In this document: positions 1-64,000 of the stretch, piece by piece
Numbering within the stretch: the stretch's first letter is position 1
Layout of the letters: each line of letters opens with the position of its first letter
From: Microglena sp. YARC
Taxonomy: Eukaryota > Chlorophyta > Chlorophyceae > Chlamydomonadales > Chlamydomonadaceae
NCBI GenBank assembly: GCA_022414725.1
Contig: CM039464.1
Location: 4,376,805 to 4,440,804 of the forward strand
DNA length: 64,000 nucleotides
Direction: 5' to 3'
Notes under the pieces: model-generated
Seen by the model: only the letters and a program-made list of their open reading frames with translations
Told to the model about the DNA's origin: nothing
Databases searched by the model: none
Translations under genes and position numbers: made by a program

Positions 1-1450
1 AAAGATAAGAAAGTAGGTAGGCAGGCAGGTAGGTAGGCAGGCAGGTGGGTAGGCAGGCATGCAGGCAGGCAGATGGGTAGGCAGGCAAGTAGGTAGGTAG
101 ATGGGTAGGCAGGTAGGTAGGCAGGCAGATAAGAAAGTAGGTAGGCAGGCAGGTAGGCAAGCAGGTGGGTAGGCAGTCATGCAGGCAGGCAGATGGGTAG
201 GCAGGCAAGTAGGTAGGTAGATGGGTAGGCAGGTAGGTAGGCAGGCAGATAAGAAAGTAGGTAGGCAGGCAGGTAGGTAGGCAGGCAGGTGGGTAGGCAG
301 GCATGCAGGCAGGCAGATGGGTAGGCAGGCAAGTAGGTAGGTAGATGGGTAGGCAGGTAGGTAGGCAGGCAGATAAGAAAGTAGGTAGGCAGGCAGGTAG
401 GTAGGCAGGCAGGTGGGTAGGCAGGCATGCAGGCAGGCAGATGGGTAGGCAGGCAAGTAGGTAGGTAGATGGGTAGGCAGGTAGGTAGGCAGGCAGATAA
501 GAAAGTAGGTAGGCAGGCAGGTAGGCAAGCAGGTGGGTAGGCAGGCATGCAGGCAGGCAGATGGGTAGGCAGGCAAGTAGGTAGGTAGATGGGTAGGCAG
601 GTAGGTAGGCAGGCAGATAAGAAAGTAGGTAGGCAGGCAAGTAGGCAGGCAAGTAGGCAGGCAGGTGGGTAGGCAGGCATGCAGGCAGGCAGATGGGTAG
701 GCAGGCAAGTAGGTAGGTAGATGGGTAGGCAGGTAGGTAGGCAGGTAAGCAAGTAGGTAGGTAGGCAGATAAGAAAGTAGGTAGGTAGGCATGCAGGCAG
801 GCAGATGGGTAGGCAGGCAAGTAGGTAGGTAGATGGGTAGGCAGGTAGGTAGGCAGGTAAGCAAGTAGGTAGGTAGGCAGATAAGAAAGTAGGTAGGTAG
901 GTAGGCATATGGGTAGGCAGGTAGGCAGGCAAGTGGGTAGGCAAGTGGGTAGTTTGGTAGATAGATAGGCAGATAGGCAAGTAGGTAGATAGGTAGGCGG
1001 GCAAGTAGGTAGGTAGATAGGCAGATATGGAAGTAGGTAGGTAGGCAGGCAAGTAAGTAAGTAAATAGGCAGATAGGAAAGGAGGATAGGTAGGTAGGTA
1101 GGTTGGTGTGTAGGTAGGCAAGTAAGTAGGTAGGTTGGTAGTCAGCAGGTAGGTAGGTAGGCTGGTATGCAAGTAGGTGGGTGGGTTGGTGTGTAGGTAG
1201 GCAAGTAAGTAGGTAGGTTGGTAGTCAGTAGGTAGGTAGGTAGGCAGGTATGCAAGTAAGTGGGTGGGTTGGTTGGTAGGTCGGTTGGTAGGTATGCAAG
1301 TAGGTGGGTAGGTTGGTTGGTTGGTTGGTTGGTTGGTAGGTTGGTTGGTAGGCAGTAGGCAGGTAGCCAGCAGGTAGTCTGTAGGCAGGCAGGCAGTAGG
1401 TAGGCAGTAGGTAGGTAGTAGGTGGGTAGGTAGTCAATAGGTAGATAGGC
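1..1450. repeat. Tetranucleotide array with higher-order period of about 120 bp
   Basis: The stretch is built from GTAG, GGCA and GGTT-type tetranucleotides. It is not a simple microsatellite: the marker AGATAAGAAAGTAGG recurs near 128, 247, 371, 493, 617, 769 and 881, giving a higher-order unit of about 112-152 bp. From about 900 to 1450 the order decays into GTTG/GTAG variants. Translations give only low-complexity Pro-Thr-Tyr strings, so I see no gene here. Confidence 0.9.
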
Positions 1451-1523
1451 AGGTAAGTGTCCATGTGACTGCAACACACCCCAGCATAGTAAAATATCAA
1501 CACCACACTGGCGCCACTCGCCT

Positions 1524-2285
1524 GTGAAGCACAGGGACAAGAACTGCATCACCTCCAGGGCATTCTCCCAGTCACTGCTCCTACAACTCAAGGTCCCCCC
1601 CACCCCCCCTGTACACGCACACCACCACCACTCACAACAGACTGCAACACCCCAGCACAGTAAACTAGCAACATCACCATGTAGGTAGCACGCGCTGCGA
1701 CACCTGTAAAGTACAGGGACAAGAACTGCATCACCTCCAGGGCATTCTCCCAGTCACTGCTCCTACAGCTCAAAGTGACCCCCCCCACACACACACACAC
1801 ACCCATCCCCCCCCCACCCCCCACCACACACACAGACCGCAACACCCCAGCACCGTCAGCAAGCAACAGCATGTAGGTAGCACGCGCACCTGTTTAAAAG
1901 GGACAGGAACTGCATTACCTCCAGGGCCTTCTTCCTGTCACTGCTCCTACAGCTCAAGGTGACCCCCCCACCCCCTCCACACACCTAACCACCCACAACC
2001 CCACCACACACCCAGACTGCAACCCCCAGCTCAGTCAGCACGCAACAGCATGTAGGTAGCACGCGCACCTGTTTAAAAAGGGACAGGAACTGCATCACTC
2101 CAGGGCCTTCATCCTGTCACTGCTCATACTGCTCAAGGTGACCCCCCCACACACCCCACCCACCCCACCCCACCCACCCCACACCCCAGATGTAGGGTAG
2201 CTCGCGCTGCGCACCTGTAAAGTACAGGGACAAGAACTGCATCACCTCCAGGGCATTCTCCAGTCACTGCTCCTACAGCTCAAAG
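1524..2285 (-). repeat. Five tandem copies of the 3' edge of the 2.4-kb exon with splice donor
   Basis: Five copies of about 65-75 bp start near 1524, 1707, 1888, 2067 and 2213. On the minus strand each repeats the last codons of the exon at 2407-2672 (Leu-Glu-Val-Met-Gln-Phe-Leu-Ser-Leu context) and its donor. The spacing is about 145-185 bp, filled with C-rich and CA-rich sequence. The donor dinucleotide varies; the copy at 1524 reads GC instead of GT. These could be alternative terminal exon pieces or non-functional intron repeats. Confidence 0.75.
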
Positions 2286-2406
2286 TGACCCCCCCACCCC
2301 CCCACACACAACACCATCCCCCCCCCCCACAACACACACCACACACACACAGGCCGCAACACCCCAGCAACGTCAGCATGCAACACCATATAAGTAGCGC
2401 ACGCAC

Positions 2407-2672
2407 CTGTGAAGCACAGCGACAAGAACTGCATCACCTCCAGGGCCTTCTTCCTGTCACTGCTCCTACAGCTCCATGTCAACCTCTTGCCCAGGAATCG
2501 CCTCAGCCACTTGGGTGGCGCTAGCTGGCTTAGCATCTCCTTTCTCTCCTCCTCACCAGGCTCCCCTCTGTCTGAAAAACACTCCCGAAGGTCCCAAGTT
2601 ACATACACTTCCACACGGTGTAACTTGTGAACAGCGTCCAGGGGACTTGAAGAGCTCTTGGTGATGTGCTTC
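2407..2672 (-). CDS. Internal exon of an unrecognised minus-strand protein
   Basis: An uninterrupted minus-strand frame is bounded by an acceptor (...CTCCTGCCAG before 2672) and a donor (CACAG|GTGCGTG after 2407). The 266-bp exon encodes about 88 residues: a KHITKSS start, an acidic GEPGEEERKEMLSQL stretch, a basic PPKWLRRFLGKRL stretch, and an amphipathic tail ALEVMQFLSLCFTG. I recognise no family. The tail is copied five times with its donor towards lower coordinates, and the head is copied once near 3018-3078. It is probably a late exon of the gene spread over 2.4-22.4 kb; assignment to one transcript is inferred from strand, order and shared architecture. Confidence 0.6.
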
Positions 2673-2685
2673 CTGGCAGGAGAAT

Positions 2686-2768
2686 AGAGTGAGTGTGTGT
2701 GTGTGTGTGGTGTGTGTAGAGTGTGAGTGTGTGTGTGTGTGTGGTGTGTGTGTGTGTGCTGTGTGTGT

Positions 2769-2799
<31 letters not shown>

Positions 2800-2858
2800 G
2801 GGGGGGAGGGGGGGGGGGGGGGGGGGTAGTTGGTATGAGTGTGTGAGTGAGCGTGTGA

Positions 2859-2897
<39 letters not shown>

Positions 2898-3010
2898 TGT
2901 GTGTGTGGTAGTGGGTATGAGTGTGTGAGTGAGTGCGTAAGTGTGTGTGAGTGTGTGAGTGTGTGTGAGTGTGTGTGTGTGTGCGTGGTGTGTGATAGTG
3001 TGTGTGTGGG
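2686..3010. repeat. GT microsatellite with long poly-G tract
   Basis: Runs of (GT)n with GAGT variants surround an almost pure G tract of over 40 bases at about 2783-2826. It lies in the intron upstream of the minus-strand exon at 2407-2672. The G tract can form G-quadruplexes and is prone to length error. Confidence 0.9.
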
Positions 3011-3017
3011 GGGGTAG

Positions 3018-3078
3018 TAGAGTAACGGCATCCAGGGGACTTGCAGAGCTCTTGGTGATGTGCTTCCTGGCAGAAAGA
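3018..3078 (-). repeat. Copy of the 5' edge of the 2.4-kb exon
   Basis: About 50 bp nearly match the first codons of the exon at 2407-2672 (minus-strand GGAAGCACATCACCAAGAGC context). The acceptor-proximal bases are changed (CTTTCTGCCAG). It is the upstream counterpart of the five 3'-edge copies at 1524-2285. Confidence 0.7.
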
Positions 3079-3109
3079 AAGTGTGTGAGTGTGGTGAGTG
3101 TGTGTGTGT

Positions 3110-3975
3110 GGGGGGGGGGGCCACACACACCACACACACCACACACGCTGCCCCATACACCCTTCCCCCCCCCCCTCCCTGCACATACACCCTGCCCCCC
3201 CTCCCCTGCACACACAACCTGCCCCCCCCCCCCTCCCCCCCCCCTCCCTACACACACACACCCTGCCCAAACACCTGCCCCCCCCCCCCCTCCCCTACAA
3301 CACACACTGCCCCATACACCCTGCCCCCCCCCCTCCCTGCACATACCACCCTGCCACCCCCGCCCCCCCCTCCCCTACACACACACACCCTGCCCCATAC
3401 ACCCTACCCCCCCCCCCTCGCCCCCCCCTCCCTTCCAACACACACGCTGCCCCATACACCCTGGCCCCCCCCCCTCCCCTACACACACACCCTGCCCCAT
3501 ACACCCTGCCCCCCCCTCCCCCTTCACACACACGCTGCCCCATACACCCTGCCCCCCCCCCTCCCCTGCACACACCCCTGCCCCCCCCCTCTCCTACACG
3601 CACACACTGCCCCATACACCCTGCCCCCCCCCCCTCTCCCCCCCCTCCCTACACACACACCCTGCCCCATACACTGCCCCCGCCCCCCCCCCCCTCCCTG
3701 ACACACACACCCTGCCCCCCCCTCCCCTACAACACACACCCTGCCCCATACACCCTGCCCCCCCTCCCCCTCCCCCCCCCTCCCCTACACACACACCCTG
3801 CCCCTCACTGCCCCCCCCCCCCCCCCCCCCCTCCCCTGCCCCCCCCCCCTGCCCCCCCTCCCTAGCACACACACCCCCTGCCCATACACCCTGCCCCCCC
3901 CCCCTCCCTACACACACACACTGCCCCATACACCCTCCCCCCCCCCCCCTCCCCTACGCACACACCCTGCCCCCA
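3110..3975. repeat. C-rich/CA minisatellite
   Basis: An irregular tandem array whose core reads CCCTGCCCCATACACCCTG, followed by C-runs and a short CACACA stretch. The unit is about 40-60 bp with about 17 copies. It gives long Pro/His translations on the plus strand and Gly/Cys-rich ones on the minus strand, none plausible as protein. Confidence 0.9.
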
Positions 3976-4360
3976 CACATTACGCCAAACACTATCCCTA
4001 CGGCACAACCTGCTTCTAACAAGCTACTAACCTCACATAACCCCCACACACTTACCACACACACACTACGCCACACCCTAACCAACACCCACCCACCCAC
4101 ATACTACGGACACACCTGACAGCCTCACATTACCCCCACACACTTACCACGCACACGCTACTCCACACCCTAACCTGCAACCCACCACCCACATAGTACA
4201 AACACACCTGACGGCCTCTATGTCCTTTAGCAAGAGGAGGTGTGCGTGTAGGAGAGGGGGGGATAGTAGGTGTGGGGCAGTGTGTGTGTAAGAGGTGTGT
4301 GTGTGTGTGGTGGTGGTGGTGGTGGTGGGGGGGGGGGGGGGTACATACCACAACACACAC
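3976..4360. repeat. ACAC/CCACC repeats with 3'-edge copies of the 4.4-kb exon
   Basis: Degenerate CA-rich sequence contains a clear minus-strand copy of the 3' edge of the exon at 4361-4534 at about 4207-4241 (GACATAGAGGCCGTCAG|GTGTG). A weaker copy lies near 4112. A (TGG)n/G-run tract occupies about 4306-4341. No independent gene is seen. Confidence 0.7.
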
Positions 4361-4532
4361 CTGACGGCTTCTATGTCCTTCAGCAATTCGCTAGCATCGA
4401 TGAAGACAGCCTCCCACACAAAGGAAAGCTCGTCGGGTCCCATGAACACCTCGGTAGGAACCACGGTGAGACCCGCCTCCCATGCGCCCGTGGGTAGGGG
4501 GCAGGGGAAGTTATCCTTGGAGGCGTAGTTGA

Positions 4533-4534
<2 letters not shown>
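4361..4534 (-). CDS. Internal exon of an unrecognised minus-strand protein
   Basis: This 174-bp exon (58 codons) lies between acceptor ...CACACAG (before 4534) and donor GCCGTCAG|GTGTGTG (after 4361). It encodes a globular-looking segment with FNYASKDNFPCPLP at the start, VVPTEVFMGPDELSFVW in the middle, and FIDASELLKDIEAV at the end. I recognise no family. Base composition is balanced, in contrast to the GT and C-run sequence on both sides, which supports coding constraint. Three partial copies of its 5' edge lie upstream (4655-5098) and at least one 3'-edge copy lies downstream (4207-4241). Confidence 0.65.
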
Positions 4535-4591
<57 letters not shown>

Positions 4592-4654
4592 GGGGGGGGT
4601 TGAGGTTTGTGGGTTGAGGTTTATCAGCTGAAGTTTGTGGGCACTACAGTGTGA

Positions 4655-4718
4655 CCTGCCTCCGATGCACCGTGGGTAGGGGTCAGGGGAAGTTATCTTT
4701 GGAGGCGTAGTTGAACCT

Positions 4719-4749
<31 letters not shown>

Positions 4750-4881
4750 GAGATTTGTGGGTTTGTGGGTTGAGTTTATCAGCTGAGGTTTGTGGGCACT
4801 ACAGTGTGACCTGCCTCAGATGCACTGTGGGTAGGGGGCAGGGGAAGTTATCTTTGGAGGCGTAGTTAAACCTGTGTGTGT

Positions 4882-4912
<31 letters not shown>

Positions 4913-5098
4913 GGGGGGGGAGGTCTGTGGGGCAGAGGGCAGTGGGTTGAGTTTTGTGGGTTTGTGTTTTTGGGTTTGTGTGTTAAGATTTGTGTGTTGA
5001 GGTTTGTGGGCACTACAGTGAGGCCTGCCGCCGAGGCGCCGGGCAGGGGAATTTATCCCAGGCGTCCTTATCTTATCTGAGGCGTAGTTGAACTTGAC
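4655..5098 (-). repeat. Three tandem copies of the 5' edge of the 4.4-kb exon with acceptor
   Basis: Copies lie at about 4655-4716, 4800-4876 and 5005-5098. The first two repeat acceptor CACAG plus GTTCAACTACGCCTCCAAAG and the following codons up to the CCCCTACCCAC motif; the third is more diverged and lacks the AG (GTCAAGTTCAACTACGCC). They are separated by (GT)n and G-run tracts and GGTTTGTGGGTTGAG-type sequence. The unit period is about 140-190 bp. Confidence 0.75.
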
Positions 5099-5360
5099 AA
5101 AGGCAAACATACAGCTTTTCCAGGGACTATTTGAATTTGAATTCGAATTTGAATGTGTGAAAGGCAAACATACAGCTTTTCAAGGGACTATTTGAATTTG
5201 AATTCGAATTTGAATGTGTGAAAGGCAAACATACAGCTTTTCCAGGGACTATTTGAATTTGAATTCGAATGTGTGAAAGGCAAACATACAGCTTTTCCAG
5301 GGACTATTTGAATTTGAATTCGAATTTGAATGTGTGAAAGGCAAACATACAGCTTTTCAA
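5098..5360. repeat. About 59-bp minisatellite, four copies
   Basis: The unit starts AAGGCAAACATACAGCTTTT and contains GAATTTGAATTCGAATTTGA, an AT-rich near-palindrome centred on an EcoRI site. One copy is shortened. No coding potential was recognised. Confidence 0.9.
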
Positions 5361-5437
5361 AGGACTCCAATCGTGCTCCAAATCAAACATATCGATTGCA
5401 CAACAAATTTGGAAAAAACTAAAAACAAATGAAGACA

Positions 5438-5523
5438 TATCTCCATAGGTGCCTAAGTCAGACCCTGAGTGATACGGATGGAGCGACTTAGGGCGTTTTC
5501 GGACTTAGGCACCTATGGAGATA
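5438..5523. mobile_element. 86-bp foldback (MITE-like) with perfect 22-bp inverted repeats
   Basis: The arm at 5438-5459 (TATCTCCATAGGTGCC...) and the arm at 5502-5523 are perfect reverse complements over 22 bp, with a 42-nt loop. If the outer TA at each end is a target duplication, the terminal inverted repeats are 20 bp, as in tiny Tc1/mariner-type MITEs. It could instead be a transcribed hairpin. Transposon origin is inferred. Confidence 0.6.
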
Positions 5524-5569
5524 CTCAAAAAAATTGATAACAACTCAACATAACATAAAAACAAAATTG

Positions 5570-6348
5570 ACAAAAGCAAGCAACGACTCCTGTTTCAGCA
5601 TTAAGCAGCTGTTTTTGCTTCAAAACATCATCACCTCCCCCCCCACACCCACCCACCCCTCATCCCCCCATCCCCATACTTCTTCGCCAGGGCCTCCAAC
5701 CGCCACTCCAAATATATCATATCGATCGCACAACAAATTTGAAAACAACTCATAACATGAAAACAAAATTAACAAATTTGACAAAGGCAAACAAAGACTC
5801 ATGTTTCAGCATTAAGCAGCTGCTTTTACTTCAGAACATTATTTCCCCCATCCCCCCCCCTCCCCCCCCAATCTCCATACAGCTTCGCCAGGGCCTCCAA
5901 CCGCCACTCCAAATCTATAATATCGATTGAACAACAAAATTGAAAAATACTCAACAAAACATGAAAACAAACTTGACTAAAGCAAACAAAGACTCATGTT
6001 TCAGCATTAAGCAGCTGTTTTTGCTTGACAACATCATTCTCGTCCTCCTCCTCCTCCTCCTCCGCCTCATCTCCCTCCCCCGCGTCCACCTCAGCCTCAT
6101 CACCCTCCTCTGCGACCACCTCCGCCTCATCTCCCTCCCCCGCAACCACCTCAGCCTCATCTCCCTCCTCCGCCTCCTCCTCATCCCCAAACAGCTTCGC
6201 CAGGGCCTCTTGCTGAAACTCCATCTCCTCCATGCCCGCAAGCTCCGCACCAAGAATCACCCGCGCCTTGTCTAGCTCATGCTTCCCCTGGAGATAACAA
6301 CTCAACAGAACATGAAAACAAACTTGACAAAAGCAAACAATGACTCAC
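5570..6348 (-). repeat. Three copies of the 3' edge of the P-loop/acidic exon
   Basis: Minus-strand copies of the tail of the exon at 6349-7038 occur at about 5994-6305 (long, about 310 bp, including the acidic repeats), 5800-5850 and 5578-5630. All end in the LLNAET-type codons. The long copy has ATGAGT where the genuine exon has donor GTGAGT, so its splice donor is destroyed by one substitution. The downstream AT-rich sequence (AACAAATTTG, CAAAATTGAC) also repeats. Confidence 0.8.
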
Positions 6349-7038
6349 GTTTCAGCGTTCAGCAGCTGTTTTTGCTTGACAACATCATTCTCGTCCTCCT
6401 CCTCCTCCTCCGCCGCCTCATCTCCCTCCCCCGCGTCCACCTCAGCCTCATCACCCTCCTCCTCCTCCTCCTCCTCTGCCTCATCTCCCTCCCCCGCGTC
6501 CACCTCAGCCTCATCACCCTCCTCCTCCTCCTCCTCCGCCGCCTCATCTCCCTCCCCCGCGTCCACCTCAGCCTCATCACCCTCCTCCGCGACCACCTCC
6601 GCCTCATCTCCCTCCCCTGCAACCACCTCCGCCTCATCTCCCTCCTCCGCCTCCTCCTCTTCCCCAAACAGCTTTGCCAGGGCCTCTTGCTGACACTCCA
6701 TATCCTCCATGCCCGCAAGCTCCACACCAAGGATGACCCGCGCCTTGTCTAGCTCATCTTTCCCCTGGAGATAGTACAACGTCCCTAGGTCTTCGGACCC
6801 CCCCTGCTCCTGCAGCCACTGCTTCAGGTCAGCTTCATCCGGACAGTTGTTGAACATCACGGCGTTGGCAAAGGTGCTTTTAGAGCATCCTTCTGCACCC
6901 ATGAGGTACACTTCGTTGACCCGGGCAGGGAAGCGAATTTTGTCCACGCCCTTGAGGAAATGCTCAACTAGCTTGTGGACGTCATCATCACCGGCGCCTG
7001 TACACCCCCCACCAGCTCCAGGACTGTCGGTGATCTTC
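6349..7038 (-). CDS. Exon with degenerate P-loop and long acidic repeat tract
   Basis: This 690-bp exon lies between acceptor GCTCACAG (before 7038) and donor GAAAC|GTGAGTC (after 6349). It is the longest exon of the minus-strand set. Near residue 45-60 it carries MGAEGCSKSTFANAV, which fits a Walker A-like GxxGxxKST pattern, but Cys-Ser sits where Gly usually precedes Lys, so nucleotide binding is uncertain. An amphipathic helical region (ELDKARVILGVELAGM, QQEALAKLFG) follows, then about 90 residues of GEGDEAEV-type acidic repeats encoded by a GAG/GCG minisatellite, ending VVKQKQLLNAET. I do not recognise the family. The acidic tract is likely to vary in length. Edge copies flank it on both sides. 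Confidence 0.7.
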
Positions 7039-7420
7039 CTGTGAGCGCAGTGGTGGTGGTGGTGGTGGTGGTGGTGGTGATTGGTGTGGGAGGGGGCCGT
7101 TAGAGTGTCAGTGACAGCGGTCACTAGCTCGTGGAACGTCATCATCGCCGACACCTGTGGGACCGCCACCAGCATCAGGACTGTTGGCAATCTTCCTGTG
7201 AGTGCGGGTGGTGGTGGTGGTGTGGTGGTGTGTGTTTGTGTGTGGGTGGTGGGTGAGGTGGTGGTGGTGATTGTGTGTGGGAGGTGGTGGTGTGTGGGAG
7301 GTGGGGTGAGGTGGTGGTGGTGATTGAGGTGGTGTTAAGGAATCTTGTCCACGCCCTTGTGGAAGTGCTCTACCAGCTTGTGGACGTCATCATCACCGGC
7401 GCCTGTACACCCGCCATCAT
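7039..7420 (-). repeat. Two copies of the 5' part of the P-loop exon, plus TGG microsatellites
   Basis: A copy at about 7120-7203 repeats acceptor CTCACAG and the first codons of the exon at 6349-7038 (GGAAGATTGCC versus GGAAGATCACC in the exon). A second at about 7330-7415 repeats the HKLVEHF-type segment just inside the exon. (GTG)n runs at 7050-7080 and 7207-7335 separate them. Confidence 0.75.
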
Positions 7421-7625
7421 GCGTGGGTGGGTGGTGGGTGGGTGGGGTAGTGGGTGGGTGGGTAGTGGTACCAGGCCTAGCAGTCTATCAACCTCGGCCC
7501 CCACACCCCTTTACCCCCCCACACACACACCATCCCCGACACACATCCCTTTACCCCCCCCCCCACACACACACGTACACACCTGACACACATCCCCCCC
7601 CCCCACACACACCCACACACACACC
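7421..7625. repeat. GGTGGGT and CA/C-run microsatellites
   Basis: Short GTGGGTGG runs followed by CACACA and C-run sequence with CATCCC motifs. No exon or element recognised. Confidence 0.8.
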
Positions 7626-8589
7626 CGATCGTCACTTACTTGAGCCAAGCCCCAGGTTTTCATAGACCTGACCCAGCAGTCGATCATCTGTTGGGTCACA
7701 ATCCCCCCCCCCACACACACACACACACACACAGGACACACATGCCTCCCCCCCCCCCCCACACACACACACACACACACGACACACATGCCTCCCACCC
7801 CCACCCCCCCCCCCCCACACACACACACACACACACACACACATGCCTCCCCCCCCCACCACCACACACACACACACGACACACATGCCTCCCCCCCCCC
7901 CCACCACACACACACACACGACACATATGCCTCCCCCCCCCACACACACACACACACACACACACACGACACACATGCCTCCCCCCCACCCCCACCCCAC
8001 CCCCACACACACGACACACATGCCTCCCCCCCCCCCCACCCCCACACACACACACACACACGACACACATGCCTCCCCCCAGCAGTCGATCATCGGTTGG
8101 GTCACAAACCCCCCCCCCTCCACACACACACGATTGTCACTTATTTGAGCCGAGCCCCCGGGTGTTCACAGACCAGATCCAGCAGTGGATCATCCGTTGG
8201 GTCACGATCCCCCCCCCTCCACCCAACACCCAACACCACCCCGGATACAAATCCCCCTACACACACAAACGACACACATCTCCCCCCCACACACACACCC
8301 GATCGTCACTTACTTGAGCCGTGCCCCCAGGTGTTCACAGACCAGGCCCAGCAGTCGATCGTCCGTTGGTTCACGCCCCCACACACACACACACCCACAC
8401 ACACACCCACAAACACACAGACACACACACGCACGCACACACACACGATCGTCACTTACTTGAGCCTTGCCCCCAGGTGTTCACAGACCAGGCCCAGCTG
8501 TAGATCGTCCGTTGGTTCACACACACCCCCACACACACCCACACACACATACACACACACGCACGCACACACACACGATCGTCACTTAC
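7626..8589 (-). repeat. Five copies of the 3' edge of the 8.6-kb exon with GTAAGT-type donors
   Basis: Copies of about 72-79 bp lie at about 7626-7702, 8080-8110 (partial), 8131-8209, 8301-8373 and 8450-8522. Minus-strand reading gives the exon's last codons (DPTDERLLGLVCEHLG-like) and, in full copies, a donor of the GTAAGTGACG form; the copy at 8131 has ATAAGT. Between copies lie CACACA/C-run blocks, including a subarray with repeated ACACACATGCCTCCCCCC (7735-8080). Confidence 0.85.
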
Positions 8590-8874
8590 TTAAGCCGTGC
8601 CCCCAGGTGTTCACAGACCAGGCCCAGCAGTCGTTCGTCCGTTGGGTCACGATCTAGGACACCCATCCATGTATACGGCTCCTCCTCTTCCACTTCCTGC
8701 TGCTCCTCCTCCTTGACCTCACCCTCCACCCTGCCCTCCTCCTGCTGCTCCCCATCATGAAGGGGGGGTCCAAGCCTGGGCTTCTTCACGAACACTGACT
8801 CCGACTCGTCGATGAACTCGCCGTATGTTGAATAGCGTTTTTGGCGTACGACTGTTACACTGCCACGCGCCTCC
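8590..8874 (-). CDS. Internal exon with Glu-rich segment, unrecognised protein
   Basis: This 285-bp exon (95 codons) begins after GGTGGCAAG and ends at an excellent donor, CTTAA|GTAAGTGACG. It encodes a basic start (GSVTVVRQKRYSTYGEF), then IDESESVFVKKPRLGPP, an acidic region rich in EEE/QQE, and a C-terminal globular-looking part YTWMGVLDRDPTDERLLGL. I recognise no family. The low-complexity Glu run may be a linker. The 3' edge is copied five times downstream (7626-8522) and the 5' edge twice upstream (9163-9320). The acceptor in the two upstream copies, GGCCAG, is closer to consensus than the exon's own GGCAAG. Confidence 0.65.
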
Positions 8875-8904
8875 CTTGCCACCACAAGGCAAAAATATAA
8901 TTGT

Positions 8905-9150
8905 TATCAGTTATTGTATGTATGTGTGTATGCATGTTATTGTATGTATGTTATTGCATTTATGTGTGTATGTTATTGTATGTATGTGTGTATGCATGTT
9001 ATTGTATGTATGTTATTGTATTTATGTGTGTATGCATGTTATTGTATGTATGTTTTTGTATTTATGTGTGTATGCATGTTATTGTATGTATGTTATTGTA
9101 TTTATGTGTGTATGTATGTTATTGTATGTATGCTAGTGTATGAAGAGATT
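8905..9150. repeat. TATG/TGTT minisatellite, period about 56 bp
   Basis: The array alternates GTATGTATGTTATTGTAT and TTATGTGTGTATGCATG over four to five units. It separates the exon at 8590-8874 from its upstream edge copies. Confidence 0.9.
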
Positions 9151-9162
9151 GGATAGGAAGAG

Positions 9163-9320
9163 TAGCGTTTTTGGCGTACGACTGTTACACTGCCACACGC
9201 ATCCCTGGCCACCACAAGACAGACATGTAATTGTTATCAGTGTATGAAGAGATTTGATAGGGAGAATAGCGTATTTGGCGTACGACTGTTACACTGCCAC
9301 GCGCCTCCCTGGCCATCATA
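9163..9320 (-). repeat. Two copies of the 5' edge of the 8.6-kb exon with acceptor
   Basis: Copies at about 9163-9215 and 9267-9320 carry the minus-strand acceptor GGTGGCCAG or GATGGCCAG and the first codons (GTGTAACAGTCGTACGCC). They are separated by GTATGAAGAGAT.TGATAGG sequence also present beside the exon. Confidence 0.8.
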
Positions 9321-9436
9321 AGGCAAATGTGTATTTTAATTTAATTGCACTTAGTATTCCACCAAGGACTGAGGAGGAAAGAGGCATATGCAATGAGCAT
9401 GCACGAGAATAAATATCAGGGACATTTGTTTTTCCA

Positions 9437-11405
9437 GCTACTTTCAGCTACTAGCAATGCCCCTGATGTTTATTTCAGCTACTTTCAGCTACTAGCAATG
9501 CCCCTGATGCAACTATCAGCTACTAGCAATGCCCCTGATGCAACTATCAGCTACTAGCAATGCCCCTAATGCAACTATCAGCTACTAGCAATGCCCCTGA
9601 TGCAACTATCAGCTACTAGCAATGCCCCTGATGCAACTATCAGCTACTAGCAATGCCCCTGATGCAACTATCAGCTACTAGCAATGCCCCTAATGCAACT
9701 ATCAGCTACTAGCAATGCCCCTGATGCAACTATCAGCTACTAGCAATGCCCCTAATGCAACTATCAGCTACTAGCAATGCCCCTAATGCAACTATCAGCT
9801 ACTAGCAATGCCCCTAATGCAACTATCAGCTACTAGCAATGCCCCTGATGCAACTATCAGCTACTAGCAATGCCCCTGATGCAACTATCAGCTACTAGAA
9901 ATGCCCCTAATGCAACTAGCAGCTACTAGCAATGCCCCTGATGCAACTATCAGCTACTAGCAATGCCCCTAATGCAACTAGCAGCTACTAGCAATGCCCC
10001 TAATGCAGCTAGCAGCTACTAGCAATGCCCCTGATGCCCCTAATGTTTGTTTAGCTACTTCAGCTACTAGCATGCCCCTGATGCAACTATCAGCTACTAG
10101 CAATGCCCCTGATGCAACTGCCAATCAGCTACTTAGCAATGCCCCTGATGTTTGTTCCAGCTACTTTCAGCTACTAGCAATGCCCCTGATGCAACTATCA
10201 GCTACTAGCAATGCCCCTAATGCAACCATCAGCTACTAGCAATGCCCCTAATGCAACTAGCAGCTACTAGCAATGCCCCTGATGCCCCTAATGTTTGTTT
10301 CAGCTACTTTCAGCTACAAGCAATGCCCCCGATGCAACTATCAGCTACTAGCAATGCCCCTGATGCAACTATCAGCTACTAGCGATGCCCCTGATGCCCC
10401 TGATGTTTGTTTCAGCTACTTTCAGCTACTGGCGATGCCCCTGATGTTTATTTCAGCTACTTTCAGCTACTAGCCATGTCCCTGATACAACTTTCAGCTA
10501 CTAGCAATACCCCTGATGTTTATTTCAGCTACTTTCAGCTACTAGCAATGCCCCTGATGCAACTATCAGCTACTAGCAATGCCCCTAATGCAACTATCAG
10601 CTACTAGCATTGCCCCTGATGTTTGTTCCAGCTACTTTCAGCTACTAGCAATGCCCCTGATGCAACTATCAGCTACTAGCAATGCCCCTAATGCAACTAT
10701 CAGCTACTAGCAATGCCCCTTATGCAACTAGCAGCTACTAGCAATGCCCCTGATGCCCCTAATGTTTGTTTCAGCTACTTTCAGCTACTAGCCATGTCCC
10801 TGATACAACTTTCAGCTACTAGCAATGCCCCTGATGTTTATTTCAGCTACTTTCAGCTACTAGCAATGCCCCTGATGCAACTATCAGCTACTAGCAATGC
10901 CCCTGATGCAACTATCAGCTACTAGCAATGCCCCTGATGCAACTATCAGCTACTAGCAATGCCCTTAATGCAACTATCAGCTACTAGCAATGCCCCTGAT
11001 GCAACTATCAGCTACTAGCAATGCCCCTGATGCAACTATCAGCTACTAGCAATGCCCCTGATGCAACTATCAGCTACTAGCAATGCCCCTGATGCAACTA
11101 TCAGCTACTAGCAATGCCCCTGATGCAACTATCAGCTACTAGCAATGCCCTTAATGCAACTATCAGCTATTAGCAATGCCCCTTATGCAACTATCAGCTA
11201 CTAGCAATGCCCCTGATGCAACTATCAGCTACTAGCAATGCCCCTAATGCAACTAGCAGCTATAGCAATTGCCCCTGATGCCCTAATGTTTGTTTCAGCT
11301 ACTTTCAGCTACAAGCAATGCCCCTGATGCAACTATCAGCAACTAGCAATGCCCCTGATCCCCCTGATGTTTGTTTCAGCTACTTTCAGCTACTAGCAAT
11401 GCCCC
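9437..11405. repeat. 31-bp minisatellite, about 55 units
   Basis: The unit is CAGCTACTAGCAATGCCCCT followed by GATGCAACTAT. A longer variant with GTTTATTTCAGCTACTTT is interspersed at irregular intervals, giving a two-level organisation. Many copies differ only by GAT versus AAT. No coding constraint is visible. Confidence 0.95.
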
Positions 11406-12811
11406 TCCAATGAGGTAGGGTGAAAGGCGCTTGTAAATCCCTTCCCGTGCCCTACCCTCTCATTGTAGCCAATGTCTATGCTCTCACTGCTGGTGCCCGT
11501 TCTACTCAGTCACTGCTACACTACCCCACTCTCTTCCCATGCCCCACCTTGCCACCCCCCTCTCATTGGGGTCATATCCACACTCCCACTGCTGGTGCTA
11601 GTGCTAGTGCTATTCTATCACTGCCACACTGCCACTACCCCACTCCCTTCCCATGCCCCACCTTGCCACCCCCCTCTCATTGTAGCCAATGTCCACACTC
11701 CCACTGCTGGTGCTAGTGCTAGTGCTATTCTATCACTGCCACACTGCCACTACCCCACTCTCTTCCCATGCCCTACCTTGCCACCCCCCTCTCATAGGGG
11801 TCAATGTCCACACTCCCACTGCTGGTGCTAGTGCTAGTGCTATTCTATCACTGCCACACTGCCACTACCCCACTCTCTTCCCATGCCCTACCTTGCCACC
11901 CCCCTCTCATTGGGGTCAATGTCCACACTCCCACTGCTGGTGCTAGTGCTAGTGCTATTCTATCACTGCCACACTGCCACTACCCCACTCCCTTCCCATG
12001 CCCTACCTTGCCACCCCCCTCTCATTGGGGTCAATGTCCACACTCCCACTGCTGGTGCTAGTGCTAGTGCTATTCTATCACTGCCACACTGCCACTACCC
12101 CACTCCCTTCCCATGCCCTACCTTGCCACCCCCCTCTCATTGGGGTCAATGTCCACACTCCCACTGCTGGTGCTAGTGCTAGTGCTATTCTATCACTGCC
12201 ACACTGCCACTACCCCACTCCCTTCCCATGCCCTACCTTGCCACCCCCCTCTCATTGGGGTCAATGTCCACACTCCCACTGCCGGTGCTAGTGCTAGTGC
12301 TATTCTATCACTGCCACACTGCCACTACCCCACTCCCTTCCCACACCTTACCTTGCCACCACCCTTTCATTGCGACCAATGTCCATGCTCCCAGCAGCAC
12401 GCAACTCCCCAAGTGGAACCCCATGGCCCCCGATGTTCAGCGTGTTCTCATCAAACTCAGAGGCTGTATTAATTGTTTTTTCAATTTCAAAGCACTAGCA
12501 GTGGGAGTATGGATACAGTTTTTTCAGCTACTTTCAGGTACTTCCAGCTACTAGCAATGTCCCAGATGCAATGAGGTAGGGTGATTGGCGCTTTTAACTC
12601 CCTTCCCATGCCCTACCCTTTCATTGTAGCCAATGTCCATACTCCCAGTGCTGGTGCTAGTGCTACTCTGGAACTGCTACACTACCCCACTACCTTCCCA
12701 TCCCCTACCTTGCCACCACTATTTCATTGCGACCAATGTCCATGCTCCCACTGCTAGTGCTGGTGCTACACTGTCACTACAACACTACCCCACTCCCTTC
12801 CCATGCCCTAC
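11406..12811 (-). repeat. 115-bp array made of the 3' edge of the 12.8-kb exon plus intron
   Basis: Seven near-identical 115-bp units run from about 11,530 to 12,360; longer, more diverged copies lie at 11,406-11,530, 12,360-12,475 and 12,590-12,811. On the minus strand every unit contains the exon's last codons, the donor (GGCAAG|GTAGGGCATGGG) and about 70 bp of intron. The copy at 12,360-12,475 extends further into exon sequence. A short run of the 31-bp repeat reappears near 12,520. Confidence 0.9.
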
Positions 12812-13034
12812 CTTGCCACCACTCTCTCATTGCCACCAATGTCCATGCTCCCAGCAGCACGCAGCTCCATAAGTGGAACCCCATGGCCCTCGATGTTCAG
12901 CATGTGCTCATCGAACTCAGAGGCTGTCTTCTCGGACTGTGTCTGGTAGTTTGGCTCAGTTTGGGACTTTACCTTGGCAAACTTGCCCTCGCAATATGTG
13001 AGCCATAGGCTCTGAGTAGGCTCAACCAGCTCTC
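12812..13034 (-). CDS. Internal exon of an unrecognised minus-strand protein
   Basis: This 223-bp exon lies between acceptor CACTTGTAG (before 13034) and donor GGCAAG|GTAGGGC (after 12812). It encodes ELVEPTQSLWLTYCEGKF, then a hydrophilic middle, and HMLNIEGHGVPLMEL ending in an SMDIGGNERVVAR-like tail. I recognise no domain. Composition and absence of stops contrast with the flanking arrays. Its 3' edge seeds the 115-bp array downstream (11,406-12,811) and its 5' edge is repeated about ten times upstream (13,240-14,725). Confidence 0.65.
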
Positions 13035-13943
13035 CTACAAGTGTTGAGAAAAATTGTCTGAGAAGCTGGCACTTTCGGTTTTTGTTTGGGGGGTGTGTGG
13101 GGAGGGGGGGGGCTGAAGTTGGGCTGTGTGGGGCGCAGGACCACGGCCACCAAGCTACTTCTGGTAAGCCTGCACGCATGATGGCGTGACCCACACTCTT
13201 GACAATAGGAGAGGAGGGGGGGGGGGGGGGGGGGGCAATTTAAGCATAGGCTCTGAGTAGGCTCAACCAGATGCCTTGCAAGTGTTGAGAAAATAGGTCT
13301 GAGAAGCTGGCACTCTTTCTGATGAATTTTGTATGCTTTGGGGCCAACTGCCCTGCAAGTGTTGAGAAAATCTGGCAGTTAAGCACAGTGTGGGACTTTA
13401 CCTGGGCAAACCTGCCCTCACAATATGTCAGCCAAAGGCTCTGAGCAGGCTCAACCAACTGTCCTGCAAGTGTTGAGAAAATTGATAGTTTGGCGCAGGG
13501 CGGGACTTCGCCTGGTCAAACTAGCCCTTACAGTATGTGAGCCATAGGCTCTGAGTAGGTTCAACCAGCTCTTCTACAAGTGTTAAGAAAAATTGTCTGC
13601 GAAGCTGGCACTTTCGGTTTTTATTGGGGGGGGGGGGCATTTTAGCCATAGGCACTGAGTAGGCTCAACCAGCTCTCCTACAAGTGTTAAGAAAAATTGT
13701 ATGAGAAGCTGGCACTTTCGGTTTTTGTTTTGGGGGGAGGGGGAGGGGGGGGGGGGGGGGGGGGGGGGGGGCATTTTTAGCCATAAGCTCTGAGTAGGCT
13801 CAACCAGCTGCCCTGCAAGTGTTGATAATATAGGTCTGAGATTCTGGCACTCTTTCTGTTGATTTTTAATGTTTTGGGGCATCTCAGGCATAGGCTCTGA
13901 GTAGGCACAACCAGCTGCCCTACAAGTGCCAAGAAAAAAAAAA

Positions 13944-14028
13944 CATGACTGGAGGGGCGTGGTATTCAGGGGACCCTCCTGAACGCCGCAGCTGGGGAAA
14001 TTCACCATGGCAGACATAGCCAGGGTCC
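13944..14028 (-). mobile_element. SINE fragment (3' tail shared with other SINEs in the window)
   Basis: On the minus strand it reads CATGGTGAATTTCCCCAGC, a GC-rich body, then GAATACCACGCCCCTCCAG. The tail motif TACCACGCCCC...CAGG is shared with the elements at 46,951-47,150, 58,060-58,260 and 61,545-61,680; the body CATGG...CCCAGCTGCGGCG is shared with 61,545-61,680. The 5' head is missing or has expanded into the adjoining minisatellite. Confidence 0.6.
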
Positions 14029-14450
14029 ATGAATGGCAGACATAGCGAGGGTTGATGAATGGCAGACATAGCCAGGGTTGATGAATGGCAGACATAGCCA
14101 GGGTTCATGAATGGCAGACATAGCCAGGGTTCGTGAATGGCAGACATAGCCAGGGTTGATGAATGGCAGACATAGCCAGGGTTCATGAATGGCAGACATA
14201 GCCAGGGTCCATAAATGGCAGACATAGCGAGGGTTGATGAATGGCAGACATAGCCAGGGTTGATGAATGGCAGACATAGCCAGGGTTGATGAATGGCAGA
14301 CATAGCCAGGGTTCATGAATGGCAGACATAGCCAGGGTTCATGAATGGCAGACATAGCCAGGGTTGATGAATGGCAGACATAGCCAGGGTTCATGAATGG
14401 CAGACATAGCCAGGGTTGATGAATGGCAGACATAGCCAGGGTTGATAAAA
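14028..14450. repeat. 26-bp minisatellite, about 16 copies
   Basis: The unit GAATGGCAGACATAGCCAGG plus GTTGAT or GTTCAT repeats with little divergence. The first part, ATGGCAGACATAGC, is also present as a single copy next to the SINE at 61,610, so this array probably grew from SINE body sequence. Confidence 0.9.
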
Positions 14451-14934
14451 TAGGTCAGAGATTCTGGCACTCTTTCTGTTGATTTTTAATGTTTTGGGGT
14501 ATGTCAGCCATAGGCTCTGAGTAGGCTCAACCAGCTGTCCTGCAAGTGTTGAGAAAATTGATAGTTTGGCGCAGGGCGGGACTTCGCCTGGTCAAACTAG
14601 CCCTCACAATGTGTCAGCCATAGGCTCTGAGTAGGCTCAACCAGCTGCCTTGCAAGTTTGGATAGATATCTTTATGAGACGCTGTCTCTTTCTGCTGATT
14701 TTGTATGCTTTGGGGCATGTCAGCCATAAGCTCTACATAGGCTCTGCGAGTGCTAATTACATCCGGTAGTTTGGCGCAGTGTGGTATTTATTATTGAATT
14801 AATATGTTTGCCTTGTTTCACCCAAAAAGTTTGGACCCCTTTAACATGCTCAGTGTAGGCGCAACCAGACTACCAACTACTACCGCCCTGCAAGTGTCAA
14901 AATAATAATATAATAATAATATAATTCAGCAAAG

Positions 14935-15194
14935 AGCAGAGGGCTTGGTTGGCAGCCAAGGGGAATTGAGAGAGTATCTGCACCTAGGGCCTAACACACA
15001 GGCGCTCCACAATTGACCCACTGTCGAGAATGGGGGAGACCTCAAATATAGAAACCAAGCTCTCCACACTGGGCTTGAACAGCACCACTTGGATGTGCAG
15101 GAAAGAGCAGAGGGCTTGGTTGGCAGGCAAGGGGAATTCAGAGACATTATTGGAATCTAGGGCCTAACACACATGTGCTTTACAACAGACCCAC
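14935..15194 (-). repeat. Two copies of the 3' edge of the 15.2-kb exon with GTGGGT donor
   Basis: Copies at about 14,935-15,070 (with donor GACA|GTGGGTCAATTG) and 15,080-15,180 repeat the LCSFLHIQVVLFKPS-type coding tail of the exon at 15,195-15,477. Confidence 0.7.
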
Positions 15195-15477
15195 CGTTGA
15201 GAATGGGGGAGAACTCATAGATTGCAAACAAGCTCTCCACACTGGGCTTGAATAGCACCACTTGGATGTGCAGGAAAGAGCAGAGGGCTTGGATTGCTGC
15301 CAAGGGGAAGTCATCGGCATTATTGGAATCTAGGGCTTTACACACATGCTCCTTCAAATCTATTTCGCTCAAGTGCGCGAGGAGATCCGGGCACAGGCTA
15401 GGATGGTGAGCCTGGTCGACAGGCAAGGATAGCCGAACACTGGCAAGAATGGCCGGGGCATCGGTCTCCAAAAGATT
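15195..15477 (-). CDS. Internal exon, unrecognised (possible OTU-like strand-helix pattern, weak)
   Basis: This 283-bp exon lies between acceptor GTCGTTTCAG (before 15,477) and donor CTCAACG|GTGGGTC (after 15,195). It encodes NLLETDAPAILASVRLSLP, an HHPSLCPDLLAHLSEIDLK helix region, then DDFPLAAIQALCSFLHIQVV and LFKPSVESLFAIYEFSPIL. The pattern 'A..ALC.FL.I.VVLF' resembles the helix-strand unit of OTU-type cysteine proteases, but no catalytic Cys or His box is visible in this exon, so I do not assign function. The 5' edge is copied six times upstream and the 3' edge twice downstream. Confidence 0.65.
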
Positions 15478-15584
15478 CTGAAACGACAGGATTGGGCAAA
15501 GGTGGTGGTTGGTTGTGGTTGGTGGGGGGGGTCATGGGTAGGTGGGGGGGAGATTGAGATTGGATTGAGTAGGGGTTGTAGTAC

Positions 15585-16735
15585 AAGTGCGCCAGGTGAT
15601 CCGGGCACAGGCTAGGATGGTGAGCCTGGTCGACAGGCAAGGATAGCCGAACACTGGCAAGAACGGCCGGGGCATCGGTCTCCAAAGATTCTGAAAACGA
15701 CAGGGATTGGGCAAAGGTGGTGGTTGGTGGTTGGTGGGGGGGGTCATGGTAGGTGGGGGGAGGATTGAGATTGGGATTGGGTAGGGTTGTAGTACGAGTG
15801 CGCAAGATGTGGCTGGTCGTTTAGAACACATGCAAGGATAGCTGGACACTGGCAAGAATAGCTGGGGCGTTGGTCTATAGAAGATTCTGAAACGACAGGG
15901 ATTGGGCGAAGGTGGTGGGAGGTGGTGGTTGGTGGGAGGTGAGGGGTGGTTGCTTGGAGGTGGTGGGTGGGTGGGGGAGGATTGAGATTGGGTTGGGGTT
16001 GTAGTGCAAGTGTGCCAGGAGATCCGGGCACAGGCTAGGATGGTGTGCCTGGTCGACAGGCAAGGATAGTCTAACACTGGCAAGAACAGCCGGGGCATCG
16101 GTCTCCAGAAGATTCTGAAACGACAGGGATTGGGCAAAGGTGGTGGAAGGTGGGAGGTGGTGATTGGTGCTAGGTGTGGGGGTGGTTGATGGGAGATGGG
16201 GGGAGGATTAAGATTGGGATTAGGTAGGGGTTGGGGTTGTAGTACAAGTGCGCAATTTGTGGCTGGTCGTTTAGAGCACATGCAAGGATAGCTGGACAAC
16301 TGGGAAGAATAGCCAAGGTGTCAGTCTCCAAAAGATTCTGAAACGACAGGATTGGTCGAAGGTGTGGGAGTGGTGGTTGGTGAGAGGTGGGGGGAGGTGG
16401 GGGGAGGATTGGGATTGGGTAGGGGTTGGGGTTGTAGTACAAGTGCGCAATATGTGGCTGGTCGTTTAGAAAACATGCAAGGATAGCCGGACACTGGCAA
16501 GGATAGCCGGGCATCTGTCTCCAGAGGATTCTGAAACGACAGGGATTGGGCGAAGGTGGTGGAGGTGGAAGGTGGGAGGTGGTGGGAGGTGTGGGGGTGG
16601 TGGGGGGTCATGGATGTGTGTGGGGGGGGGGGGGGGGGGGGGTAGTACAAAGTGCGCAATATGGGAGGTTGTTTAGAACACATGCAAGGATAGCCTGGCA
16701 TCAGTCTCCAGAAGATTCTGAAACAACAGGGATTG
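15585..16735 (-). repeat. Six tandem copies of the 5' edge of the 15.2-kb exon with acceptor
   Basis: Copies near 15,585-15,690, 15,815-15,900, 16,010-16,120, 16,245-16,345, 16,450-16,540 and 16,660-16,730 repeat the minus-strand acceptor (TGTCGTTTCAG or TGTTGTTTCAG) and the first codons, alternating two coding variants (GTCGACCAGGCTCACC versus AACGACCAGCCAC). Period is about 220-230 bp. The intron part of each unit is a GGTGGTGGGAGGT-type G-rich strand. Confidence 0.85.
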
Positions 16736-16807
16736 GGTAGAGGTGGTGGGAGGTGGTGGGAGGTTTTGGGTTTAGGTTTGAGATTGTTTTTGTAGGTGCT
16801 GCATATT

Positions 16808-16995
16808 GTCTGGCTTTCATTAATGGCTTTCATTAATGGCTTTCATTTATGGCTTTCATTAATGGCTTTCATTAATGGCTTTCATTAATGTGCTCCTCGA
16901 AATCCTCGTCACCCAAGAGTGCACGATGTGGCTGGTCCTTTGATCTATTGTACTCCATTCTGGTGCCACCTGCCGCTCTGATAGCTAGCACCTTC
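16808..16995 (-). other. 14-bp repeat and a possible short exon-like segment
   Basis: AATGGCTTTCATT repeats about six times at 16,808-16,890. Next to it, about 16,890-16,992, the minus strand is open and encodes DQPHRALLGDEDFEEHIN, distantly like the DQAHHPSLCPDLLAHL segment of the exon at 15,195-15,477. It may be another exon or a diverged edge copy. I cannot place convincing splice sites. Confidence 0.35.
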
Positions 16996-17039
16996 CACTA
17001 ATTGTCTACGTCAATTGCGACGTGCCTAGGACGTGTCAA

Positions 17040-17560
17040 CACAACACAGAAGAACAGGCACAACAAACGCAACACTACACAACACAACATAACACAGAAG
17101 AACAAACGCAACACTACACAACACAACATAACGCAGAAGAACAAACGCAACACTACACAACACAACATAACGCAGAAGAACAAACGCAACACTACACAAC
17201 ACAACATAACGCAGAAGAACAAACGCAACACTACACAACACAACATAACGCAAAAGAACAAACGCAACACTACACAACACAACATAACACAGAAGAACAA
17301 ACGCAACACTACACAACACAACATAACGCAGAAGAACAAACGCAACACTACAAAACACAACATAACGCAGAAGAACAAACGCAGCACTACACAACACAAC
17401 ATAACGCAGAAGAACAAACGCAACACTACACAACACAACATAACGCAGAAGAACAAACGCAACACTACACAACACAACATAACGCAGAAGAACAAACGCA
17501 ACACTACACAACACAACATAATGCAGAAGAACAAACACAACAAAGCACAACACAACAAAT
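17040..17560. repeat. 39-bp minisatellite, 13 copies
   Basis: The unit is AAGAACAAACGCAACACTAC plus ACAACACAACATAACGCAG. It is open in several frames only because 39 is divisible by three. Downstream (17,560-18,090) the same AACACAACA motif fills the gaps between copies of an exon edge. Confidence 0.95.
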
Positions 17561-18094
17561 TTAACACAACAAACTCAACACAACAAAACGCAACAGAATA
17601 GAACAAAACGCAACACAACACAGAAAAACAAGCGCACCTGAATCAGCTTGAGAGACAGAAGAACAGACAGAACACAACAGGCGCAACATAACACATCACA
17701 CAAGAACAGGCGCACCTTAACCAGCTTCAGACACATAAGAACAAACACAACACAACCAACACAACAAAACGCAACATGACGCAACACAGCACAACACAAC
17801 AAGGAAGATCAGGCGCCCCTTGATCAGCTTGAGACAAATAAGAACAAACACAACACAACCAACACAACAGAACGCAACAAAACAAACACACAGAAGAACA
17901 GACGCACCTTAATCAGATTGAGACACAGAAGAACAAACATCACACAACAAAGCGCAACACAACACAATGCAACACAACAGACCAGAACACAGAAGAACCG
18001 ACGCACCTTAACCAGCTTGAGAGACAGAAGAACAGACAGAACATAACAAACGCAACAAAACACAACAGAACAGAACACAGAAGAACAGACGCAC
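17560..18094 (-). repeat. Five copies of the 3' edge of the 18.1-kb exon with GTGCGTC-type donors
   Basis: Copies near 17,633, 17,709, 17,811, 17,905 and 18,004 repeat minus-strand CTCAAGCTGGTTAAG|GTGCG or close variants; the first has CAG|GTGCG and the third AAG|GGGCG. They are spaced about 76-102 bp apart by AACACAACA-type sequence. Confidence 0.8.
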
Positions 18095-18140
18095 CTTAAT
18101 CAGCTTTAGAGTCAACTTCTGCAGGTTTGCCGACAGCACC
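18095..18140 (-). CDS. Short internal exon (46 bp)
   Basis: A minus-strand segment between acceptor TTTCATAG (before 18,140) and donor GATTAAG|GTGCGTC (after 18,095) encodes about 15 residues, VLSANLQKLTLKLIK. It is too short for family assignment. Support comes from clean splice signals and from the five tandem copies of its 3' edge, the same arrangement as its neighbours. Confidence 0.5.
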
Positions 18141-18950
18141 CTATGAAAGCAGGGAACAAAGGAGCGTTCATGCATGTTCATGTTTAATGTTAGCGTTAGT
18201 GGTAATGATAATGTCAATGTCAATGTTAATATTTTATGTCAATGTTCTTTTTATACCATAGTTGAGAGAGCACTAAGAAAGGAGGTTGGATTTATACACT
18301 AATTGAAACAACCGATAGCGTACTTTGCCAATTTGGGGGGTCGGGTGTGTGTATAGGTGTGGGAGTTGGGTGTGGGGTGCAGCATGTCATGTAGGTCAAC
18401 ATGTACAGCGCACACAGAGGGCGGTACCTACAGAGTGCATAACATGTTTTATATATTGGTTGGTTGGGTTGGTTGGGTTGGTTGGGTTTTATATATCATG
18501 TTTATATATTGGTTGGTTGGGCCACTACCTTGTGGATCTTAGTCTTATGGAGTTTGCCTTAATGATGTCTTTATTCATTGGCGTAATGTGACTCGCACAC
18601 ACATACACCACCCACTGCCCCCCCCCCCCACCCCACCCCACACACACACACACACCACACACCACCCACTACCCCCCCCCCCCCCCACCCCACCCCTTCA
18701 CCACACACACACACACACACACATATACGCACACACTAACCACTACCCATCCATAACCCTCCCCCCACAAAACACACAGTACCCCCCCACCATCCACACA
18801 CACACACCACACACTCTTACACCACACTAACCGCCACCATCCACTTCACACTACCCCCCCCCCCACCCCACCCACACAAAACACACACACTACCCATATC
18901 CCCCACCACATTGGCGTAATGTGACTCGGACAAAGAAGGCAAATGAAAAT
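18141..18950. repeat. GGTTGGGTT repeats and CA/C-run microsatellites, no gene seen
   Basis: Short TTAATGTTAGCG-type AT-rich repeats, two ATATTGGTTGGTTGGG blocks near 18,450-18,520, then CACACACCAC/C-run tracts at 18,595-18,900. Nothing coding was recognised. Confidence 0.7.
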
Positions 18951-19436
18951 GTTAAGGTTTGGTTTTAGGTCTGGATTTGAATTTGGATTTGCATTCGGGG
19001 TTGGGTTGGGTTGGGATTGGGATGGGTTGGCTTGGGTTGGATACTCACTTTGTTCCCCACAGAGGTTCACATATGGCAGCTACTAGTTAGGTTAAGGTCA
19101 GGATTTAGATATGAATTCGGGTTTGGGTTGGGTTGGGTTGGGTTGGGTTAATGGGTTGGGTTGGGTTGGGTTGGATACTCGCTTTGTTTCCCACAGCACT
19201 TCACAGCAGGCGGCTACGACTCCATACACAGCCCTTGGTAAGGTTTAAGTTTGGATTTGGATTTGGATTTACATCCGGGGTTGGGTTGGGTAGGATACTC
19301 ACTTTGTTCCCCACAGCAGTTCACAGAAGGCGGCTACTACTCCTGACACTACCCTCGGTGAGGTCTGGGTTTGGATTTGGAGATACATTCGGGGTTGGGT
19401 TGGGTTGGTTTAGGTTAGGTTGAGTTGCATACTCAC
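18950..19436 (-). repeat. Three copies of the 3' edge of the 19.5-kb exon with GTGAGTATCC donor
   Basis: Copies near 19,042-19,083, 19,172-19,215 and 19,293-19,340 repeat minus-strand AACTGCTGTGGGGAACAAA (or close variants) plus GTGAGTATCC. Each is followed by (TTGGG)n and GGATTTGGATTT sequence. Period is about 120-130 bp. Confidence 0.85.
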
Positions 19437-19569
19437 TTTGTTCCCCACAGCAGTTCACAGAAGGCGGCTACAACTCCTGACACTACCCTTGTTTGCCTGG
19501 GGGCCAGGGTGGATAGTTGCGAAAGGTACCGGGCCCTTGCGAACTCTTTCCAATCCTGGATGGCGAAGC
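19437..19569 (-). CDS. Internal exon of an unrecognised minus-strand protein
   Basis: This 133-bp exon ends at the strong donor GGGGAACAAA|GTGAGTATGC. The probable acceptor is GCGTCAAG before 19,569. It encodes about 44 residues including FAIQDWKEFARARYLSQL and VVSGVVAAFCELLWGTK. I recognise no family. Two copies of the 5' edge lie upstream, and three copies of the tail plus donor lie downstream. The start is the least certain point; in the upstream copies the equivalent site reads CTTAG. Confidence 0.6.
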
Positions 19570-19950
19570 CTTGACGCACGCCCTCCCTGCGACATGGTTC
19601 AGTTTGTGCGATGGAGGGTTTCAATATGATTGTTTGTGTGCCATGGAGCATTTCAATACCATTGACTGTGTGGGATGAAGTGCTTTTGAACATGTGGATG
19701 GGAAGATAAGGGAGGGCACTTCCATGAGGTGCCTGGACCTTGAAAACTCTTCCCAATCCTGGATGACTAAGCCTTGACGCACGCCCTCCCTGCAATTTCA
19801 TCCAATGTGTGCCATTGGGTATTTCAATACCATTGACTGTGTGAGATAAAGAGCTATTGAACAAATAGATGGGAACATAAGGGAGGGCACTTATATGCGT
19901 TGCCTGGACCTTCAAAACTCTTTCCAATCCTGGATGACTAAGCTAAAAAA
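19570..19950 (-). repeat. Two copies of the 5' edge of the 19.5-kb exon in a 165-bp duplication
   Basis: Copies near 19,725-19,790 and 19,905-19,945 repeat minus-strand CTTAGTCATCCAGGATTGG and following codons. The spacer (TGACTGTGT, TTTCAATACCATTG) is duplicated too, giving a unit of about 165-175 bp. Confidence 0.75.
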
Positions 19951-20510
19951 GAAAATGGAGCTCCGCATCACCGTGCTCGAAAGCAGGTTGACAGTGAAGG
20001 ACAGTGGTGTGTGTGTGGACAGTGTGGGCAGTGTGCGTGTGGGTGGGTGGGTGGGGGGGGGGGGGAGGGGGGGGGGGGAGGCTCCGCAAGATATTATACA
20101 CGCAAGATATTTTAGAATATGGAAGTAGCCCTGATAATAGTGCCACCTTTTTACTTTGCCTGATGTCAGAACAGTAGACTACATGGCCTCCTGCTGCCCA
20201 GAATGTGTTACCTGGAACAGGCTCTCCACTGCCCCCCACCCCCCCACCCACCCACCCACCCGCCCGGCCCCTCCCCCATTCCCCCCCCCCTACACCCTGG
20301 CCCCCGCCCCCATTCCCCCCCACCCCTGATAATAGTGCTTGCTTGATGGGGGAATCTCTATGTCATCCCCAGCCCAGACCCAGCCTCCCAGCCCAGTCCC
20401 AGCCCAGCCCAGCCCCAGCTTAGACCCATCTCCCTCATCAAAACCCGGTTGCCTGCCCCCCCCCACCCACCCACCCGCCCCACCCAATATGGAAGTAGTG
20501 CTGATAATAG
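19950..20510. repeat. G-run/C-run tracts and CCCAGCCC repeats with possible exon remnant
   Basis: G runs at 20,045-20,080, C-run/CACC tracts at 20,230-20,330, and a CCCAGCCCAG subrepeat at 20,370-20,430. Between them (20,105-20,215) the minus strand is open (GHVVYCSDIRQSKKVALLSG) and resembles the coding-like units of the next array, so it may be a real exon. Its splice sites are not clear. Confidence 0.5.
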
Positions 20511-21345
20511 TGCTTGCTTAATGCAATGTTGCCTTTCTTTTTCAAAGGATTTATTTGAAAAAAACGGTTGTTGTGGAGCGGGCTGGTCAGGTTTATATGC
20601 AGAAATAAATGTAATGAGTGCTGACAAAAATGCTTGCTTGGTGCAATATTGCCTTTCTTTTTCTAAGGATTTGTTTGAAGAACCCGGTTGTCGTGGAGCG
20701 GGCTGGTTAGGTTTATATACATGGATAAATTAAATGAGTGCTGACAAGAGTGCTTGTTTGGTGCAATATTGCCTTTCTTTTTCTAAGGATTCGTCTGAAG
20801 AACCCGGTTGTTGTAGAGCGGGTTTGACAGGTTTATATGCAGAAATAAATGAAATTTGTGCTGACAAAAATGCTTGCTTGATACAATATTCCCTTTCTTC
20901 TTCCAAGGTTTATTTGAAAAACCCGGTTGTTGTAGAGCGGGCTTGACAGGTTTATATGCAGAAATAAATGTAATGAGTGCTGACAAAAATGCTTGCTTGG
21001 TGCAATATTGACTTTCTTTTTCTAAGGACTTGTTTGAAAACCCCGGTTGTCGTAGAGCGGGCTTGACAGGTTTATATGCAGAAATAAATTAAATGAGTGC
21101 TGACAAAAATGCTTGCTTGGTGCAACATTGCCTTTCATTTTCTAAGGATTTATTTGAAAACCCCGGTTGTCGTAGAGCGGGCTTGACAGGTTTATATGCA
21201 GAAATAAATTAAATGAGTGCTGACAAATGCTTGCTTGATGCTAGTGCTTGCTTGATGCAACATTGCCTTTCTTTTTCTGAGGATTCGTTGGAAGACCCCA
21301 CCCGTAAGTCGTGAAGCGAACTTGTCTTGGGCCAACAATGGCATG
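20510..21345 (-). repeat. About 118-bp coding-like tandem array, seven to eight copies
   Basis: Units contain minus-strand TTAGAAAAAGAAAGGCAATA and CACCAAGCAAGCA, encoding FKQILRKRKAILHQA-like peptides, followed by AT-rich AATTTATTTCTGCATATAAA. The highest-coordinate copy (21,245-21,345) reads on into DKFASRLTGGVFQRIL and may be the genuine exon. No clear donor is visible, so exon limits are unresolved. Confidence 0.65.
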
Positions 21346-21385
21346 TCCATGACAATGTAATGTAATGTCCTGTCATCTCTTATCT

Positions 21386-21452
21386 TGTATTGTATTGCAT
21401 TGTATTGTATTGTATTGTATTGTATTGTATTGTATTGTATTGTATTGTATGT
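21386..21452. repeat. (TATTG)n pentanucleotide microsatellite
   Basis: About 13 copies of TATTG with one substitution. It is followed by GT-rich sequence to 21,570. Confidence 0.95.
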
Positions 21453-21572
21453 AATGCATAATAGTATATAATACAATGTGATTGTGTGGGGGGTGGGGCG
21501 AGGCGGGTGGGTATGTGTGTGTGCGAGTTTATGTGTGTGTTTGTGTGGTGGTGGTGGTGTGTGTGGTATAAT

Positions 21573-22237
21573 ATTCTCACTCACCCCTCTTCAAGAGTGC
21601 CCACCAATGTAATGTAATACACGACATGATACAATGTAATGTATTATATTCTCACTCACCCCTCTTCAAGAGTACCCACCAATGTAATGTAATACACAAC
21701 ATGATACAATGTAATGTATTATATTCTCACTCACCCCTCTTCAAGAGTGCCCACCAATGTAATGTAATATACAACATGATACAACGTAATGTATTATATT
21801 CTCACTCACCCCTCTTCAAGAGTGCCCACCAATGTAATGTAATACACAACATGATACAATGTAATGTATTATATTCTCACTCAGCCCTCTTCAAGAGTGC
21901 CCACCAATGTAATGTAATACACAACATGATACAATGTAATGTATTATATTCTCACTCACCCCTCTTCAAGAGTGCCCACCAATGCAATGTAATACACAAC
22001 ATGATACAATGTAATGTATTATATTCTCACTCACCCCTCTTCAAGAGTGCCCAGCAAGTGTGAGCTCCTCACATCGTTGCGATTCACATCAGATATTGCC
22101 TCATGCACCTTCACCTCCTTTCTCACTCACCCCTCATCAAGAGTGCCCACCAATGTCATGTAATGTAAGACGGAATAGAATACGATGCAATGGAATGTAC
22201 AACATGACACAATGTAATGTATTATATTCTCACTCAC
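21573..22237 (-). repeat. About 76-bp array from the 3' edge of the 22.2-kb exon with GTGAGTGAG donor
   Basis: Copies near 21,573, 21,648, 21,724, 21,799, 21,875, 21,950 and 22,026 each repeat minus-strand CACTCTTGAAGAGGGGTGAG plus about 50 bp of AT-rich intron (ATGTAATGTATTATATT). The copy at 22,029-22,128 includes about 60 bp more of exon sequence. Confidence 0.9.
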
Positions 22238-22388
22238 CCCTCTTCAAGAGTGCCTAGCAAGTGTGAGCTCCTCACATCGTTGCGGTTCACATCGGATATT
22301 GGCTCATGCACCTTCACCTCCTTTCTCAGCTTTATCAGCACGTCTTTCAACTTTTCATCAGACTCTGCCCAATCGGTACCACAGAGAC
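22238..22388 (-). CDS. Internal exon of an unrecognised minus-strand protein
   Basis: This 151-bp exon lies between acceptor CTTGGGCAG (before 22,388) and donor GAAGAGGG|GTGAGTG (after 22,238). It encodes LCGTDWAESDEKLKDVLIKL, RKEVKVHEPISDVNRND and a SSHLLGTLEEG-like tail, a mostly helical hydrophilic segment. I recognise no family. It is the most upstream exon I can define in the minus-strand set. Its 3' edge forms the 76-bp array downstream and its 5' edge is repeated about nine times upstream. Confidence 0.65.
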
Positions 22389-22439
22389 CTGCCCAAGAAG
22401 TTAGTGTGTATGAGTAAGCTTGGAGTATGTGTGTGTATG

Positions 22440-23680
22440 AGTGAGCTTGGAGTCTTTCAACTTTTCATCGGACTCTGTCCAATCGGTTCCTCATAGACCT
22501 GCTTAAGTAGAAAGTGTGTATGAGTGAGCTTGGATTACTATAAAACTGTTGCATCCTTGCAAAACTTCTTATCGGACTCCCTCCAATCAAAACCACAGAG
22601 ACCTGCTCAAGTAGATAGTGTGTATGAGTGAGCTTGCATTACTATACAACTGTTGCATGCTTGCAAAACTTTGTATCTGTCTCCCTAAAATACACAACTT
22701 CTTATCGTACTCCCTCCAATCAGACTTGCACAAGTAGGTAGTGTGTACGAATAAGCTTGGATTATTATTATACAACTGCTGCATTATTGCAAAACTTTGT
22801 GTCGGTCTCCTTCCAATCAAAACCACAGAGACCTGCTCAAGTAGATAGTGTGTATGAGTAAGCTTGGGATATTACTATAAACCTGTTGCATTATTGCAAA
22901 ACTTTGTATCTGTCTCCCTAAAATACAAAACTTCTTATCGTACTACCTCCAATCAGACTTGCACAAGTAGGAAGTGTGTATGAGTAAGCTTGGAGTATTA
23001 TTATACAACCGCTGCATTATTGCAAAACTTTGTGTCGGTCTCCGTAAAATTAGAACCACAGAGACCCGTGCAAGTAGATTGTGTGTATGAGTGAGCGTTG
23101 AGTGTTAGGTGTGGTTTGGCACAAAGAGACCCTGCTCGTGTTCCTTGCGTGTATGAGTGAGCGTTGAGTGTTAGGTGTGGTATGGCACAAAGAGACCCTG
23201 CTCGTGTTCCTTGCGTGTATGAGTGAGCGTTGAGTGTTAGGTGTGGTATGGCACAAAGAGAACTGCAGCCTACTTCCAACACTTCATCATACGCCGTCCA
23301 ACCGGAGCCAAAGAGACTCTGCTCGTGTTCCTGCGTGTATGAGTGAGCGTTGAGTGTTAGGTGGGGTATGGCACAAAGAGAACTGCAGCCTAATTTCAAG
23401 TGCAGCCTACTTTCAACTGTTCATCATACGCCTGACCCAAGAGCGGGGGCATGCGGGGTGCACATCTGAACTTGAACTTGGTTACATGGCTTCAGCAGCC
23501 CAGGCAGTAAAGAAAGAGTGGGAGGTGGGGAGGTTGGATTGGATTGAATTGTTGAACATGGGTTTTCGGCCAACTTGAACTTGGTTACATGGCTCCAGCC
23601 AACTCTGAGCTGCTCACCGTCTTCCAGTTCAAACTTTGCTCAATCGGAGCCAAAGAGACCCCACTCATGTTCCTTGCGTG
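22440..23680 (-). repeat. About nine copies of the 5' edge of the 22.2-kb exon with acceptor
   Basis: Minus-strand copies of AG plus GTCTCTGTGGTTTTGATTGG and a DWRESDKKF-like coding stretch recur near 22,450, 22,560, 22,680, 22,790, 22,925, 23,035, 23,285, 23,400 (partial) and 23,640. Units of about 110-125 bp also carry GTGTATGAGTGAGC. A shorter repeat (GTTGAGTGTTAGGTGTGG, period about 67) lies at 23,085-23,260. Confidence 0.8.
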
Positions 23681-23686
23681 TATGAG

Positions 23687-23864
23687 TAGGGAACGGCAAA
23701 TCATATGATGTTGACCAAAGAGGAGTATGATATCATATGATATCATACAAATTTCATATGATTTAATATCATATGATATGATGCCCCAGGCCAAAGTTAG
23801 CTAGTCAGACCGCTGGCATCATATGATGACATGATATCATATGATATCATAATGCCGATCCCTA
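23687..23864. mobile_element. hAT-like MITE, 178 bp
   Basis: Terminal inverted repeats TAGGGAACGGCA and (reverse complement of the right end) TAGGGATCGGCA match at 11 of 12. They are flanked by TGTATGAG (23,679-23,686) and CGTATGAG (23,865-23,872), an 8-bp duplication with one mismatch. An 8-bp duplication and TAGGG ends are typical of hAT elements. The interior is dominated by ATATCATATGATAT palindromes. The insertion interrupts a unit of the edge-copy array, whose empty form (GTGTATGAGTGAGC) is visible nearby. Confidence 0.8.
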
Positions 23865-23939
23865 CGTATGAGTGAGCGCTGAGTGTTGGGTGTGTGATGG
23901 CACTTATAGAACTTATACACACAGACAATTCAACCCCAC

Positions 23940-24640
23940 TGCTGACTGAGCCACGCACTATATACACACACTACCCCTGGACATCCATCCATGACTATAC
24001 CCTCGCCCATGATCATGCCCACACACATGCACATGCCTAGATACCCACACACATGCCCATGGCCAAGATTTTATTCCGATACTCATGCCCATCCATCCAT
24101 CCATGCCTATGCCCTCGCCCTTGCCACAACTGCATACCCACCTACATGCTATTGTCCATAACTGCATGCCCATACCTACACGTCCACCCACATGGACATA
24201 CCTAGATGCCCATACACATGCACATGGCCAAGATTTTATTCCCATACCCATACCCATGCCCATCCAACCACCCATGCCTATGCCCTCGCCTATGCCATGA
24301 CTGCATACCCACCTACATGCTAGTTTCCATAACTGCATGCCCATACCTACACGCCTACCCACATGCACATGCCTAGATGCCTACACAAATGCCCATTGCC
24401 TTGATTGTATTCCCATACCCATGCCCATCCATCCATCCATGCCTATGCCCTCAACCATGTCCATGTCTATAACTGTATGCCCACCTACATGCTCATGCCC
24501 ATTACTTCTTGCACATACCTACACGCCCAATATCTGAAAGCACATGTCCATCACTGCATGCTCATGCTCTTACCTATGATTAAATGCACGTGCATATGCA
24601 CATACACATGCTCACATGCCCCATGCCCATGCCCATGACA
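23940..24640. repeat. CCCAT/CACATGCC minisatellite, period about 115 bp
   Basis: Repeats of ATGCCCATCCATCCATCC, ATGGCCAAGATTTTATTCCC and CCTACACGCCCACCCACATG form about four diverged units. Confidence 0.85.
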
Positions 24641-25183
24641 TAGACAATGTACCAGGACAGCTCAAGCTCGCAACTTTTCTGCACCCCAGGCCACAAGTGT
24701 TGACTTCTAATGATTTGGACCAAGACCGTCAACCTTGTCAACACTCTGACCACTGGTATTCGCGATTTCAAAAAACGCACATGTAGGAGGACAGCCTGCT
24801 AGTGATTTTCTGGTGGATTTCTTGTCAGTGGGGCGCAAATATCTTGTCATTCCATCGACGGAGCTTTTCAGGAGCCAGGCCGGGTGGGATGGTGTCGCTG
24901 CGACTGGCGCTACAGCGCTGAATTGCGTTCACGGACAGGTTTGTTTGAGAGAGTGGAAAATATGTTTCGTTATTGGAAGGATGCGTAGGATGTCGATACT
25001 GCCGAAGATGATGGGCAGCCTGAAAGGCTAGAGCCAGGTAACCAAGGTCAAGGTCAAGTCCAGCGTTGTATGAACGCAATTCTCCGTCTCAACGAGGGCG
25101 AGGGACGGCGAGGGAGGCCCTTCCTTTCTGAAGACTGAAGACTTTCGAGCTGAAACTTTGTTGAGAAGACCCGATTCGGTTTC
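24640..25183. other. Unassigned sequence flanking copia element 1
   Basis: Balanced composition without tandem repeats. The plus strand is open at 24,813-25,031 (FLSVGRKYLVIPSTELFRSQ) and the minus strand at 24,825-25,079; neither product is recognised. Because LINE remnants begin just beyond the other end of element 1 (43,200 onward), this may be the upstream part of the same LINE. That link is a guess. Confidence 0.3.
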
Positions 25184-25502
25184 TATCAGCTTGTAAGCAC
25201 TCCGTAGAGTGGACAGAGATGCTTGCGTGAAGCAGACGCGCCAATCTATACACGGAGACGAGAATAACGTTACAAGGACAGGAGAGCCATCAAGGGGCAC
25301 CAGAGGAGGAAGGAGCGGCAGCCAGTACCCTGATCAGGGTACAGGCTATACAGTCCGTGTCAGGAGAACCGGTGACGCAGTCCACAGGAAGCTGTCACTA
25401 CGGGAAGCTGTCACAGTACTGTCAGGGCCGATAGTTCTAAGGGAGTACACAAGGAGTCACCAAGACATAAAACAAATGAGAGCACCGCTATTCATGCTGA
25501 TA
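25184..25502 (-). repeat. 3' LTR of copia element 1
   Basis: 319 bp, TATCAGC...GCTGATA ends. It differs from the 5' LTR at one base (ACATAAAAC versus ACACAAAAC). A purine-rich AGGTGGAG tract abuts it on the coding strand at about 25,503-25,510 and recurs 45 bp further in. Confidence 0.95.
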
Positions 25503-25818
25503 CTCCACCTATGACGCAGGTGACATACAATACTAGTACTCCACCTATGGCACTGGGGACATAGAACTATATGTAACAAAGATAAAAAAAAAAAAAAAAA
25601 AAACTCCGAATGAACGAGAGAACCTCAAATGAACCCCAAAGGGGGGAAAGGAAGGAATGAGACGAGGCAAAAAACCAAAGTTTGCCAAGTGGATAAAAGA
25701 GGACAAACTAAATATCAAAGTCGGGTAACAACGGTATAGAAAACCCGATCCGGGAATAGGAACCTAATGCCAATCAATGATAACTAAAAAACGCAAATGT
25801 AACCAGGAAAAAAAAATC

Positions 25819-27265
25819 CTAAGGAGAAGCGGTCATTCCGAACATGCGGATGAACCGCCAGAACACAGCAGGATCAAGGGGCTTGGTGAAGGGGTCAGCA
25901 CAGTTGTCCTTAGTGTTAACATAGGCAACATCCAGTGAACCATCCTCCACCAGCTCCTTGATATAGTGATGGATGGCATCAATGTGCTTGTTGCGAGGGA
26001 GCAGCTGCCAGTCATTGGCCCAGCTCAAGGACCCCAAGTTGTCACCCTGAATGGTAACCAGGTCACAAGGCAAGCCCAGATCAACTCTCAACTTCTTCAA
26101 CCATTGCACCTCCCTGGCAGTCTGAGACAGGGCCTGATACTCTGCCTCACTAGAGCTAATGGCAACAGTGGGCTGCCTCTTGCTCATCCAGTTCACAAGA
26201 CTGCCCCCAGCAAGCACAGCATAGCCGTCTGAGATCTCCTGTCAGACGCATCATCAGCAAAGGATGAGTCACTAAAGACAGTGAAAGAGAACTCAGGGCT
26301 GTGAGTGTAATTGAGTCCCAGGTGGGAATGTTCTCTCAAATACAAAAGCAAGCGCTTGGCTGCCCCCCAAAGGGGAGCAGTGGGGTGAGCAGAAAACCTG
26401 GACAGGTAGCTGACAGCAAAAGAAATATCAGGTCTGGTGCAGGTAGCCAGATATAGCAAAGCACCGACAAGAGAGAGGTACTGGCTATTAGAGGCCAGGG
26501 GCTCTCCAGGAGGGTCAGTGATAGTGCACTTGGCCATGGGAACGGAAAACTTGGGCTTGGCTGCAGCAGTGAGACCAAACTGCTCCACCAGCTCAACAAT
26601 GTAGGAATGCTGGGAGAGGTGGACTTTGACACACCTGCCATCAGAGTCAAGGGTAAAGTCCATGTCCAATGAGAGAAACTGAACCGGTACACCCATTTCT
26701 TTGACCTCCCAGCCAGCAGCTTCCATTTTCTTGATCAGTAAGGCATACAAAGCCAGATCACTAAAAGCACAGATGAAATCATGAACATAGGTCAGGACAT
26801 AGCTCCACCCACCAAAAGAATCCCTCCTAAAATACAGAGCAGGTTCTGCCTTACACATAGTAAACCCATGTGCAACCAAAACCCGCTTGACATCCATGCT
26901 CCAAGCCCTGGGTGCCTGCTTCAAACCATAAAGGGACTTGATCAGCTTGCACACAAGGGGAACACCGTTAGGACCAAGTACTGTAAAGCCCTCAGGCTGG
27001 TGGCAGTACAGGTCCAGACCAGGTTCCAGCTTTGCATTCAAAAATGCAGTCTTGATATCCAGCTGCCGAACAAACATTTTCTTATGAGTGATGGCAGCCA
27101 GGAGTACCCTCAGACCTGCTTTAGAGGAGACGGGGGCATATACATCATGGAAGTCCAGCCCAGGACGCTGGAGAAAACCTCGTACCACAAACCGTGCCTT
27201 AAAACGCACAGATCCATCAACTCCAGACTTCTTCACAAATAACCACCTGCCAGACAGAATCTTTT
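25819..27265 (-). pseudogene. pol: Element 1 pol, 3' part: reverse transcriptase and RNase H
   Basis: On the minus strand the reading enters from the element 2 insertion (after TPQPF at 34,174-34,190), continues RQKILSGRWLFV, then the copia RT block (KARFVVRGFLQRPGLDFHDV, LDIKTAFLNA, YGLKQAPRAW). The catalytic box reads YVHD (His codon at 26,781-26,783) where element 2 has YVDD. RNase H follows with VFSDSSFADD and SSSEAEYQALS, ending ...RMFGMTASP. A one-base deletion near 26,220 breaks RNase H into two frames. The active-site change is a real substitution, not a homopolymer indel, so loss of polymerase activity is likely. Confidence 0.9.
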
Positions 27266-27270
27266 GCCTA

Positions 27271-27637
27271 TATCAGCATGAATTGCGTTGCTCTCACGCG
27301 TTTTATGACTTGGTGACTACTTCTGTACTCCCTTAGAACTATCGGTCCTGACAGTACTGTGACAGCTTCCCGTACTGACAGCTTCCCGCAGACTGTGTCA
27401 TCCTTTGAGTGACTCAGTGGTGACAGCTTCCTGTCAGCTAGGTTACCGTTGCATCTCTATGTGGATATACCTGACTTAGGTTCTAGTTAGGTTATAGTCA
27501 ACGGTCTCTTCCACCACTGGTGCCCCTTGATGGGTCTCCAGTGCTTGTAAAGCTATTCTCGTCTCTGTGTATAGATTGGCGCGTCTGTCTCCGCTGCATA
27601 CATCTCTGTCCACTCTTAGAAGTGATTATAGCTGATA
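27271..27637 (+). repeat. 5' LTR of copia element 2
   Basis: 367 bp, TATCAGC...GCTGATA termini. It contains three copies of GACAGCTTCC about 20-50 bp apart that may be regulatory. It would hold the promoter; no clear TATA box is identified. Confidence 0.95.
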
Positions 27638-27652
27638 GGTTACGGGCTTCAT
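27638..27652 (+). promoter_or_regulatory. Putative primer-binding site of element 2
   Basis: GGTTACGGGCTTCAT directly abuts the LTR. It is conserved as GGTTACGGGCTCC in element 1 (about 42,817-42,829, minus) and diverges to GGTTATACGGCCC in element 3. It resembles the GGTTATGGGCCC-type site by which Drosophila copia pairs with an internal part of initiator tRNA-Met (from memory). The host tRNA is not available to confirm. Confidence 0.5.
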
Positions 27653-27674
27653 CTCTTTCTACCACTGCTTTATA

Positions 27675-29742
27675 ATGCAACTTCCTCGTGGGCCTCCTGC
27701 CGGCTTCGAGAAGCTTACCCCACAGAATGGTTTGTCTTGGTCGCGTGGTATGGAGAGCGTCATTATCTCTAATGGCTGCGACCGGATTCTTCCTTTCAAG
27801 ATCCGTGTTCCCACGGATTGGCTTGATGATTGTGCGCCAGCGGCCTCTGCTGCCTTAGATGAGTCTCCTTTCCGCCATCATGGAAGCCATCCCCCCCAGC
27901 CATCCCACCATTTCTCTCCCTCCTTCTCCTCTTATCCAACGCCTCCGTCCTGAGGTAGAGGATATTCTGATGCGTCTATGCTGTGTCTCGACACAGATCA
28001 TCAAGTACAGGAGTTCTCCTCCGCCTGCTGATGCTCGCTTCTCCTATGACCATGCTGATCTTGCTCGTCATAAGCATGGAGATGGTTACTACACTGACAA
28101 CACTGAGGATGACGACGAAGAGGCAGATCTACCGAGTAGTGACTTCGGTGGAGTTTCTCCCTCCTCTGCCACTCGTGTCTTTGATTCTCCAGTGTTTGAG
28201 CATCCACTGGCGCCTCCTCCTCCTGTCTTGAGGCCTCCGTCTGCTCCTCCTGTTCCACCGTCTGGTGGCTACAACACTCGGTCTCGCGAGACTGCTGCTG
28301 CGAGTGTCTCCAGCGCTGCTGCTGACCCTCCCTGGAGCCACCTCCACTTCCACCAGTGGATCTGCCCCCTTCCCCTTCTCCTTTTCCTCCCCCTTGCCGC
28401 TTTACCCTACTCGCTCACTGGGATGCTTATCCTGGGAGCACCTGCTTGATGGCTCCCGTCCTATGACCATGGATGTGCGGATGTCCCGCCTTGTTCGCCA
28501 GGAGCAGAATGCTGGTGACTCTTTGGACCGCACTTTGTACGGTAGGATGGATCAGGCGGCCACTAGGGCTAATGTAAATCAGAAGGGGGATCCGCGGGTG
28601 ATGATTTTCTCTGAGTTGGGCCATGCTAGCCGTGCTTTTCTCGGCCTGTGCAGGCGGGTATTTCCTACCCTCGTCCTGGTGGTGCAACCTTTGGTGGATC
28701 TGGTGTTAGAAATGCGAATCTTCGCAAGTACCAGTTTGTTTCAGTCCCTCTCAGCTTTGTTCCTCCTAGGCCAGATTTCGAGCTACTTGTGCGTGTTGCG
28801 AGTTCCTTGGGTGAGATTAGAAACCTTGATGACCAGCGTGCGTATGATGCTGGCATCGCTGCTGAGTACTTTCTGGCTGTTCGCGCGATGTATGATGTTT
28901 CGCCGGCTTCCCCTGCTGCATCACCACCGGCCTCTCCTAGTCAGTCTCGTGTAGATCCTGCCCTGTTAGGATTTAGTACCCTGCCCCTTGCGCGCCAGGA
29001 GTTCATGTGTCTCACGATGATGCTAGCAAACATGACGGAACCGATGGTACAGGTCTATCAGGATTTTGCTACACCTCGCGATATCTTTGTGCATATCAAG
29101 AGGCAGCATTCTGATACCCTTGCTGCTCGTGTCCCCCTCATGCTTGTTGAGCTTCGTAGTGTAACTATGAACAATTCTGAACCTGTAGACGTGTTCTTCC
29201 GCAGGGTGCGGCAGTTGTGTACTGACCTTCGCAGTGCGGGATACCCGCAACCGCAACGTCACGCGATGCACACGATTATCAATGGCATCACTCACCCTCG
29301 CTTCGATTCGCTGCGCCTACAATTTGGTTTCGAGCTGTACCAGAACAAAACTGTTGATTACTGGACCTGTCTTGCAGCATATAGATCATTAGATTTTTTG
29401 AATGTGTCTCTCCCCAGGTCTGATCCAAGGCATCCTGGTTGGTCCCGTGACTCTCCCCCAGTCCCTGCCCATGCTGCCATCCAGCGTGGCCGGGGGTCTG
29501 GTTCTCAGAGTTCCGGGGCTCCCAAGAGGCACTTGGATTGCACTTGGGGCCCCTGTCCTTCCAAAACGACCCACTCGGAGGACCGTTGCTGGACGAAGCA
29601 TCCGCACCTGAAAAGGTCCAAGCCTGGTGTACCGGGCGGTGAACCCGTGCCCATTGCCTTGGCACTTCCAGGTTCGTTGACTCGCCGGCAGTTGTCCTCC
29701 TTGCAGGCTCAGATTGATGGGTATGCCATGTCCAAGAACTAG
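27675..29742 (+). pseudogene. gag: Element 2 gag (frameshifted)
   Basis: Starts MQLPRGPPAGFEKL at 27,675 and ends ...GYAMSKN TAG at 29,740-29,742. Comparison with element 1 gag shows breaks near 27,855 (one extra T), 28,330 and 28,645; the last frame, 28,648-29,742, encodes the C-terminal 364 residues. These include the LDDQRAYDAG capsid-like segment, RQLCTDLRSAG, and a zinc knuckle-like C-TWGP-C-PSKTT-H-SEDR-C (spacing CX4CX5HX4C, shorter than the usual CX2CX4HX4C). Gag should form the particle that packages element RNA. The TAG is in frame with pol. Confidence 0.9.
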
Positions 29743-32700
29743 GAGGTACGCTCTGTCCTATTCTCTTGCACAACTAAGTTCTCTAACGTGTGTAGCCCGA
29801 GTCTTTCTGAGGGTGTCTGGCATGTGGACTCTGGAGCTGGAATGTCTATCACAGGTGATAAATCTTTGTTCACTATGTATATGGCTTCTGCTGTTGGGCC
29901 AGCAGTTCGATTTGGTGATGGGGTGGTTCAACGGTCTGAGGGTAAGGGATCCATTGTGTTATGTAGTGATTGGTTACCAACATCCATCACTCTTACCAAT
30001 GTTCTCTACATCCCTCACTGTCCAGTGAACCTCCTGTCAGTAAATGCTGTGGCTCATTCTCTCCACTGCCAGGTTTCTTTTGATAGTCTTAGTTGCACTG
30101 CCACTCAGGGCTCTTCTGTTCTCTGGTCTTTTCCTGCATCTAGTGATGGTGTGTACAAGTTTGCCTGTAGACCTTGTAACACCAGTCGGGACTGTTTGAG
30201 GGTTGCTGACGATTATCCTGCTTTTGCACTTGATGTTGATGAGGACGGTGGAGTTGTTATCCCTACCACTCCTGCATGGTTTGTGGCATAGGCGGTTGGG
30301 TCACCCCGGCTATCATGCCTTACACAGACTTGTTGATAAGGGTATGGTTAAGAACTTACCCCTCAGTCTTCGTCAGGTGGAAAGGATGGCTAAGATCCCT
30401 TGTGATGCTTGTCAGAAGGCAAAGGGCAAACGTCTCCCTTTTCCTAAAGAAAGCAAAACTGAGATCCGTGCACCTCTCCAACGGCTTCACTTAGATATTA
30501 TGGGACCTGTTCACATTAGGGGCCTGCGTGGGGAGTTTTATATTCTGTGTCTCACAGATCAGTACTCTGGCTATGCTGAAGTACTGTGCTTGAGAACCAG
30601 GGATGAGGCTCCCTTAGCAGTCCAAACTATCATCCTCAGATGGATGAATCAACTACATGGGTTTGCCTTTAAATGTCTGAGATCTGACAGGGCCAAGGAG
30701 TTTATTGTTACATGGTTCGAGGACTGGCTTATTTCGGTTGGGGCAGTACATGAGTTATCGTTGGCATACACTGCGCAGCAGAATGCAACTGTGGAACGGT
30801 ATAATGGGGTCTTACAGTCTGTCGCTAGGAGCATCCACCTGGAGTCTAAACTAGCTAAGTCTTTCTGGCCCTATGCCTTCCTAGCTGCTTGTTACCTTCG
30901 TAATCGGCTGCCCAATCAGGGAGACAAAACACCCTATGAGTTGTTTTATGGGATCGTGCCTGATGTGTCGTTGTTGCGTGTGTTTGGTTGCCCCTGCTAC
31001 GTTACGTTAGTCAATGGGAAGAAACGTAACAAGCTGGACGAAAGGGCGTTATCTGGTAGACTGGTTGGGTACTCTCTGGTGAGTAAGGGTTATTTTGTTT
31101 GGGTTCCAAAGTTGCGCCAGGTCGTAGAGAGTCGTGATGTACTCTTCTATGAGCAGTTTGATCATAACTGCATTCCTGGGCTTCCTCCCTATGATGGGTC
31201 ACCGTATGTCTCTAGCATCCCTGCCGCTATCAACGGACACATGCCTGAGGCTGCAGTGAGTTCCCTAGATCCTTTGCTTTCCCCACTTGTTGACCACTGT
31301 CCTGGCCATAGGATGACTCTGCGAACTAGGTCAGGGGCCAGTGGTACTGTATTGCGTGAGAAAGCACTGGGCGGGCGAGTTTCTGCGGTTCCTACGGACA
31401 AAATCTTAGCCGAATCTCAGGGGGTCGCCAGGCCCTCCTCTGCGCCACGTTCCGTCGGTGAAGCTCTAGGATTAAGGCAGCCTCAGATCATGGTGGAGCC
31501 TCTTACAGGTCCATCGCCTAATAGTCACCAACCTCCGCCCGCCTTGGATGGCTCGGTGTTGTTGAACACCTCGCCGTCTGCCGTTCCTGGTGGAACAATC
31601 GGGTATAGCCCATGTGACGATGTAGCCTTTGCTGACGACGCAAGTGATGATCTTGAACACTGGTCTGGTTCCGATACTGCGTATGGCTGGGGTGTTCCGG
31701 TCGACCCAGGCTTCGTTGATTTAGAGGCAAATAAGGCCGGCCCTGTTCAACCGGGCAGTAGTTCTGCGCTGGGGGCTTTACTAATGGTTACTGCTGATAC
31801 TGCTGATACCCCGCTGCCCGTGTACAAGTAAACTGCTTGTACGTGGGAGCATCTGCTGCACCCACCACTGAACTGTCCTATAAAGCTGCCATGCTTCCTA
31901 CCAATCCTGACAGGGACCAATGGCTTCTTGCTATGAAGGATGAGATGGCTTCCCTTCATGCCCATGGCACTTGGGCTCTCACTCCACAGCCTCACAAGCA
32001 GAAGATCCTGTCTGGCAGGTGGTTGTTTGTGAGGAAGGTTGGAGTTGATGGTTCAATCCGCTTCAAGGCACGTTTTGTGGTTCGTGGTTTTTTGCAGCGT
32101 CCTGGGCTGGACTTTCATGATGTATATGCCCCTGTCTCCTCTAAAGCAGGTCTAAGAGTACTCCTGGCTGCTATCACTCATAGGAAGATGTTTGTTAGGC
32201 AGCTGGACATCAAGACTGCATTCCTAAATGCTAAGCTGGAACCTGGTCTGGACCTGTACTGCCACCAGCCTGATGGCTTTAAAGTACTTGGTCCTCACGG
32301 TGTTCCCCTTGTGTGCAAGCTGCTCAAGTCCCTTATGGTTTGAAACAGGCACCCAGGGCTTGGAATAGGGATGTCAAACGGGTTCTGATTGCACATGGCT
32401 TTACTATGTGCAAGGCTGAACCTGCTCTGTATTTTAGGAAGGATTCTGATGGTGGGTGGAGCTATGTCCTGACCTATGTAGATGATTTCATCTGTGCTTT
32501 TAGTGAGCTGGATAGGTATGTGTTGCTGATCCAAGCTATGGAAGAAGCTGGATGGGAGGTCAAAGAGATGGGTGTTCCTGTTCAGTTCCTCTCTTTAGAC
32601 ATGGCTTGTACACTTGACTCTGAGGGCAGGTGTGTTCAGATCAACCTGTCTCAGCACACCTACATTGTTGATCTGGTGGAGCAGTTTGGTCTCACTTCTG

Positions 32701-33445
32701 CTGCCCCACCCAAGTTTGCTGCTCCCATGTCCAAGTCCACTGTTTCTGATGAACCTGGTGTACCCCTGCCGTCTAATAGCCAGTACCTCTCCCTTGTGGG
32801 TGCTTTGCTATACCTGGCTACTTGCACCAGGCCTGATATTTCTTTTGCTGTGAGCTACTTGTCCAGGTTTTCTGCTCAACCTACAGTCTCTCTCTGGAAT
32901 GCTGCCAAGAGATTGCTGTTGTATTTGAGAACACATTCCCACCTGGGTCTCACTTACACCCACAGCCCTGAGTTCTCTTTTACTGTCTTTAGTGATTCCT
33001 CTTTTGCTGATGATGGGTCTGACAGGAGGTCTCAGACTGGCTTTGCTGTGCTAGCTGGGGGGTGCATAGTAAACTGGATGAGCAAGCGGCAGCCTACCGT
33101 TGCTATTAGCTCTAGTGAGGCTGAGTATCAGGCCCTGTCCAAGCTGCCAGGGAGGTACAATGGTTGAAGAAATTGAGAGTGGATCTAGGCCTGCCTTGTG
33201 ATTTGGTTACCATTCAGGGTGATAACTTAGGATCCCTGAGCTGGGCCAAAGACTGGCAGCTTCTCCCTCGCAGCAAGCACATTGATGTTATTCATCACTA
33301 CATCAAGGAGCTGGTGGAGGATGGCTCCCTTGCTGTTGCCTATGTGAACACAGTTGATAACTGTGCTGACCCATTCACCAAGCCCCTTGATCCTGCGGTG
33401 TTCTGGCGGTTCATTCGCATGTTTGGAATGACTGCTTCTCCTTAG
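29743..33445 (+). pseudogene. pol: Element 2 pol: protease, integrase, reverse transcriptase, RNase H
   Basis: The frame after the gag TAG runs about 28 codons into the protease motif WHVDSGAGMSITGD (catalytic Asp codon 29,827-29,829). Then comes the integrase zinc-binding HRRLGHPGY...CDACQKAK region (about 30,280-30,420) and the DDE triad in LDIMGPVHIRG (about 30,490), SDRAKEF (about 30,680) and TVERYNG (about 30,790). Reverse transcriptase has LDIKTAFLNA (about 32,205) and YVDD (Asp codons 32,481-32,486). RNase H has VFSDSSFADD and SSSEAEYQA. The stop TAG is at 33,443-33,445. One-base indels near 30,280, 31,800, 32,335 (KSLYGLK becomes KSLMV) and 33,155 break the frame. Confidence 0.95.
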
Positions 33446-33801
33446 ACCAATTTTTTTTTTGGTTCCATGTATTCTTGACTTTTGCTTACATGTGTTCTGG
33501 AATTTTTTTTTGGTTCATTTTAGAGTTTCTCTCGTTATCTTTGATTGGCATTAGGTTCCTATTCCCGGATCGGGTTTTCTATACCGTTGTTACCCGACTT
33601 AGATATTTAGTTTCTCCACTAGGCAAACTTTGGTTTTTTTGCCTTGTTACATTCCTTCATTTACACCCTTTGGGTTCCATTCATGGTTCTCTCGTTTTCG
33701 GAGTTCTTTGATTTTTTTTTTTAATTGTTACATATAGTTCTATGTCCCCAGTGCCATAGGTGGAGTACTAGTATTGTATGTCACCTGTGTCATAGGTGGA
33801 G
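33446..33801 (+). other. Element 2 3' untranslated region and polypurine tract
   Basis: T-rich sequence with TTCCTATTCCCGGATCGGG, which is also kept in elements 1 and 3. It ends in two copies of CATAGGTGGAGTA, 45 bp apart; the second AGGTGGAG (about 33,794-33,801) abuts the 3' LTR and is the likely plus-strand primer. Confidence 0.7.
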
Positions 33802-34168
33802 TATCAGCATGAATTGCGTTGCTCTCACGCGTTTTATGACTTGGTGACTACTTCTGTACTCCCTTAGAACTATCGGTCCTGACAGTACTGTGACAGCTTC
33901 CCGTACTGACAGCTTCCCGCAGACTGTGTCATCCTTTGAGTGACTCAGTGGTGACAGCTTCCTGTCAGCTAGGTTACCGTTGCATCTCTATGTGGATATA
34001 CCTGACTTAGGTTCTAGTTAGGTTATAGTCAACGGTCTCTTCCACCACTGGTGCCCCTTGATGGGTCTCCAGTGCTTGTAAAGCTATTCTCGTCTCTGTG
34101 TATAGATTGGCGCGTCTGTCTCCGCTGCATACATCTCTGTCCACTCTTAGAAGTGATTATAGCTGATA
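33802..34168 (+). repeat. 3' LTR of copia element 2
   Basis: 367 bp, identical base for base to the 5' LTR by eye. Followed by target duplication GCCTA. Confidence 0.95.
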
Positions 34169-34173
34169 GCCTA

Positions 34174-35008
34174 AAAGGTTGGGGAGTGAGTGCCCAGGTA
34201 CCGTGGGCATGCAAGGATGCCATCTCATCCTTCATAGCATGCAGCCACTGATCCCTGTCAGGGTTGGAAAGATGCATGGCAGTTTTGTAGGTTAGTTCAG
34301 TGGAGGTGGAAATGTATGCTCCCACGTACAAGCAGTGTACTTGTACATGAGCAGCGGGGATATCAGCAGTATCAGCAGTAACCGGTAGTAAAGCCCCCAG
34401 CGCAGCACTAATGCCTGGTTGAACAGGGCCGGCCTTATTTGCCTCTATTTCACTGAACCCTGGGTCGACAGGCACACCCATCCATACGCAGTATCAGAGC
34501 CGGACCAGTGTTCAAGATCATCGCTCACACTCTCGGTGACGGTTACATCGTCGCAATGCCTTGTCCGGTATAAACCACCAGAGTCAGCAGGAGGCGAAGT
34601 GATCAACAACCCCTGCGAGCCATCCGAACAGGTGGACGGGGGTGGCGACGTGTAAGCAGCGGACCTGGTACAGGCTCCACTATGACCGAAGGCTGTCCTA
34701 ATCCTAAAGCTTCACCGACGAGCCTAGACGCAGAGATAGGCCTGGCGACCCCCTGAGATTCGGATAAATTAGAGCTTGAAAGAACATCAGAATCTCCCCC
34801 ACCCATTACCTTCGCACGCAATACAGCACCATCAGTCCCTGACCTGGGACGCAAGTTCATCCCATGACCAGTACAGCGGTCAACAATCGGGGTCAGTAAA
34901 GGATCTAGGACGTTGTCAGTAGGATCAAGCACATGTCCGTTGATAGCGGCAGGGGTGCGAGAAAAATACCGAGATCCATCATAGGGAGATAGCCCAGGTA
35001 TACAGTTG
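34174..35008 (-). pseudogene. pol: Element 1 pol, middle part (integrase-RT linker and RT start)
   Basis: The minus strand continues element 1 pol between the two nested insertions. It encodes CIPGLSPYDGS, a Pro/Ser-rich linker, SDDLEHWSGSDTAYG, then the RT entry NPDRDQWLHAMKDEMASLHA and ALTPQPF, which joins RQKIL at 27,265 once element 2 is removed. Two one-base indels relative to element 2 (near 34,620 and 34,470) break the frame. Confidence 0.9.
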
Positions 35009-35013
35009 TAGCT

Positions 35014-35311
35014 TATCAGCATGAATAGCGGTGCTCTCGCTTGTTTTATGTCTTGGTGACTCCTTGTGTACTCCCTTAGAACTATCGGTCCTGACAGTAC
35101 TATGTCAGCTTCCTGTTGACTGCGTCATCGGTTCTTCTGACACGCGCTGTCTAGCCTGTACCCTGATCAGGTTCCAGGCTACCGCCCCCTTTCCTCCACT
35201 GGTGCCCCTTAATGGGTCTCCTGTGCTTGTAACTTATTCTCGTCTCCGCATTTATAGATTGGCGTGCTGCACACACAAAGTCCACTCTCCGGAGTGTTAT
35301 CCAAGCTGATA
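35014..35311 (+). repeat. 5' LTR of copia element 3
   Basis: 298 bp with TATCAGC...GCTGATA ends, followed by GGTTATACGGCCC, a variant of the family's putative primer-binding site. Confidence 0.95.
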
Positions 35312-35348
35312 GGTTATACGGCCCTTCATTTACTACCACTGCTTTGCG

Positions 35349-35670
35349 ATGCAACTTCCGCGAGGACCTCCCGCCATTTTGAGAAACTCCATGACATGGA
35401 TGGTCTTTCCTGGACGCGCGGGATGCGCAGTATCATTCTCAGCGATGGCTGCGACCAATCCTTCCAACGGAGGAACGGCTCCTCTTGATAATTGGCTAGA
35501 CGTTTGTGCACCAGCTGCCTCTGCTAGCGGTCATGAGAGTCCTTCCGCCATCGTGGAAGTAACCCCCCCCGGTCATTCCTCCATCTTCTCTTCCTTTTCC
35601 TCCCCTGCCGTCTGTCGCCTCCTCCCGTCTGTCGTAGATGACTGTGACGTGCAGACTCAAGTCGGCGACT
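35349..35670 (+). pseudogene. gag: Element 3 gag N-terminal remnant
   Basis: Starts MQLPRGPPAI in the same position and context as the element 2 gag start and continues through AAASANG-type residues NWLDVCAPAASASGHESPS and IVEVTPP, then ends at a stop (35,670-35,672). Here the C run after GTAA is eight bases and keeps the frame; in element 1 it is nine and breaks it. About 107 codons remain of a protein that should exceed 650. Confidence 0.85.
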
Positions 35671-35672
35671 AG

Positions 35673-36480
35673 CCTGGACATCGGTGGAGATACCCCGTCT
35701 TCGTCTGCTCGCGTCCTTGACGTCGCTAACCTTTCTCCGGTGTTTGAGGCTCTGCCTGCATACCGGAGGTTGCCAAGCCGACCAAGCTCCCTGCTGATGT
35801 CTACGTCGTCTTTGCCCCCTTTGCTCTGCCCAGCCGACGGTCGGCTACTGGCATGAGCTTGCGCTCTAGTGGCTCTGTGCTACCTTCTGGAGAATTTTTT
35901 CGATCAAGCTGGCGGATCGCCGGCACTGCCGTAGGGTTCGCCAGAGGAGGACGACCTACGCGTCTGGACCTGGAGATTCTGGAGGTGCTGCTCCCTCTAC
36001 CCCCCAACCGGGTGAGTCGAGCGATAGAGGGGGGGACTTGGGATTGACTAATCATCGACGGCGGGATATTAGGACCTTTACATGCCTCGGCTCTGCTCTT
36101 CGCATCCTAGCGATAAATGTTCGAATTCTGCCCTTGCGATTTGCGATTTTCTGCCATTGGTGCGATTTTCTGCACCAGGTGTGACTTGCTGCACTGTCAT
36201 TCTCGTCTCCTTTTTCCCATACCTCTAATCTCGACTTCGACCTAACGCTTCCCCACCTTCTGTGATCCCAGGTCTCGCAGCGCCGGACTTCGCCCATGCT
36301 ACAGGCCGCAGTCCTGGCCCTAGTCCACCGGCCGTGGAGGATCTTTGGCATGATATCTTGGTGGATATTTTTCTCTCTCAGGCTCCTTGTGACCCCTGGG
36401 TGCGTTCCGTGGTTCGACAGAGGTTACTACTTCGTCTTCCCGTGCCCTTGGTTCCCCCCTTAGGTGTATGCCTTAGCTAC
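35673..36480 (+). other. Element 3 interior, diverged gag and unassigned sequence
   Basis: Frames are broken. Fragments such as TPSSSARVLDV (about 35,690) match the element gag, but 36,050-36,480, with GCGATTTTCTGC repeats and a GPSPPAVEDLWHDIL-type frame, has no visible counterpart in elements 1 or 2. It may be captured sequence. Confidence 0.4.
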
Positions 36481-37460
36481 GTGAGTTTGAGTTCAAGTGT
36501 TTGAGTTCTGATAGGGCTTAGGATTTTTTAGTTAAGTGGTATAGAGGCATGGTTGATCTCGATTAGTTGGGGCATGCATGAGTTGTTGATGATGACACTG
36601 CTCAGCATGGTGCTAGTGTGTTATCTTTGCAATCGCGTGTTCATCTAGGGAGACAAGACTCCTTCGGAGCTTTTCTTTGGGGTTGCACCTGATGTGTCGT
36701 TGTTGCGTTTGTTTGGTTGCCCTTGCTATGTAATCTTAGTATTGGGCAGTCACGCAACAAGCTAGTTAAAAAGACATTATTTGGTAGACTGGTTGGGTAT
36801 TCCCTGGTGAGTAAGGGTTATTATATTTGGGTTTCCAATGTTGCGCCAGTTAGTAGTGAGTAGTGATGTACTCTCTATCTCCAGTTCAGTTCTAAACTGT
36901 CTTTCTGGGTTCTCCCATTAGTATTGGTCCCCGTGCCCGCTTGCATCCCTCCTGTCATCAAACTGTGATATGTTATGTGTTACCGGTAATTCTCTACGCC
37001 CTTTAACAACCCCAATTGTTGTTGGCTGGCCTGGCTGGGATGTATCATTGTAGCATTCTAGACCAGGGCCTGATATTGCTGTATTGTGTGTGAAGTTTTA
37101 GGGCGGGTGGGAGTTGGATATCCAACTATAATCTTAGCCGAATGTCAGGGGGTCGCCAGGCCCTCCTCTGTGCCACGTTTTAGCGGTGAAGCTTTAGGAT
37201 TTAGACAGCCTTCGATCATAGTGGTACCTGGATCAGGTCCATTGACTAATAGTCGCCAACCTCCGACCACCTCGGATGGCTCGCGGGTGTCGATAATTCC
37301 GACGCCTCCTGTCGTCCCTGGTGGATTACTCGGGTCAAGCCCATGTGATGATGTAGCCGTTGCCGAATGGGTAAGTGATGATCTTGAACACTGGTCTAGC
37401 TTGATACTGCGTATGGCTGGGGTGTTACAGTCAACCCAGGATTCATTGTTTTAGGTGCTG
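36480..37460 (+). pseudogene. Element 3 integrase and linker remnants
   Basis: Fragments align in order with element 2 pol. They are a ruined KCLRSDRAKEF region (36,490-36,540), GDKTPSELFFG-like and DVSLLRLFGCPCYV (36,650-36,740), and the linker GVARPSSVPRFSGEALGFRQ to SDDLEHWS (37,140-37,410). About 100 codons of the integrase core, including the catalytic Glu region, are deleted. Many stops are present. Confidence 0.85.
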
Positions 37461-38950
37461 CTGGTTCTCATACGTAGGTTAACATGGCCCTATGTGTGAG
37501 TGCCTATTCCTCAGCACCTCCTAGACTGACTTATAGGGTAGTCTAGATTGGTGGAGCGTTACGACGCTTTGTTTAGGCAGCTTCCTTTCAGCTGTCTTTC
37601 TTGGTTTTGGTGGAAGGTGGTACTTAATTCAGACCACCGTTATAGCGTCTTGATGGTTTCTGACTCTTAGTTCCATAGGCAGATGGATCATTCGGTGGAG
37701 CTCATCATAGATTAGCTATTTATTTTTACTCCACACTGTTTTTAGATCACCAGCCCCTCATGTGATTTGAGCTTTTTGTGGAGTGTAGTAGTTGTTTCCC
37801 TTCGGATTTTACTGTGAATTGGTGGGCTGGGTAATCTTGCAGTTGTACTTGCAGATGTACCGCCGCTCACCTCTTTCTTGATTTCCGAGTGTATTTCAAG
37901 CGCCCTTTCAGTCCATCCTTTGCAGTAAATTCTTTGAAGTCCTTTTTATGCGTTTACTATTTTTCAGGTGGACAATAGGCTTTATGTACTATGGTTGTAC
38001 ATCTACCCTTCTATTGTTCATTGAACTGTGTTTCCTTTGTTGGTTACAAGTTTCTTGAAAATTTTAACTTCGCATCCTTTGGATTTTTTCAGTTGCTGCA
38101 GGTTTGGTTTGCTTTAGTTAGGCGCTTGGTTTGTCTTGAGTGCACGAGTTCTTTGCGGTGCGATACCCACCTCTTAGACTGTTTTTCGTTAGTGCCGTAG
38201 CTGGGGATTTATGATAATTAACTTTCATACATCTTCTTACTTCCATCTTTGAGTGAGAAACCAGTTCATCATGGTTTTTTCATCCCAACCTAGTCATGAA
38301 TTCTATGCTAAGAATAGTTTTTAAGGTAGTGGATTTTTCCATCGGATTTTTTTTCCTCCATCGTAGACTTAAGTGTCCCCTTGTCTGCGTCCTCTTGTCT
38401 GCGTCCTTTAGGCTTTGATTCTCTCGTGTGCTGCTCTCACACGATATTTCAATCCGTCTCTTTGGTTATCATTGATTGGCGTTAGGTTCCTATTCCCGGA
38501 TCGGGTTTTCTATACCGTTGTTCCCTAACTTTGATATACGTTTTTTTCAGTCTTCTCTTTAGGTTAAGTTCTCGGTTCTTTTAGTCACCGTTGTTCCCCT
38601 TCCTTTGGTATTAGGATTGATTTCTGTTTGGCCTCCCTGTGATTTTCTGGTTTGGTGCCTACTATTCTGGATGAATAGTATTTTTGCGCTTACCATAAAT
38701 GGTTACATTTCCATTTTGGTCTCAGCTCAGCTCGGTATGACCCAAGTTTTTTGCTGCTACATTTTCGGAGTACTACAGTGGTTTTTGGTTCATCCTTTCT
38801 CATCCTTTTCTTTTAGACAAGGCTTTCTTCTGGTTTCCTGTTTTTCCGCCGTTCCTTAATAATTTTTGTTTGCTACCAGTTTATGGTTCTATGTCCCCAG
38901 TGCCATAGGTGGAGTACTAGTATTGTATGTCACCTGCGTCATAGGTGGAG
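37460..38950 (+). other. Element 3 interior, degenerate; no RT or RNase H
   Basis: A short match to the RT entry (APPRLTYR-like, about 37,510) is followed by T-rich sequence without recognisable domains. The 3' untranslated motif TTCCTATTCCCGGATCGGG reappears at about 38,485-38,510, and the polypurine AGGTGGAG lies at 38,943-38,950. Confidence 0.7.
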
Positions 38951-39248
38951 TATCAGCATGAATAGCGGTGCTCTCGCTTGTTTTATGTCTTGGTGACTCC
39001 TTGTGTACTCCCTTAGAACTATCGGTCCTGACAGTACTATGTCAGCTTCCTGTTGACTGCGTCATCGGTTCTTCTGACACGCGCTGTCTAGCCTGTACCC
39101 TGATCAGGTTCCAGGCTACCGCCCCCTTTCCTCCACTGGTGCCCCTTAATGGGTCTCCTGTGCTTGTAACTTATTCTCGTCTCCGCATTTATAGATTGGC
39201 GTGCTGCACACACAAAGTCCACTCTCCGGAGTGTTATCCAAGCTGATA
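38951..39248 (+). repeat. 3' LTR of copia element 3
   Basis: 298 bp, identical to the 5' LTR by eye; followed by target duplication TAGCT. Confidence 0.95.
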
Positions 39249-39253
39249 TAGCT

Positions 39254-40669
39254 AAACTGTTCATAGAAGAGCACATCACGACTCTCTACTACCTGGCGCA
39301 ACTTAGGAACCCAAACAAAATAGTCCTTACTCACCAGAGAATACCCAACCAGTCTACCAGATAACGCCCTTTCGTCCAGCTTGTTGCGCTTCTTCCCATT
39401 GACTAATGTAACATAGCAAGGGCAACCAAACACTCGCAACAACGACACATCAGGCATAACCCCGAAGAACAGCTCATAAGGAGTCTTGTCACCCTGATTG
39501 GGCAGCCGATTTCGTAGGTAACAAGCAGCTAGGAAGGCATAGGGCCAAAAGGACTTAGCTAGTTTAGACTCTAAGTGAATCGCCCTAGCTATGTTCTGCA
39601 AGACCCCATTGTACCTTTCCACAGTTGCATTCTGCTGAGCAGTGTATGCCATAGATAATTCATGCACAGCTCCTACCGATTTCAACCAAAGCTCGAACCA
39701 CTCCACTATAAATTCCTTAGCCCTGTCAGATCTCAGGCACTTGAAAACAAACCCATGTAACTGATTCATCCATCTGAGGATGATAGTTTGAACTGCTAAG
39801 GGAGCTTCACCTCTGGTTCTCAAGCACAATACCTCAGCATAGCCAGAGTATTGGTCTGTGAGACACATGATGTAAAACTCCCCACGCAATCCCCTAATAT
39901 GAACTGGCCCCATGATGTCCAAGTGAAGACGCTGGAGAGGAGCATTGATCCTAGTCTTGCTTTCTTTAGGAAAAGGGATACGTTTTGCCTTTGCCTTCTG
40001 ACAAGCATCACATGGGACCTTAGACAGTTTCAGTACTTGTTTGAGGGTGAGGGGTAAGTTGTGAACCAGACCATCCCTGACAAGCTTGTGCATGGCTTCA
40101 TAGCCAGGGTGACCCAGCCGCCTATGCCAAAGCCACTCAGGAGTGGTAGGAACAACAACTCCACCATCCTCATCAACATCAAGAGCAAAAACTGGGAAAT
40201 GGTTTGCACTATACAGACGGCCATTAGGGTTGACACATGGACTACAGGTAAACTTGTAGACACCATCACTGGAGGCAGGAAAAGACCAGAGCACATTAGA
40301 GTTCTGAGTGGCAGTGCAACTAAGACTATCAAAAGAAACCTGGCGGTGATGAGAGTGAGCCACAGCATTTACCGACAGGAGATTCACAGGACAGTGGGGT
40401 ATGTAGAGTACATTTGTTAGAGTGATCGGTGTTGGTAACCAATCACTACATAACACAATGGACCCTGCACCCACTGACCTCTGAATCACTCCGTCACCAA
40501 ATTTAACTGATGGTCCATTTTTGGAAGCATGATACACAGTGAACAAGGAGAGATCACCTGTGATAGACATTCCAGCTCCAGAATCAACATGCCAGACACC
40601 CGCACACAGGCTTGGGCTACAGACGTTAGAGAATTTCGAAGTGCAAGAGAAAAGAACAGAGCTTACCTC
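39254..40669 (-). pseudogene. pol: Element 1 pol, 5' part: protease and integrase
   Basis: The minus-strand frame runs from just after the gag TAG (40,672-40,670) without stops to the element 3 insertion. It contains protease WHVDSGAGMSITGD, integrase HRRLGHPGYEAMHKL and CDACQKAKAKRIPF, and DDE motifs LDIMGPVHIRG, SDRAKEFIVEW and TVERYNG, then LRVFGCPCYVTLVNG and SRDVLFYEQF. This portion is intact. It is in the same frame as gag, which is the basis for the readthrough proposal. Confidence 0.95.
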
Positions 40670-42794
40670 CTACTTCTGCATAGCAAACCCATCAATCTGG
40701 GCCTGCAAGGAGGACATCTGCCTGGGAGTAAGCACAGCTGGAAGGGCCAAGTTGACAGGCATCGGGTCAGTACGCAATGCACCATCCTTGCCCTTCTTCA
40801 GATATGGGTACTTTGTCCAGCACCGTTCTACCGAGTGACCCTCCTTATGAGGGCATGGTCCCCAGGTACACTCCAGGCGCCTCTTGGTAGACCCGGAACC
40901 CTGAGAACCAGTGCCCTGCTTGCGCGGTAGTGCAGCATTGGCAGGGAACTGGGGAGCGTTACGGGACCAACCAGGATGCCTGGCGTCATTCCTGGGGAGC
41001 GCTATGTTAAGAATATCTAGCGTCCTGTAGTCCTCTAGACAGGACCAGTACTCAACAGGCTGCTGGTTATACAGCAAGGTACCATACTTGATCCGCAGCG
41101 ATTCGAAACGGGGCAGACTCGCACCATGAATTATGATGCCAATGGCATGACGCTGAGTCTGTGGACACCCAGCACTGCGGAGGTCAGCACACAGACCGCG
41201 AACTCGACGAAAGAAAACGTCAACCTGTTCATGAGGGTCCATGACAGAATCAAGATACTCTTTCAGCAAGAGAGGGGCACGAGAGGCAAGGGCATCAGAC
41301 TGCTGCCTCCGGATATGCAACAAGATATCCCGAGGCGTCGCAAAGTCCTTATATACCTCGACTAACGCATCCGTCATGTTGGCAAGCATCATGGTCAAGA
41401 TCATGAACTCCTGACGAGGCAGGGGCAGTGCACTGAAACCCGACAGTACAGGATCTGCAAGAGACTTACCATGAGAAGCTGAAGTCCCAGCAGCAGGGGC
41501 AGAGGCCCTGGGGGCTAGCGACTCACGAATCCCTAGGAAATACTCAGCAGCAAGACCAGCGTCATACGCGCGCTGGTCATCTAAGTTCCTGATAGCTGAC
41601 AGTGACTGCGCAACACTCAACACTAGCTCGAAGTCAGGTTGAACAGGACAGAAAGGTTGAGGCACCTTGACAAACTGGTACCCCCGCAGGTCATTGTTCC
41701 TACGCCCAATGCCCCCAAAGGTCACACCATTCGCAGCAGGGTAGCTAATCCCCTGCTTAACCTGTCCTAGAAAATCCCTGCACTGGATACCAAGCTCTGA
41801 GAAAGCCATTACGCGCCTAGGGCGACCATTTTTATCAACATTGGCCTGAGTGGCATGCATATCCAGCCTACCGTACAGAGTGCGGTTCAAGGATTCTCCA
41901 TCAGAGTGCTCCTCGCGGATCTGACGACAGTCCTGCAGCCGCAGGAGTAGAGGAGGTCCTCCAGTAAGCAGATGCTCCCAAGACTCGCATGACAGCGAAG
42001 GATGTCCAGGAGCAGGGGGACCAGGAGCAGGAGGCATCTCCACCGGCGGAGGCGGAGGGGGAGGGGGCACCTGAGAAGTGCCAGCAGAGGATGAGCGGCC
42101 AGCCGTAGCAGCAGCGTCTCGAGAACGAGTGTTGTAGCCAAGGAGCCCTCGCTCCATAGGCATGGTGAAAGACGCAGACCTATTCAGCAGAGACGGCTTG
42201 GCCACCTCCGGGTGGACCGGTGGAAGAGACACAAGCAGAGGCGCAGAAGAGGGCTCAGGCGGAGGAGCCGACGGATGTTCATACACAGGTGAGACAGGGG
42301 CAGTGTGAAACACACGAGTGGCAGTTGACGGAGTAACTCCAGTCGACGGAGTAGCTCCACCGAAATCACCACTCATAGCACTCTGCAGATCATCATCATC
42401 ATCAGTAACATCGTCATCATCGCTGAATCTAGCAGCCAAGGGTGGAGGCCTCCTGGAGTACTCGATAATCTGAGTAGAGACACAGCAGAGACGCATCAGT
42501 ACGTCCTCAACCTCCGGAGAGAGGCGTTGGACAGTAGGAGAAGAAACCGTGGAGGAGAATAATTGATTGGGGGGGGGTTACTTCCACGATGGCGGAAGGA
42601 TTCTCATGACCGTCAGCAGAGGCCGCTGGCGCACAAACATCTAGCCAATCATTAAGAGGAGCCGGGTCCTCCGTTGGAAGGACTCGGTCGCAGCCATTGC
42701 TGATAATGACACTGCGAATCCCGCGCGACCAAGAAAGACCATTTGACTCATGGAGTTTCTCAAAGCCGGCGGGAGTTCCTCGAGGAAGTAGCAT
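40670..42794 (-). pseudogene. gag: Element 1 gag (one frameshift in a C run)
   Basis: The likely start is MLLPRGTPAGFEKL at 42,794, in the same position as elements 2 and 3. A nine-base C run (G run on the plus strand, about 42,570-42,578) shifts the frame after IVEVTPP; eight bases would keep it, as in element 3. The remaining 608 codons (42,496-40,670) are open. They include a Pro-rich region (TSQVPPPPPPPPVEMPP), LDDQRAYDAGLAAEYFLG, VRGLCADLRSAGCPQTQRHA, the zinc knuckle-like C-TWGP-C-PHKEG-H-SVER-C, and the C-terminus QIDGFAMQK followed by TAG. Confidence 0.9.
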
Positions 42795-42829
42795 TTGAAA
42801 AGCAGTGGTAATGTAAGGAGCCCGTAACC

Positions 42830-43148
42830 TATCAGCTTGTAAGCACTCCGTAGAGTGGACAGAGATGCTTGCGTGAAGCAGACGCGCCAATCTATACACG
42901 GAGACGAGAATAACGTTACAAGGACAGGAGAGCCATCAAGGGGCACCAGAGGAGGAAGGAGCGGCAGCCAGTACCCTGATCAGGGTACAGGCTATACAGT
43001 CCGTGTCAGGAGAACCGGTGACGCAGTCCACAGGAAGCTGTCACTACGGGAAGCTGTCACAGTACTGTCAGGGCCGATAGTTCTAAGGGAGTACACAAGG
43101 AGTCACCAAGACACAAAACAAATGAGAGCACCGCTATTCATGCTGATA
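42830..43148 (-). repeat. 5' LTR of copia element 1
   Basis: 319 bp. The putative primer-binding site lies at about 42,817-42,829 (coding strand GGTTACGGGCTCC). Flanked outside by target duplication GTTTC at 43,149-43,153. Confidence 0.95.
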
Positions 43149-43199
43149 GTTTCAAGTCGGTTGGAATTCGACTTGGAGCCAGGTTGGAGTAGTTGCTAA

Positions 43200-44240
43200 T
43201 CTGCTCTGGTTCAGGTCGCTGAAAAATAAACCCGCCCACTTGATCTGTTCGCGTAAACTGGGAGAGGCGTTTGTCAGGAGAGCAGAGCTTAGAAGATTCA
43301 GCATGCTGTCGGTATGTAGCAAGGTCTACACGAAAGTGCTCATCGCCAGACTCAAGCCCACCATCGAGCCGACTCACACGGTGTGGGCTTATGTGCTGTG
43401 CTGTGCTGTGCTGTGCTGTGCTGTGCTGTGCTGTGCTGTGCTGTGCTGTGCTGTGCTGTGCTGTGCTGTGCTGTGCTGTGCTGTGCTGTGCTGTGCTGTG
43501 CTGTGCTGTGCTGTGCTGTGCTGTGCTGTGCTGTGCTGTGCTGTGCTGTGCTGTGATATACTGTGGTTGTCCTACCGGGAGAGCACAGTATATGTTATGT
43601 GTCACAGATCAGGAGCGAGTGAAAATCTCAAAATCTGCAGACTACAACGGTCAAATGGCAAAGTACTGCACACGACCAATTGTGTGATATACTTGAACTT
43701 GGTGACATGGCTCTAGCGATGAAAAGCTGTGATGTGGCGGCTGTGCTGACCATTACATTACATACATTACATAACATTTCATGTTAAAGTGTACTTGACA
43801 CCGCGAGGGTGTATGAGATTCTGTGCTTTAAACAAAAATAAAAAGCACCCACAAAGCAAAAAAAACCATTACATCAGGGGTGACCATGAGGCATCTGTGG
43901 ACTATCCAAGGCCGGTCGGGTCCCGCTCATCGCAGCATTCGTTAAATATCGCAAGGCTTTCGACAGCGTTAACAGGGAGGCAATATGGATCATGTTTGCT
44001 GCCAGAGGGGGAGAATACAAGTATGAGATGAGAAAGGGGGTGAGGCAAGAATGAGCCCTCTCCACCCTCATTTTCAACCTTTTCATTGATCACATGGTTA
44101 GAAGTAGCTTCTCACTAGAAGATATTCAGCTTGGCTTCCCAATTGCCTCAGACGTGGCTGTATTGCTCAATACTCCAGCCGAGAGACTGCTAGTCCGGTG
44201 GAACCCCTGTACTTTAAACTGTACTTTCACTGGTAAGTGT
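43200..44240 (+). pseudogene. LINE (non-LTR) reverse transcriptase remnants
   Basis: Two separated fragments look like a LINE RT. At about 43,290-43,385: SVCSKVYTKVLIARLKPTIE, matching the early RT block in which a Leu-Leu...Lys-Val-Tyr-Lys motif precedes the Arg-Leu-Lys. At about 43,925-44,130: FVKYRKAFDSVNREAIW, then GVRQE-stop-ALSTLIFNLFIDH, where functional LINEs have GVRQG(C/D). Between them lie a pentanucleotide satellite and unrelated sequence, and stops and frameshifts are present. It is an old, inactive copy; copia element 1 inserted just upstream of it. Confidence 0.8.
43391..43555. repeat. (CTGTG)n pentanucleotide microsatellite, about 33 copies
   Basis: A near-perfect run of CTGTG between two halves of the LINE remnant. 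It appears as Cys-Ala-Val-Leu repeats in translation, which is an artefact. Confidence 0.95.
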
Positions 44241-44249
44241 CCAGCCAGC

Positions 44250-45370
44250 GCCAGAGGGGCAGAGAAGCGGGGGTAGAGCTCATAAGACATGTGGCTGTAT
44301 AACTCATTTCCCGGATTAAATTATTTAAAACAAAGATGCCCAAGACTACCGGGCTGAAACGCAAAGCGCAGCTGGGCAATTCATGTTAAGTCTCATGTGA
44401 ATGTGCTAGTGGCACGGTATGTAATTGTGTTTCTTCTTCTGGTTTACTGGAGGTCAAGCGTGTATATATGTCTCTGACCCAAGAGCTGGCATGCTACTGC
44501 ACCTGTAGGTAGCATGACGTGTATGTATGTATGTTACAGTCCAGGTGTAGGCCAAATAGGCTAAAGGGACTTGCCCAACCGTATAGGAAGGGCTTAAAAA
44601 GAAAAAACACTGATGAACTGAGCCCCAAAAAATCGTTTAACCGACGGGGGCCCTGACGTGTTACAAGGTCAGCTGTAGAGCGTTGCGTGGCTGGCTTGGG
44701 TGACTACCATGCAAAGCCACAAGGCGCGTGCCAGCTACTGCCACCTGATAATCCGGAAGCCCACTAGAACCTGACCTAGGTCTATGGCCATCTATATATG
44801 GCGCACAGTAACAGTAACGATTATCTTATTCACGAGGTGGGTCTCCCGACATAAACCAGTGACAGCGAGGATTCAGTTCAAATGGCGTTGCCATTCCTAC
44901 AAAATAGTAGGCATACTCAGGACCTGCGGGAGATACTGTTATAGTTCGGCTTATATGCCGTCTCTACAGTAGCTCAGAGCAGCCAGTGCTTAGTCCCTGC
45001 CTTGCTCTGTACAGTGCCGTTGCCAGCTATGGCCACGAGCCCTGCCACGCAGTACCTAACTGTACTGCTACCGTTTCCTTTATCAGTCCGCTATTGCGCC
45101 GACTGTCGATCTTCCTCTTGTAAAGAGTCTTGTCCCTGCAGTCTATGCTACTGACGATAAAAGATAACGACACTCGACCAAATGAACATATGGCCCATGC
45201 AAATGTTATGTAGACGGCTTGTCTTGGGTCATCTATGGCTTGTCTGGCAATACACTACCGGAAATATAATGCAACTTAATCACAAGCTTTCTCCAGCCAC
45301 GAAGTGCTCCATCATGTAAAACATGCGCTCTGGCTGAACGTAGGGAACCTGCAGATAAGAGGGGAGCATG
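44250..45370. other. Mostly unassigned; one dispersed repeat copy (R1) at about 44,520-44,640
   Basis: R1 reads TTACAGTCCAGGTGTAGGCC ... GGGACTTGCCCAACCGT ... CACTGATGAACT, and recurs at 58,445-58,560 (reverse), 59,505-59,600, 59,855-59,910 (reverse, partial) and throughout 61,700-63,000 (reverse). It is preceded by GTATGTATGTATG. The remainder of this stretch shows no long frame, repeat or RNA gene that I recognise. Confidence 0.5.
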
Positions 45371-45560
45371 ATGGGTGGGTGGGCATGTCAGGTTGATGTC
45401 AGTGTGGGTGCGTGGGTGGGTGCGTGGGTGGGTTGGGAGGAGGGGTGGGTTGGGAGCAGGCTTGTTTAATAGTACTTCAGTGAGTCTGTGTGAGTGTGTG
45501 TGTGGGGGGGGTGGGGGGGTGGGGGGGGCTTTCTCACGCGTCTCAGTCAGTCAGTCTCAG
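45371..45560. repeat. GGGTGGGTG/GTGTG G-rich tract
   Basis: Short runs of GTGGGTGG, a G-run block at 45,503-45,528 and TCAGTCAGTCTCAG repeats. No gene seen. Confidence 0.8.
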
Positions 45561-45589
45561 TCTCATGCAAATAAGTGGGGAGCAGGCTT

Positions 45590-46800
45590 GTTCAAGGGTA
45601 CTTCAGAAGCTACGTTTCTGTTGAACAATAATGCATGTCCCGAGAGGGGAAACGAAAATTACCCAGAGTTCCCATCCAGGGTTCTACTTGCCAATTGGTC
45701 AGCGCTTAAAGCGCACAAACGTCAAATTGGTTAGCGCTTTCTAGTGCAAAAAGCTCAAAAACTGCGCGCTGCGCCCACAGGGGGTTGAAAAAACTGCGCG
45801 TTTCGCGCAGAGGGGCTCAAAAAGGCAGCGCAGCACCGCGTGCTTAGGAGTACTCTGGTCCCATCCTCATCCACAGCTGGTCTTACCTATGTTATGCGAC
45901 TTAATGATTTTATTTTCAAATCTGAAAGTGGGTTTCTTCTAGCTGCATGGTTTCAGGGCTCCTCCAGGGACAGTGTTTTAGTGCTTTCTATAGCTTTTAC
46001 AGCTTTTGGGGGCCATTGAGGGCAAGCAGAAAATAACTTTAAAAAAAATAAAAAAATATAGTGATTATTTCGCTAAAACGGGGTCAAAACTAGCAATCGC
46101 TATATATAGCGGAAATAAAAATCCCTTGACTTAGAACTTGCCAAATTCCGCACCCGACCTGCGTCCAGCAAGATTCGATACCCCCCCTCCCTCTCGGGGT
46201 TCACGTTATTGTTGAACGACAAGGCTGCGAGTGCTCTCTAGACATATTGCAAGATGTCCAGAAAGAAAACAGACTCAAGTCCAGTGCAGCGTCGCCAGCG
46301 ACACAGAAAATTGGCGGAGTGTGTTGGCAACGGAACGAAAGGTGGCAACGATGGAGCTGATTAAAGCGAGTTAGTTACGCGACCGTTGGCTGACGTGTCG
46401 GGCTTCAAGTTTTTCGTTCGGACAGACGGACAAATGGGTAACCCTGGGGGCTCCCGCCCCCTTGAAGAGATGAACATATTGCAAGATGTCCAGAAAGGCA
46501 CTCACACCCGTGTCGTTCAACAATAATGCATGTTCCGAGAGGGGAAACGATAATTACCCAGAGGTCCCATCCAGGGTACTACTTCTTGCCAAATTGGTCA
46601 GCGCTTAAGGCGCACAAACGTCAAATTGGTCAGCGCTTAAAGCGCACAACCGTCAAATTGGTCAGCGCTTAAAGCGCGCAAACGTCAAATTGGTCAGCGC
46701 TTTTTAGTGCAAAAAGCTCAAAAACTGCGCCACAGGAGGTTAAAAAAACTGCGCAAAACGCGCAGTGGGGCTCAAAAAGGCACTCGCATCCGTGTCCTTC
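45590..46800. repeat. Duplicated block of quasi-palindromic repeats
   Basis: About 250 bp at 45,600-45,840 is repeated at 46,510-46,790. Both copies contain AATAATGCATGT.CCGAGAGG, AATTACCCAGAG, several units of GTCAAATTGGTCAGCGCTTA followed by AAGCGCACAAAC (one in the first copy, three in the second), and a short hairpin near the end (CTGCGCG-TTT-CGCGCAG at about 45,796-45,812; CTGCGC-AAAAC-GCGCAG at about 46,749-46,765). GCGCTT-A-AAGCGC inside each unit is itself a near-perfect inverted repeat. Another pair, CATATTGCAAGATGTCCAGAAAG, lies at about 46,243 and 46,470. Identity is unknown; it could be a structured transposon end. Confidence 0.65.
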
Positions 46801-46950
46801 AACAGTTTCACAGTAAACAAAACGAGAACGCCTGGTAGGCCCACGTGTGTGTGTGGTGTGGTGTGGTGTGGGGGGAGGGCGTAGCCCGGGGGCGTAGTGA
46901 TGGTAGTGGTCGTGGACTTCGACCCAGTACCACTAGTGCAAAAAGTAATG

Positions 46951-47150
46951 ATAACGCCTCGTGGGCGTGGTATTAAGGGAGCCCCGTCTTACAACGGTAG
47001 GGAACGGGCTACTACTTTACCTGGACAAAGCTACCATAGCGGTTGACAGCGACCGCGAACACTGGAGCGCACCGAGTAGGGATTCTAACCAAGCACCTTC
47101 AACGGTTCAACGAGCTCAACCATTGAACCATTCGTTGAAACGGGATGTGG
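46951..47150 (-). mobile_element. tRNA-derived SINE, copy 1
   Basis: On the minus strand the head contains TGGTTCAATGGTTGAGCTCG (A box-like region) and GGTTAGAATCCC (close to a B box GGTTCGAATCC) about 30 bp apart. Then comes a body with GTCAACCGCTATGG, then TCCCTTAATACCACGCCC, and a tail GGCGTTATCATTA. Body and tail align with the SINE at 58,060-58,260. Two pol III-type boxes in a tRNA-like head are the defining feature of SINEs. The precise 5' end and target duplication are not resolved. Confidence 0.7.
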
Positions 47151-47189
47151 TTCACAATATGCAATATGGCTATGGAAGGCGCAAGAACA

Positions 47190-47300
47190 GCTTTCAAAGG
47201 TGGTGGGTGGGTGGGGGTAGGGGTGGTGGGGTGGGTGTGGGTGGGGATGTGTGTGGGGTGGGGGGGTGGGGGGTGGGGGGGAGTGATTTTTAGTGTTTGT
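47190..47300. repeat. GGTGGGGGTGGG tract
   Basis: A short G-rich microsatellite with G-quadruplex potential, between SINE copy 1 and the next array. Confidence 0.85.
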
Positions 47301-47340
47301 GAGTGTGTTTGAGTCTGAGTGATAGTGTGCCAATGCTATG

Positions 47341-48425
47341 ACACTTTGTCAGGCTGAGCTCAAGCTGAAGCAAGAAGAGCCATCTTGCTGGGTGGAGATC
47401 AGTTCTTTCTAAGAACAAACAAAATAACAAAAATACACAAGAAAAACGTTTGTCGTACACAAGCAGAGCTTGTACCATCTTGTTGGGTGGAGATCCGTCC
47501 ATTCTAAGAATAAACAAATAAAAACAGATACACAAGTAATATGCTGGTCGTAAACAAGTAATACGCGGGTCATAAACAAGCAGAGCTCGTACTATGTTGT
47601 CTTCTGGCTGAAGATCCATTCACTCTAAGAAGAAATCAACGAAAACAAACAAACGAAACCACATAAACAAGTAATACGCCGGTCATACACAAGCAGAGCT
47701 CGTACCATGTTTGCTTCTGGGTGAAGATCCATTCACTCTAAGAACAAATCATTTACACAAATACACAAGTAATATGTTGGTCATAAACAAGCAGAGTTTG
47801 TACCATAATACCTTTTGGATAAAGATCCGTTCATTCCACAAACAAATAAGTGAAAACAAACAAATATGCGATACGCGGGCCATACAAAAGTAATACGCCG
47901 CTCATAAACAGACAGAGTTTTCAACATGTTGCCTTTTAGGTGGAGATTTGTTCATTCTACCTGATTCTACAAACAAATAAATGAAAACAGACAAACAAAC
48001 AAAAATACATAAACAAGTAATATGCTGCTCATAAACAAGCAGAGCTCGTCCCATGTTGCCTTCTGGGTGAAGGTCCATTCACTCTAAGAACAAATCAAAT
48101 ATAACAAATGAACATGTAATACGCCGGTCATAAACAGACAGAGTCCGTACCATGATACCTATTGAATAAAGATGCGTTCATTCCACAAACAAATAAATGA
48201 AAACAAATAAACATGTGAAATGCTGGTCATAAACAAGTAATATGCCGGTCATAAACAGACAGAGTTCGTAACATGCTGCCTTATGGGTGAAGATCCACTC
48301 ACTCTAAGAACAAATGAACGAAAACAAATACTCATGTAATGCGTCGGTCATACAAAAGCAGCGTCCGTCCCATGTTGCCGTTTGGGTGAAGAGCCGTTCG
48401 TTCTACGAACATATAAATGAAAACA
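47341..48425 (-). repeat. About 105-bp coding-like array, about ten copies
   Basis: Units recur near 47,341, 47,461, 47,570, 47,690, 47,790, 47,905, 48,035, 48,140, 48,255 and 48,355. On the minus strand each reads (A/T)TTCTTAGAGTGAATGGATC or a variant, then a peptide resembling RMDLHPEGNMVRALLVYDRR, then ACTTGTTTATG. An AG before the coding-like part and constant coding-like content suggest another 5'-exon-edge array, but I cannot find the parent exon. Four more units lie at 49,715-50,035 beyond an intervening minisatellite. Confidence 0.75.
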
Positions 48426-48429
48426 GACA

Positions 48430-49705
48430 ATTGAACACAACAATTACAACAATTGAACACAAAAACACAAACAATTGAACACAAATGCAACAATTGAACA
48501 CAAACAATTGACACAAACACAAATGCAACAATTGAACACAAACAATTGAACACAAATGTAACAATTGAACACAAACAATTAAACACAAATGCAACAATTG
48601 AACACAAACAATTGAACACAAATGCAACAATTGAACACAAACAATTGAACACAAATGCAACAATTGAACACAAACAATTGAACACAAATGCAACAATTGA
48701 ACACAAACAATTGAACACAAATGCAACAATTGAACACAAACAATTGAACACAAATGTAACAATTGAACACAAACAATTGAACACAAACAATTGAACACAA
48801 ATGCAACAATTGAACACAAACAATTGAACACAAATGCAACAATTGAACACAAACAATTGAACACAAATGCAACAATTGAACACAAATGCAACAATTGAAC
48901 ACAAACAATTGAACACAAATGCAACAATTGAACACAAACAATTGAACACAAATGCAACAATTGAACACAAACAATTGAACACAAATGCAACAATTGAACA
49001 CAAACAATTGAACACAAATGCAACAATTGAACACAAACAATTGAACACAAAATGCAACAATTGAACACAAACAATTGAACACATGCACAATTGAACACAA
49101 ACAATTGCAACAATTGAACACAAACAATTGAACACAAATGCAACAATTGAACACAAACAATTGAACACAAATGCAACAATTGAACACAAACAATTGAACA
49201 CAAATGCAACAATTGAACACAACAATGAACACAAATGCAACAATTGAACACAAACAATTGAACACAAATGCAACAATTGAACACAAACAAATTGAACACA
49301 AAAAACAATTGAACACAAACAATTGAACACAAATGCAACAATTGAACACAAACAATTGATTGGACACAAATGCAACAATTGAACACAAACAATTGAACAC
49401 AAATGCAACAATTGAACACAAACAATTGAACACAAATGCAACAATTGAACACAAACAATTGAACACAAATGCAACAATTGAACACAAACAATTGAACACA
49501 AATGCAACAATTGAACACAAACAATTGAACACAAATGCATCAATTGAACACAAACAATTGAACACAAATGCAACAATTGAACACAAACAATTGAACACAA
49601 ATGCAACAATTGAACACAAACAATTGAACACAAATGCAACAATTGAACACAAACAATTGAACACAAATGCAACAATTGAACACAAACAATTGAACACGAA
49701 TGCAC
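48430..49705. repeat. 33-bp AT-rich minisatellite, about 38 units
   Basis: The unit is CAATTGAACACAAATGCAAC plus AATTGAACACAAA, with short deletions (for example near 49,085 and 49,215). It splits the 105-bp coding-like array into ten plus four copies. CAATTG is a palindromic core. Confidence 0.95.
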
Positions 49706-49714
49706 AAGTAATAT

Positions 49715-50036
49715 GCCGGTCATGGACGAGCAGAGTTTGGTAACATTTGGGACAAAGATCCTTTCATTCTAAACAAATAAATAAAAACAGATAAACATGT
49801 GAAATGCTGGTCATAAACGAGCTGAGTCCGTTGCATGATACAGTTTGTTAGAAGAGCCATTTGTTTTTTAAGAACAAACAAACAAAAACAAATTAACCTG
49901 TAACACGCCGGTCATACACAGACAGAGTTCGGTAACATGATACATCTTGGACGAAGATGCGTTCATTCTACAAACAAATAAACAAAAATAAATTAACCTG
50001 TAACATGTTGGTCATCAATAAGCAGAGTTCCTAACA
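49715..50036 (-). repeat. Four more units of the 105-bp coding-like array
   Basis: Units near 49,725, 49,820, 49,915 and 50,020 match those at 47,341-48,425, so the 33-bp minisatellite expanded inside this array. Confidence 0.75.
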
Positions 50037-50424
50037 TGATACAAACAATAACAATTAACCTGTATCATGATACAAACCTGATACAAACAAAAACAATTAA
50101 CCTGTAACATGATACAAACCTGACACAAACAAAAACAATTAACCTGTACCATGATACAAACCTGACACAAACAAAAACAATTAACCTGTAACATGATACA
50201 AACCTGACACAAACAATAACAATTAACCTGTAACATGATACAAACCTGACACAAACAATAACAATTAACCTGTAACATGATACAAACCTGACACAAACAA
50301 TAAAAATTAACCTGTACCATGATACAAACCTGACACAAACAATAACAATTAACCTGTACCATGATACAAACCTGATACAAACAATAACAATTAACCTGTA
50401 CCATGATACAAACCTGACACAAAC
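50037..50424. repeat. 42-bp minisatellite, left part (about nine copies)
   Basis: The unit ACAAACCTGACACAAACAAT plus AACAATTAACCTGTACCATG and AT is interrupted at ...CCTGACACAAAC by the DIRS-like element and resumes at 57,409 with AATAACAATTAACC, which together reconstruct one intact unit. Confidence 0.95.
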
Positions 50425-50670
50425 GCCGCATTTCCCACACAGTAGTGGGTGAAATGGAGTATTCGGACGCGCGACGTAAGATTCCGCAGGACGCCTTCAT
50501 ATTTCAAATACCCGTAAACCCCCGGGCAAAACCAGGAGTAACCACCGCCAGTGTTTTCACAGCAGTACTGTCCTGCCCGGTATTTAATCAAGTGCACAGT
50601 CACTGGGGGCACTAAATTCTTGGTGCCCCAAGTTGCTAAGCCTTGATCTTAACCAACTTTTCGGGTTGCG
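50425..50670 (+). repeat. A repeat of the DIRS-like element, copy 1
   Basis: The head module runs from GCCGCATTTCCC to AACTTTTCGGGTT. It is repeated at 53,536-53,762 and 56,665-56,895. Copy 1 has a 17-bp insertion after CACACAGTA, flanked by a short AGTA duplication. Confidence 0.85.
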
Positions 50671-51675
50671 TCGAGATCCCATCCCGCAGGTCCCGCAAAA
50701 CGATCGATGATGGCGCACGGGCCTCCGATCAAGGCTCGCCCTGAAAAGCTACACCGCAATCCCAACCCATCGCAAGATGAGTGGGCAACGGGAGTTGCAT
50801 TCATCGACCTATCCTATAGCTCCTGATGCCCCCAAGACCTCCAATCCTCTAGCGCCTATGCCGCTAGATTCCCTCCCAGCCAGATCGAGAAGAAAGGTGA
50901 GAGTATTGAGTTCCTTCCCTCTCCCCCTCTGCTCCGCGACTCGTAGTCGACCATCGCGTTCTCCTTCTTTGCCTTCCTTTTCTGCCCAGTGCCTTTGCAC
51001 AGCAGCCCTGTTCGCCTTGAAGTTTGCGTCGTTCAGCTTTTGCTAGAATTTGTCTTCCTACAGTACCCACTCACATTCATAGCTGCATTCAAATCACAAC
51101 CCTTTGTGGGAGACTGATGGTTGAGATGTTCCAACCCCATGACTTGGAAGACAGGGAAAAGTGGCTCAACTCAACTGAAACCAAGCTGAATATAGAGAGA
51201 TGGCAGTCCTGGGCAGATGAATTAGGTGTCCCTTGTCCTAGGTTTCTAGAATACCTTCCTTCACTGGGGTAATGGTTGTATGAGCAAGTTACCTTGATCA
51301 CTCACCACCCCTGAAACAACCCTGTGACAGGTAATAAATAGGTAGATGGATAGCTCTTCCCCAAAGGTCACACCCTTGGGGATACCTGCACTATCCAACT
51401 CTTGTTTGATGCCCTATACCCTGTCACCACCTACCATACCACTTACAAGGCACAGGCTTAAATCCCATAGATATTTAAATGGTAACATAGCTGATATGAC
51501 CAGTACGGCCAGCCAATGGTGTGATATACCCCCTAATTAAGGGAAATATCACACACGAGCTAAAACGTTACAAAGTCCAGCCTACACTTTAAATAAATCT
51601 AACAAGGGCACACTAAGTGACCTGGAGTCTGGGACAAGGCTCTGGAGCTGGAGTGGCATGAGTCGGTAGGGGTAC
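50671..51675 (+). pseudogene. DIRS-like copy 1, 5' internal region without recognised domains
   Basis: Short frames only, for example LPARSRRKVRVLSSFPL (about 50,870) and EKWLNSTETKLNIERWQSWA (about 51,150), where a gag or RT should lie. At 51,490-51,640 there is a diverged partial copy of the B repeat (GATATACCCCCTAATTAAGG and flanks) in direct orientation. Confidence 0.5.
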
Positions 51676-51921
51676 ATGTGCACAATAGGTGTCCTGGAAC
51701 TCGAAGCTTGCATCATTTGCTTGCAGCACTGGGCACATAGACTGGCAGGAACGTCAGTCTTGTGCTACATGGATAAGGTCCAAGCTGTTTCAGCTGTGTA
51801 TAAGGGGGGTTCCAGGATAACACGCATCAGGGATGATAACATCCCATTATCGGCATTAGGAAAAACTGTGGATCTCCTATATGCATGGGTGGCCTCACCC
51901 ACTGACACACTTTGCTTGTGA
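51676..51921 (+). pseudogene. RNase H-like domain of DIRS-like element, copy 1
   Basis: An 81-codon frame encodes ELEACIICLQHWAHRLAGTS, then VLCYMDKVQAVSAVYKGGSR and LLYAWVAS. The E-L-x-A...L..W spacing, the (M)D-(N/K)..AV..I.KGGS motif and the terminal W match the RNase H region of DIRS/Ngaro elements. The usual DN is DK here. There is no start codon context of its own, so it is a fragment of a polyprotein. The copy 2 counterpart is at about 54,786-55,030 with indels. Confidence 0.65.
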
Positions 51922-52379
51922 TCAGACCTGCCCAGAAGCTTACCCCTTTCATATCTTCCTCCCACCCCCCCATAGGATGTACCATCTACCAAGGCACCAA
52001 GGAAGGATGCTTAGGTGCACCAGCTGCAGCCAGCACACACCACCCCAGTGCATCAGCTTGGGCAGGAATGCCATGTCCTGTGGTACATTCAATGCTCAGC
52101 CTGCACACTTATAGGAGTGTCTCTCCACATCACTAGCTTCCAAGGCCAACAAGGGCCAGGGAGTTAGGGATGTTGGAGGCTCTACCTTGCTGTACGGAAG
52201 CTCAAAAGACACTTATGCAAGTGATCTTAAGCGACACCAAGTGCATGGCTGAAGTTACTTGCTTACTGAGCAGAATGCACTCCCTCCTGGCCCCAAGGAA
52301 CAAGTGCCTTTGATGCTAGTTTAAAACTGGTCATGGTTGGGCAGGAGGTCATAACCAACCGGCCACCATTACAACCATG

Positions 52380-52939
52380 TCAGCACTAGCTGATTGGCAC
52401 AGGCCCAAGGGACTGGACCCTTAGCACTCTGGTTTCCAGTGTTGCGGGACAGATCTCTAAGGCCTTTAGGGTGTTCCAGGGCCTAAGGGAGTTGCACGTG
52501 GCAAAGAGGGCAGTGTTGTAAGTCCCTCATGTTTGTGTGTCTGGAGACCATGAGGAAGCTGAAAACCCTGCTGCCCCACATGGAGGACGTGTTTACTAAA
52601 GATGCAGCTTGGCTAGTGATGGGTTTCTTTGACCTCCTTAGGAGGAGTGAGCTTATTGCTCTACTTTTGTCAGTGTAGTCCCCCCTTCTTTCAGGTCAGG
52701 CTTTGTCCTATAGAATGAAGTCTTTTCTCACTGCTATTGCACACTCTCACCCCAAACTGGACATAGTTCCAGCTAGCTTTGCCTTGCACAGCCTCAGACG
52801 GGGAGGTATAGTAGCAGCTTGGGCTAATGGGGCAGATCTAGAGACTATTAGAACTCAAGGTAGGTGGAAATCAGATGCCATTAAGGCATATCTGATCCCA
52901 GACCTCTCGGTCAAGTTGAACTTTGCCTCCAGCCTCTGA
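52380..52939 (+). pseudogene. Tyrosine recombinase of DIRS-like element, copy 1
   Basis: Two frames joined by frameshifts make up most of a tyrosine recombinase catalytic domain. The first part carries MRKLKTLLPHM and AAWLVMGFFDLLRRSELIAL, whose Arg fits box I. After a stop near 52,677 the second (52,703-52,939) carries LHSLRRGGIVAAWANGADLE, TIRTQGRWKSDAIKAYL. These contain the H-x-x-R of box II, Trp in place of the second His, and the candidate nucleophile Tyr. This R-HxxR-W-Y set is typical of DIRS/Crypton-type recombinases. The C-terminal half is intact; the whole gene is not. Confidence 0.8.
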
Positions 52940-53129
52940 GCCTAGCATTCCCCCCCTCTTTCTTTCTCTTGATACCCCATCACTTAGCCAAGCCTGCTGT
53001 CCTGTACATGCTCCTTACTCCTACACCTTTCCCCCAGTCCCCCTTTACACTCCTTTCCTTTACTTAGTGGGACTGATTTATATATCCTGAGGGCACGTGT
53101 GTGTGAAATTGCAGTGACTCTTGCATATG

Positions 53130-53535
53130 GTAGTATCACAAAGACAGACCTGAACAGTCTGGACTTACAAGCTAGATAGTGCAGTTGACTTTATTTAATG
53201 GTAAAAGCTGATAAGACCAGTAAAGCCAGCCAGTGTCGTGATATACCCCCTAATTAAGGGAAATATCACACATGAAGCTAAATCTTTACAAGGCCCAGCA
53301 TACACCTTAAATATGTCTACTAGCACTTGTACCAATGGGGGCCCCATCTGAAAGATCGCTGGACCTCTCGGGCAGTGACTCAATGTCCAGCAAGCAGGCC
53401 CCCAACTTTTGCAAATATAAGTACTGACAATGATGAAGCCTGCATGTGTGCTTATTTCCTCAACCCTTAAGGGTAAATTATATGTATTGGAAATATGAAA
53501 AGCAACTGTAAGGAATCTGAGTCAACCGTCTGAAT
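53130..53535 (+). repeat. B repeat of the DIRS-like element, copy 1
   Basis: The tail module runs from GTATCACAAAGACAGACC to AACCGTCTGAAT. Repeated at about 56,258-56,664 and 57,000-57,408. It includes GATATACCCCCTAATTAAGG, present also inside the element in diverged form. Confidence 0.85.
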
Positions 53536-56500
53536 GCCGCATTTCCCACACAGTATTCGGACGCGCGACGTAAGATTCCGCAGGACGCCTTCATATTTCA
53601 AATACCCGTAAACCCCCGGGCAAAACCAGGAGTAACCACCGCCAGTGTTTTCACAGCAGTACTGTCCTGCCCGGTATTTAATCAAGTGCACAGTCACTGG
53701 GGGCACTAAATTCTTGGTGCCCCAAGTTGCTAAGCCTTGATCTTAACCAACTTTTCGGGTTGCGTCGAGATCCCATCCCGCAGGTCCCGCAAAACGATCG
53801 ATGATGGCGCACGGGCCTCCGATCAAGGCTCGCTCTGAAAAGCTACACCGCAATCCCAACCCATCGCAAGATGAGTGGGCAACGGGAGTTGCATTCATCG
53901 ACCTATCCTATAGCTCCCTGATGCCCCCAAGACCTCCAATCCTCTAGCGCCTATGCCGCTAGATTCCCTCCCAGCCAGATCGAGAAGAAAGGTGAGAGTA
54001 TTGAGTTCCTTCCCTCTCCCCCTCTGCTCCCGCGACTCGTAGTCGACCATCGCGTTCTCCTTCTTTGCCTTCCTTTTCTGCCAGTGCCTTTTGCACAGCA
54101 GCCCTGTTCGCCCTTAAGTTTGCGTCGTTCAGCTTTTGCTAGAATTTGTCTTCCTACAGTAGCCCACTCACATTCATAGCTGCATCTTCAAATCACAACC
54201 CCCTTTGTGGGAGACCTGATGGTTGAGATGTTCCAACCCATGAATTGGAAGACAGGGAAAAGTGGCTCAACTCAACTGAAACCAAGCTGAATATAGAGAG
54301 ATGGCAGTCCTGGGCCAGATGAATTTAGGTGTCCCTTGTCTAGGTTTCTAGAATACCTTCCTTCACTGGGGTCATGGTTGTATGAGCAATTTACCTGATC
54401 ACTCACCACCCTGAAACAACCCTGTGACAGGTAATAAATAGGTAGATGGATTAGCTCTTCCCCAAAGTCCACACCCCTTGGGATACCTGCACACTATCCA
54501 ACTCTTGTTTGATGCCCTATACCCTGTCACCACCTACCATACCACTTACAAGGCACAGGCTTAAATCCCATAGATATTTAAATTGGTAACATAGCTGATT
54601 AATGACCAGTACGGCCAGCCAATGGTGTGATATACCCCCTAATTAAGGAAATTATCACACACCACGAGCTAAAAACGTTACAAAGTCCAGCCTACACTTT
54701 AAATAAATCTAACAAGGGCCACACTAAGTGACCTGGAGTCTGGGACAAGGCTCTGAGCTGGAGTGGCATGAGTCCGGTAGGGGTACATGTGCACAATAGG
54801 TGTCCTGGAACTCGAAGCTTGCATATTTGCTTGCAGCACTGGGCACATAGACTGGCAGGAACGTCAGTCTTGTGCGCTACATGGATAAGGTCCAAGCTGT
54901 TTCAGCTGTGTATTAAGGGGGGTTCCAGGATAAACACGCATCAGGGATGATAACATCCCATTTATCGGCATTAGGAAAAACTGTGATCTCCTATATGCAT
55001 GGGTGGCCTCACCCACTGACACACACTTTGCTTGTGATCAGACCTGCCCAGAAGCTTACCCTTTCATATCTTCCTCCCACCCCCCCATAGGATGTACCCA
55101 ATCTACCAAGGCCACCAAGGGAAGGATGCTTAGGTGCACCAGCTGCAGCCGCACAGCCACCCCCAGTGCATCAGCTTGGGCAGGAATGCCATGTCCTGTG
55201 GTACATTCAAGTGCTCAGCCTGCACACTATAGGAGTGTCTCTCCACATCACTAGCTTCCAAGGCCAACAAGGGCCAGGGAGTTAGGGATGTTGGAGGGCT
55301 CTACCTTGGCTGTACGGAAGCTCAAAAGACACTTATGCAAGTGATCTTAAGCGACACCAAGTGCATGGCTGAAGTTACTTGCTTACTGAGGCAGAATGCA
55401 CTCCCTCCTGGCCCCAAGGAACAAGTGCCTTTGATGCTAGTTAAAACTGGTCATGGGTTGGGCAGGAGGTCATAACCAAACCGGCCACCATTACAACCAT
55501 GTCAGCACTAGCTGATTGGCACAGGCCCAAGGGACTGGACCTTAGCACTCTGGTTCCAGTGTTTGCGGGACAGATCTCTAAGGCCTTTAGGGTGTTCCAG
55601 GGCCTAAGGGAGTTGCACGTGGCAAAGAGGCAGTGTTGTAAGTCCCTCATGTTTGTGTGTCTGGAGACCATGAGGAAGCTGAAAACCCTGCTGCCCCACA
55701 TGAGAGGACGTGTTTACTAAGATGCAGCTTGGCTAGTGATGGGTTTCTTTTGACCTCCTTAGGAGGAGTGAGCTTATTGCTCTACTTTTGTCAGTGTAGT
55801 CCCCCCCTTCTTTCAGGTCAGGCTTTTGTCCTATAGAATGAAGTCTTTTCTCACTGCTATTGCACACTCTCACCCCAAACTGGACATAGTTCCAGCTAGC
55901 TTTGCCTTGCACAGCCTCAGACGGGGAGGTATAGTAGCAGCTTGGGCTAATGGGGCAGATCTTAGAGACTATTTAGAACTCAAGGTAGGTGGAAATCAGA
56001 TGCCATTAAGGCATATCTGATCCCCAGACCTCTCGGTCAAGTTGAACTTTGCCTCCAGCCTCTGAGCCTAGCATTCCCCCCTCTTTCTTTTCTCTTGATA
56101 CCCCATCACTTAGCCAAGCCTGCTGTCCTGTACATGCTCCTTACTCCTACACCTTTCCCCCAGTCCCCCTTTACACTCCTTTCCTTTACTTAGTGGGACT
56201 GATTTATATATCCTGAGGGCACGTGTGTGTGAAATTGCAGTGACTCTTGCATATGGTAGTATCACAAAGACAGACCTGAACAGTCTGGACTTACAAGCTA
56301 GATAGTGCAGTTGACTTTATTTAATGGTTAAAAGCTGATAAGACCAGTAAAGCCCAGCCAGTGTCGTGATATACCCCCTAATTAAGGGAAATATCACACA
56401 TGAAGCTAAATCTTTACAAGGCCCAGCATACACCTTAAATATGTCTACTAGCACTTGTACCAATGGGGGCCCCATCTGAAAGATCGCTGGACCTCTCGGG

Positions 56501-56664
56501 CAGTGACTCAATGTCCAGCAAGCAGGCCCCCAACTTTTGCAAATATAAGTTACTGACAATGATGAAGCCTGCATGTGTGCTTATTTCCTCAACCCTTAAG
56601 GGTAAATTATATGTATTGGAAATATGAAAAGCAACTGTAAGGAATCTGAGTCAACCGTCTGAAT
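53536..56664 (+). mobile_element. DIRS-like element, tandem copy 2
   Basis: Colinear with copy 1 and very similar. Most visible differences are one-base indels, many in short homopolymers (for example CTCCGCG versus CTCCCGCG, CCTTTGC versus CCTTTTGC). The recombinase C-terminal part (55,826-56,062) is broken after ANGADL by inserted T residues. The RNase H-like region (54,786-55,030) is likewise broken. Confidence 0.85.
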
Positions 56665-57408
56665 GCCGCATTTCCCACACAGTATTCGGACGCGCGACGT
56701 AAGATTCCGCAGGACGCCTTCATATTTCAAATACCCGTAAAACCCCCGGGCAAAAACCAGGGAGTAACCACCGCCAGTGTTTTCACAGCAGTACTGTCCT
56801 GCCCTGTATTTAATCAAGTGCACAGTCACTGGGGGCACTAAATTCTTGGTGCCCCAAGTTGCTAAGCCTTGATCTTAACCAACTTTTCGGGTTCCCACCC
56901 ACATCCCTCTGTCCCACAAGGAGTTATATCTTCCAGAAGCTACCAGAGCCTCCCAGGGGAAGTGACTCTGTTATTATTTGACAGTAGCGACTCTATTGTA
57001 GTAGCACAAAGACAGACCTGAACAGTCTGGACTTACAAGCTAGATAGTGCAGTTGACTTTATTTAATGGTTAAAAGCTGATAAGACCAGTAAAGCCAGCC
57101 AGTGTCGTGATTTACCCCTAATTAAGGGAAATATCACACACGAAGCTAAATCTTTTACAAGGCCCAGCATACACCTTAAATATGTCTACTAGGCACTTGT
57201 TACCAATGGGGGCCCCATCTGAAAGATCGCTGGACCTCTCGCGGCAGTGACTCAATGTCCAGCAAAGCAGGCCCCCAACTTTTGCAAATATAAGTACTGA
57301 CAATGATGAAGCCTGCATGTGTGCTTATTTCCTCAACCCTTAAGGGTAAATTATATGTATTGGAAATATGAAAAGCAACTGTAAGGAATCTGAGTCAACC
57401 GTCTGAAT
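56665..57408 (+). repeat. DIRS-like element, terminal A-linker-B unit (copy 3)
   Basis: The A module (56,665-56,895) joins the B module (from about 57,000) through about 105 bp of unique linker starting CCCACCCACATCCC. It contains no recombinase or RNase H sequence. It corresponds to the A2-B2 terminus of split-direct-repeat elements. Confidence 0.8.
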
Positions 57409-57895
57409 AATAACAATTAACCTGTACCATGATACAAACCTGACACAAACAATAACAATTAACCTGTACCATGATACAAACCTGACACAAACAATAATTG
57501 TTAACCTGTAACATGATACAAACCTGACACAAACAATAACAATTAACCTGTACCATGATACAAACCTGACACAAACAATAACAATTAACCTGTAACATGA
57601 TACAAACCTGAAACAAACAATAACAATTAACCTGTAACATGATACAAACCTGACACAAACAATAACAATTAACCTGTAACATGATTACATGATACAAACC
57701 TGACACAAACAATAACAATTAACCTGTACCATGATACAAACCTGATACAAACAATAACAATTAACCTGTAACACGATACAACAAAAATATTAACCTGTAA
57801 ACATGATACAAAACCTGATACAAACAATAACAATTAACCTGTAACATGATACAAACCTGATACAAACAAAAACAAATAAATGAAATCAGGTAACC
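57409..57895. repeat. 42-bp minisatellite, right part (about eleven copies)
   Basis: Continuation of the array interrupted at 50,424, with the same unit and similar variant types (GTACC versus GTAAC). Confidence 0.95.
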
Positions 57896-58059
57896 ATGTG
57901 AAATACGGGCCATCTACATGCGGAATTCGTCAGAGCCTTTTTTCTCGCTACCGGTAGCGATCGCGATCTGGGACCCTGTTTTTCCAGGTTCTACCAGGAG
58001 CCTAACCTTGAAAGACACAAAATACTGGATCACTACCAGAAGAACCAGCCCCTTTCAGC

Positions 58060-58260
58060 GAATCATTTGGTCTAGTGGTACACCAAATCCCTTGAGGACG
58101 TAGAGTCAGGGTTTCGATATTCCCCCTACAGTCGCTTCTTAGCGTTGCAGGTCGTTGTCAACCGCGATGGTGCTTCTCCAGTTCAGGTAGAAGACCGCTC
58201 TCTACCCGCGTACGACGGGTTCCCTTAATACCACGCCCCACCAGGCGTTATCATTATCAT
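58060..58260 (+). mobile_element. tRNA-derived SINE, copy 2, with imperfect target duplication
   Basis: The head has TTTGGTCTAGTGGTACACC (A box-like, close to the Glu/Asp-tRNA type) and AGGGTTTCGATATTCCCC (B box with one extra base). The body has GTCAACCGCGATGG; the 3' part is TTCCCTTAATACCACGCCCC, and the tail is GGCGTTATCATTATCATTA. Flanks TACCAGAAGAACCAGCCCCT (about 58,033) and TACCAGAAGACCCCCTTT (about 58,261) look like an imperfect target duplication, as made by LINE machinery. Confidence 0.75.
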
Positions 58261-58660
58261 TACCAGAAGACCCCCTTTCTGAAACGAAAAGGACAGCTAT
58301 GGAGTACGTACGTACGTACCATTTATAAAAAAATGTGATAAGAATCGCACAATTAAATTATCATCCCAGATAAGATGATGCTTTTTGTATATTGTAGAAT
58401 TAAATGATCACTGTAGCACGAACTCAGGGCCCCTGTCGGTAAAACGATTGTTTGGGGTTCAGTTCATCAGTGCTTTTTATTTTGAAGCCCTTCCTATCAC
58501 GCTTGGGCAAGTTCCTTTAGCCTATTTGGCCTACCCCTGGACTGTAACATACATACACACATACTTACCATGTGGCCAGCGTTCCTGATATAGTGGCAAA
58601 GTTGAAGCGCCCATATCCAACCACACATAGCCTCCCAACCTGATTGGTGGTTGGGCAGTG
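58261..58660. other. R1 dispersed repeat copy and unassigned sequence
   Basis: A reverse-orientation R1 copy lies at about 58,445-58,560 (AGTTCATCAGTGCTTTT ... GGACTGTAACATACATAC). The rest shows a (GTAC)n patch near 58,302 and nothing else recognised. Confidence 0.6.
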
Positions 58661-58664
58661 GGTA

Positions 58665-59500
58665 TCAGGGGGGGTAGTGGGGGTGGGTATGAGGGTGGGG
58701 TAGTGGGTATGGTATGTGGGCTAGTGGGTATGGAGGGTGGGTAGTGGGTATACGGGCTGGTAGTGGGTATGAGGGTGGTAGTGGGTATGAGGGTGGGTAG
58801 TGGGTAGAGGGTGGGTAGTGGGTATACGGGTGGGTAGTGGGTATGAGGGTGGGTAGTGGGTATGAGGGTGGGTAGTGGGTATACGGGTGGGTAGTGGGTA
58901 TGAGGGTGGGTAGTGGGTATACGGGTGGGTAGTGGGTATGAGGGTGGGTAGTGGGTATGAGGGTGGGTAGTGGGTATACGGGTGGGTAGTGGGTATGAGG
59001 GTGGGTAGTGGGTATGAGGTGGGTAGTGGGTATACGGGTGGGTATGAGGGTGGGTAGTGGGTAGTGGGTATACGGGTGGGTAGTGGGTATGAGGGTGGGT
59101 AGTGGGTATACGGGGTGTGGGGTGAGGGTGGGTAGTGGTATACGGCCAGTGGGTAGTGGGTATGAGGGTGGGTAGTGGGTATGAGGGTGGTAGTGGGTAT
59201 ACGGGGGGTAGTGGGTATGAGGGTGGTAGTGGGTATACGGGTGGTAGTGGGTATGAGGGTGGTAGTGGGTATGAGGGTGGGTAGTGGGTATGAGGGTGGG
59301 TAGTGGGTATACGGGTGGGTAGTGGGTATGAGGGTGGGTAGTGGGTATACGGTGGGTAGTGGGTATACGGGTGGGTAGTGGGTATGAGGGTGCGGTAGTG
59401 GGTATGAGGGTGGGTAGTGGGTATACGGGTGGGTAGTGGGTTTCTAAGGGTGGGTAGTGGGTATACGGGTGCGGTAGTGGGGTATGAGGGTGGGTATGTA
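58665..59500. repeat. About 19-bp G-rich minisatellite, about 42 copies
   Basis: The unit GGGTGGGTAGTGGGTATGA alternates with GGGTGGGTAGTGGGTATAC in an irregular order. The G-rich strand could form quadruplexes. Confidence 0.95.
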
Positions 59501-59930
59501 TGTATGCTTAACAGTCCAGGGGTAGGCCAAACAAGCTGTCCAACCGTGATAGGAAGGGCTCAAATAAGAAAAAAGCATTGATGAAACCTGACCTCCAAAC
59601 GATCGTGGGTGGGTGGGTGCTTTAGGGTTAGGGTCGCATCCAACCTGATTGGTGGGTGGGCTGGTGGGGGTTTATGGTTTAGGGTCGTCTCTGACCTGTT
59701 AGGTGGGTGGGTGGCAAGGTAGGTGGGAGGATGGGTGAGTTTGGGCTACCCTAAATTGTATGTATATATCAATGCTGTCTATTCTTGAGACCATTTATGT
59801 GGGTTTGTACAGGTAGGGAACAGGGTGCTACTGTACTCTAGTGGAGATAGTGATTATTCTAGGTTGGGCAAGTCCCTTTACCTTCTTTGGCTACCCCTGG
59901 ATTGTAACAAACAACACACGGATATGAGGG
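59500..59930. other. R1 dispersed repeat copies and unassigned sequence
   Basis: A forward R1 copy at about 59,505-59,600 and a partial reverse copy at about 59,855-59,910. Between them are short GGTGGGTGGG runs. No gene recognised. Confidence 0.6.
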
Positions 59931-61510
59931 TAGGTGGGTGGATGGGTGGGAAGGTAGTTGGGTGGAACGTGGGCGGATGGGAGGGTAGGTGGGTGGGAGG
60001 ATATGTGGATGGGTGGATGGGAGGTGGGTGTGAGGGTAGGTGTGAGGGGGGTGGGTGTGAGGGTAGGTGTGAGGGTGGGTGGGTGTGAGGGTAGGTGTGA
60101 GGGTGGGTGGGTGTGAGGGTAGGTGGGAGTGGGTGGGTGGGAGGTACAAACAACAAGCAAAGGGTGGGTGGCGTGGATGGGTGGATGGGTGTGAGGGTAG
60201 GTGGGTTGGGTACCAAACAAACAACACACAAAGGGTGGGTGGATGGTGGGAGGGTGTGGTGGTGGGTACAAACAACACACAAAGGGTGGAGGGTAGGTAG
60301 GAGGGTGGGGTGGGTGGGTACAAACAACAACAAAGGGTGGGAGGGTAGGTTAGGAGGGTGGGTGGTTGAGGTACAAACAACACACAAAGGGTGGGTGGAT
60401 GGGTGGGAGGGTGGGTGCGGAGGGGTGGAAGGGTAGGTAGGAGGGTGGGTGGTGGGTGGATGGCGTGGGTGGGTGGGTGGGTGGTACAAAACAATCACAT
60501 CAAAGGGTGGGTGGATGGGTGAGGCGCTGGGGTGGAGGGTGGGAGGGTAGGTAGGAGGGTGGGTGGGTGGGTGGGTGGGTGGTGGGTACAAACAACACAC
60601 AAAGGGTGGGAGGGTAGGTAGGAGGGTGGGTGGTTGGTACAAACAACACACAAAGGGTGGGTGGATGGGTGGGAGGGTTTGGGTGGGAGGGTGGGAGGGT
60701 AGGTAGGAGGTGGGTGGGTGGGTGGATGGGTGGGTGGGTGGGTGGGTGGGTACAAACAACACACAAAGGGTGGGTGGATGGGCAGGGAGGGTGGGCGGGA
60801 GGGTGGGAGGGTAGGTAGGCAGGGTGGGTGGTGGATGGGTGGGTGGTGGGTGGGTACAAAACAACACACAAAGGGTGGGAGGGTAAGGTAGGAGGGTGGG
60901 TGGTTGGGTGGGTGGTGGATGGGTGGGAGGGTGGGTGGGAGGGTGGGAGGGTAGGTAGGAGGGTGGGTGGGTGGATGGTGGGTGGGTGGGTGGGTGGTGG
61001 GTGGGTGGGTACAAACAACACACAAAGGGTGGGTGGATGGGTGGAGGGTGGGTGGGAGGGTGGGAGGGTAGGTAGGAGGGTGGGTGGGTGGATGGGTGTT
61101 GGGTGGGTGGGTGGTGGGTACAAACACAACACAAAGGGTGGGTGGATGGGTGGATGGTGGATGGGTGGGAGGGTGGGAGGGTAGGTAGGAGGGTGGGTGG
61201 GTGGGTACAAAACAACACACAAAAAGGGTGGGAGGGTGGGTGTGGATGGTGGGAGGGTGGGTGGGTTGGGTACCCAAACAACACACAAAGGGTGGGAGGG
61301 TAGGTGGATGGGTGGGAGGGTGGGTGGGTGGGTACAAACAACACACAAAGGGTGGGAGGGTAGGTGGATGTGGTGGGAGGGTGGGTGGGTGGGTACAAAC
61401 AACACACAAAGGGTGGGAGGGTAGCGTGGAATGGGTGGAGGGTGGGTGGGTGGGTACAAACAACACAAAGGGTGGGAGGGTAGGTGGATGGTGGGTGGGT
61501 ACAAACAAAC
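59930..61510. repeat. GGGTGGGTGG array punctuated by ACAAACAACACACAAA
   Basis: About 16 units of 60-190 bp each consist of TACAAACAACACACAAAGGG followed by GGGTGGGTGGATGGGTGG-type runs of variable length. Long Pro/Thr/His translations on the minus strand are artefacts of the repeat. Confidence 0.95.
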
Positions 61511-61544
61511 AAACAAAGAGAGCTAAAAAAAAAAAGATAAAAAA

Positions 61545-61680
61545 GATAACGCCTGGAGGGGCGTGAGTGTTAAGGGGACCCTCCCGTCGCCGCAGCTGGG
61601 GAGAGTCACCATGGCAGACATAGCTAAGTGTCACCCTCCAGGCGGGAGGACTCACACAGAGAGCTACTGTACCACTTGTT
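61545..61680 (-). mobile_element. SINE fragment sharing the 3' tail of the tRNA-derived SINEs
   Basis: Minus strand: GCTATGTCTGCCATGGTGAC, CCCCAGCTGCGGCGACGG, GTCCCCTTAACACTCACGCC, CCTCCAGGCGTTATC. The tail matches SINE copies 1 and 2. The body matches the fragment at 13,944-14,028 but not copies 1 and 2, so it is a second subfamily with the same tail. Confidence 0.65.
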
Positions 61681-61699
61681 GGTATTAGAGTACCAGGGC

Positions 61700-63222
61700 T
61701 CCAGTTCATCAGTGGGCTGTTTCGTTTTCAGCCCTCCTATCACGGTTGGGCAAGTCCCTTCAGCCTAGTTGGCCTACCCATGGGCTGTAACAACATGCAC
61801 ACACCAACCTGTTGGGTTTCAGAGAAACAGGGATCCAAGTTCACCAAAAGTGATTTTTGGAGGAGCCCCCCCTTCTGGGGGGGCAGGAGCCCAGATCACC
61901 CGTTGTCTGTCTATTTAGCCTATTTGGCTCACCGCTGGTCTTTAACAACACACAAACACCAACCTGTTGGGTTTCAGAGAACCAAGGCCTCCACGCTCAT
62001 CAGTATTCTTTTGGCGGAGCTCCCCCTTCTGGAAGGCGGGAGCACCTAGAGTCACCCCGTTGTCTGTCTGTTTAGCCTATTTGGCCCACTGCTGGTCTGT
62101 AAAACACACATACGCTAACCTGTTTGGTTTCAGAGAACCAAGGCCTCCGAGTTCATCAGTGCTTTTTCGTTTTAAGCCTCTCCTGTCACAGTTGGGCAAG
62201 CCCTTTTAGTCTATTTGGCCTACCCTGGACTGCCACCAACAACATACGCTAAACTGTTTGGGTTTCAGAGAACCAGGGCCTCCCCAGAGCACCAGTGCTG
62301 TTTTCGTTTTCAGCCCCTCCTATCACGGTTGGGCAAGTCCTTCAGCTAGTTGGCCTCACCCATGGGCTGTAACAACATGCACACACCAACCTGTTCGGTT
62401 TCAGAGAACCAGGGCCTCCAACTTCACCAGTGCTTTTGGAGGAGCTCCCCCCTTCTGGGGGGCGGGAGCCCCAGAATCACCCCGTTGTCTGTCTATTTAG
62501 CCTATTTGGCTCACGCTGGTCTTTAACAACAATGCACACACAACCTGTTGGGTTCAGAGACCAGGAACTCCAAGAGCACCAGTGCTTTTTGGAGGAGCCC
62601 CCCCTTCTGGGGGCAGGAGCCCCCAGAGTCACCCCGTTGTCTGTCTATTTAGCCTATTTGGCTCACCGCTGGTCTTTAACAACACACAAACACCAACCTG
62701 TTGGTTTCAGAGAACAAGGCCTAAAAACGCTCATCAGTATTCTTTTGGCGGAGCTCCCCCTTCTGGAAGGCGGGAGCCCCCAGAGTCACCCCGTTGTCTG
62801 TCTGTTTAGCCTATTGGCATTCGCTGGTCTGTAACAACACCACATATACCAACCTGCTGGGTTTCGAGACAAGGCCTCCAAGTTCACCATTGCTTTTTCG
62901 TTTTAAGCCTCTCCTGTCACGGTTGGGCAAGCCCTTTTAGTCTATTTGGCCTACCCCTGGACTATAACAACATACACACACCAACCTGATGGGTTTCAGA
63001 GAACCAAGCCCTCCAAGCTTCAGTCTGCTGCAGAGGAAGCTTCGAAGAGATATCAGCAAGCTCTACCAACTACCTTCGGTATTAGTACAGCGCCTAACTA
63101 CTCATGCTGCCATTCATGCTATGCCCTACATGCCTTGATTGAATCTCACCCAACCTCCTCCCCCACCCCCCCAGCCACACACAGCCACCCCGCTGGACTG
63201 TAACAAGATACATACACGTAAC
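61700..63222 (-). repeat. Nine copies of the 3' edge of the carboxypeptidase exon, fused with R1
   Basis: Copies near 61,806, 61,962, 62,118, 62,253, 62,390, 62,541, 62,696, 62,851 and 62,980 repeat minus-strand CTTGGAGGCCTTGGTTCTCT, GAAACCCAACAG|GTTGGTGTG, that is the exon's last codons plus a donor. The rest of each unit (about 140-156 bp) is reverse-orientation R1 or its CTTTTGG(A/C)GGAGC variant. The repeat edge therefore falls at the same place as in the minus-strand exon field. Confidence 0.85.
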
Positions 63223-63354
63223 CTTGCTGGGTTTCGGAGAACCAAGGCCTCCAAGCTTCGGTTTGCTCGAGAGGTAGCTTCGCGATCCAGCGCCGGGTAC
63301 CTACTACTGGCACGATGCCATCCACATCACCAGAATACACCAGCATGCGCAGGT
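63223..63354 (-). CDS. Serine carboxypeptidase (peptidase S10) exon with catalytic Asp region
   Basis: This 132-bp exon lies between acceptor TTTCTACAG (before 63,354) and donor CAGCAAG|GTTACGTG (after 63,223). It encodes LRMLVYSGDVDGIVPVVGTR, RWIAKLPL, then TEAWRPWFSETQQ. YSGDxDxIVPxxGxRxWI followed by W.PW is the signature around the catalytic Asp of the Ser-Asp-His triad in serine carboxypeptidases, secreted or vacuolar enzymes that remove C-terminal residues. Only this one exon is recognised; the Ser and His exons are not in view. A serine carboxypeptidase-like acyltransferase cannot be excluded. Strand and flanking edge copies match the other exons. Confidence 0.8.
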
Positions 63355-63850
63355 CTGTAGAAATGGTGGTGATGGTGATGGTGATGGTAGTGGGTATGGG
63401 GAAGGTGGATAGTGTGGTGTCTATGCCATCCTCATCACCAGAATACACCAGCATGCGCAGGTTTGTAGAAGTGGTGGTGATGGTGATGGTAGTGGGTATG
63501 GGGAAGGTGGTGGTAGTGGGGAAGGTGAGGGTAGTGGTGGTGGGTATGGTGATGGTAGTGGTGGTGGATATGGTGGAGGAGGTTGTGGATAGTGTGGTGT
63601 TGATGCAATCCACAACACCATATTACACCAGCATGCACAGGACTGTGGAGGTGGTGGTGATGGTGATGGTAGTGGGTAAGCGGAAGGTGGTGGTAGTGGG
63701 CATGGGAAAGGTGAGGGTAGTGGTGGTGGGCATGGTGATCGTGATGGTAGTGGTGGTGGGTATGGTGGAGGAGGATGTTGTGGATAGTGTGGTGTTGATG
63801 CAATCCACATCACCATATTACACCAGCATGCGCAGTTTTGTGATGGTAGA
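63355..63850 (-). repeat. Three copies of the 5' edge of the carboxypeptidase exon
   Basis: Copies near 63,420-63,462, 63,600-63,650 and 63,790-63,840 repeat the CGCATGCTGGTGTA(T/A)TCTGGTGATGAGG-type start of the catalytic Asp exon, with acceptors TCCACAG, CTACAA and ATCACAA, so only one keeps AG. The filler is (GGTGAT)n/GGTAGTGGTGG. Period is about 115-190 bp. Confidence 0.8.
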
Positions 63851-64000
63851 GTTGATGCTGATGTAGAGCTTAACGCGAATGTTGGTGCTGGTGTTGATCA
63901 TATATTTTCCCCCCCATAATATAGTACGACCTTAATATCAGACCCCGTGTGGGCCAAAATTATTGTAATACGAGACCCAATTTGAGATCCAAGCCAAGGG
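63851..64000. other. No feature seen
   Basis: A short GTTGATGCTGATG stretch followed by AT-rich sequence. Nothing recognised. Confidence 0.6.

Follow-up and report, generated by a model that had tools for sequence, protein, structure and literature searches.

Gene Content and Sampled Loci

The window is a stretch of 64,000 nucleotides from the 568 Mb genome of a chlorophyte green alga. The ten exons singled out by an earlier sequence-only reading all lie on its minus strand (Table 1). Nine belong to one gene, called here the window gene, and the tenth is an exon of a serine carboxypeptidase (Peptidase_S10) gene. Reading of the frames gives eight GT-AG joins of consistent phase in the window gene (six of phase 2, one of phase 0 and one of phase 1). 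A possible additional exon lies around 16.9 kb. The exons of the window gene and their borders are also kept in a paralogue on scaffold C2. The gene has no match in Pfam, the whole window gave nothing at Rfam gathering scores, and P0002 used as a query matched only itself, the 7,998 candidates with most words in common being those scored.

The analysis was widened to six gene loci (51 exons), namely the window gene, its paralogue and four CCT chaperonin genes (CCT1a, CCT1b, CCT4 and CCT6). CCT1a and CCT1b differ by one intron each way. With S10, copies of exon edges were found at seven gene loci on four scaffolds (C1, C2, C3 and C5); scaffold lengths are 46–195 Mb and intron GC is 0.47–0.53.

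Table 1. Exons of the window and the copies of their edges (positions in the window).
Feature	Position	Strand	Basis or remark
Exon E22, window gene	22238..22388	-	conserved in paralogue on C2
E22 donor-edge copies, 6 hits	21584..22125	-	blastn vs flanks
E22 acceptor-edge copies, 4 hits	22451..23659	-	blastn vs flanks
Exon E19	19437..19586	-	also in paralogue
E19 donor-edge copies, 3 hits	19048..19355	-	blastn vs flanks
E19 acceptor-edge copy and one interior copy	19726..19943	-	blastn vs flanks
Exon E18, 46 bp	18095..18140	-	frame reading
E18 donor-edge copies, 5 hits	17627..18026	-	query of exon tail and intron start
Exon E15	15195..15477	-	frame reading, blastn
E15 donor-edge copy and one interior copy	14924..15175	-	blastn vs flanks
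E15 acceptor-edge copies, 6 hits	15583..16718	-	blastn vs flanks
Exon E12	12812..13034	-	P0003 model matches both borders
E12 donor-edge copies, 11 hits, 103- to 115-bp units	11453..12750	-	blastn vs flanks
E12 acceptor-edge copies, 8 hits	13244..14646	-	blastn vs flanks
Exon E8	8590..8874	-	
E8 donor-side copies, 3 edge hits and 2 ending short of border	7650..8520	-	blastn vs flanks
E8 acceptor-edge copies, 2 hits	9159..9308	-	blastn vs flanks
Exon E6, own in-frame 63-bp and 30-bp repeats inside	6349..7038	-	
E6 donor-edge copies, 3 hits	5591..6038	-	blastn vs flanks
E6 acceptor-edge copy and one interior copy	7122..7419	-	blastn vs flanks
Exon E4	4361..4534	-	
E4 donor-edge copy	4207..4233	-	blastn vs flanks
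E4 acceptor-edge copies, 2 hits	4637..4872	-	blastn vs flanks
Exon E2	2407..2672	-	
E2 donor-side copies, 3 edge hits and 2 ending 11 bases before border	1521..2281	-	blastn vs flanks
E2 acceptor-edge copy	3023..3065	-	blastn vs flanks
S10 (Peptidase_S10, serine carboxypeptidase) exon	63223..63354	-	
S10 exon donor-edge copies, 5 hits	61965..63044	-	
S10 exon acceptor-edge copies, 3 hits	63423..63835	-	
Intron-only array, 31-bp unit, ~57 copies, without exon match	9481..11281	.	

Copies of Exon Edges in the Adjoining Introns

Tandem copying of exon edges into the adjoining introns is real. The sequence-only reading had reported it at exons near 2.4, 4.4, 6.3, 8.6, 12.8, 15.2, 18.1, 19.4, 22.2 and 63.2 kb; the copies were confirmed at all ten, the nine exons of the window gene having been compared with their 4-kb flanks (blastn, E<1e-3). 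The 46-bp exon E18 had no match in its 4-kb flanks at this threshold, and its five donor-side copies (82–93% identity) were retrieved with the last 30 exon and 12 intron bases as query, a laxer threshold and masking off. In the blastn comparison, 8 of the 9 window-gene exons have copies on both sides, of the acceptor edge upstream and of the donor edge downstream. This two-sided layout, also part of the original description, holds for the 51 exons of the six loci: 83 donor-edge copies lie downstream and 78 acceptor-edge copies upstream, against no donor-edge copy upstream and a single acceptor-edge copy downstream. Another 25 hits are interior. Copying extends past the exon into intron sequence for 70 of 82 donor copies and 58 of 78 acceptor copies. 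Identity of the copies to the exon is mostly 70–98%, a few short ones reaching 100%. Note that the polarity is the automatic geometry of any tandem duplication across one junction. No complete-exon copy was found around the 51 exons. The number expected is 0.6 (P(0)=0.51), so that this absence is uninformative and does not demonstrate a selective filter; there is no basis for attributing it to selection against such copies.

The copies are specific to their own exon. Across the six loci, 58 of 102 own exon-flank pairs have a match, as compared to none of 612 unrelated pairs (exons and flanks from non-homologous genes). At the thresholds of the avian screen discussed below, 104 hits fall in adjacent introns while none is found in the other introns of the same gene or in shuffled introns. 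By this screen 26 of 45 introns score, and half or more do so in five of the six loci; in the paralogue copies occur in only 1 of 12 introns under the strict screen. The view that the arrays do not belong to one transposon family is upheld by the 0/612 result. Array filler varies from exon to exon, and the copies are present in unrelated genes (the window gene and its paralogue, two CCT1, CCT4, CCT6 and S10). A transposon or introner family was rejected, as the copies matched their own exon alone, with no hit in unrelated pairs or distal introns.

Repeat Load, Intron Length and Array Properties

In the six loci the share of intron bases lying in local direct repeats is 0.88, 0.38 (the paralogue), 0.54, 0.71, 0.71 and 0.75. 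The median in 14 random C1 loci is 0.19 (range 0–1.0), these being mostly transposon-like in appearance (long open frames). The footprints of the families that include a junction give 18–62% coverage. Introns also hold arrays lacking an exon match (for example at 9481–11281, 14007–14446 and 17062–17557). Exon-edge arrays thus make up a large part of the intron DNA but not the whole of it. The suggestion that introns have grown is supported by the paralogues: among ten introns whose two flanking exons were located in each, the window gene has the longer version of nine (by a factor of 2.2–11.5) and the shorter version of one. The stretch between E19 and E15, also longer in the paralogue, was excluded from this comparison; E18 was not located in the paralogue. 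G4-like motifs occur at 1.27–3.91 per kb of intron versus 0.61 in the random loci, and the corresponding values for G/C runs of 8 or more are 0.15–2.04 versus 0.31, CCT4 lying below the random loci.

The unit lengths of junction families have no reading-frame bias (12/14/14 modulo 3, n=40). Repeats within exons were recorded in 4 of the 51 exons (eight entries), and all eight periods are divisible by 3. Exon-internal breakpoints are common to the paralogues, at most 2 bases apart, at 4 of 8 comparable edges. The window-gene copies are up to 0.99–1.0 alike among themselves and share breakpoints with the paralogue. Some arrays are common to both paralogues, and some seem older than a gene duplication. 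Splice dinucleotides within the copies were compared to neighbouring sequence, giving 0.79 versus 0.79 for GT and 0.84 versus 0.72 (range 0.47–0.86) for AG. Decoy splice sites decay at the pace of their surroundings.

Relation to Known Systems

The pattern was initially thought to be undescribed, but it matches what PMC3087553 describes as “mirages” in amphioxus and PMC12954441 as “exon stuttering” in birds. On the features compared, the algal arrays are the same kind of thing. In amphioxus, mirages are units (150–160 bp in the globins) made of exon edge, splice signal and intron, found at both 5′ and 3′ boundaries with 81–100% identity and concerted evolution, and AG/GT is retained in many, not all, copies (PMC3087553). 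They concern a few genes, RT-PCR points to normal splicing and haplotypes vary in copy number (PMC3087553). The alga has units of similar size and tandem copies across the exon-intron boundary at both ends; as in amphioxus, AG/GT is kept in many but not all of them. It differs from the few amphioxus genes in that at least half of the introns are involved at five of the six loci screened, in a green alga examined through one assembly.

Hron et al. (2026; PMC12954441) described “sequence stuttering” or “exon stuttering” on the dot chromosomes of birds. There too introns are repetitive, and a lateral part of the exon is copied with its adjacent donor or acceptor through the adjoining intron; intron length also varies widely within species (PMC12954441). 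Two properties of stuttering are found in the alga, namely repetitive introns (38–88% of intron bases versus a median of 19% in random loci) and exon fragments in adjacent introns above the shuffled control. The exon part spans 20–187 bp (median 36) in birds (PMC12954441) and 16–180 (median 56) in the alga, where the search differs from the avian one. Sources lie within 1 base of the exon border in over 90% of chicken cases (PMC12954441), compared to 60 of 104 algal hits (84 within 10 bases), short hits being able to end at a mismatch. In chicken the screen picks out 190 (3.4%) of the 5,572 introns annotated on dot chromosomes (PMC12954441), a proportion to be set against the 26 of 45 of a small gene sample here. 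Edge copying is much more frequent at the sampled algal loci than in lancelet genes or tiny bird chromosomes. The avian authors link stuttering to GC-rich microchromosomes (PMC12954441), an association, not strictly a defining feature, that does not extend to the large algal scaffolds and their ordinary intron GC.

A tandem duplication over an intron-exon boundary is also reported to have created a new intron in potato RdRp (PMC4974935). The likeness resides in the duplication across the boundary; in the alga it is introns already present that grow, and none is proved to be new. The portions consulted of PMC11228838 and PMC8226300 do not mention exon-edge arrays.

Origin of the Arrays

The copies, their polarity and locality, their occurrence at seven loci, the fraction of intron length that they take up and the arrays shared by paralogues were read directly from one assembly. 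They are probably best accounted for by intense local tandem duplication that is blind to gene structure and tolerated while the mRNA stays intact. In gene regions, segments from tens of bases to a few hundred would often be duplicated locally, regardless of exon or intron. When a duplication crosses one junction the complete exon would be left untouched. The extra half-exon and its splice site would fall in the intron, on the downstream side in the case of a donor and on the upstream side in that of an acceptor, and would be spliced out. Copies would be tolerated because the mRNA does not change, and this tolerance would act as a selective filter; exon definition presumably lets the spliceosome ignore half-exon decoys. 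The copies may then multiply and turn over through unequal exchange or conversion inside the array. The duplications themselves may arise by unequal crossing over, or else by slippage or stress during replication at G/C runs and G4-like tracts.

The sequence-only reading had envisaged a process aimed at splice junctions, which the counts do not sustain. A repeat spans 44 of 98 junctions when 36.5 are expected from the rate at random intron points, and junctions are not the sole duplication substrate because 37 of 94 array families are without one. Junction-crossing families number 57 of 94 versus 40.3 expected (sd 3.9) under uniform placement, and 21 of 46 versus 12.3 (sd 2.7) at identity of 90% or more, against a null that is crude and with copies bearing exon remaining detectable longer. 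With masking off the numbers are 12 of 43 versus 9.5 (sd 2.5). The junction excess is modest and sensitive to masking. The excesses at 44 of 98 junctions and at 57 of 94 and 21 of 46 families would be expected if transcription, R-loops or the splicing machinery caused breaks or template switches at exon-intron borders, and hence preferential amplification of junctions. However, without masking the excess is within error, it is also small at the level of single junctions, donors (83 copies) and acceptors (78) are hit about equally and many arrays lack an exon part, which makes this process distinctly improbable. We also consider improbable the wider proposition that junction amplification, partly aimed at junctions through transcription- or splicing-coupled breaks, is the chief mode of intron growth across the genome, with most exons amid near-perfect half-exon decoys rejected by exon definition.

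It is very unlikely that the arrays are kept for a function as alternative or recursive splice sites, or as decoys tuning splicing. The identity of 32 of 82 decoy donors to the real donor at all nine positions from −3 to +6, and the apparent age of some arrays relative to a gene duplication, would fit such a role, but donor dinucleotides are kept no better than their neighbours, and exon 3 has its arrays on one side in CCT1a and on the other in CCT1b. False copies produced by long-read errors or stutter in repeats are extremely unlikely. CCT6 and the paralogue do show frameshifts from small indel errors of the assembly, and the second version of the 51–57 kb element is noisy, but the copies are not near-identical to their exons, paralogues on different scaffolds share breakpoints, and EukProt model P0001, whose sequence is slightly unlike the assembly, appears to begin with decoy-copy residues. 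Wrong exon calls, the copies being true alternative exons or parts of a decaying gene, would agree with the lack of a Pfam match for the window gene but are scarcely credible given the exons and borders conserved in the paralogue, the same pattern in CCT genes and the identity of the joined CCT6 exons to four database relatives (76–87%) and one EukProt model (99%); named algal CCT6 relatives among the matches listed, such as Myrmecia, Chlamydomonas sp. UWO 241, Sanguina and Haematococcus, stand at 75–77%.

Implications

Introns at these loci, housekeeping genes included, have grown largely by copying their own borders and not via transposons. The pattern described in amphioxus and on bird microchromosomes now extends to a green alga whose GC is ordinary and whose chromosomes are large, which speaks against a need for GC-rich microchromosomes. 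Use of the decoys in splicing and variable terminal peptides, both suggested by the sequence-only reading, may be among the consequences. Gene prediction may be misled, as two EukProt models appear damaged at copy sites. The decoy donors that match the real donor at all nine positions are a natural test of how the spliceosome chooses between identical sites, and decoy donors provide a ready substrate for intron gain.

Genes and Loci Examined

The genome comprises 568,105,699 bases in 2,390 contigs. One minus-strand gene holds nine of the ten exons singled out by the sequence-only reading and its exons run on past the low end of the window, while the exon at 63.2 kb is a Peptidase_S10 exon. A Pfam search of the window gene gave no match. 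EukProt models P0001–P0003 match it, and its paralogue on scaffold C2 shares its exon borders. A genome search for the CCT chaperonin family returned 64 matches, of which four loci each contained in a single stretch were sampled: CCT6, CCT4 and two CCT1 copies (CCT1a, CCT1b). The subunit names are those that we take to fit each sequence, and database relatives of CCT6 bear that name too. CCT6 is 75–77% identical to CCT6 of Myrmecia, Chlamydomonas sp. UWO 241, Sanguina and Haematococcus, and 99% identical to EukProt model P0005, from which we take the genome to be that of a chlorophyte green alga. CCT1a and CCT1b differ by one intron each way, the one after DDLR being found only in CCT1a and the one after SSKITG only in CCT1b.

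Coordinates of features in the window and in the paralogue
Feature	Position	Remarks
Window	G000:C3:4376805-4440804	
E6 repeat	6394-6659	Glu/Asp-rich, in-frame, 63-bp and 30-bp units
E8 copy with decoy donor	near 7650	resembled by the start residues of P0001
Possible extra exon	16860-17000	open stretch between E18 and E15; candidate borders only
Copia-type LTR elements	25800-43000	both strands; a single frame encodes gag pre-integrase, rve and SH3 domains; few local tandem repeats
Repeated element	50400-57000	two copies, the second with many small indels, resembling unpolished long-read sequence
Paralogue	C2, ~7.989-8.012 Mb	
Region of the last P0002 exon and the possible longer exon	L021 (paralogue stretch) 4004-4311	

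A frame in the repeated element may be that of a tyrosine recombinase; Pfam gave no match on the two pieces tested.

Polarity and Specificity of Exon-Edge Copies

Exons were compared one by one with flanks of at most 4 kb per side, the window-gene set consisting of 13 exons, four of them beyond the window. The claim that first exon bases are copied with the acceptor on the upstream side (acceptor-edge copies), and last exon bases with the donor on the downstream side (donor-edge copies), holds: in the window gene 37 first-base copies were found upstream only and 48 last-base copies downstream only, none on the wrong side, together with 13 interior matches. In the four CCT loci (25 exons), 34 copies of acceptor edges lie upstream and 32 of donor edges downstream; four matches are interior and none is on the wrong side. 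In the paralogue the figures are seven, three and eight, with one acceptor-type match on the wrong side. That match traces to the final exon in model P0002. This exon could itself be a copy, on the acceptor side, of a longer true exon that begins near 4004, in which case the single exception would vanish. At least one edge copy is present in 36 of the 51 exons of the six loci and at 53 of their 102 sides (median two and maximum 11 copies per affected side; exon part 16–180 bases, median 56).

The comparison of own with unrelated exon-flank pairs proposed earlier was made in the sampled loci: 58 of 102 pairs of an exon with its own flank gave a match and 0 of 612 pairs with flanks of non-homologous genes did so, against 9/102 pairs in a looser control allowing paralogues. 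At the cut-offs published for the avian screen, all 104 matches fell in adjacent introns, none in the other introns of the gene or in shuffled introns. The view that the process is genome-wide gains from the edge copies in the paralogue and the four CCT loci, but seven loci are few for such a claim, and selection of compact loci may bias the sample.

Intron Share and Possible Trigger

Intron composition and avian-screen positives by locus
Locus	Local direct repeats (intron fraction)	Junction-bearing array footprint (intron fraction)	G/C runs >=8 per kb intron	G4-like motifs per kb intron	Positive introns
Window gene	0.88	0.57	2.02	2.16	12/12
Paralogue	0.38	0.18	1.16	2.78	1/12
CCT6	0.54	0.48	1.56	3.12	3/6
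CCT1a	0.71	0.62	0.76	1.27	4/4
CCT4	0.71	0.40	0.15	1.62	3/6
CCT1b	0.75	0.61	2.04	3.91	3/5

In 14 random 10-kb loci of C1 the corresponding fraction of local direct repeats runs from 0 to 1.0, its median being 0.19 and its mean 0.26. Random loci carry 0.31 G/C runs of at least 8 and 0.61 G4-like motifs per kb, CCT4 being the exception for the runs. Such runs and motifs could be a trigger of duplication, a suggestion that rests on correlation only.

Probable Blind Duplication and Possible Junction Preference

If a segment made of an exon end, its donor and some intron were duplicated in tandem, the first copy would stay continuous with the earlier part of the exon, and the extra one would necessarily lie downstream; acceptor duplication would be the mirror case, with the extra copy upstream. 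From this geometry we infer that the two-sided pattern is the expected outcome of blind tandem duplication, and polarity thus gives no clue to mechanism. The proposal of a process aimed at splice junctions themselves is not supported. A junction is included in 57 of 94 array families against 40.3 expected (sd 3.9), and in 21 of 46 at >=90% identity against 12.3 (sd 2.7), but with masking off the excess shrinks to 12/43 against 9.5 (sd 2.5), and repeats span 44 of 98 junctions, where the rate found for random points within introns predicts 36.5. The spanned junctions are unevenly distributed among genes (window gene 20/26 at an intron rate of 0.44, CCT4 2/13 at 0.48). We read these counts as not needing a junction-directed process, though duplication may have a modest preference for junctions.

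Tandem repeats inside exons occur in four of 51 exons (eight overlapping rows), every period being divisible by 3; unit lengths of the intron junction families spread over the three remainders (12/14/14). This fits one process that also acts on exons so long as the reading frame is preserved, and tolerant coding sequence such as the E6 repeat may be subject to identical duplication. No whole-exon copy was found among the 51 exons, a result of little information as only 0.6 were expected.

Decoy Splice Sites

Of the 82 donor copies, 62 still carry the donor dinucleotide, and 59 of the 78 on the acceptor side still carry AG; 32 donors (−3 to +6) and 28 acceptors (−5 to +1) match the real site in full. 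Among copies extending into the intron, donor dinucleotide retention equals the mean of other positions (0.79 vs 0.79), and that of AG (0.84 vs 0.72) is inside their range. Since decoys are retained about as other positions are, there is no clear sign of selection removing or keeping them. Exon definition would let the spliceosome pass over them. Decoys may spoil gene annotation. In model P0005 the end of CCT6 exon 4 is short of 24 residues that are present in relatives.

Age and Turnover

All eight edges bearing copies in both paralogues were compared. The exon-internal breakpoint is common to both (within 2 bases) at four of them (EN donor 148/147, EN acceptor 58/60, E19 acceptor 63/63–64, E6 acceptor 72/74) and at least 7 apart at the other four. 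For exons E19 and EK, paralogue copies are nearer the window-gene copies (0.82–0.84) than their own exon (0.71–0.79), which suggests that some of these duplications predate the gene duplication; most remaining copies find their best match in their own exon or in one another (up to 1.0). Exon 3 bears copies on opposite sides in the two CCT1 loci (CCT1a four acceptor-side, no donor-side; CCT1b six donor-side, no acceptor-side).

Comparison with Known Systems

Systematic edge arrays had been thought undescribed, which does not hold: the nearest published patterns, mirages in amphioxus (PMC3087553) and exon stuttering in birds (PMC12954441), agree in the core features tested here. The authors of the bird study also mention gerbil GC-rich genes, as data not shown, and the border match appears tighter in birds than in the alga (PMC12954441). 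Exon stuttering affects 3.4% of chicken dot-chromosome introns (PMC12954441) and 26 of 45 introns in our small gene sample, a rough comparison only. In potato, a single boundary-crossing duplication yielded a new intron (PMC4974935). No report of exon-edge arrays in algae or plants was found in the open-licence literature searched. The alga differs from the exon-stuttering case by its ordinary GC and ordinary scaffold size, and the novelty lies in these, in the lineage and in the frequency.
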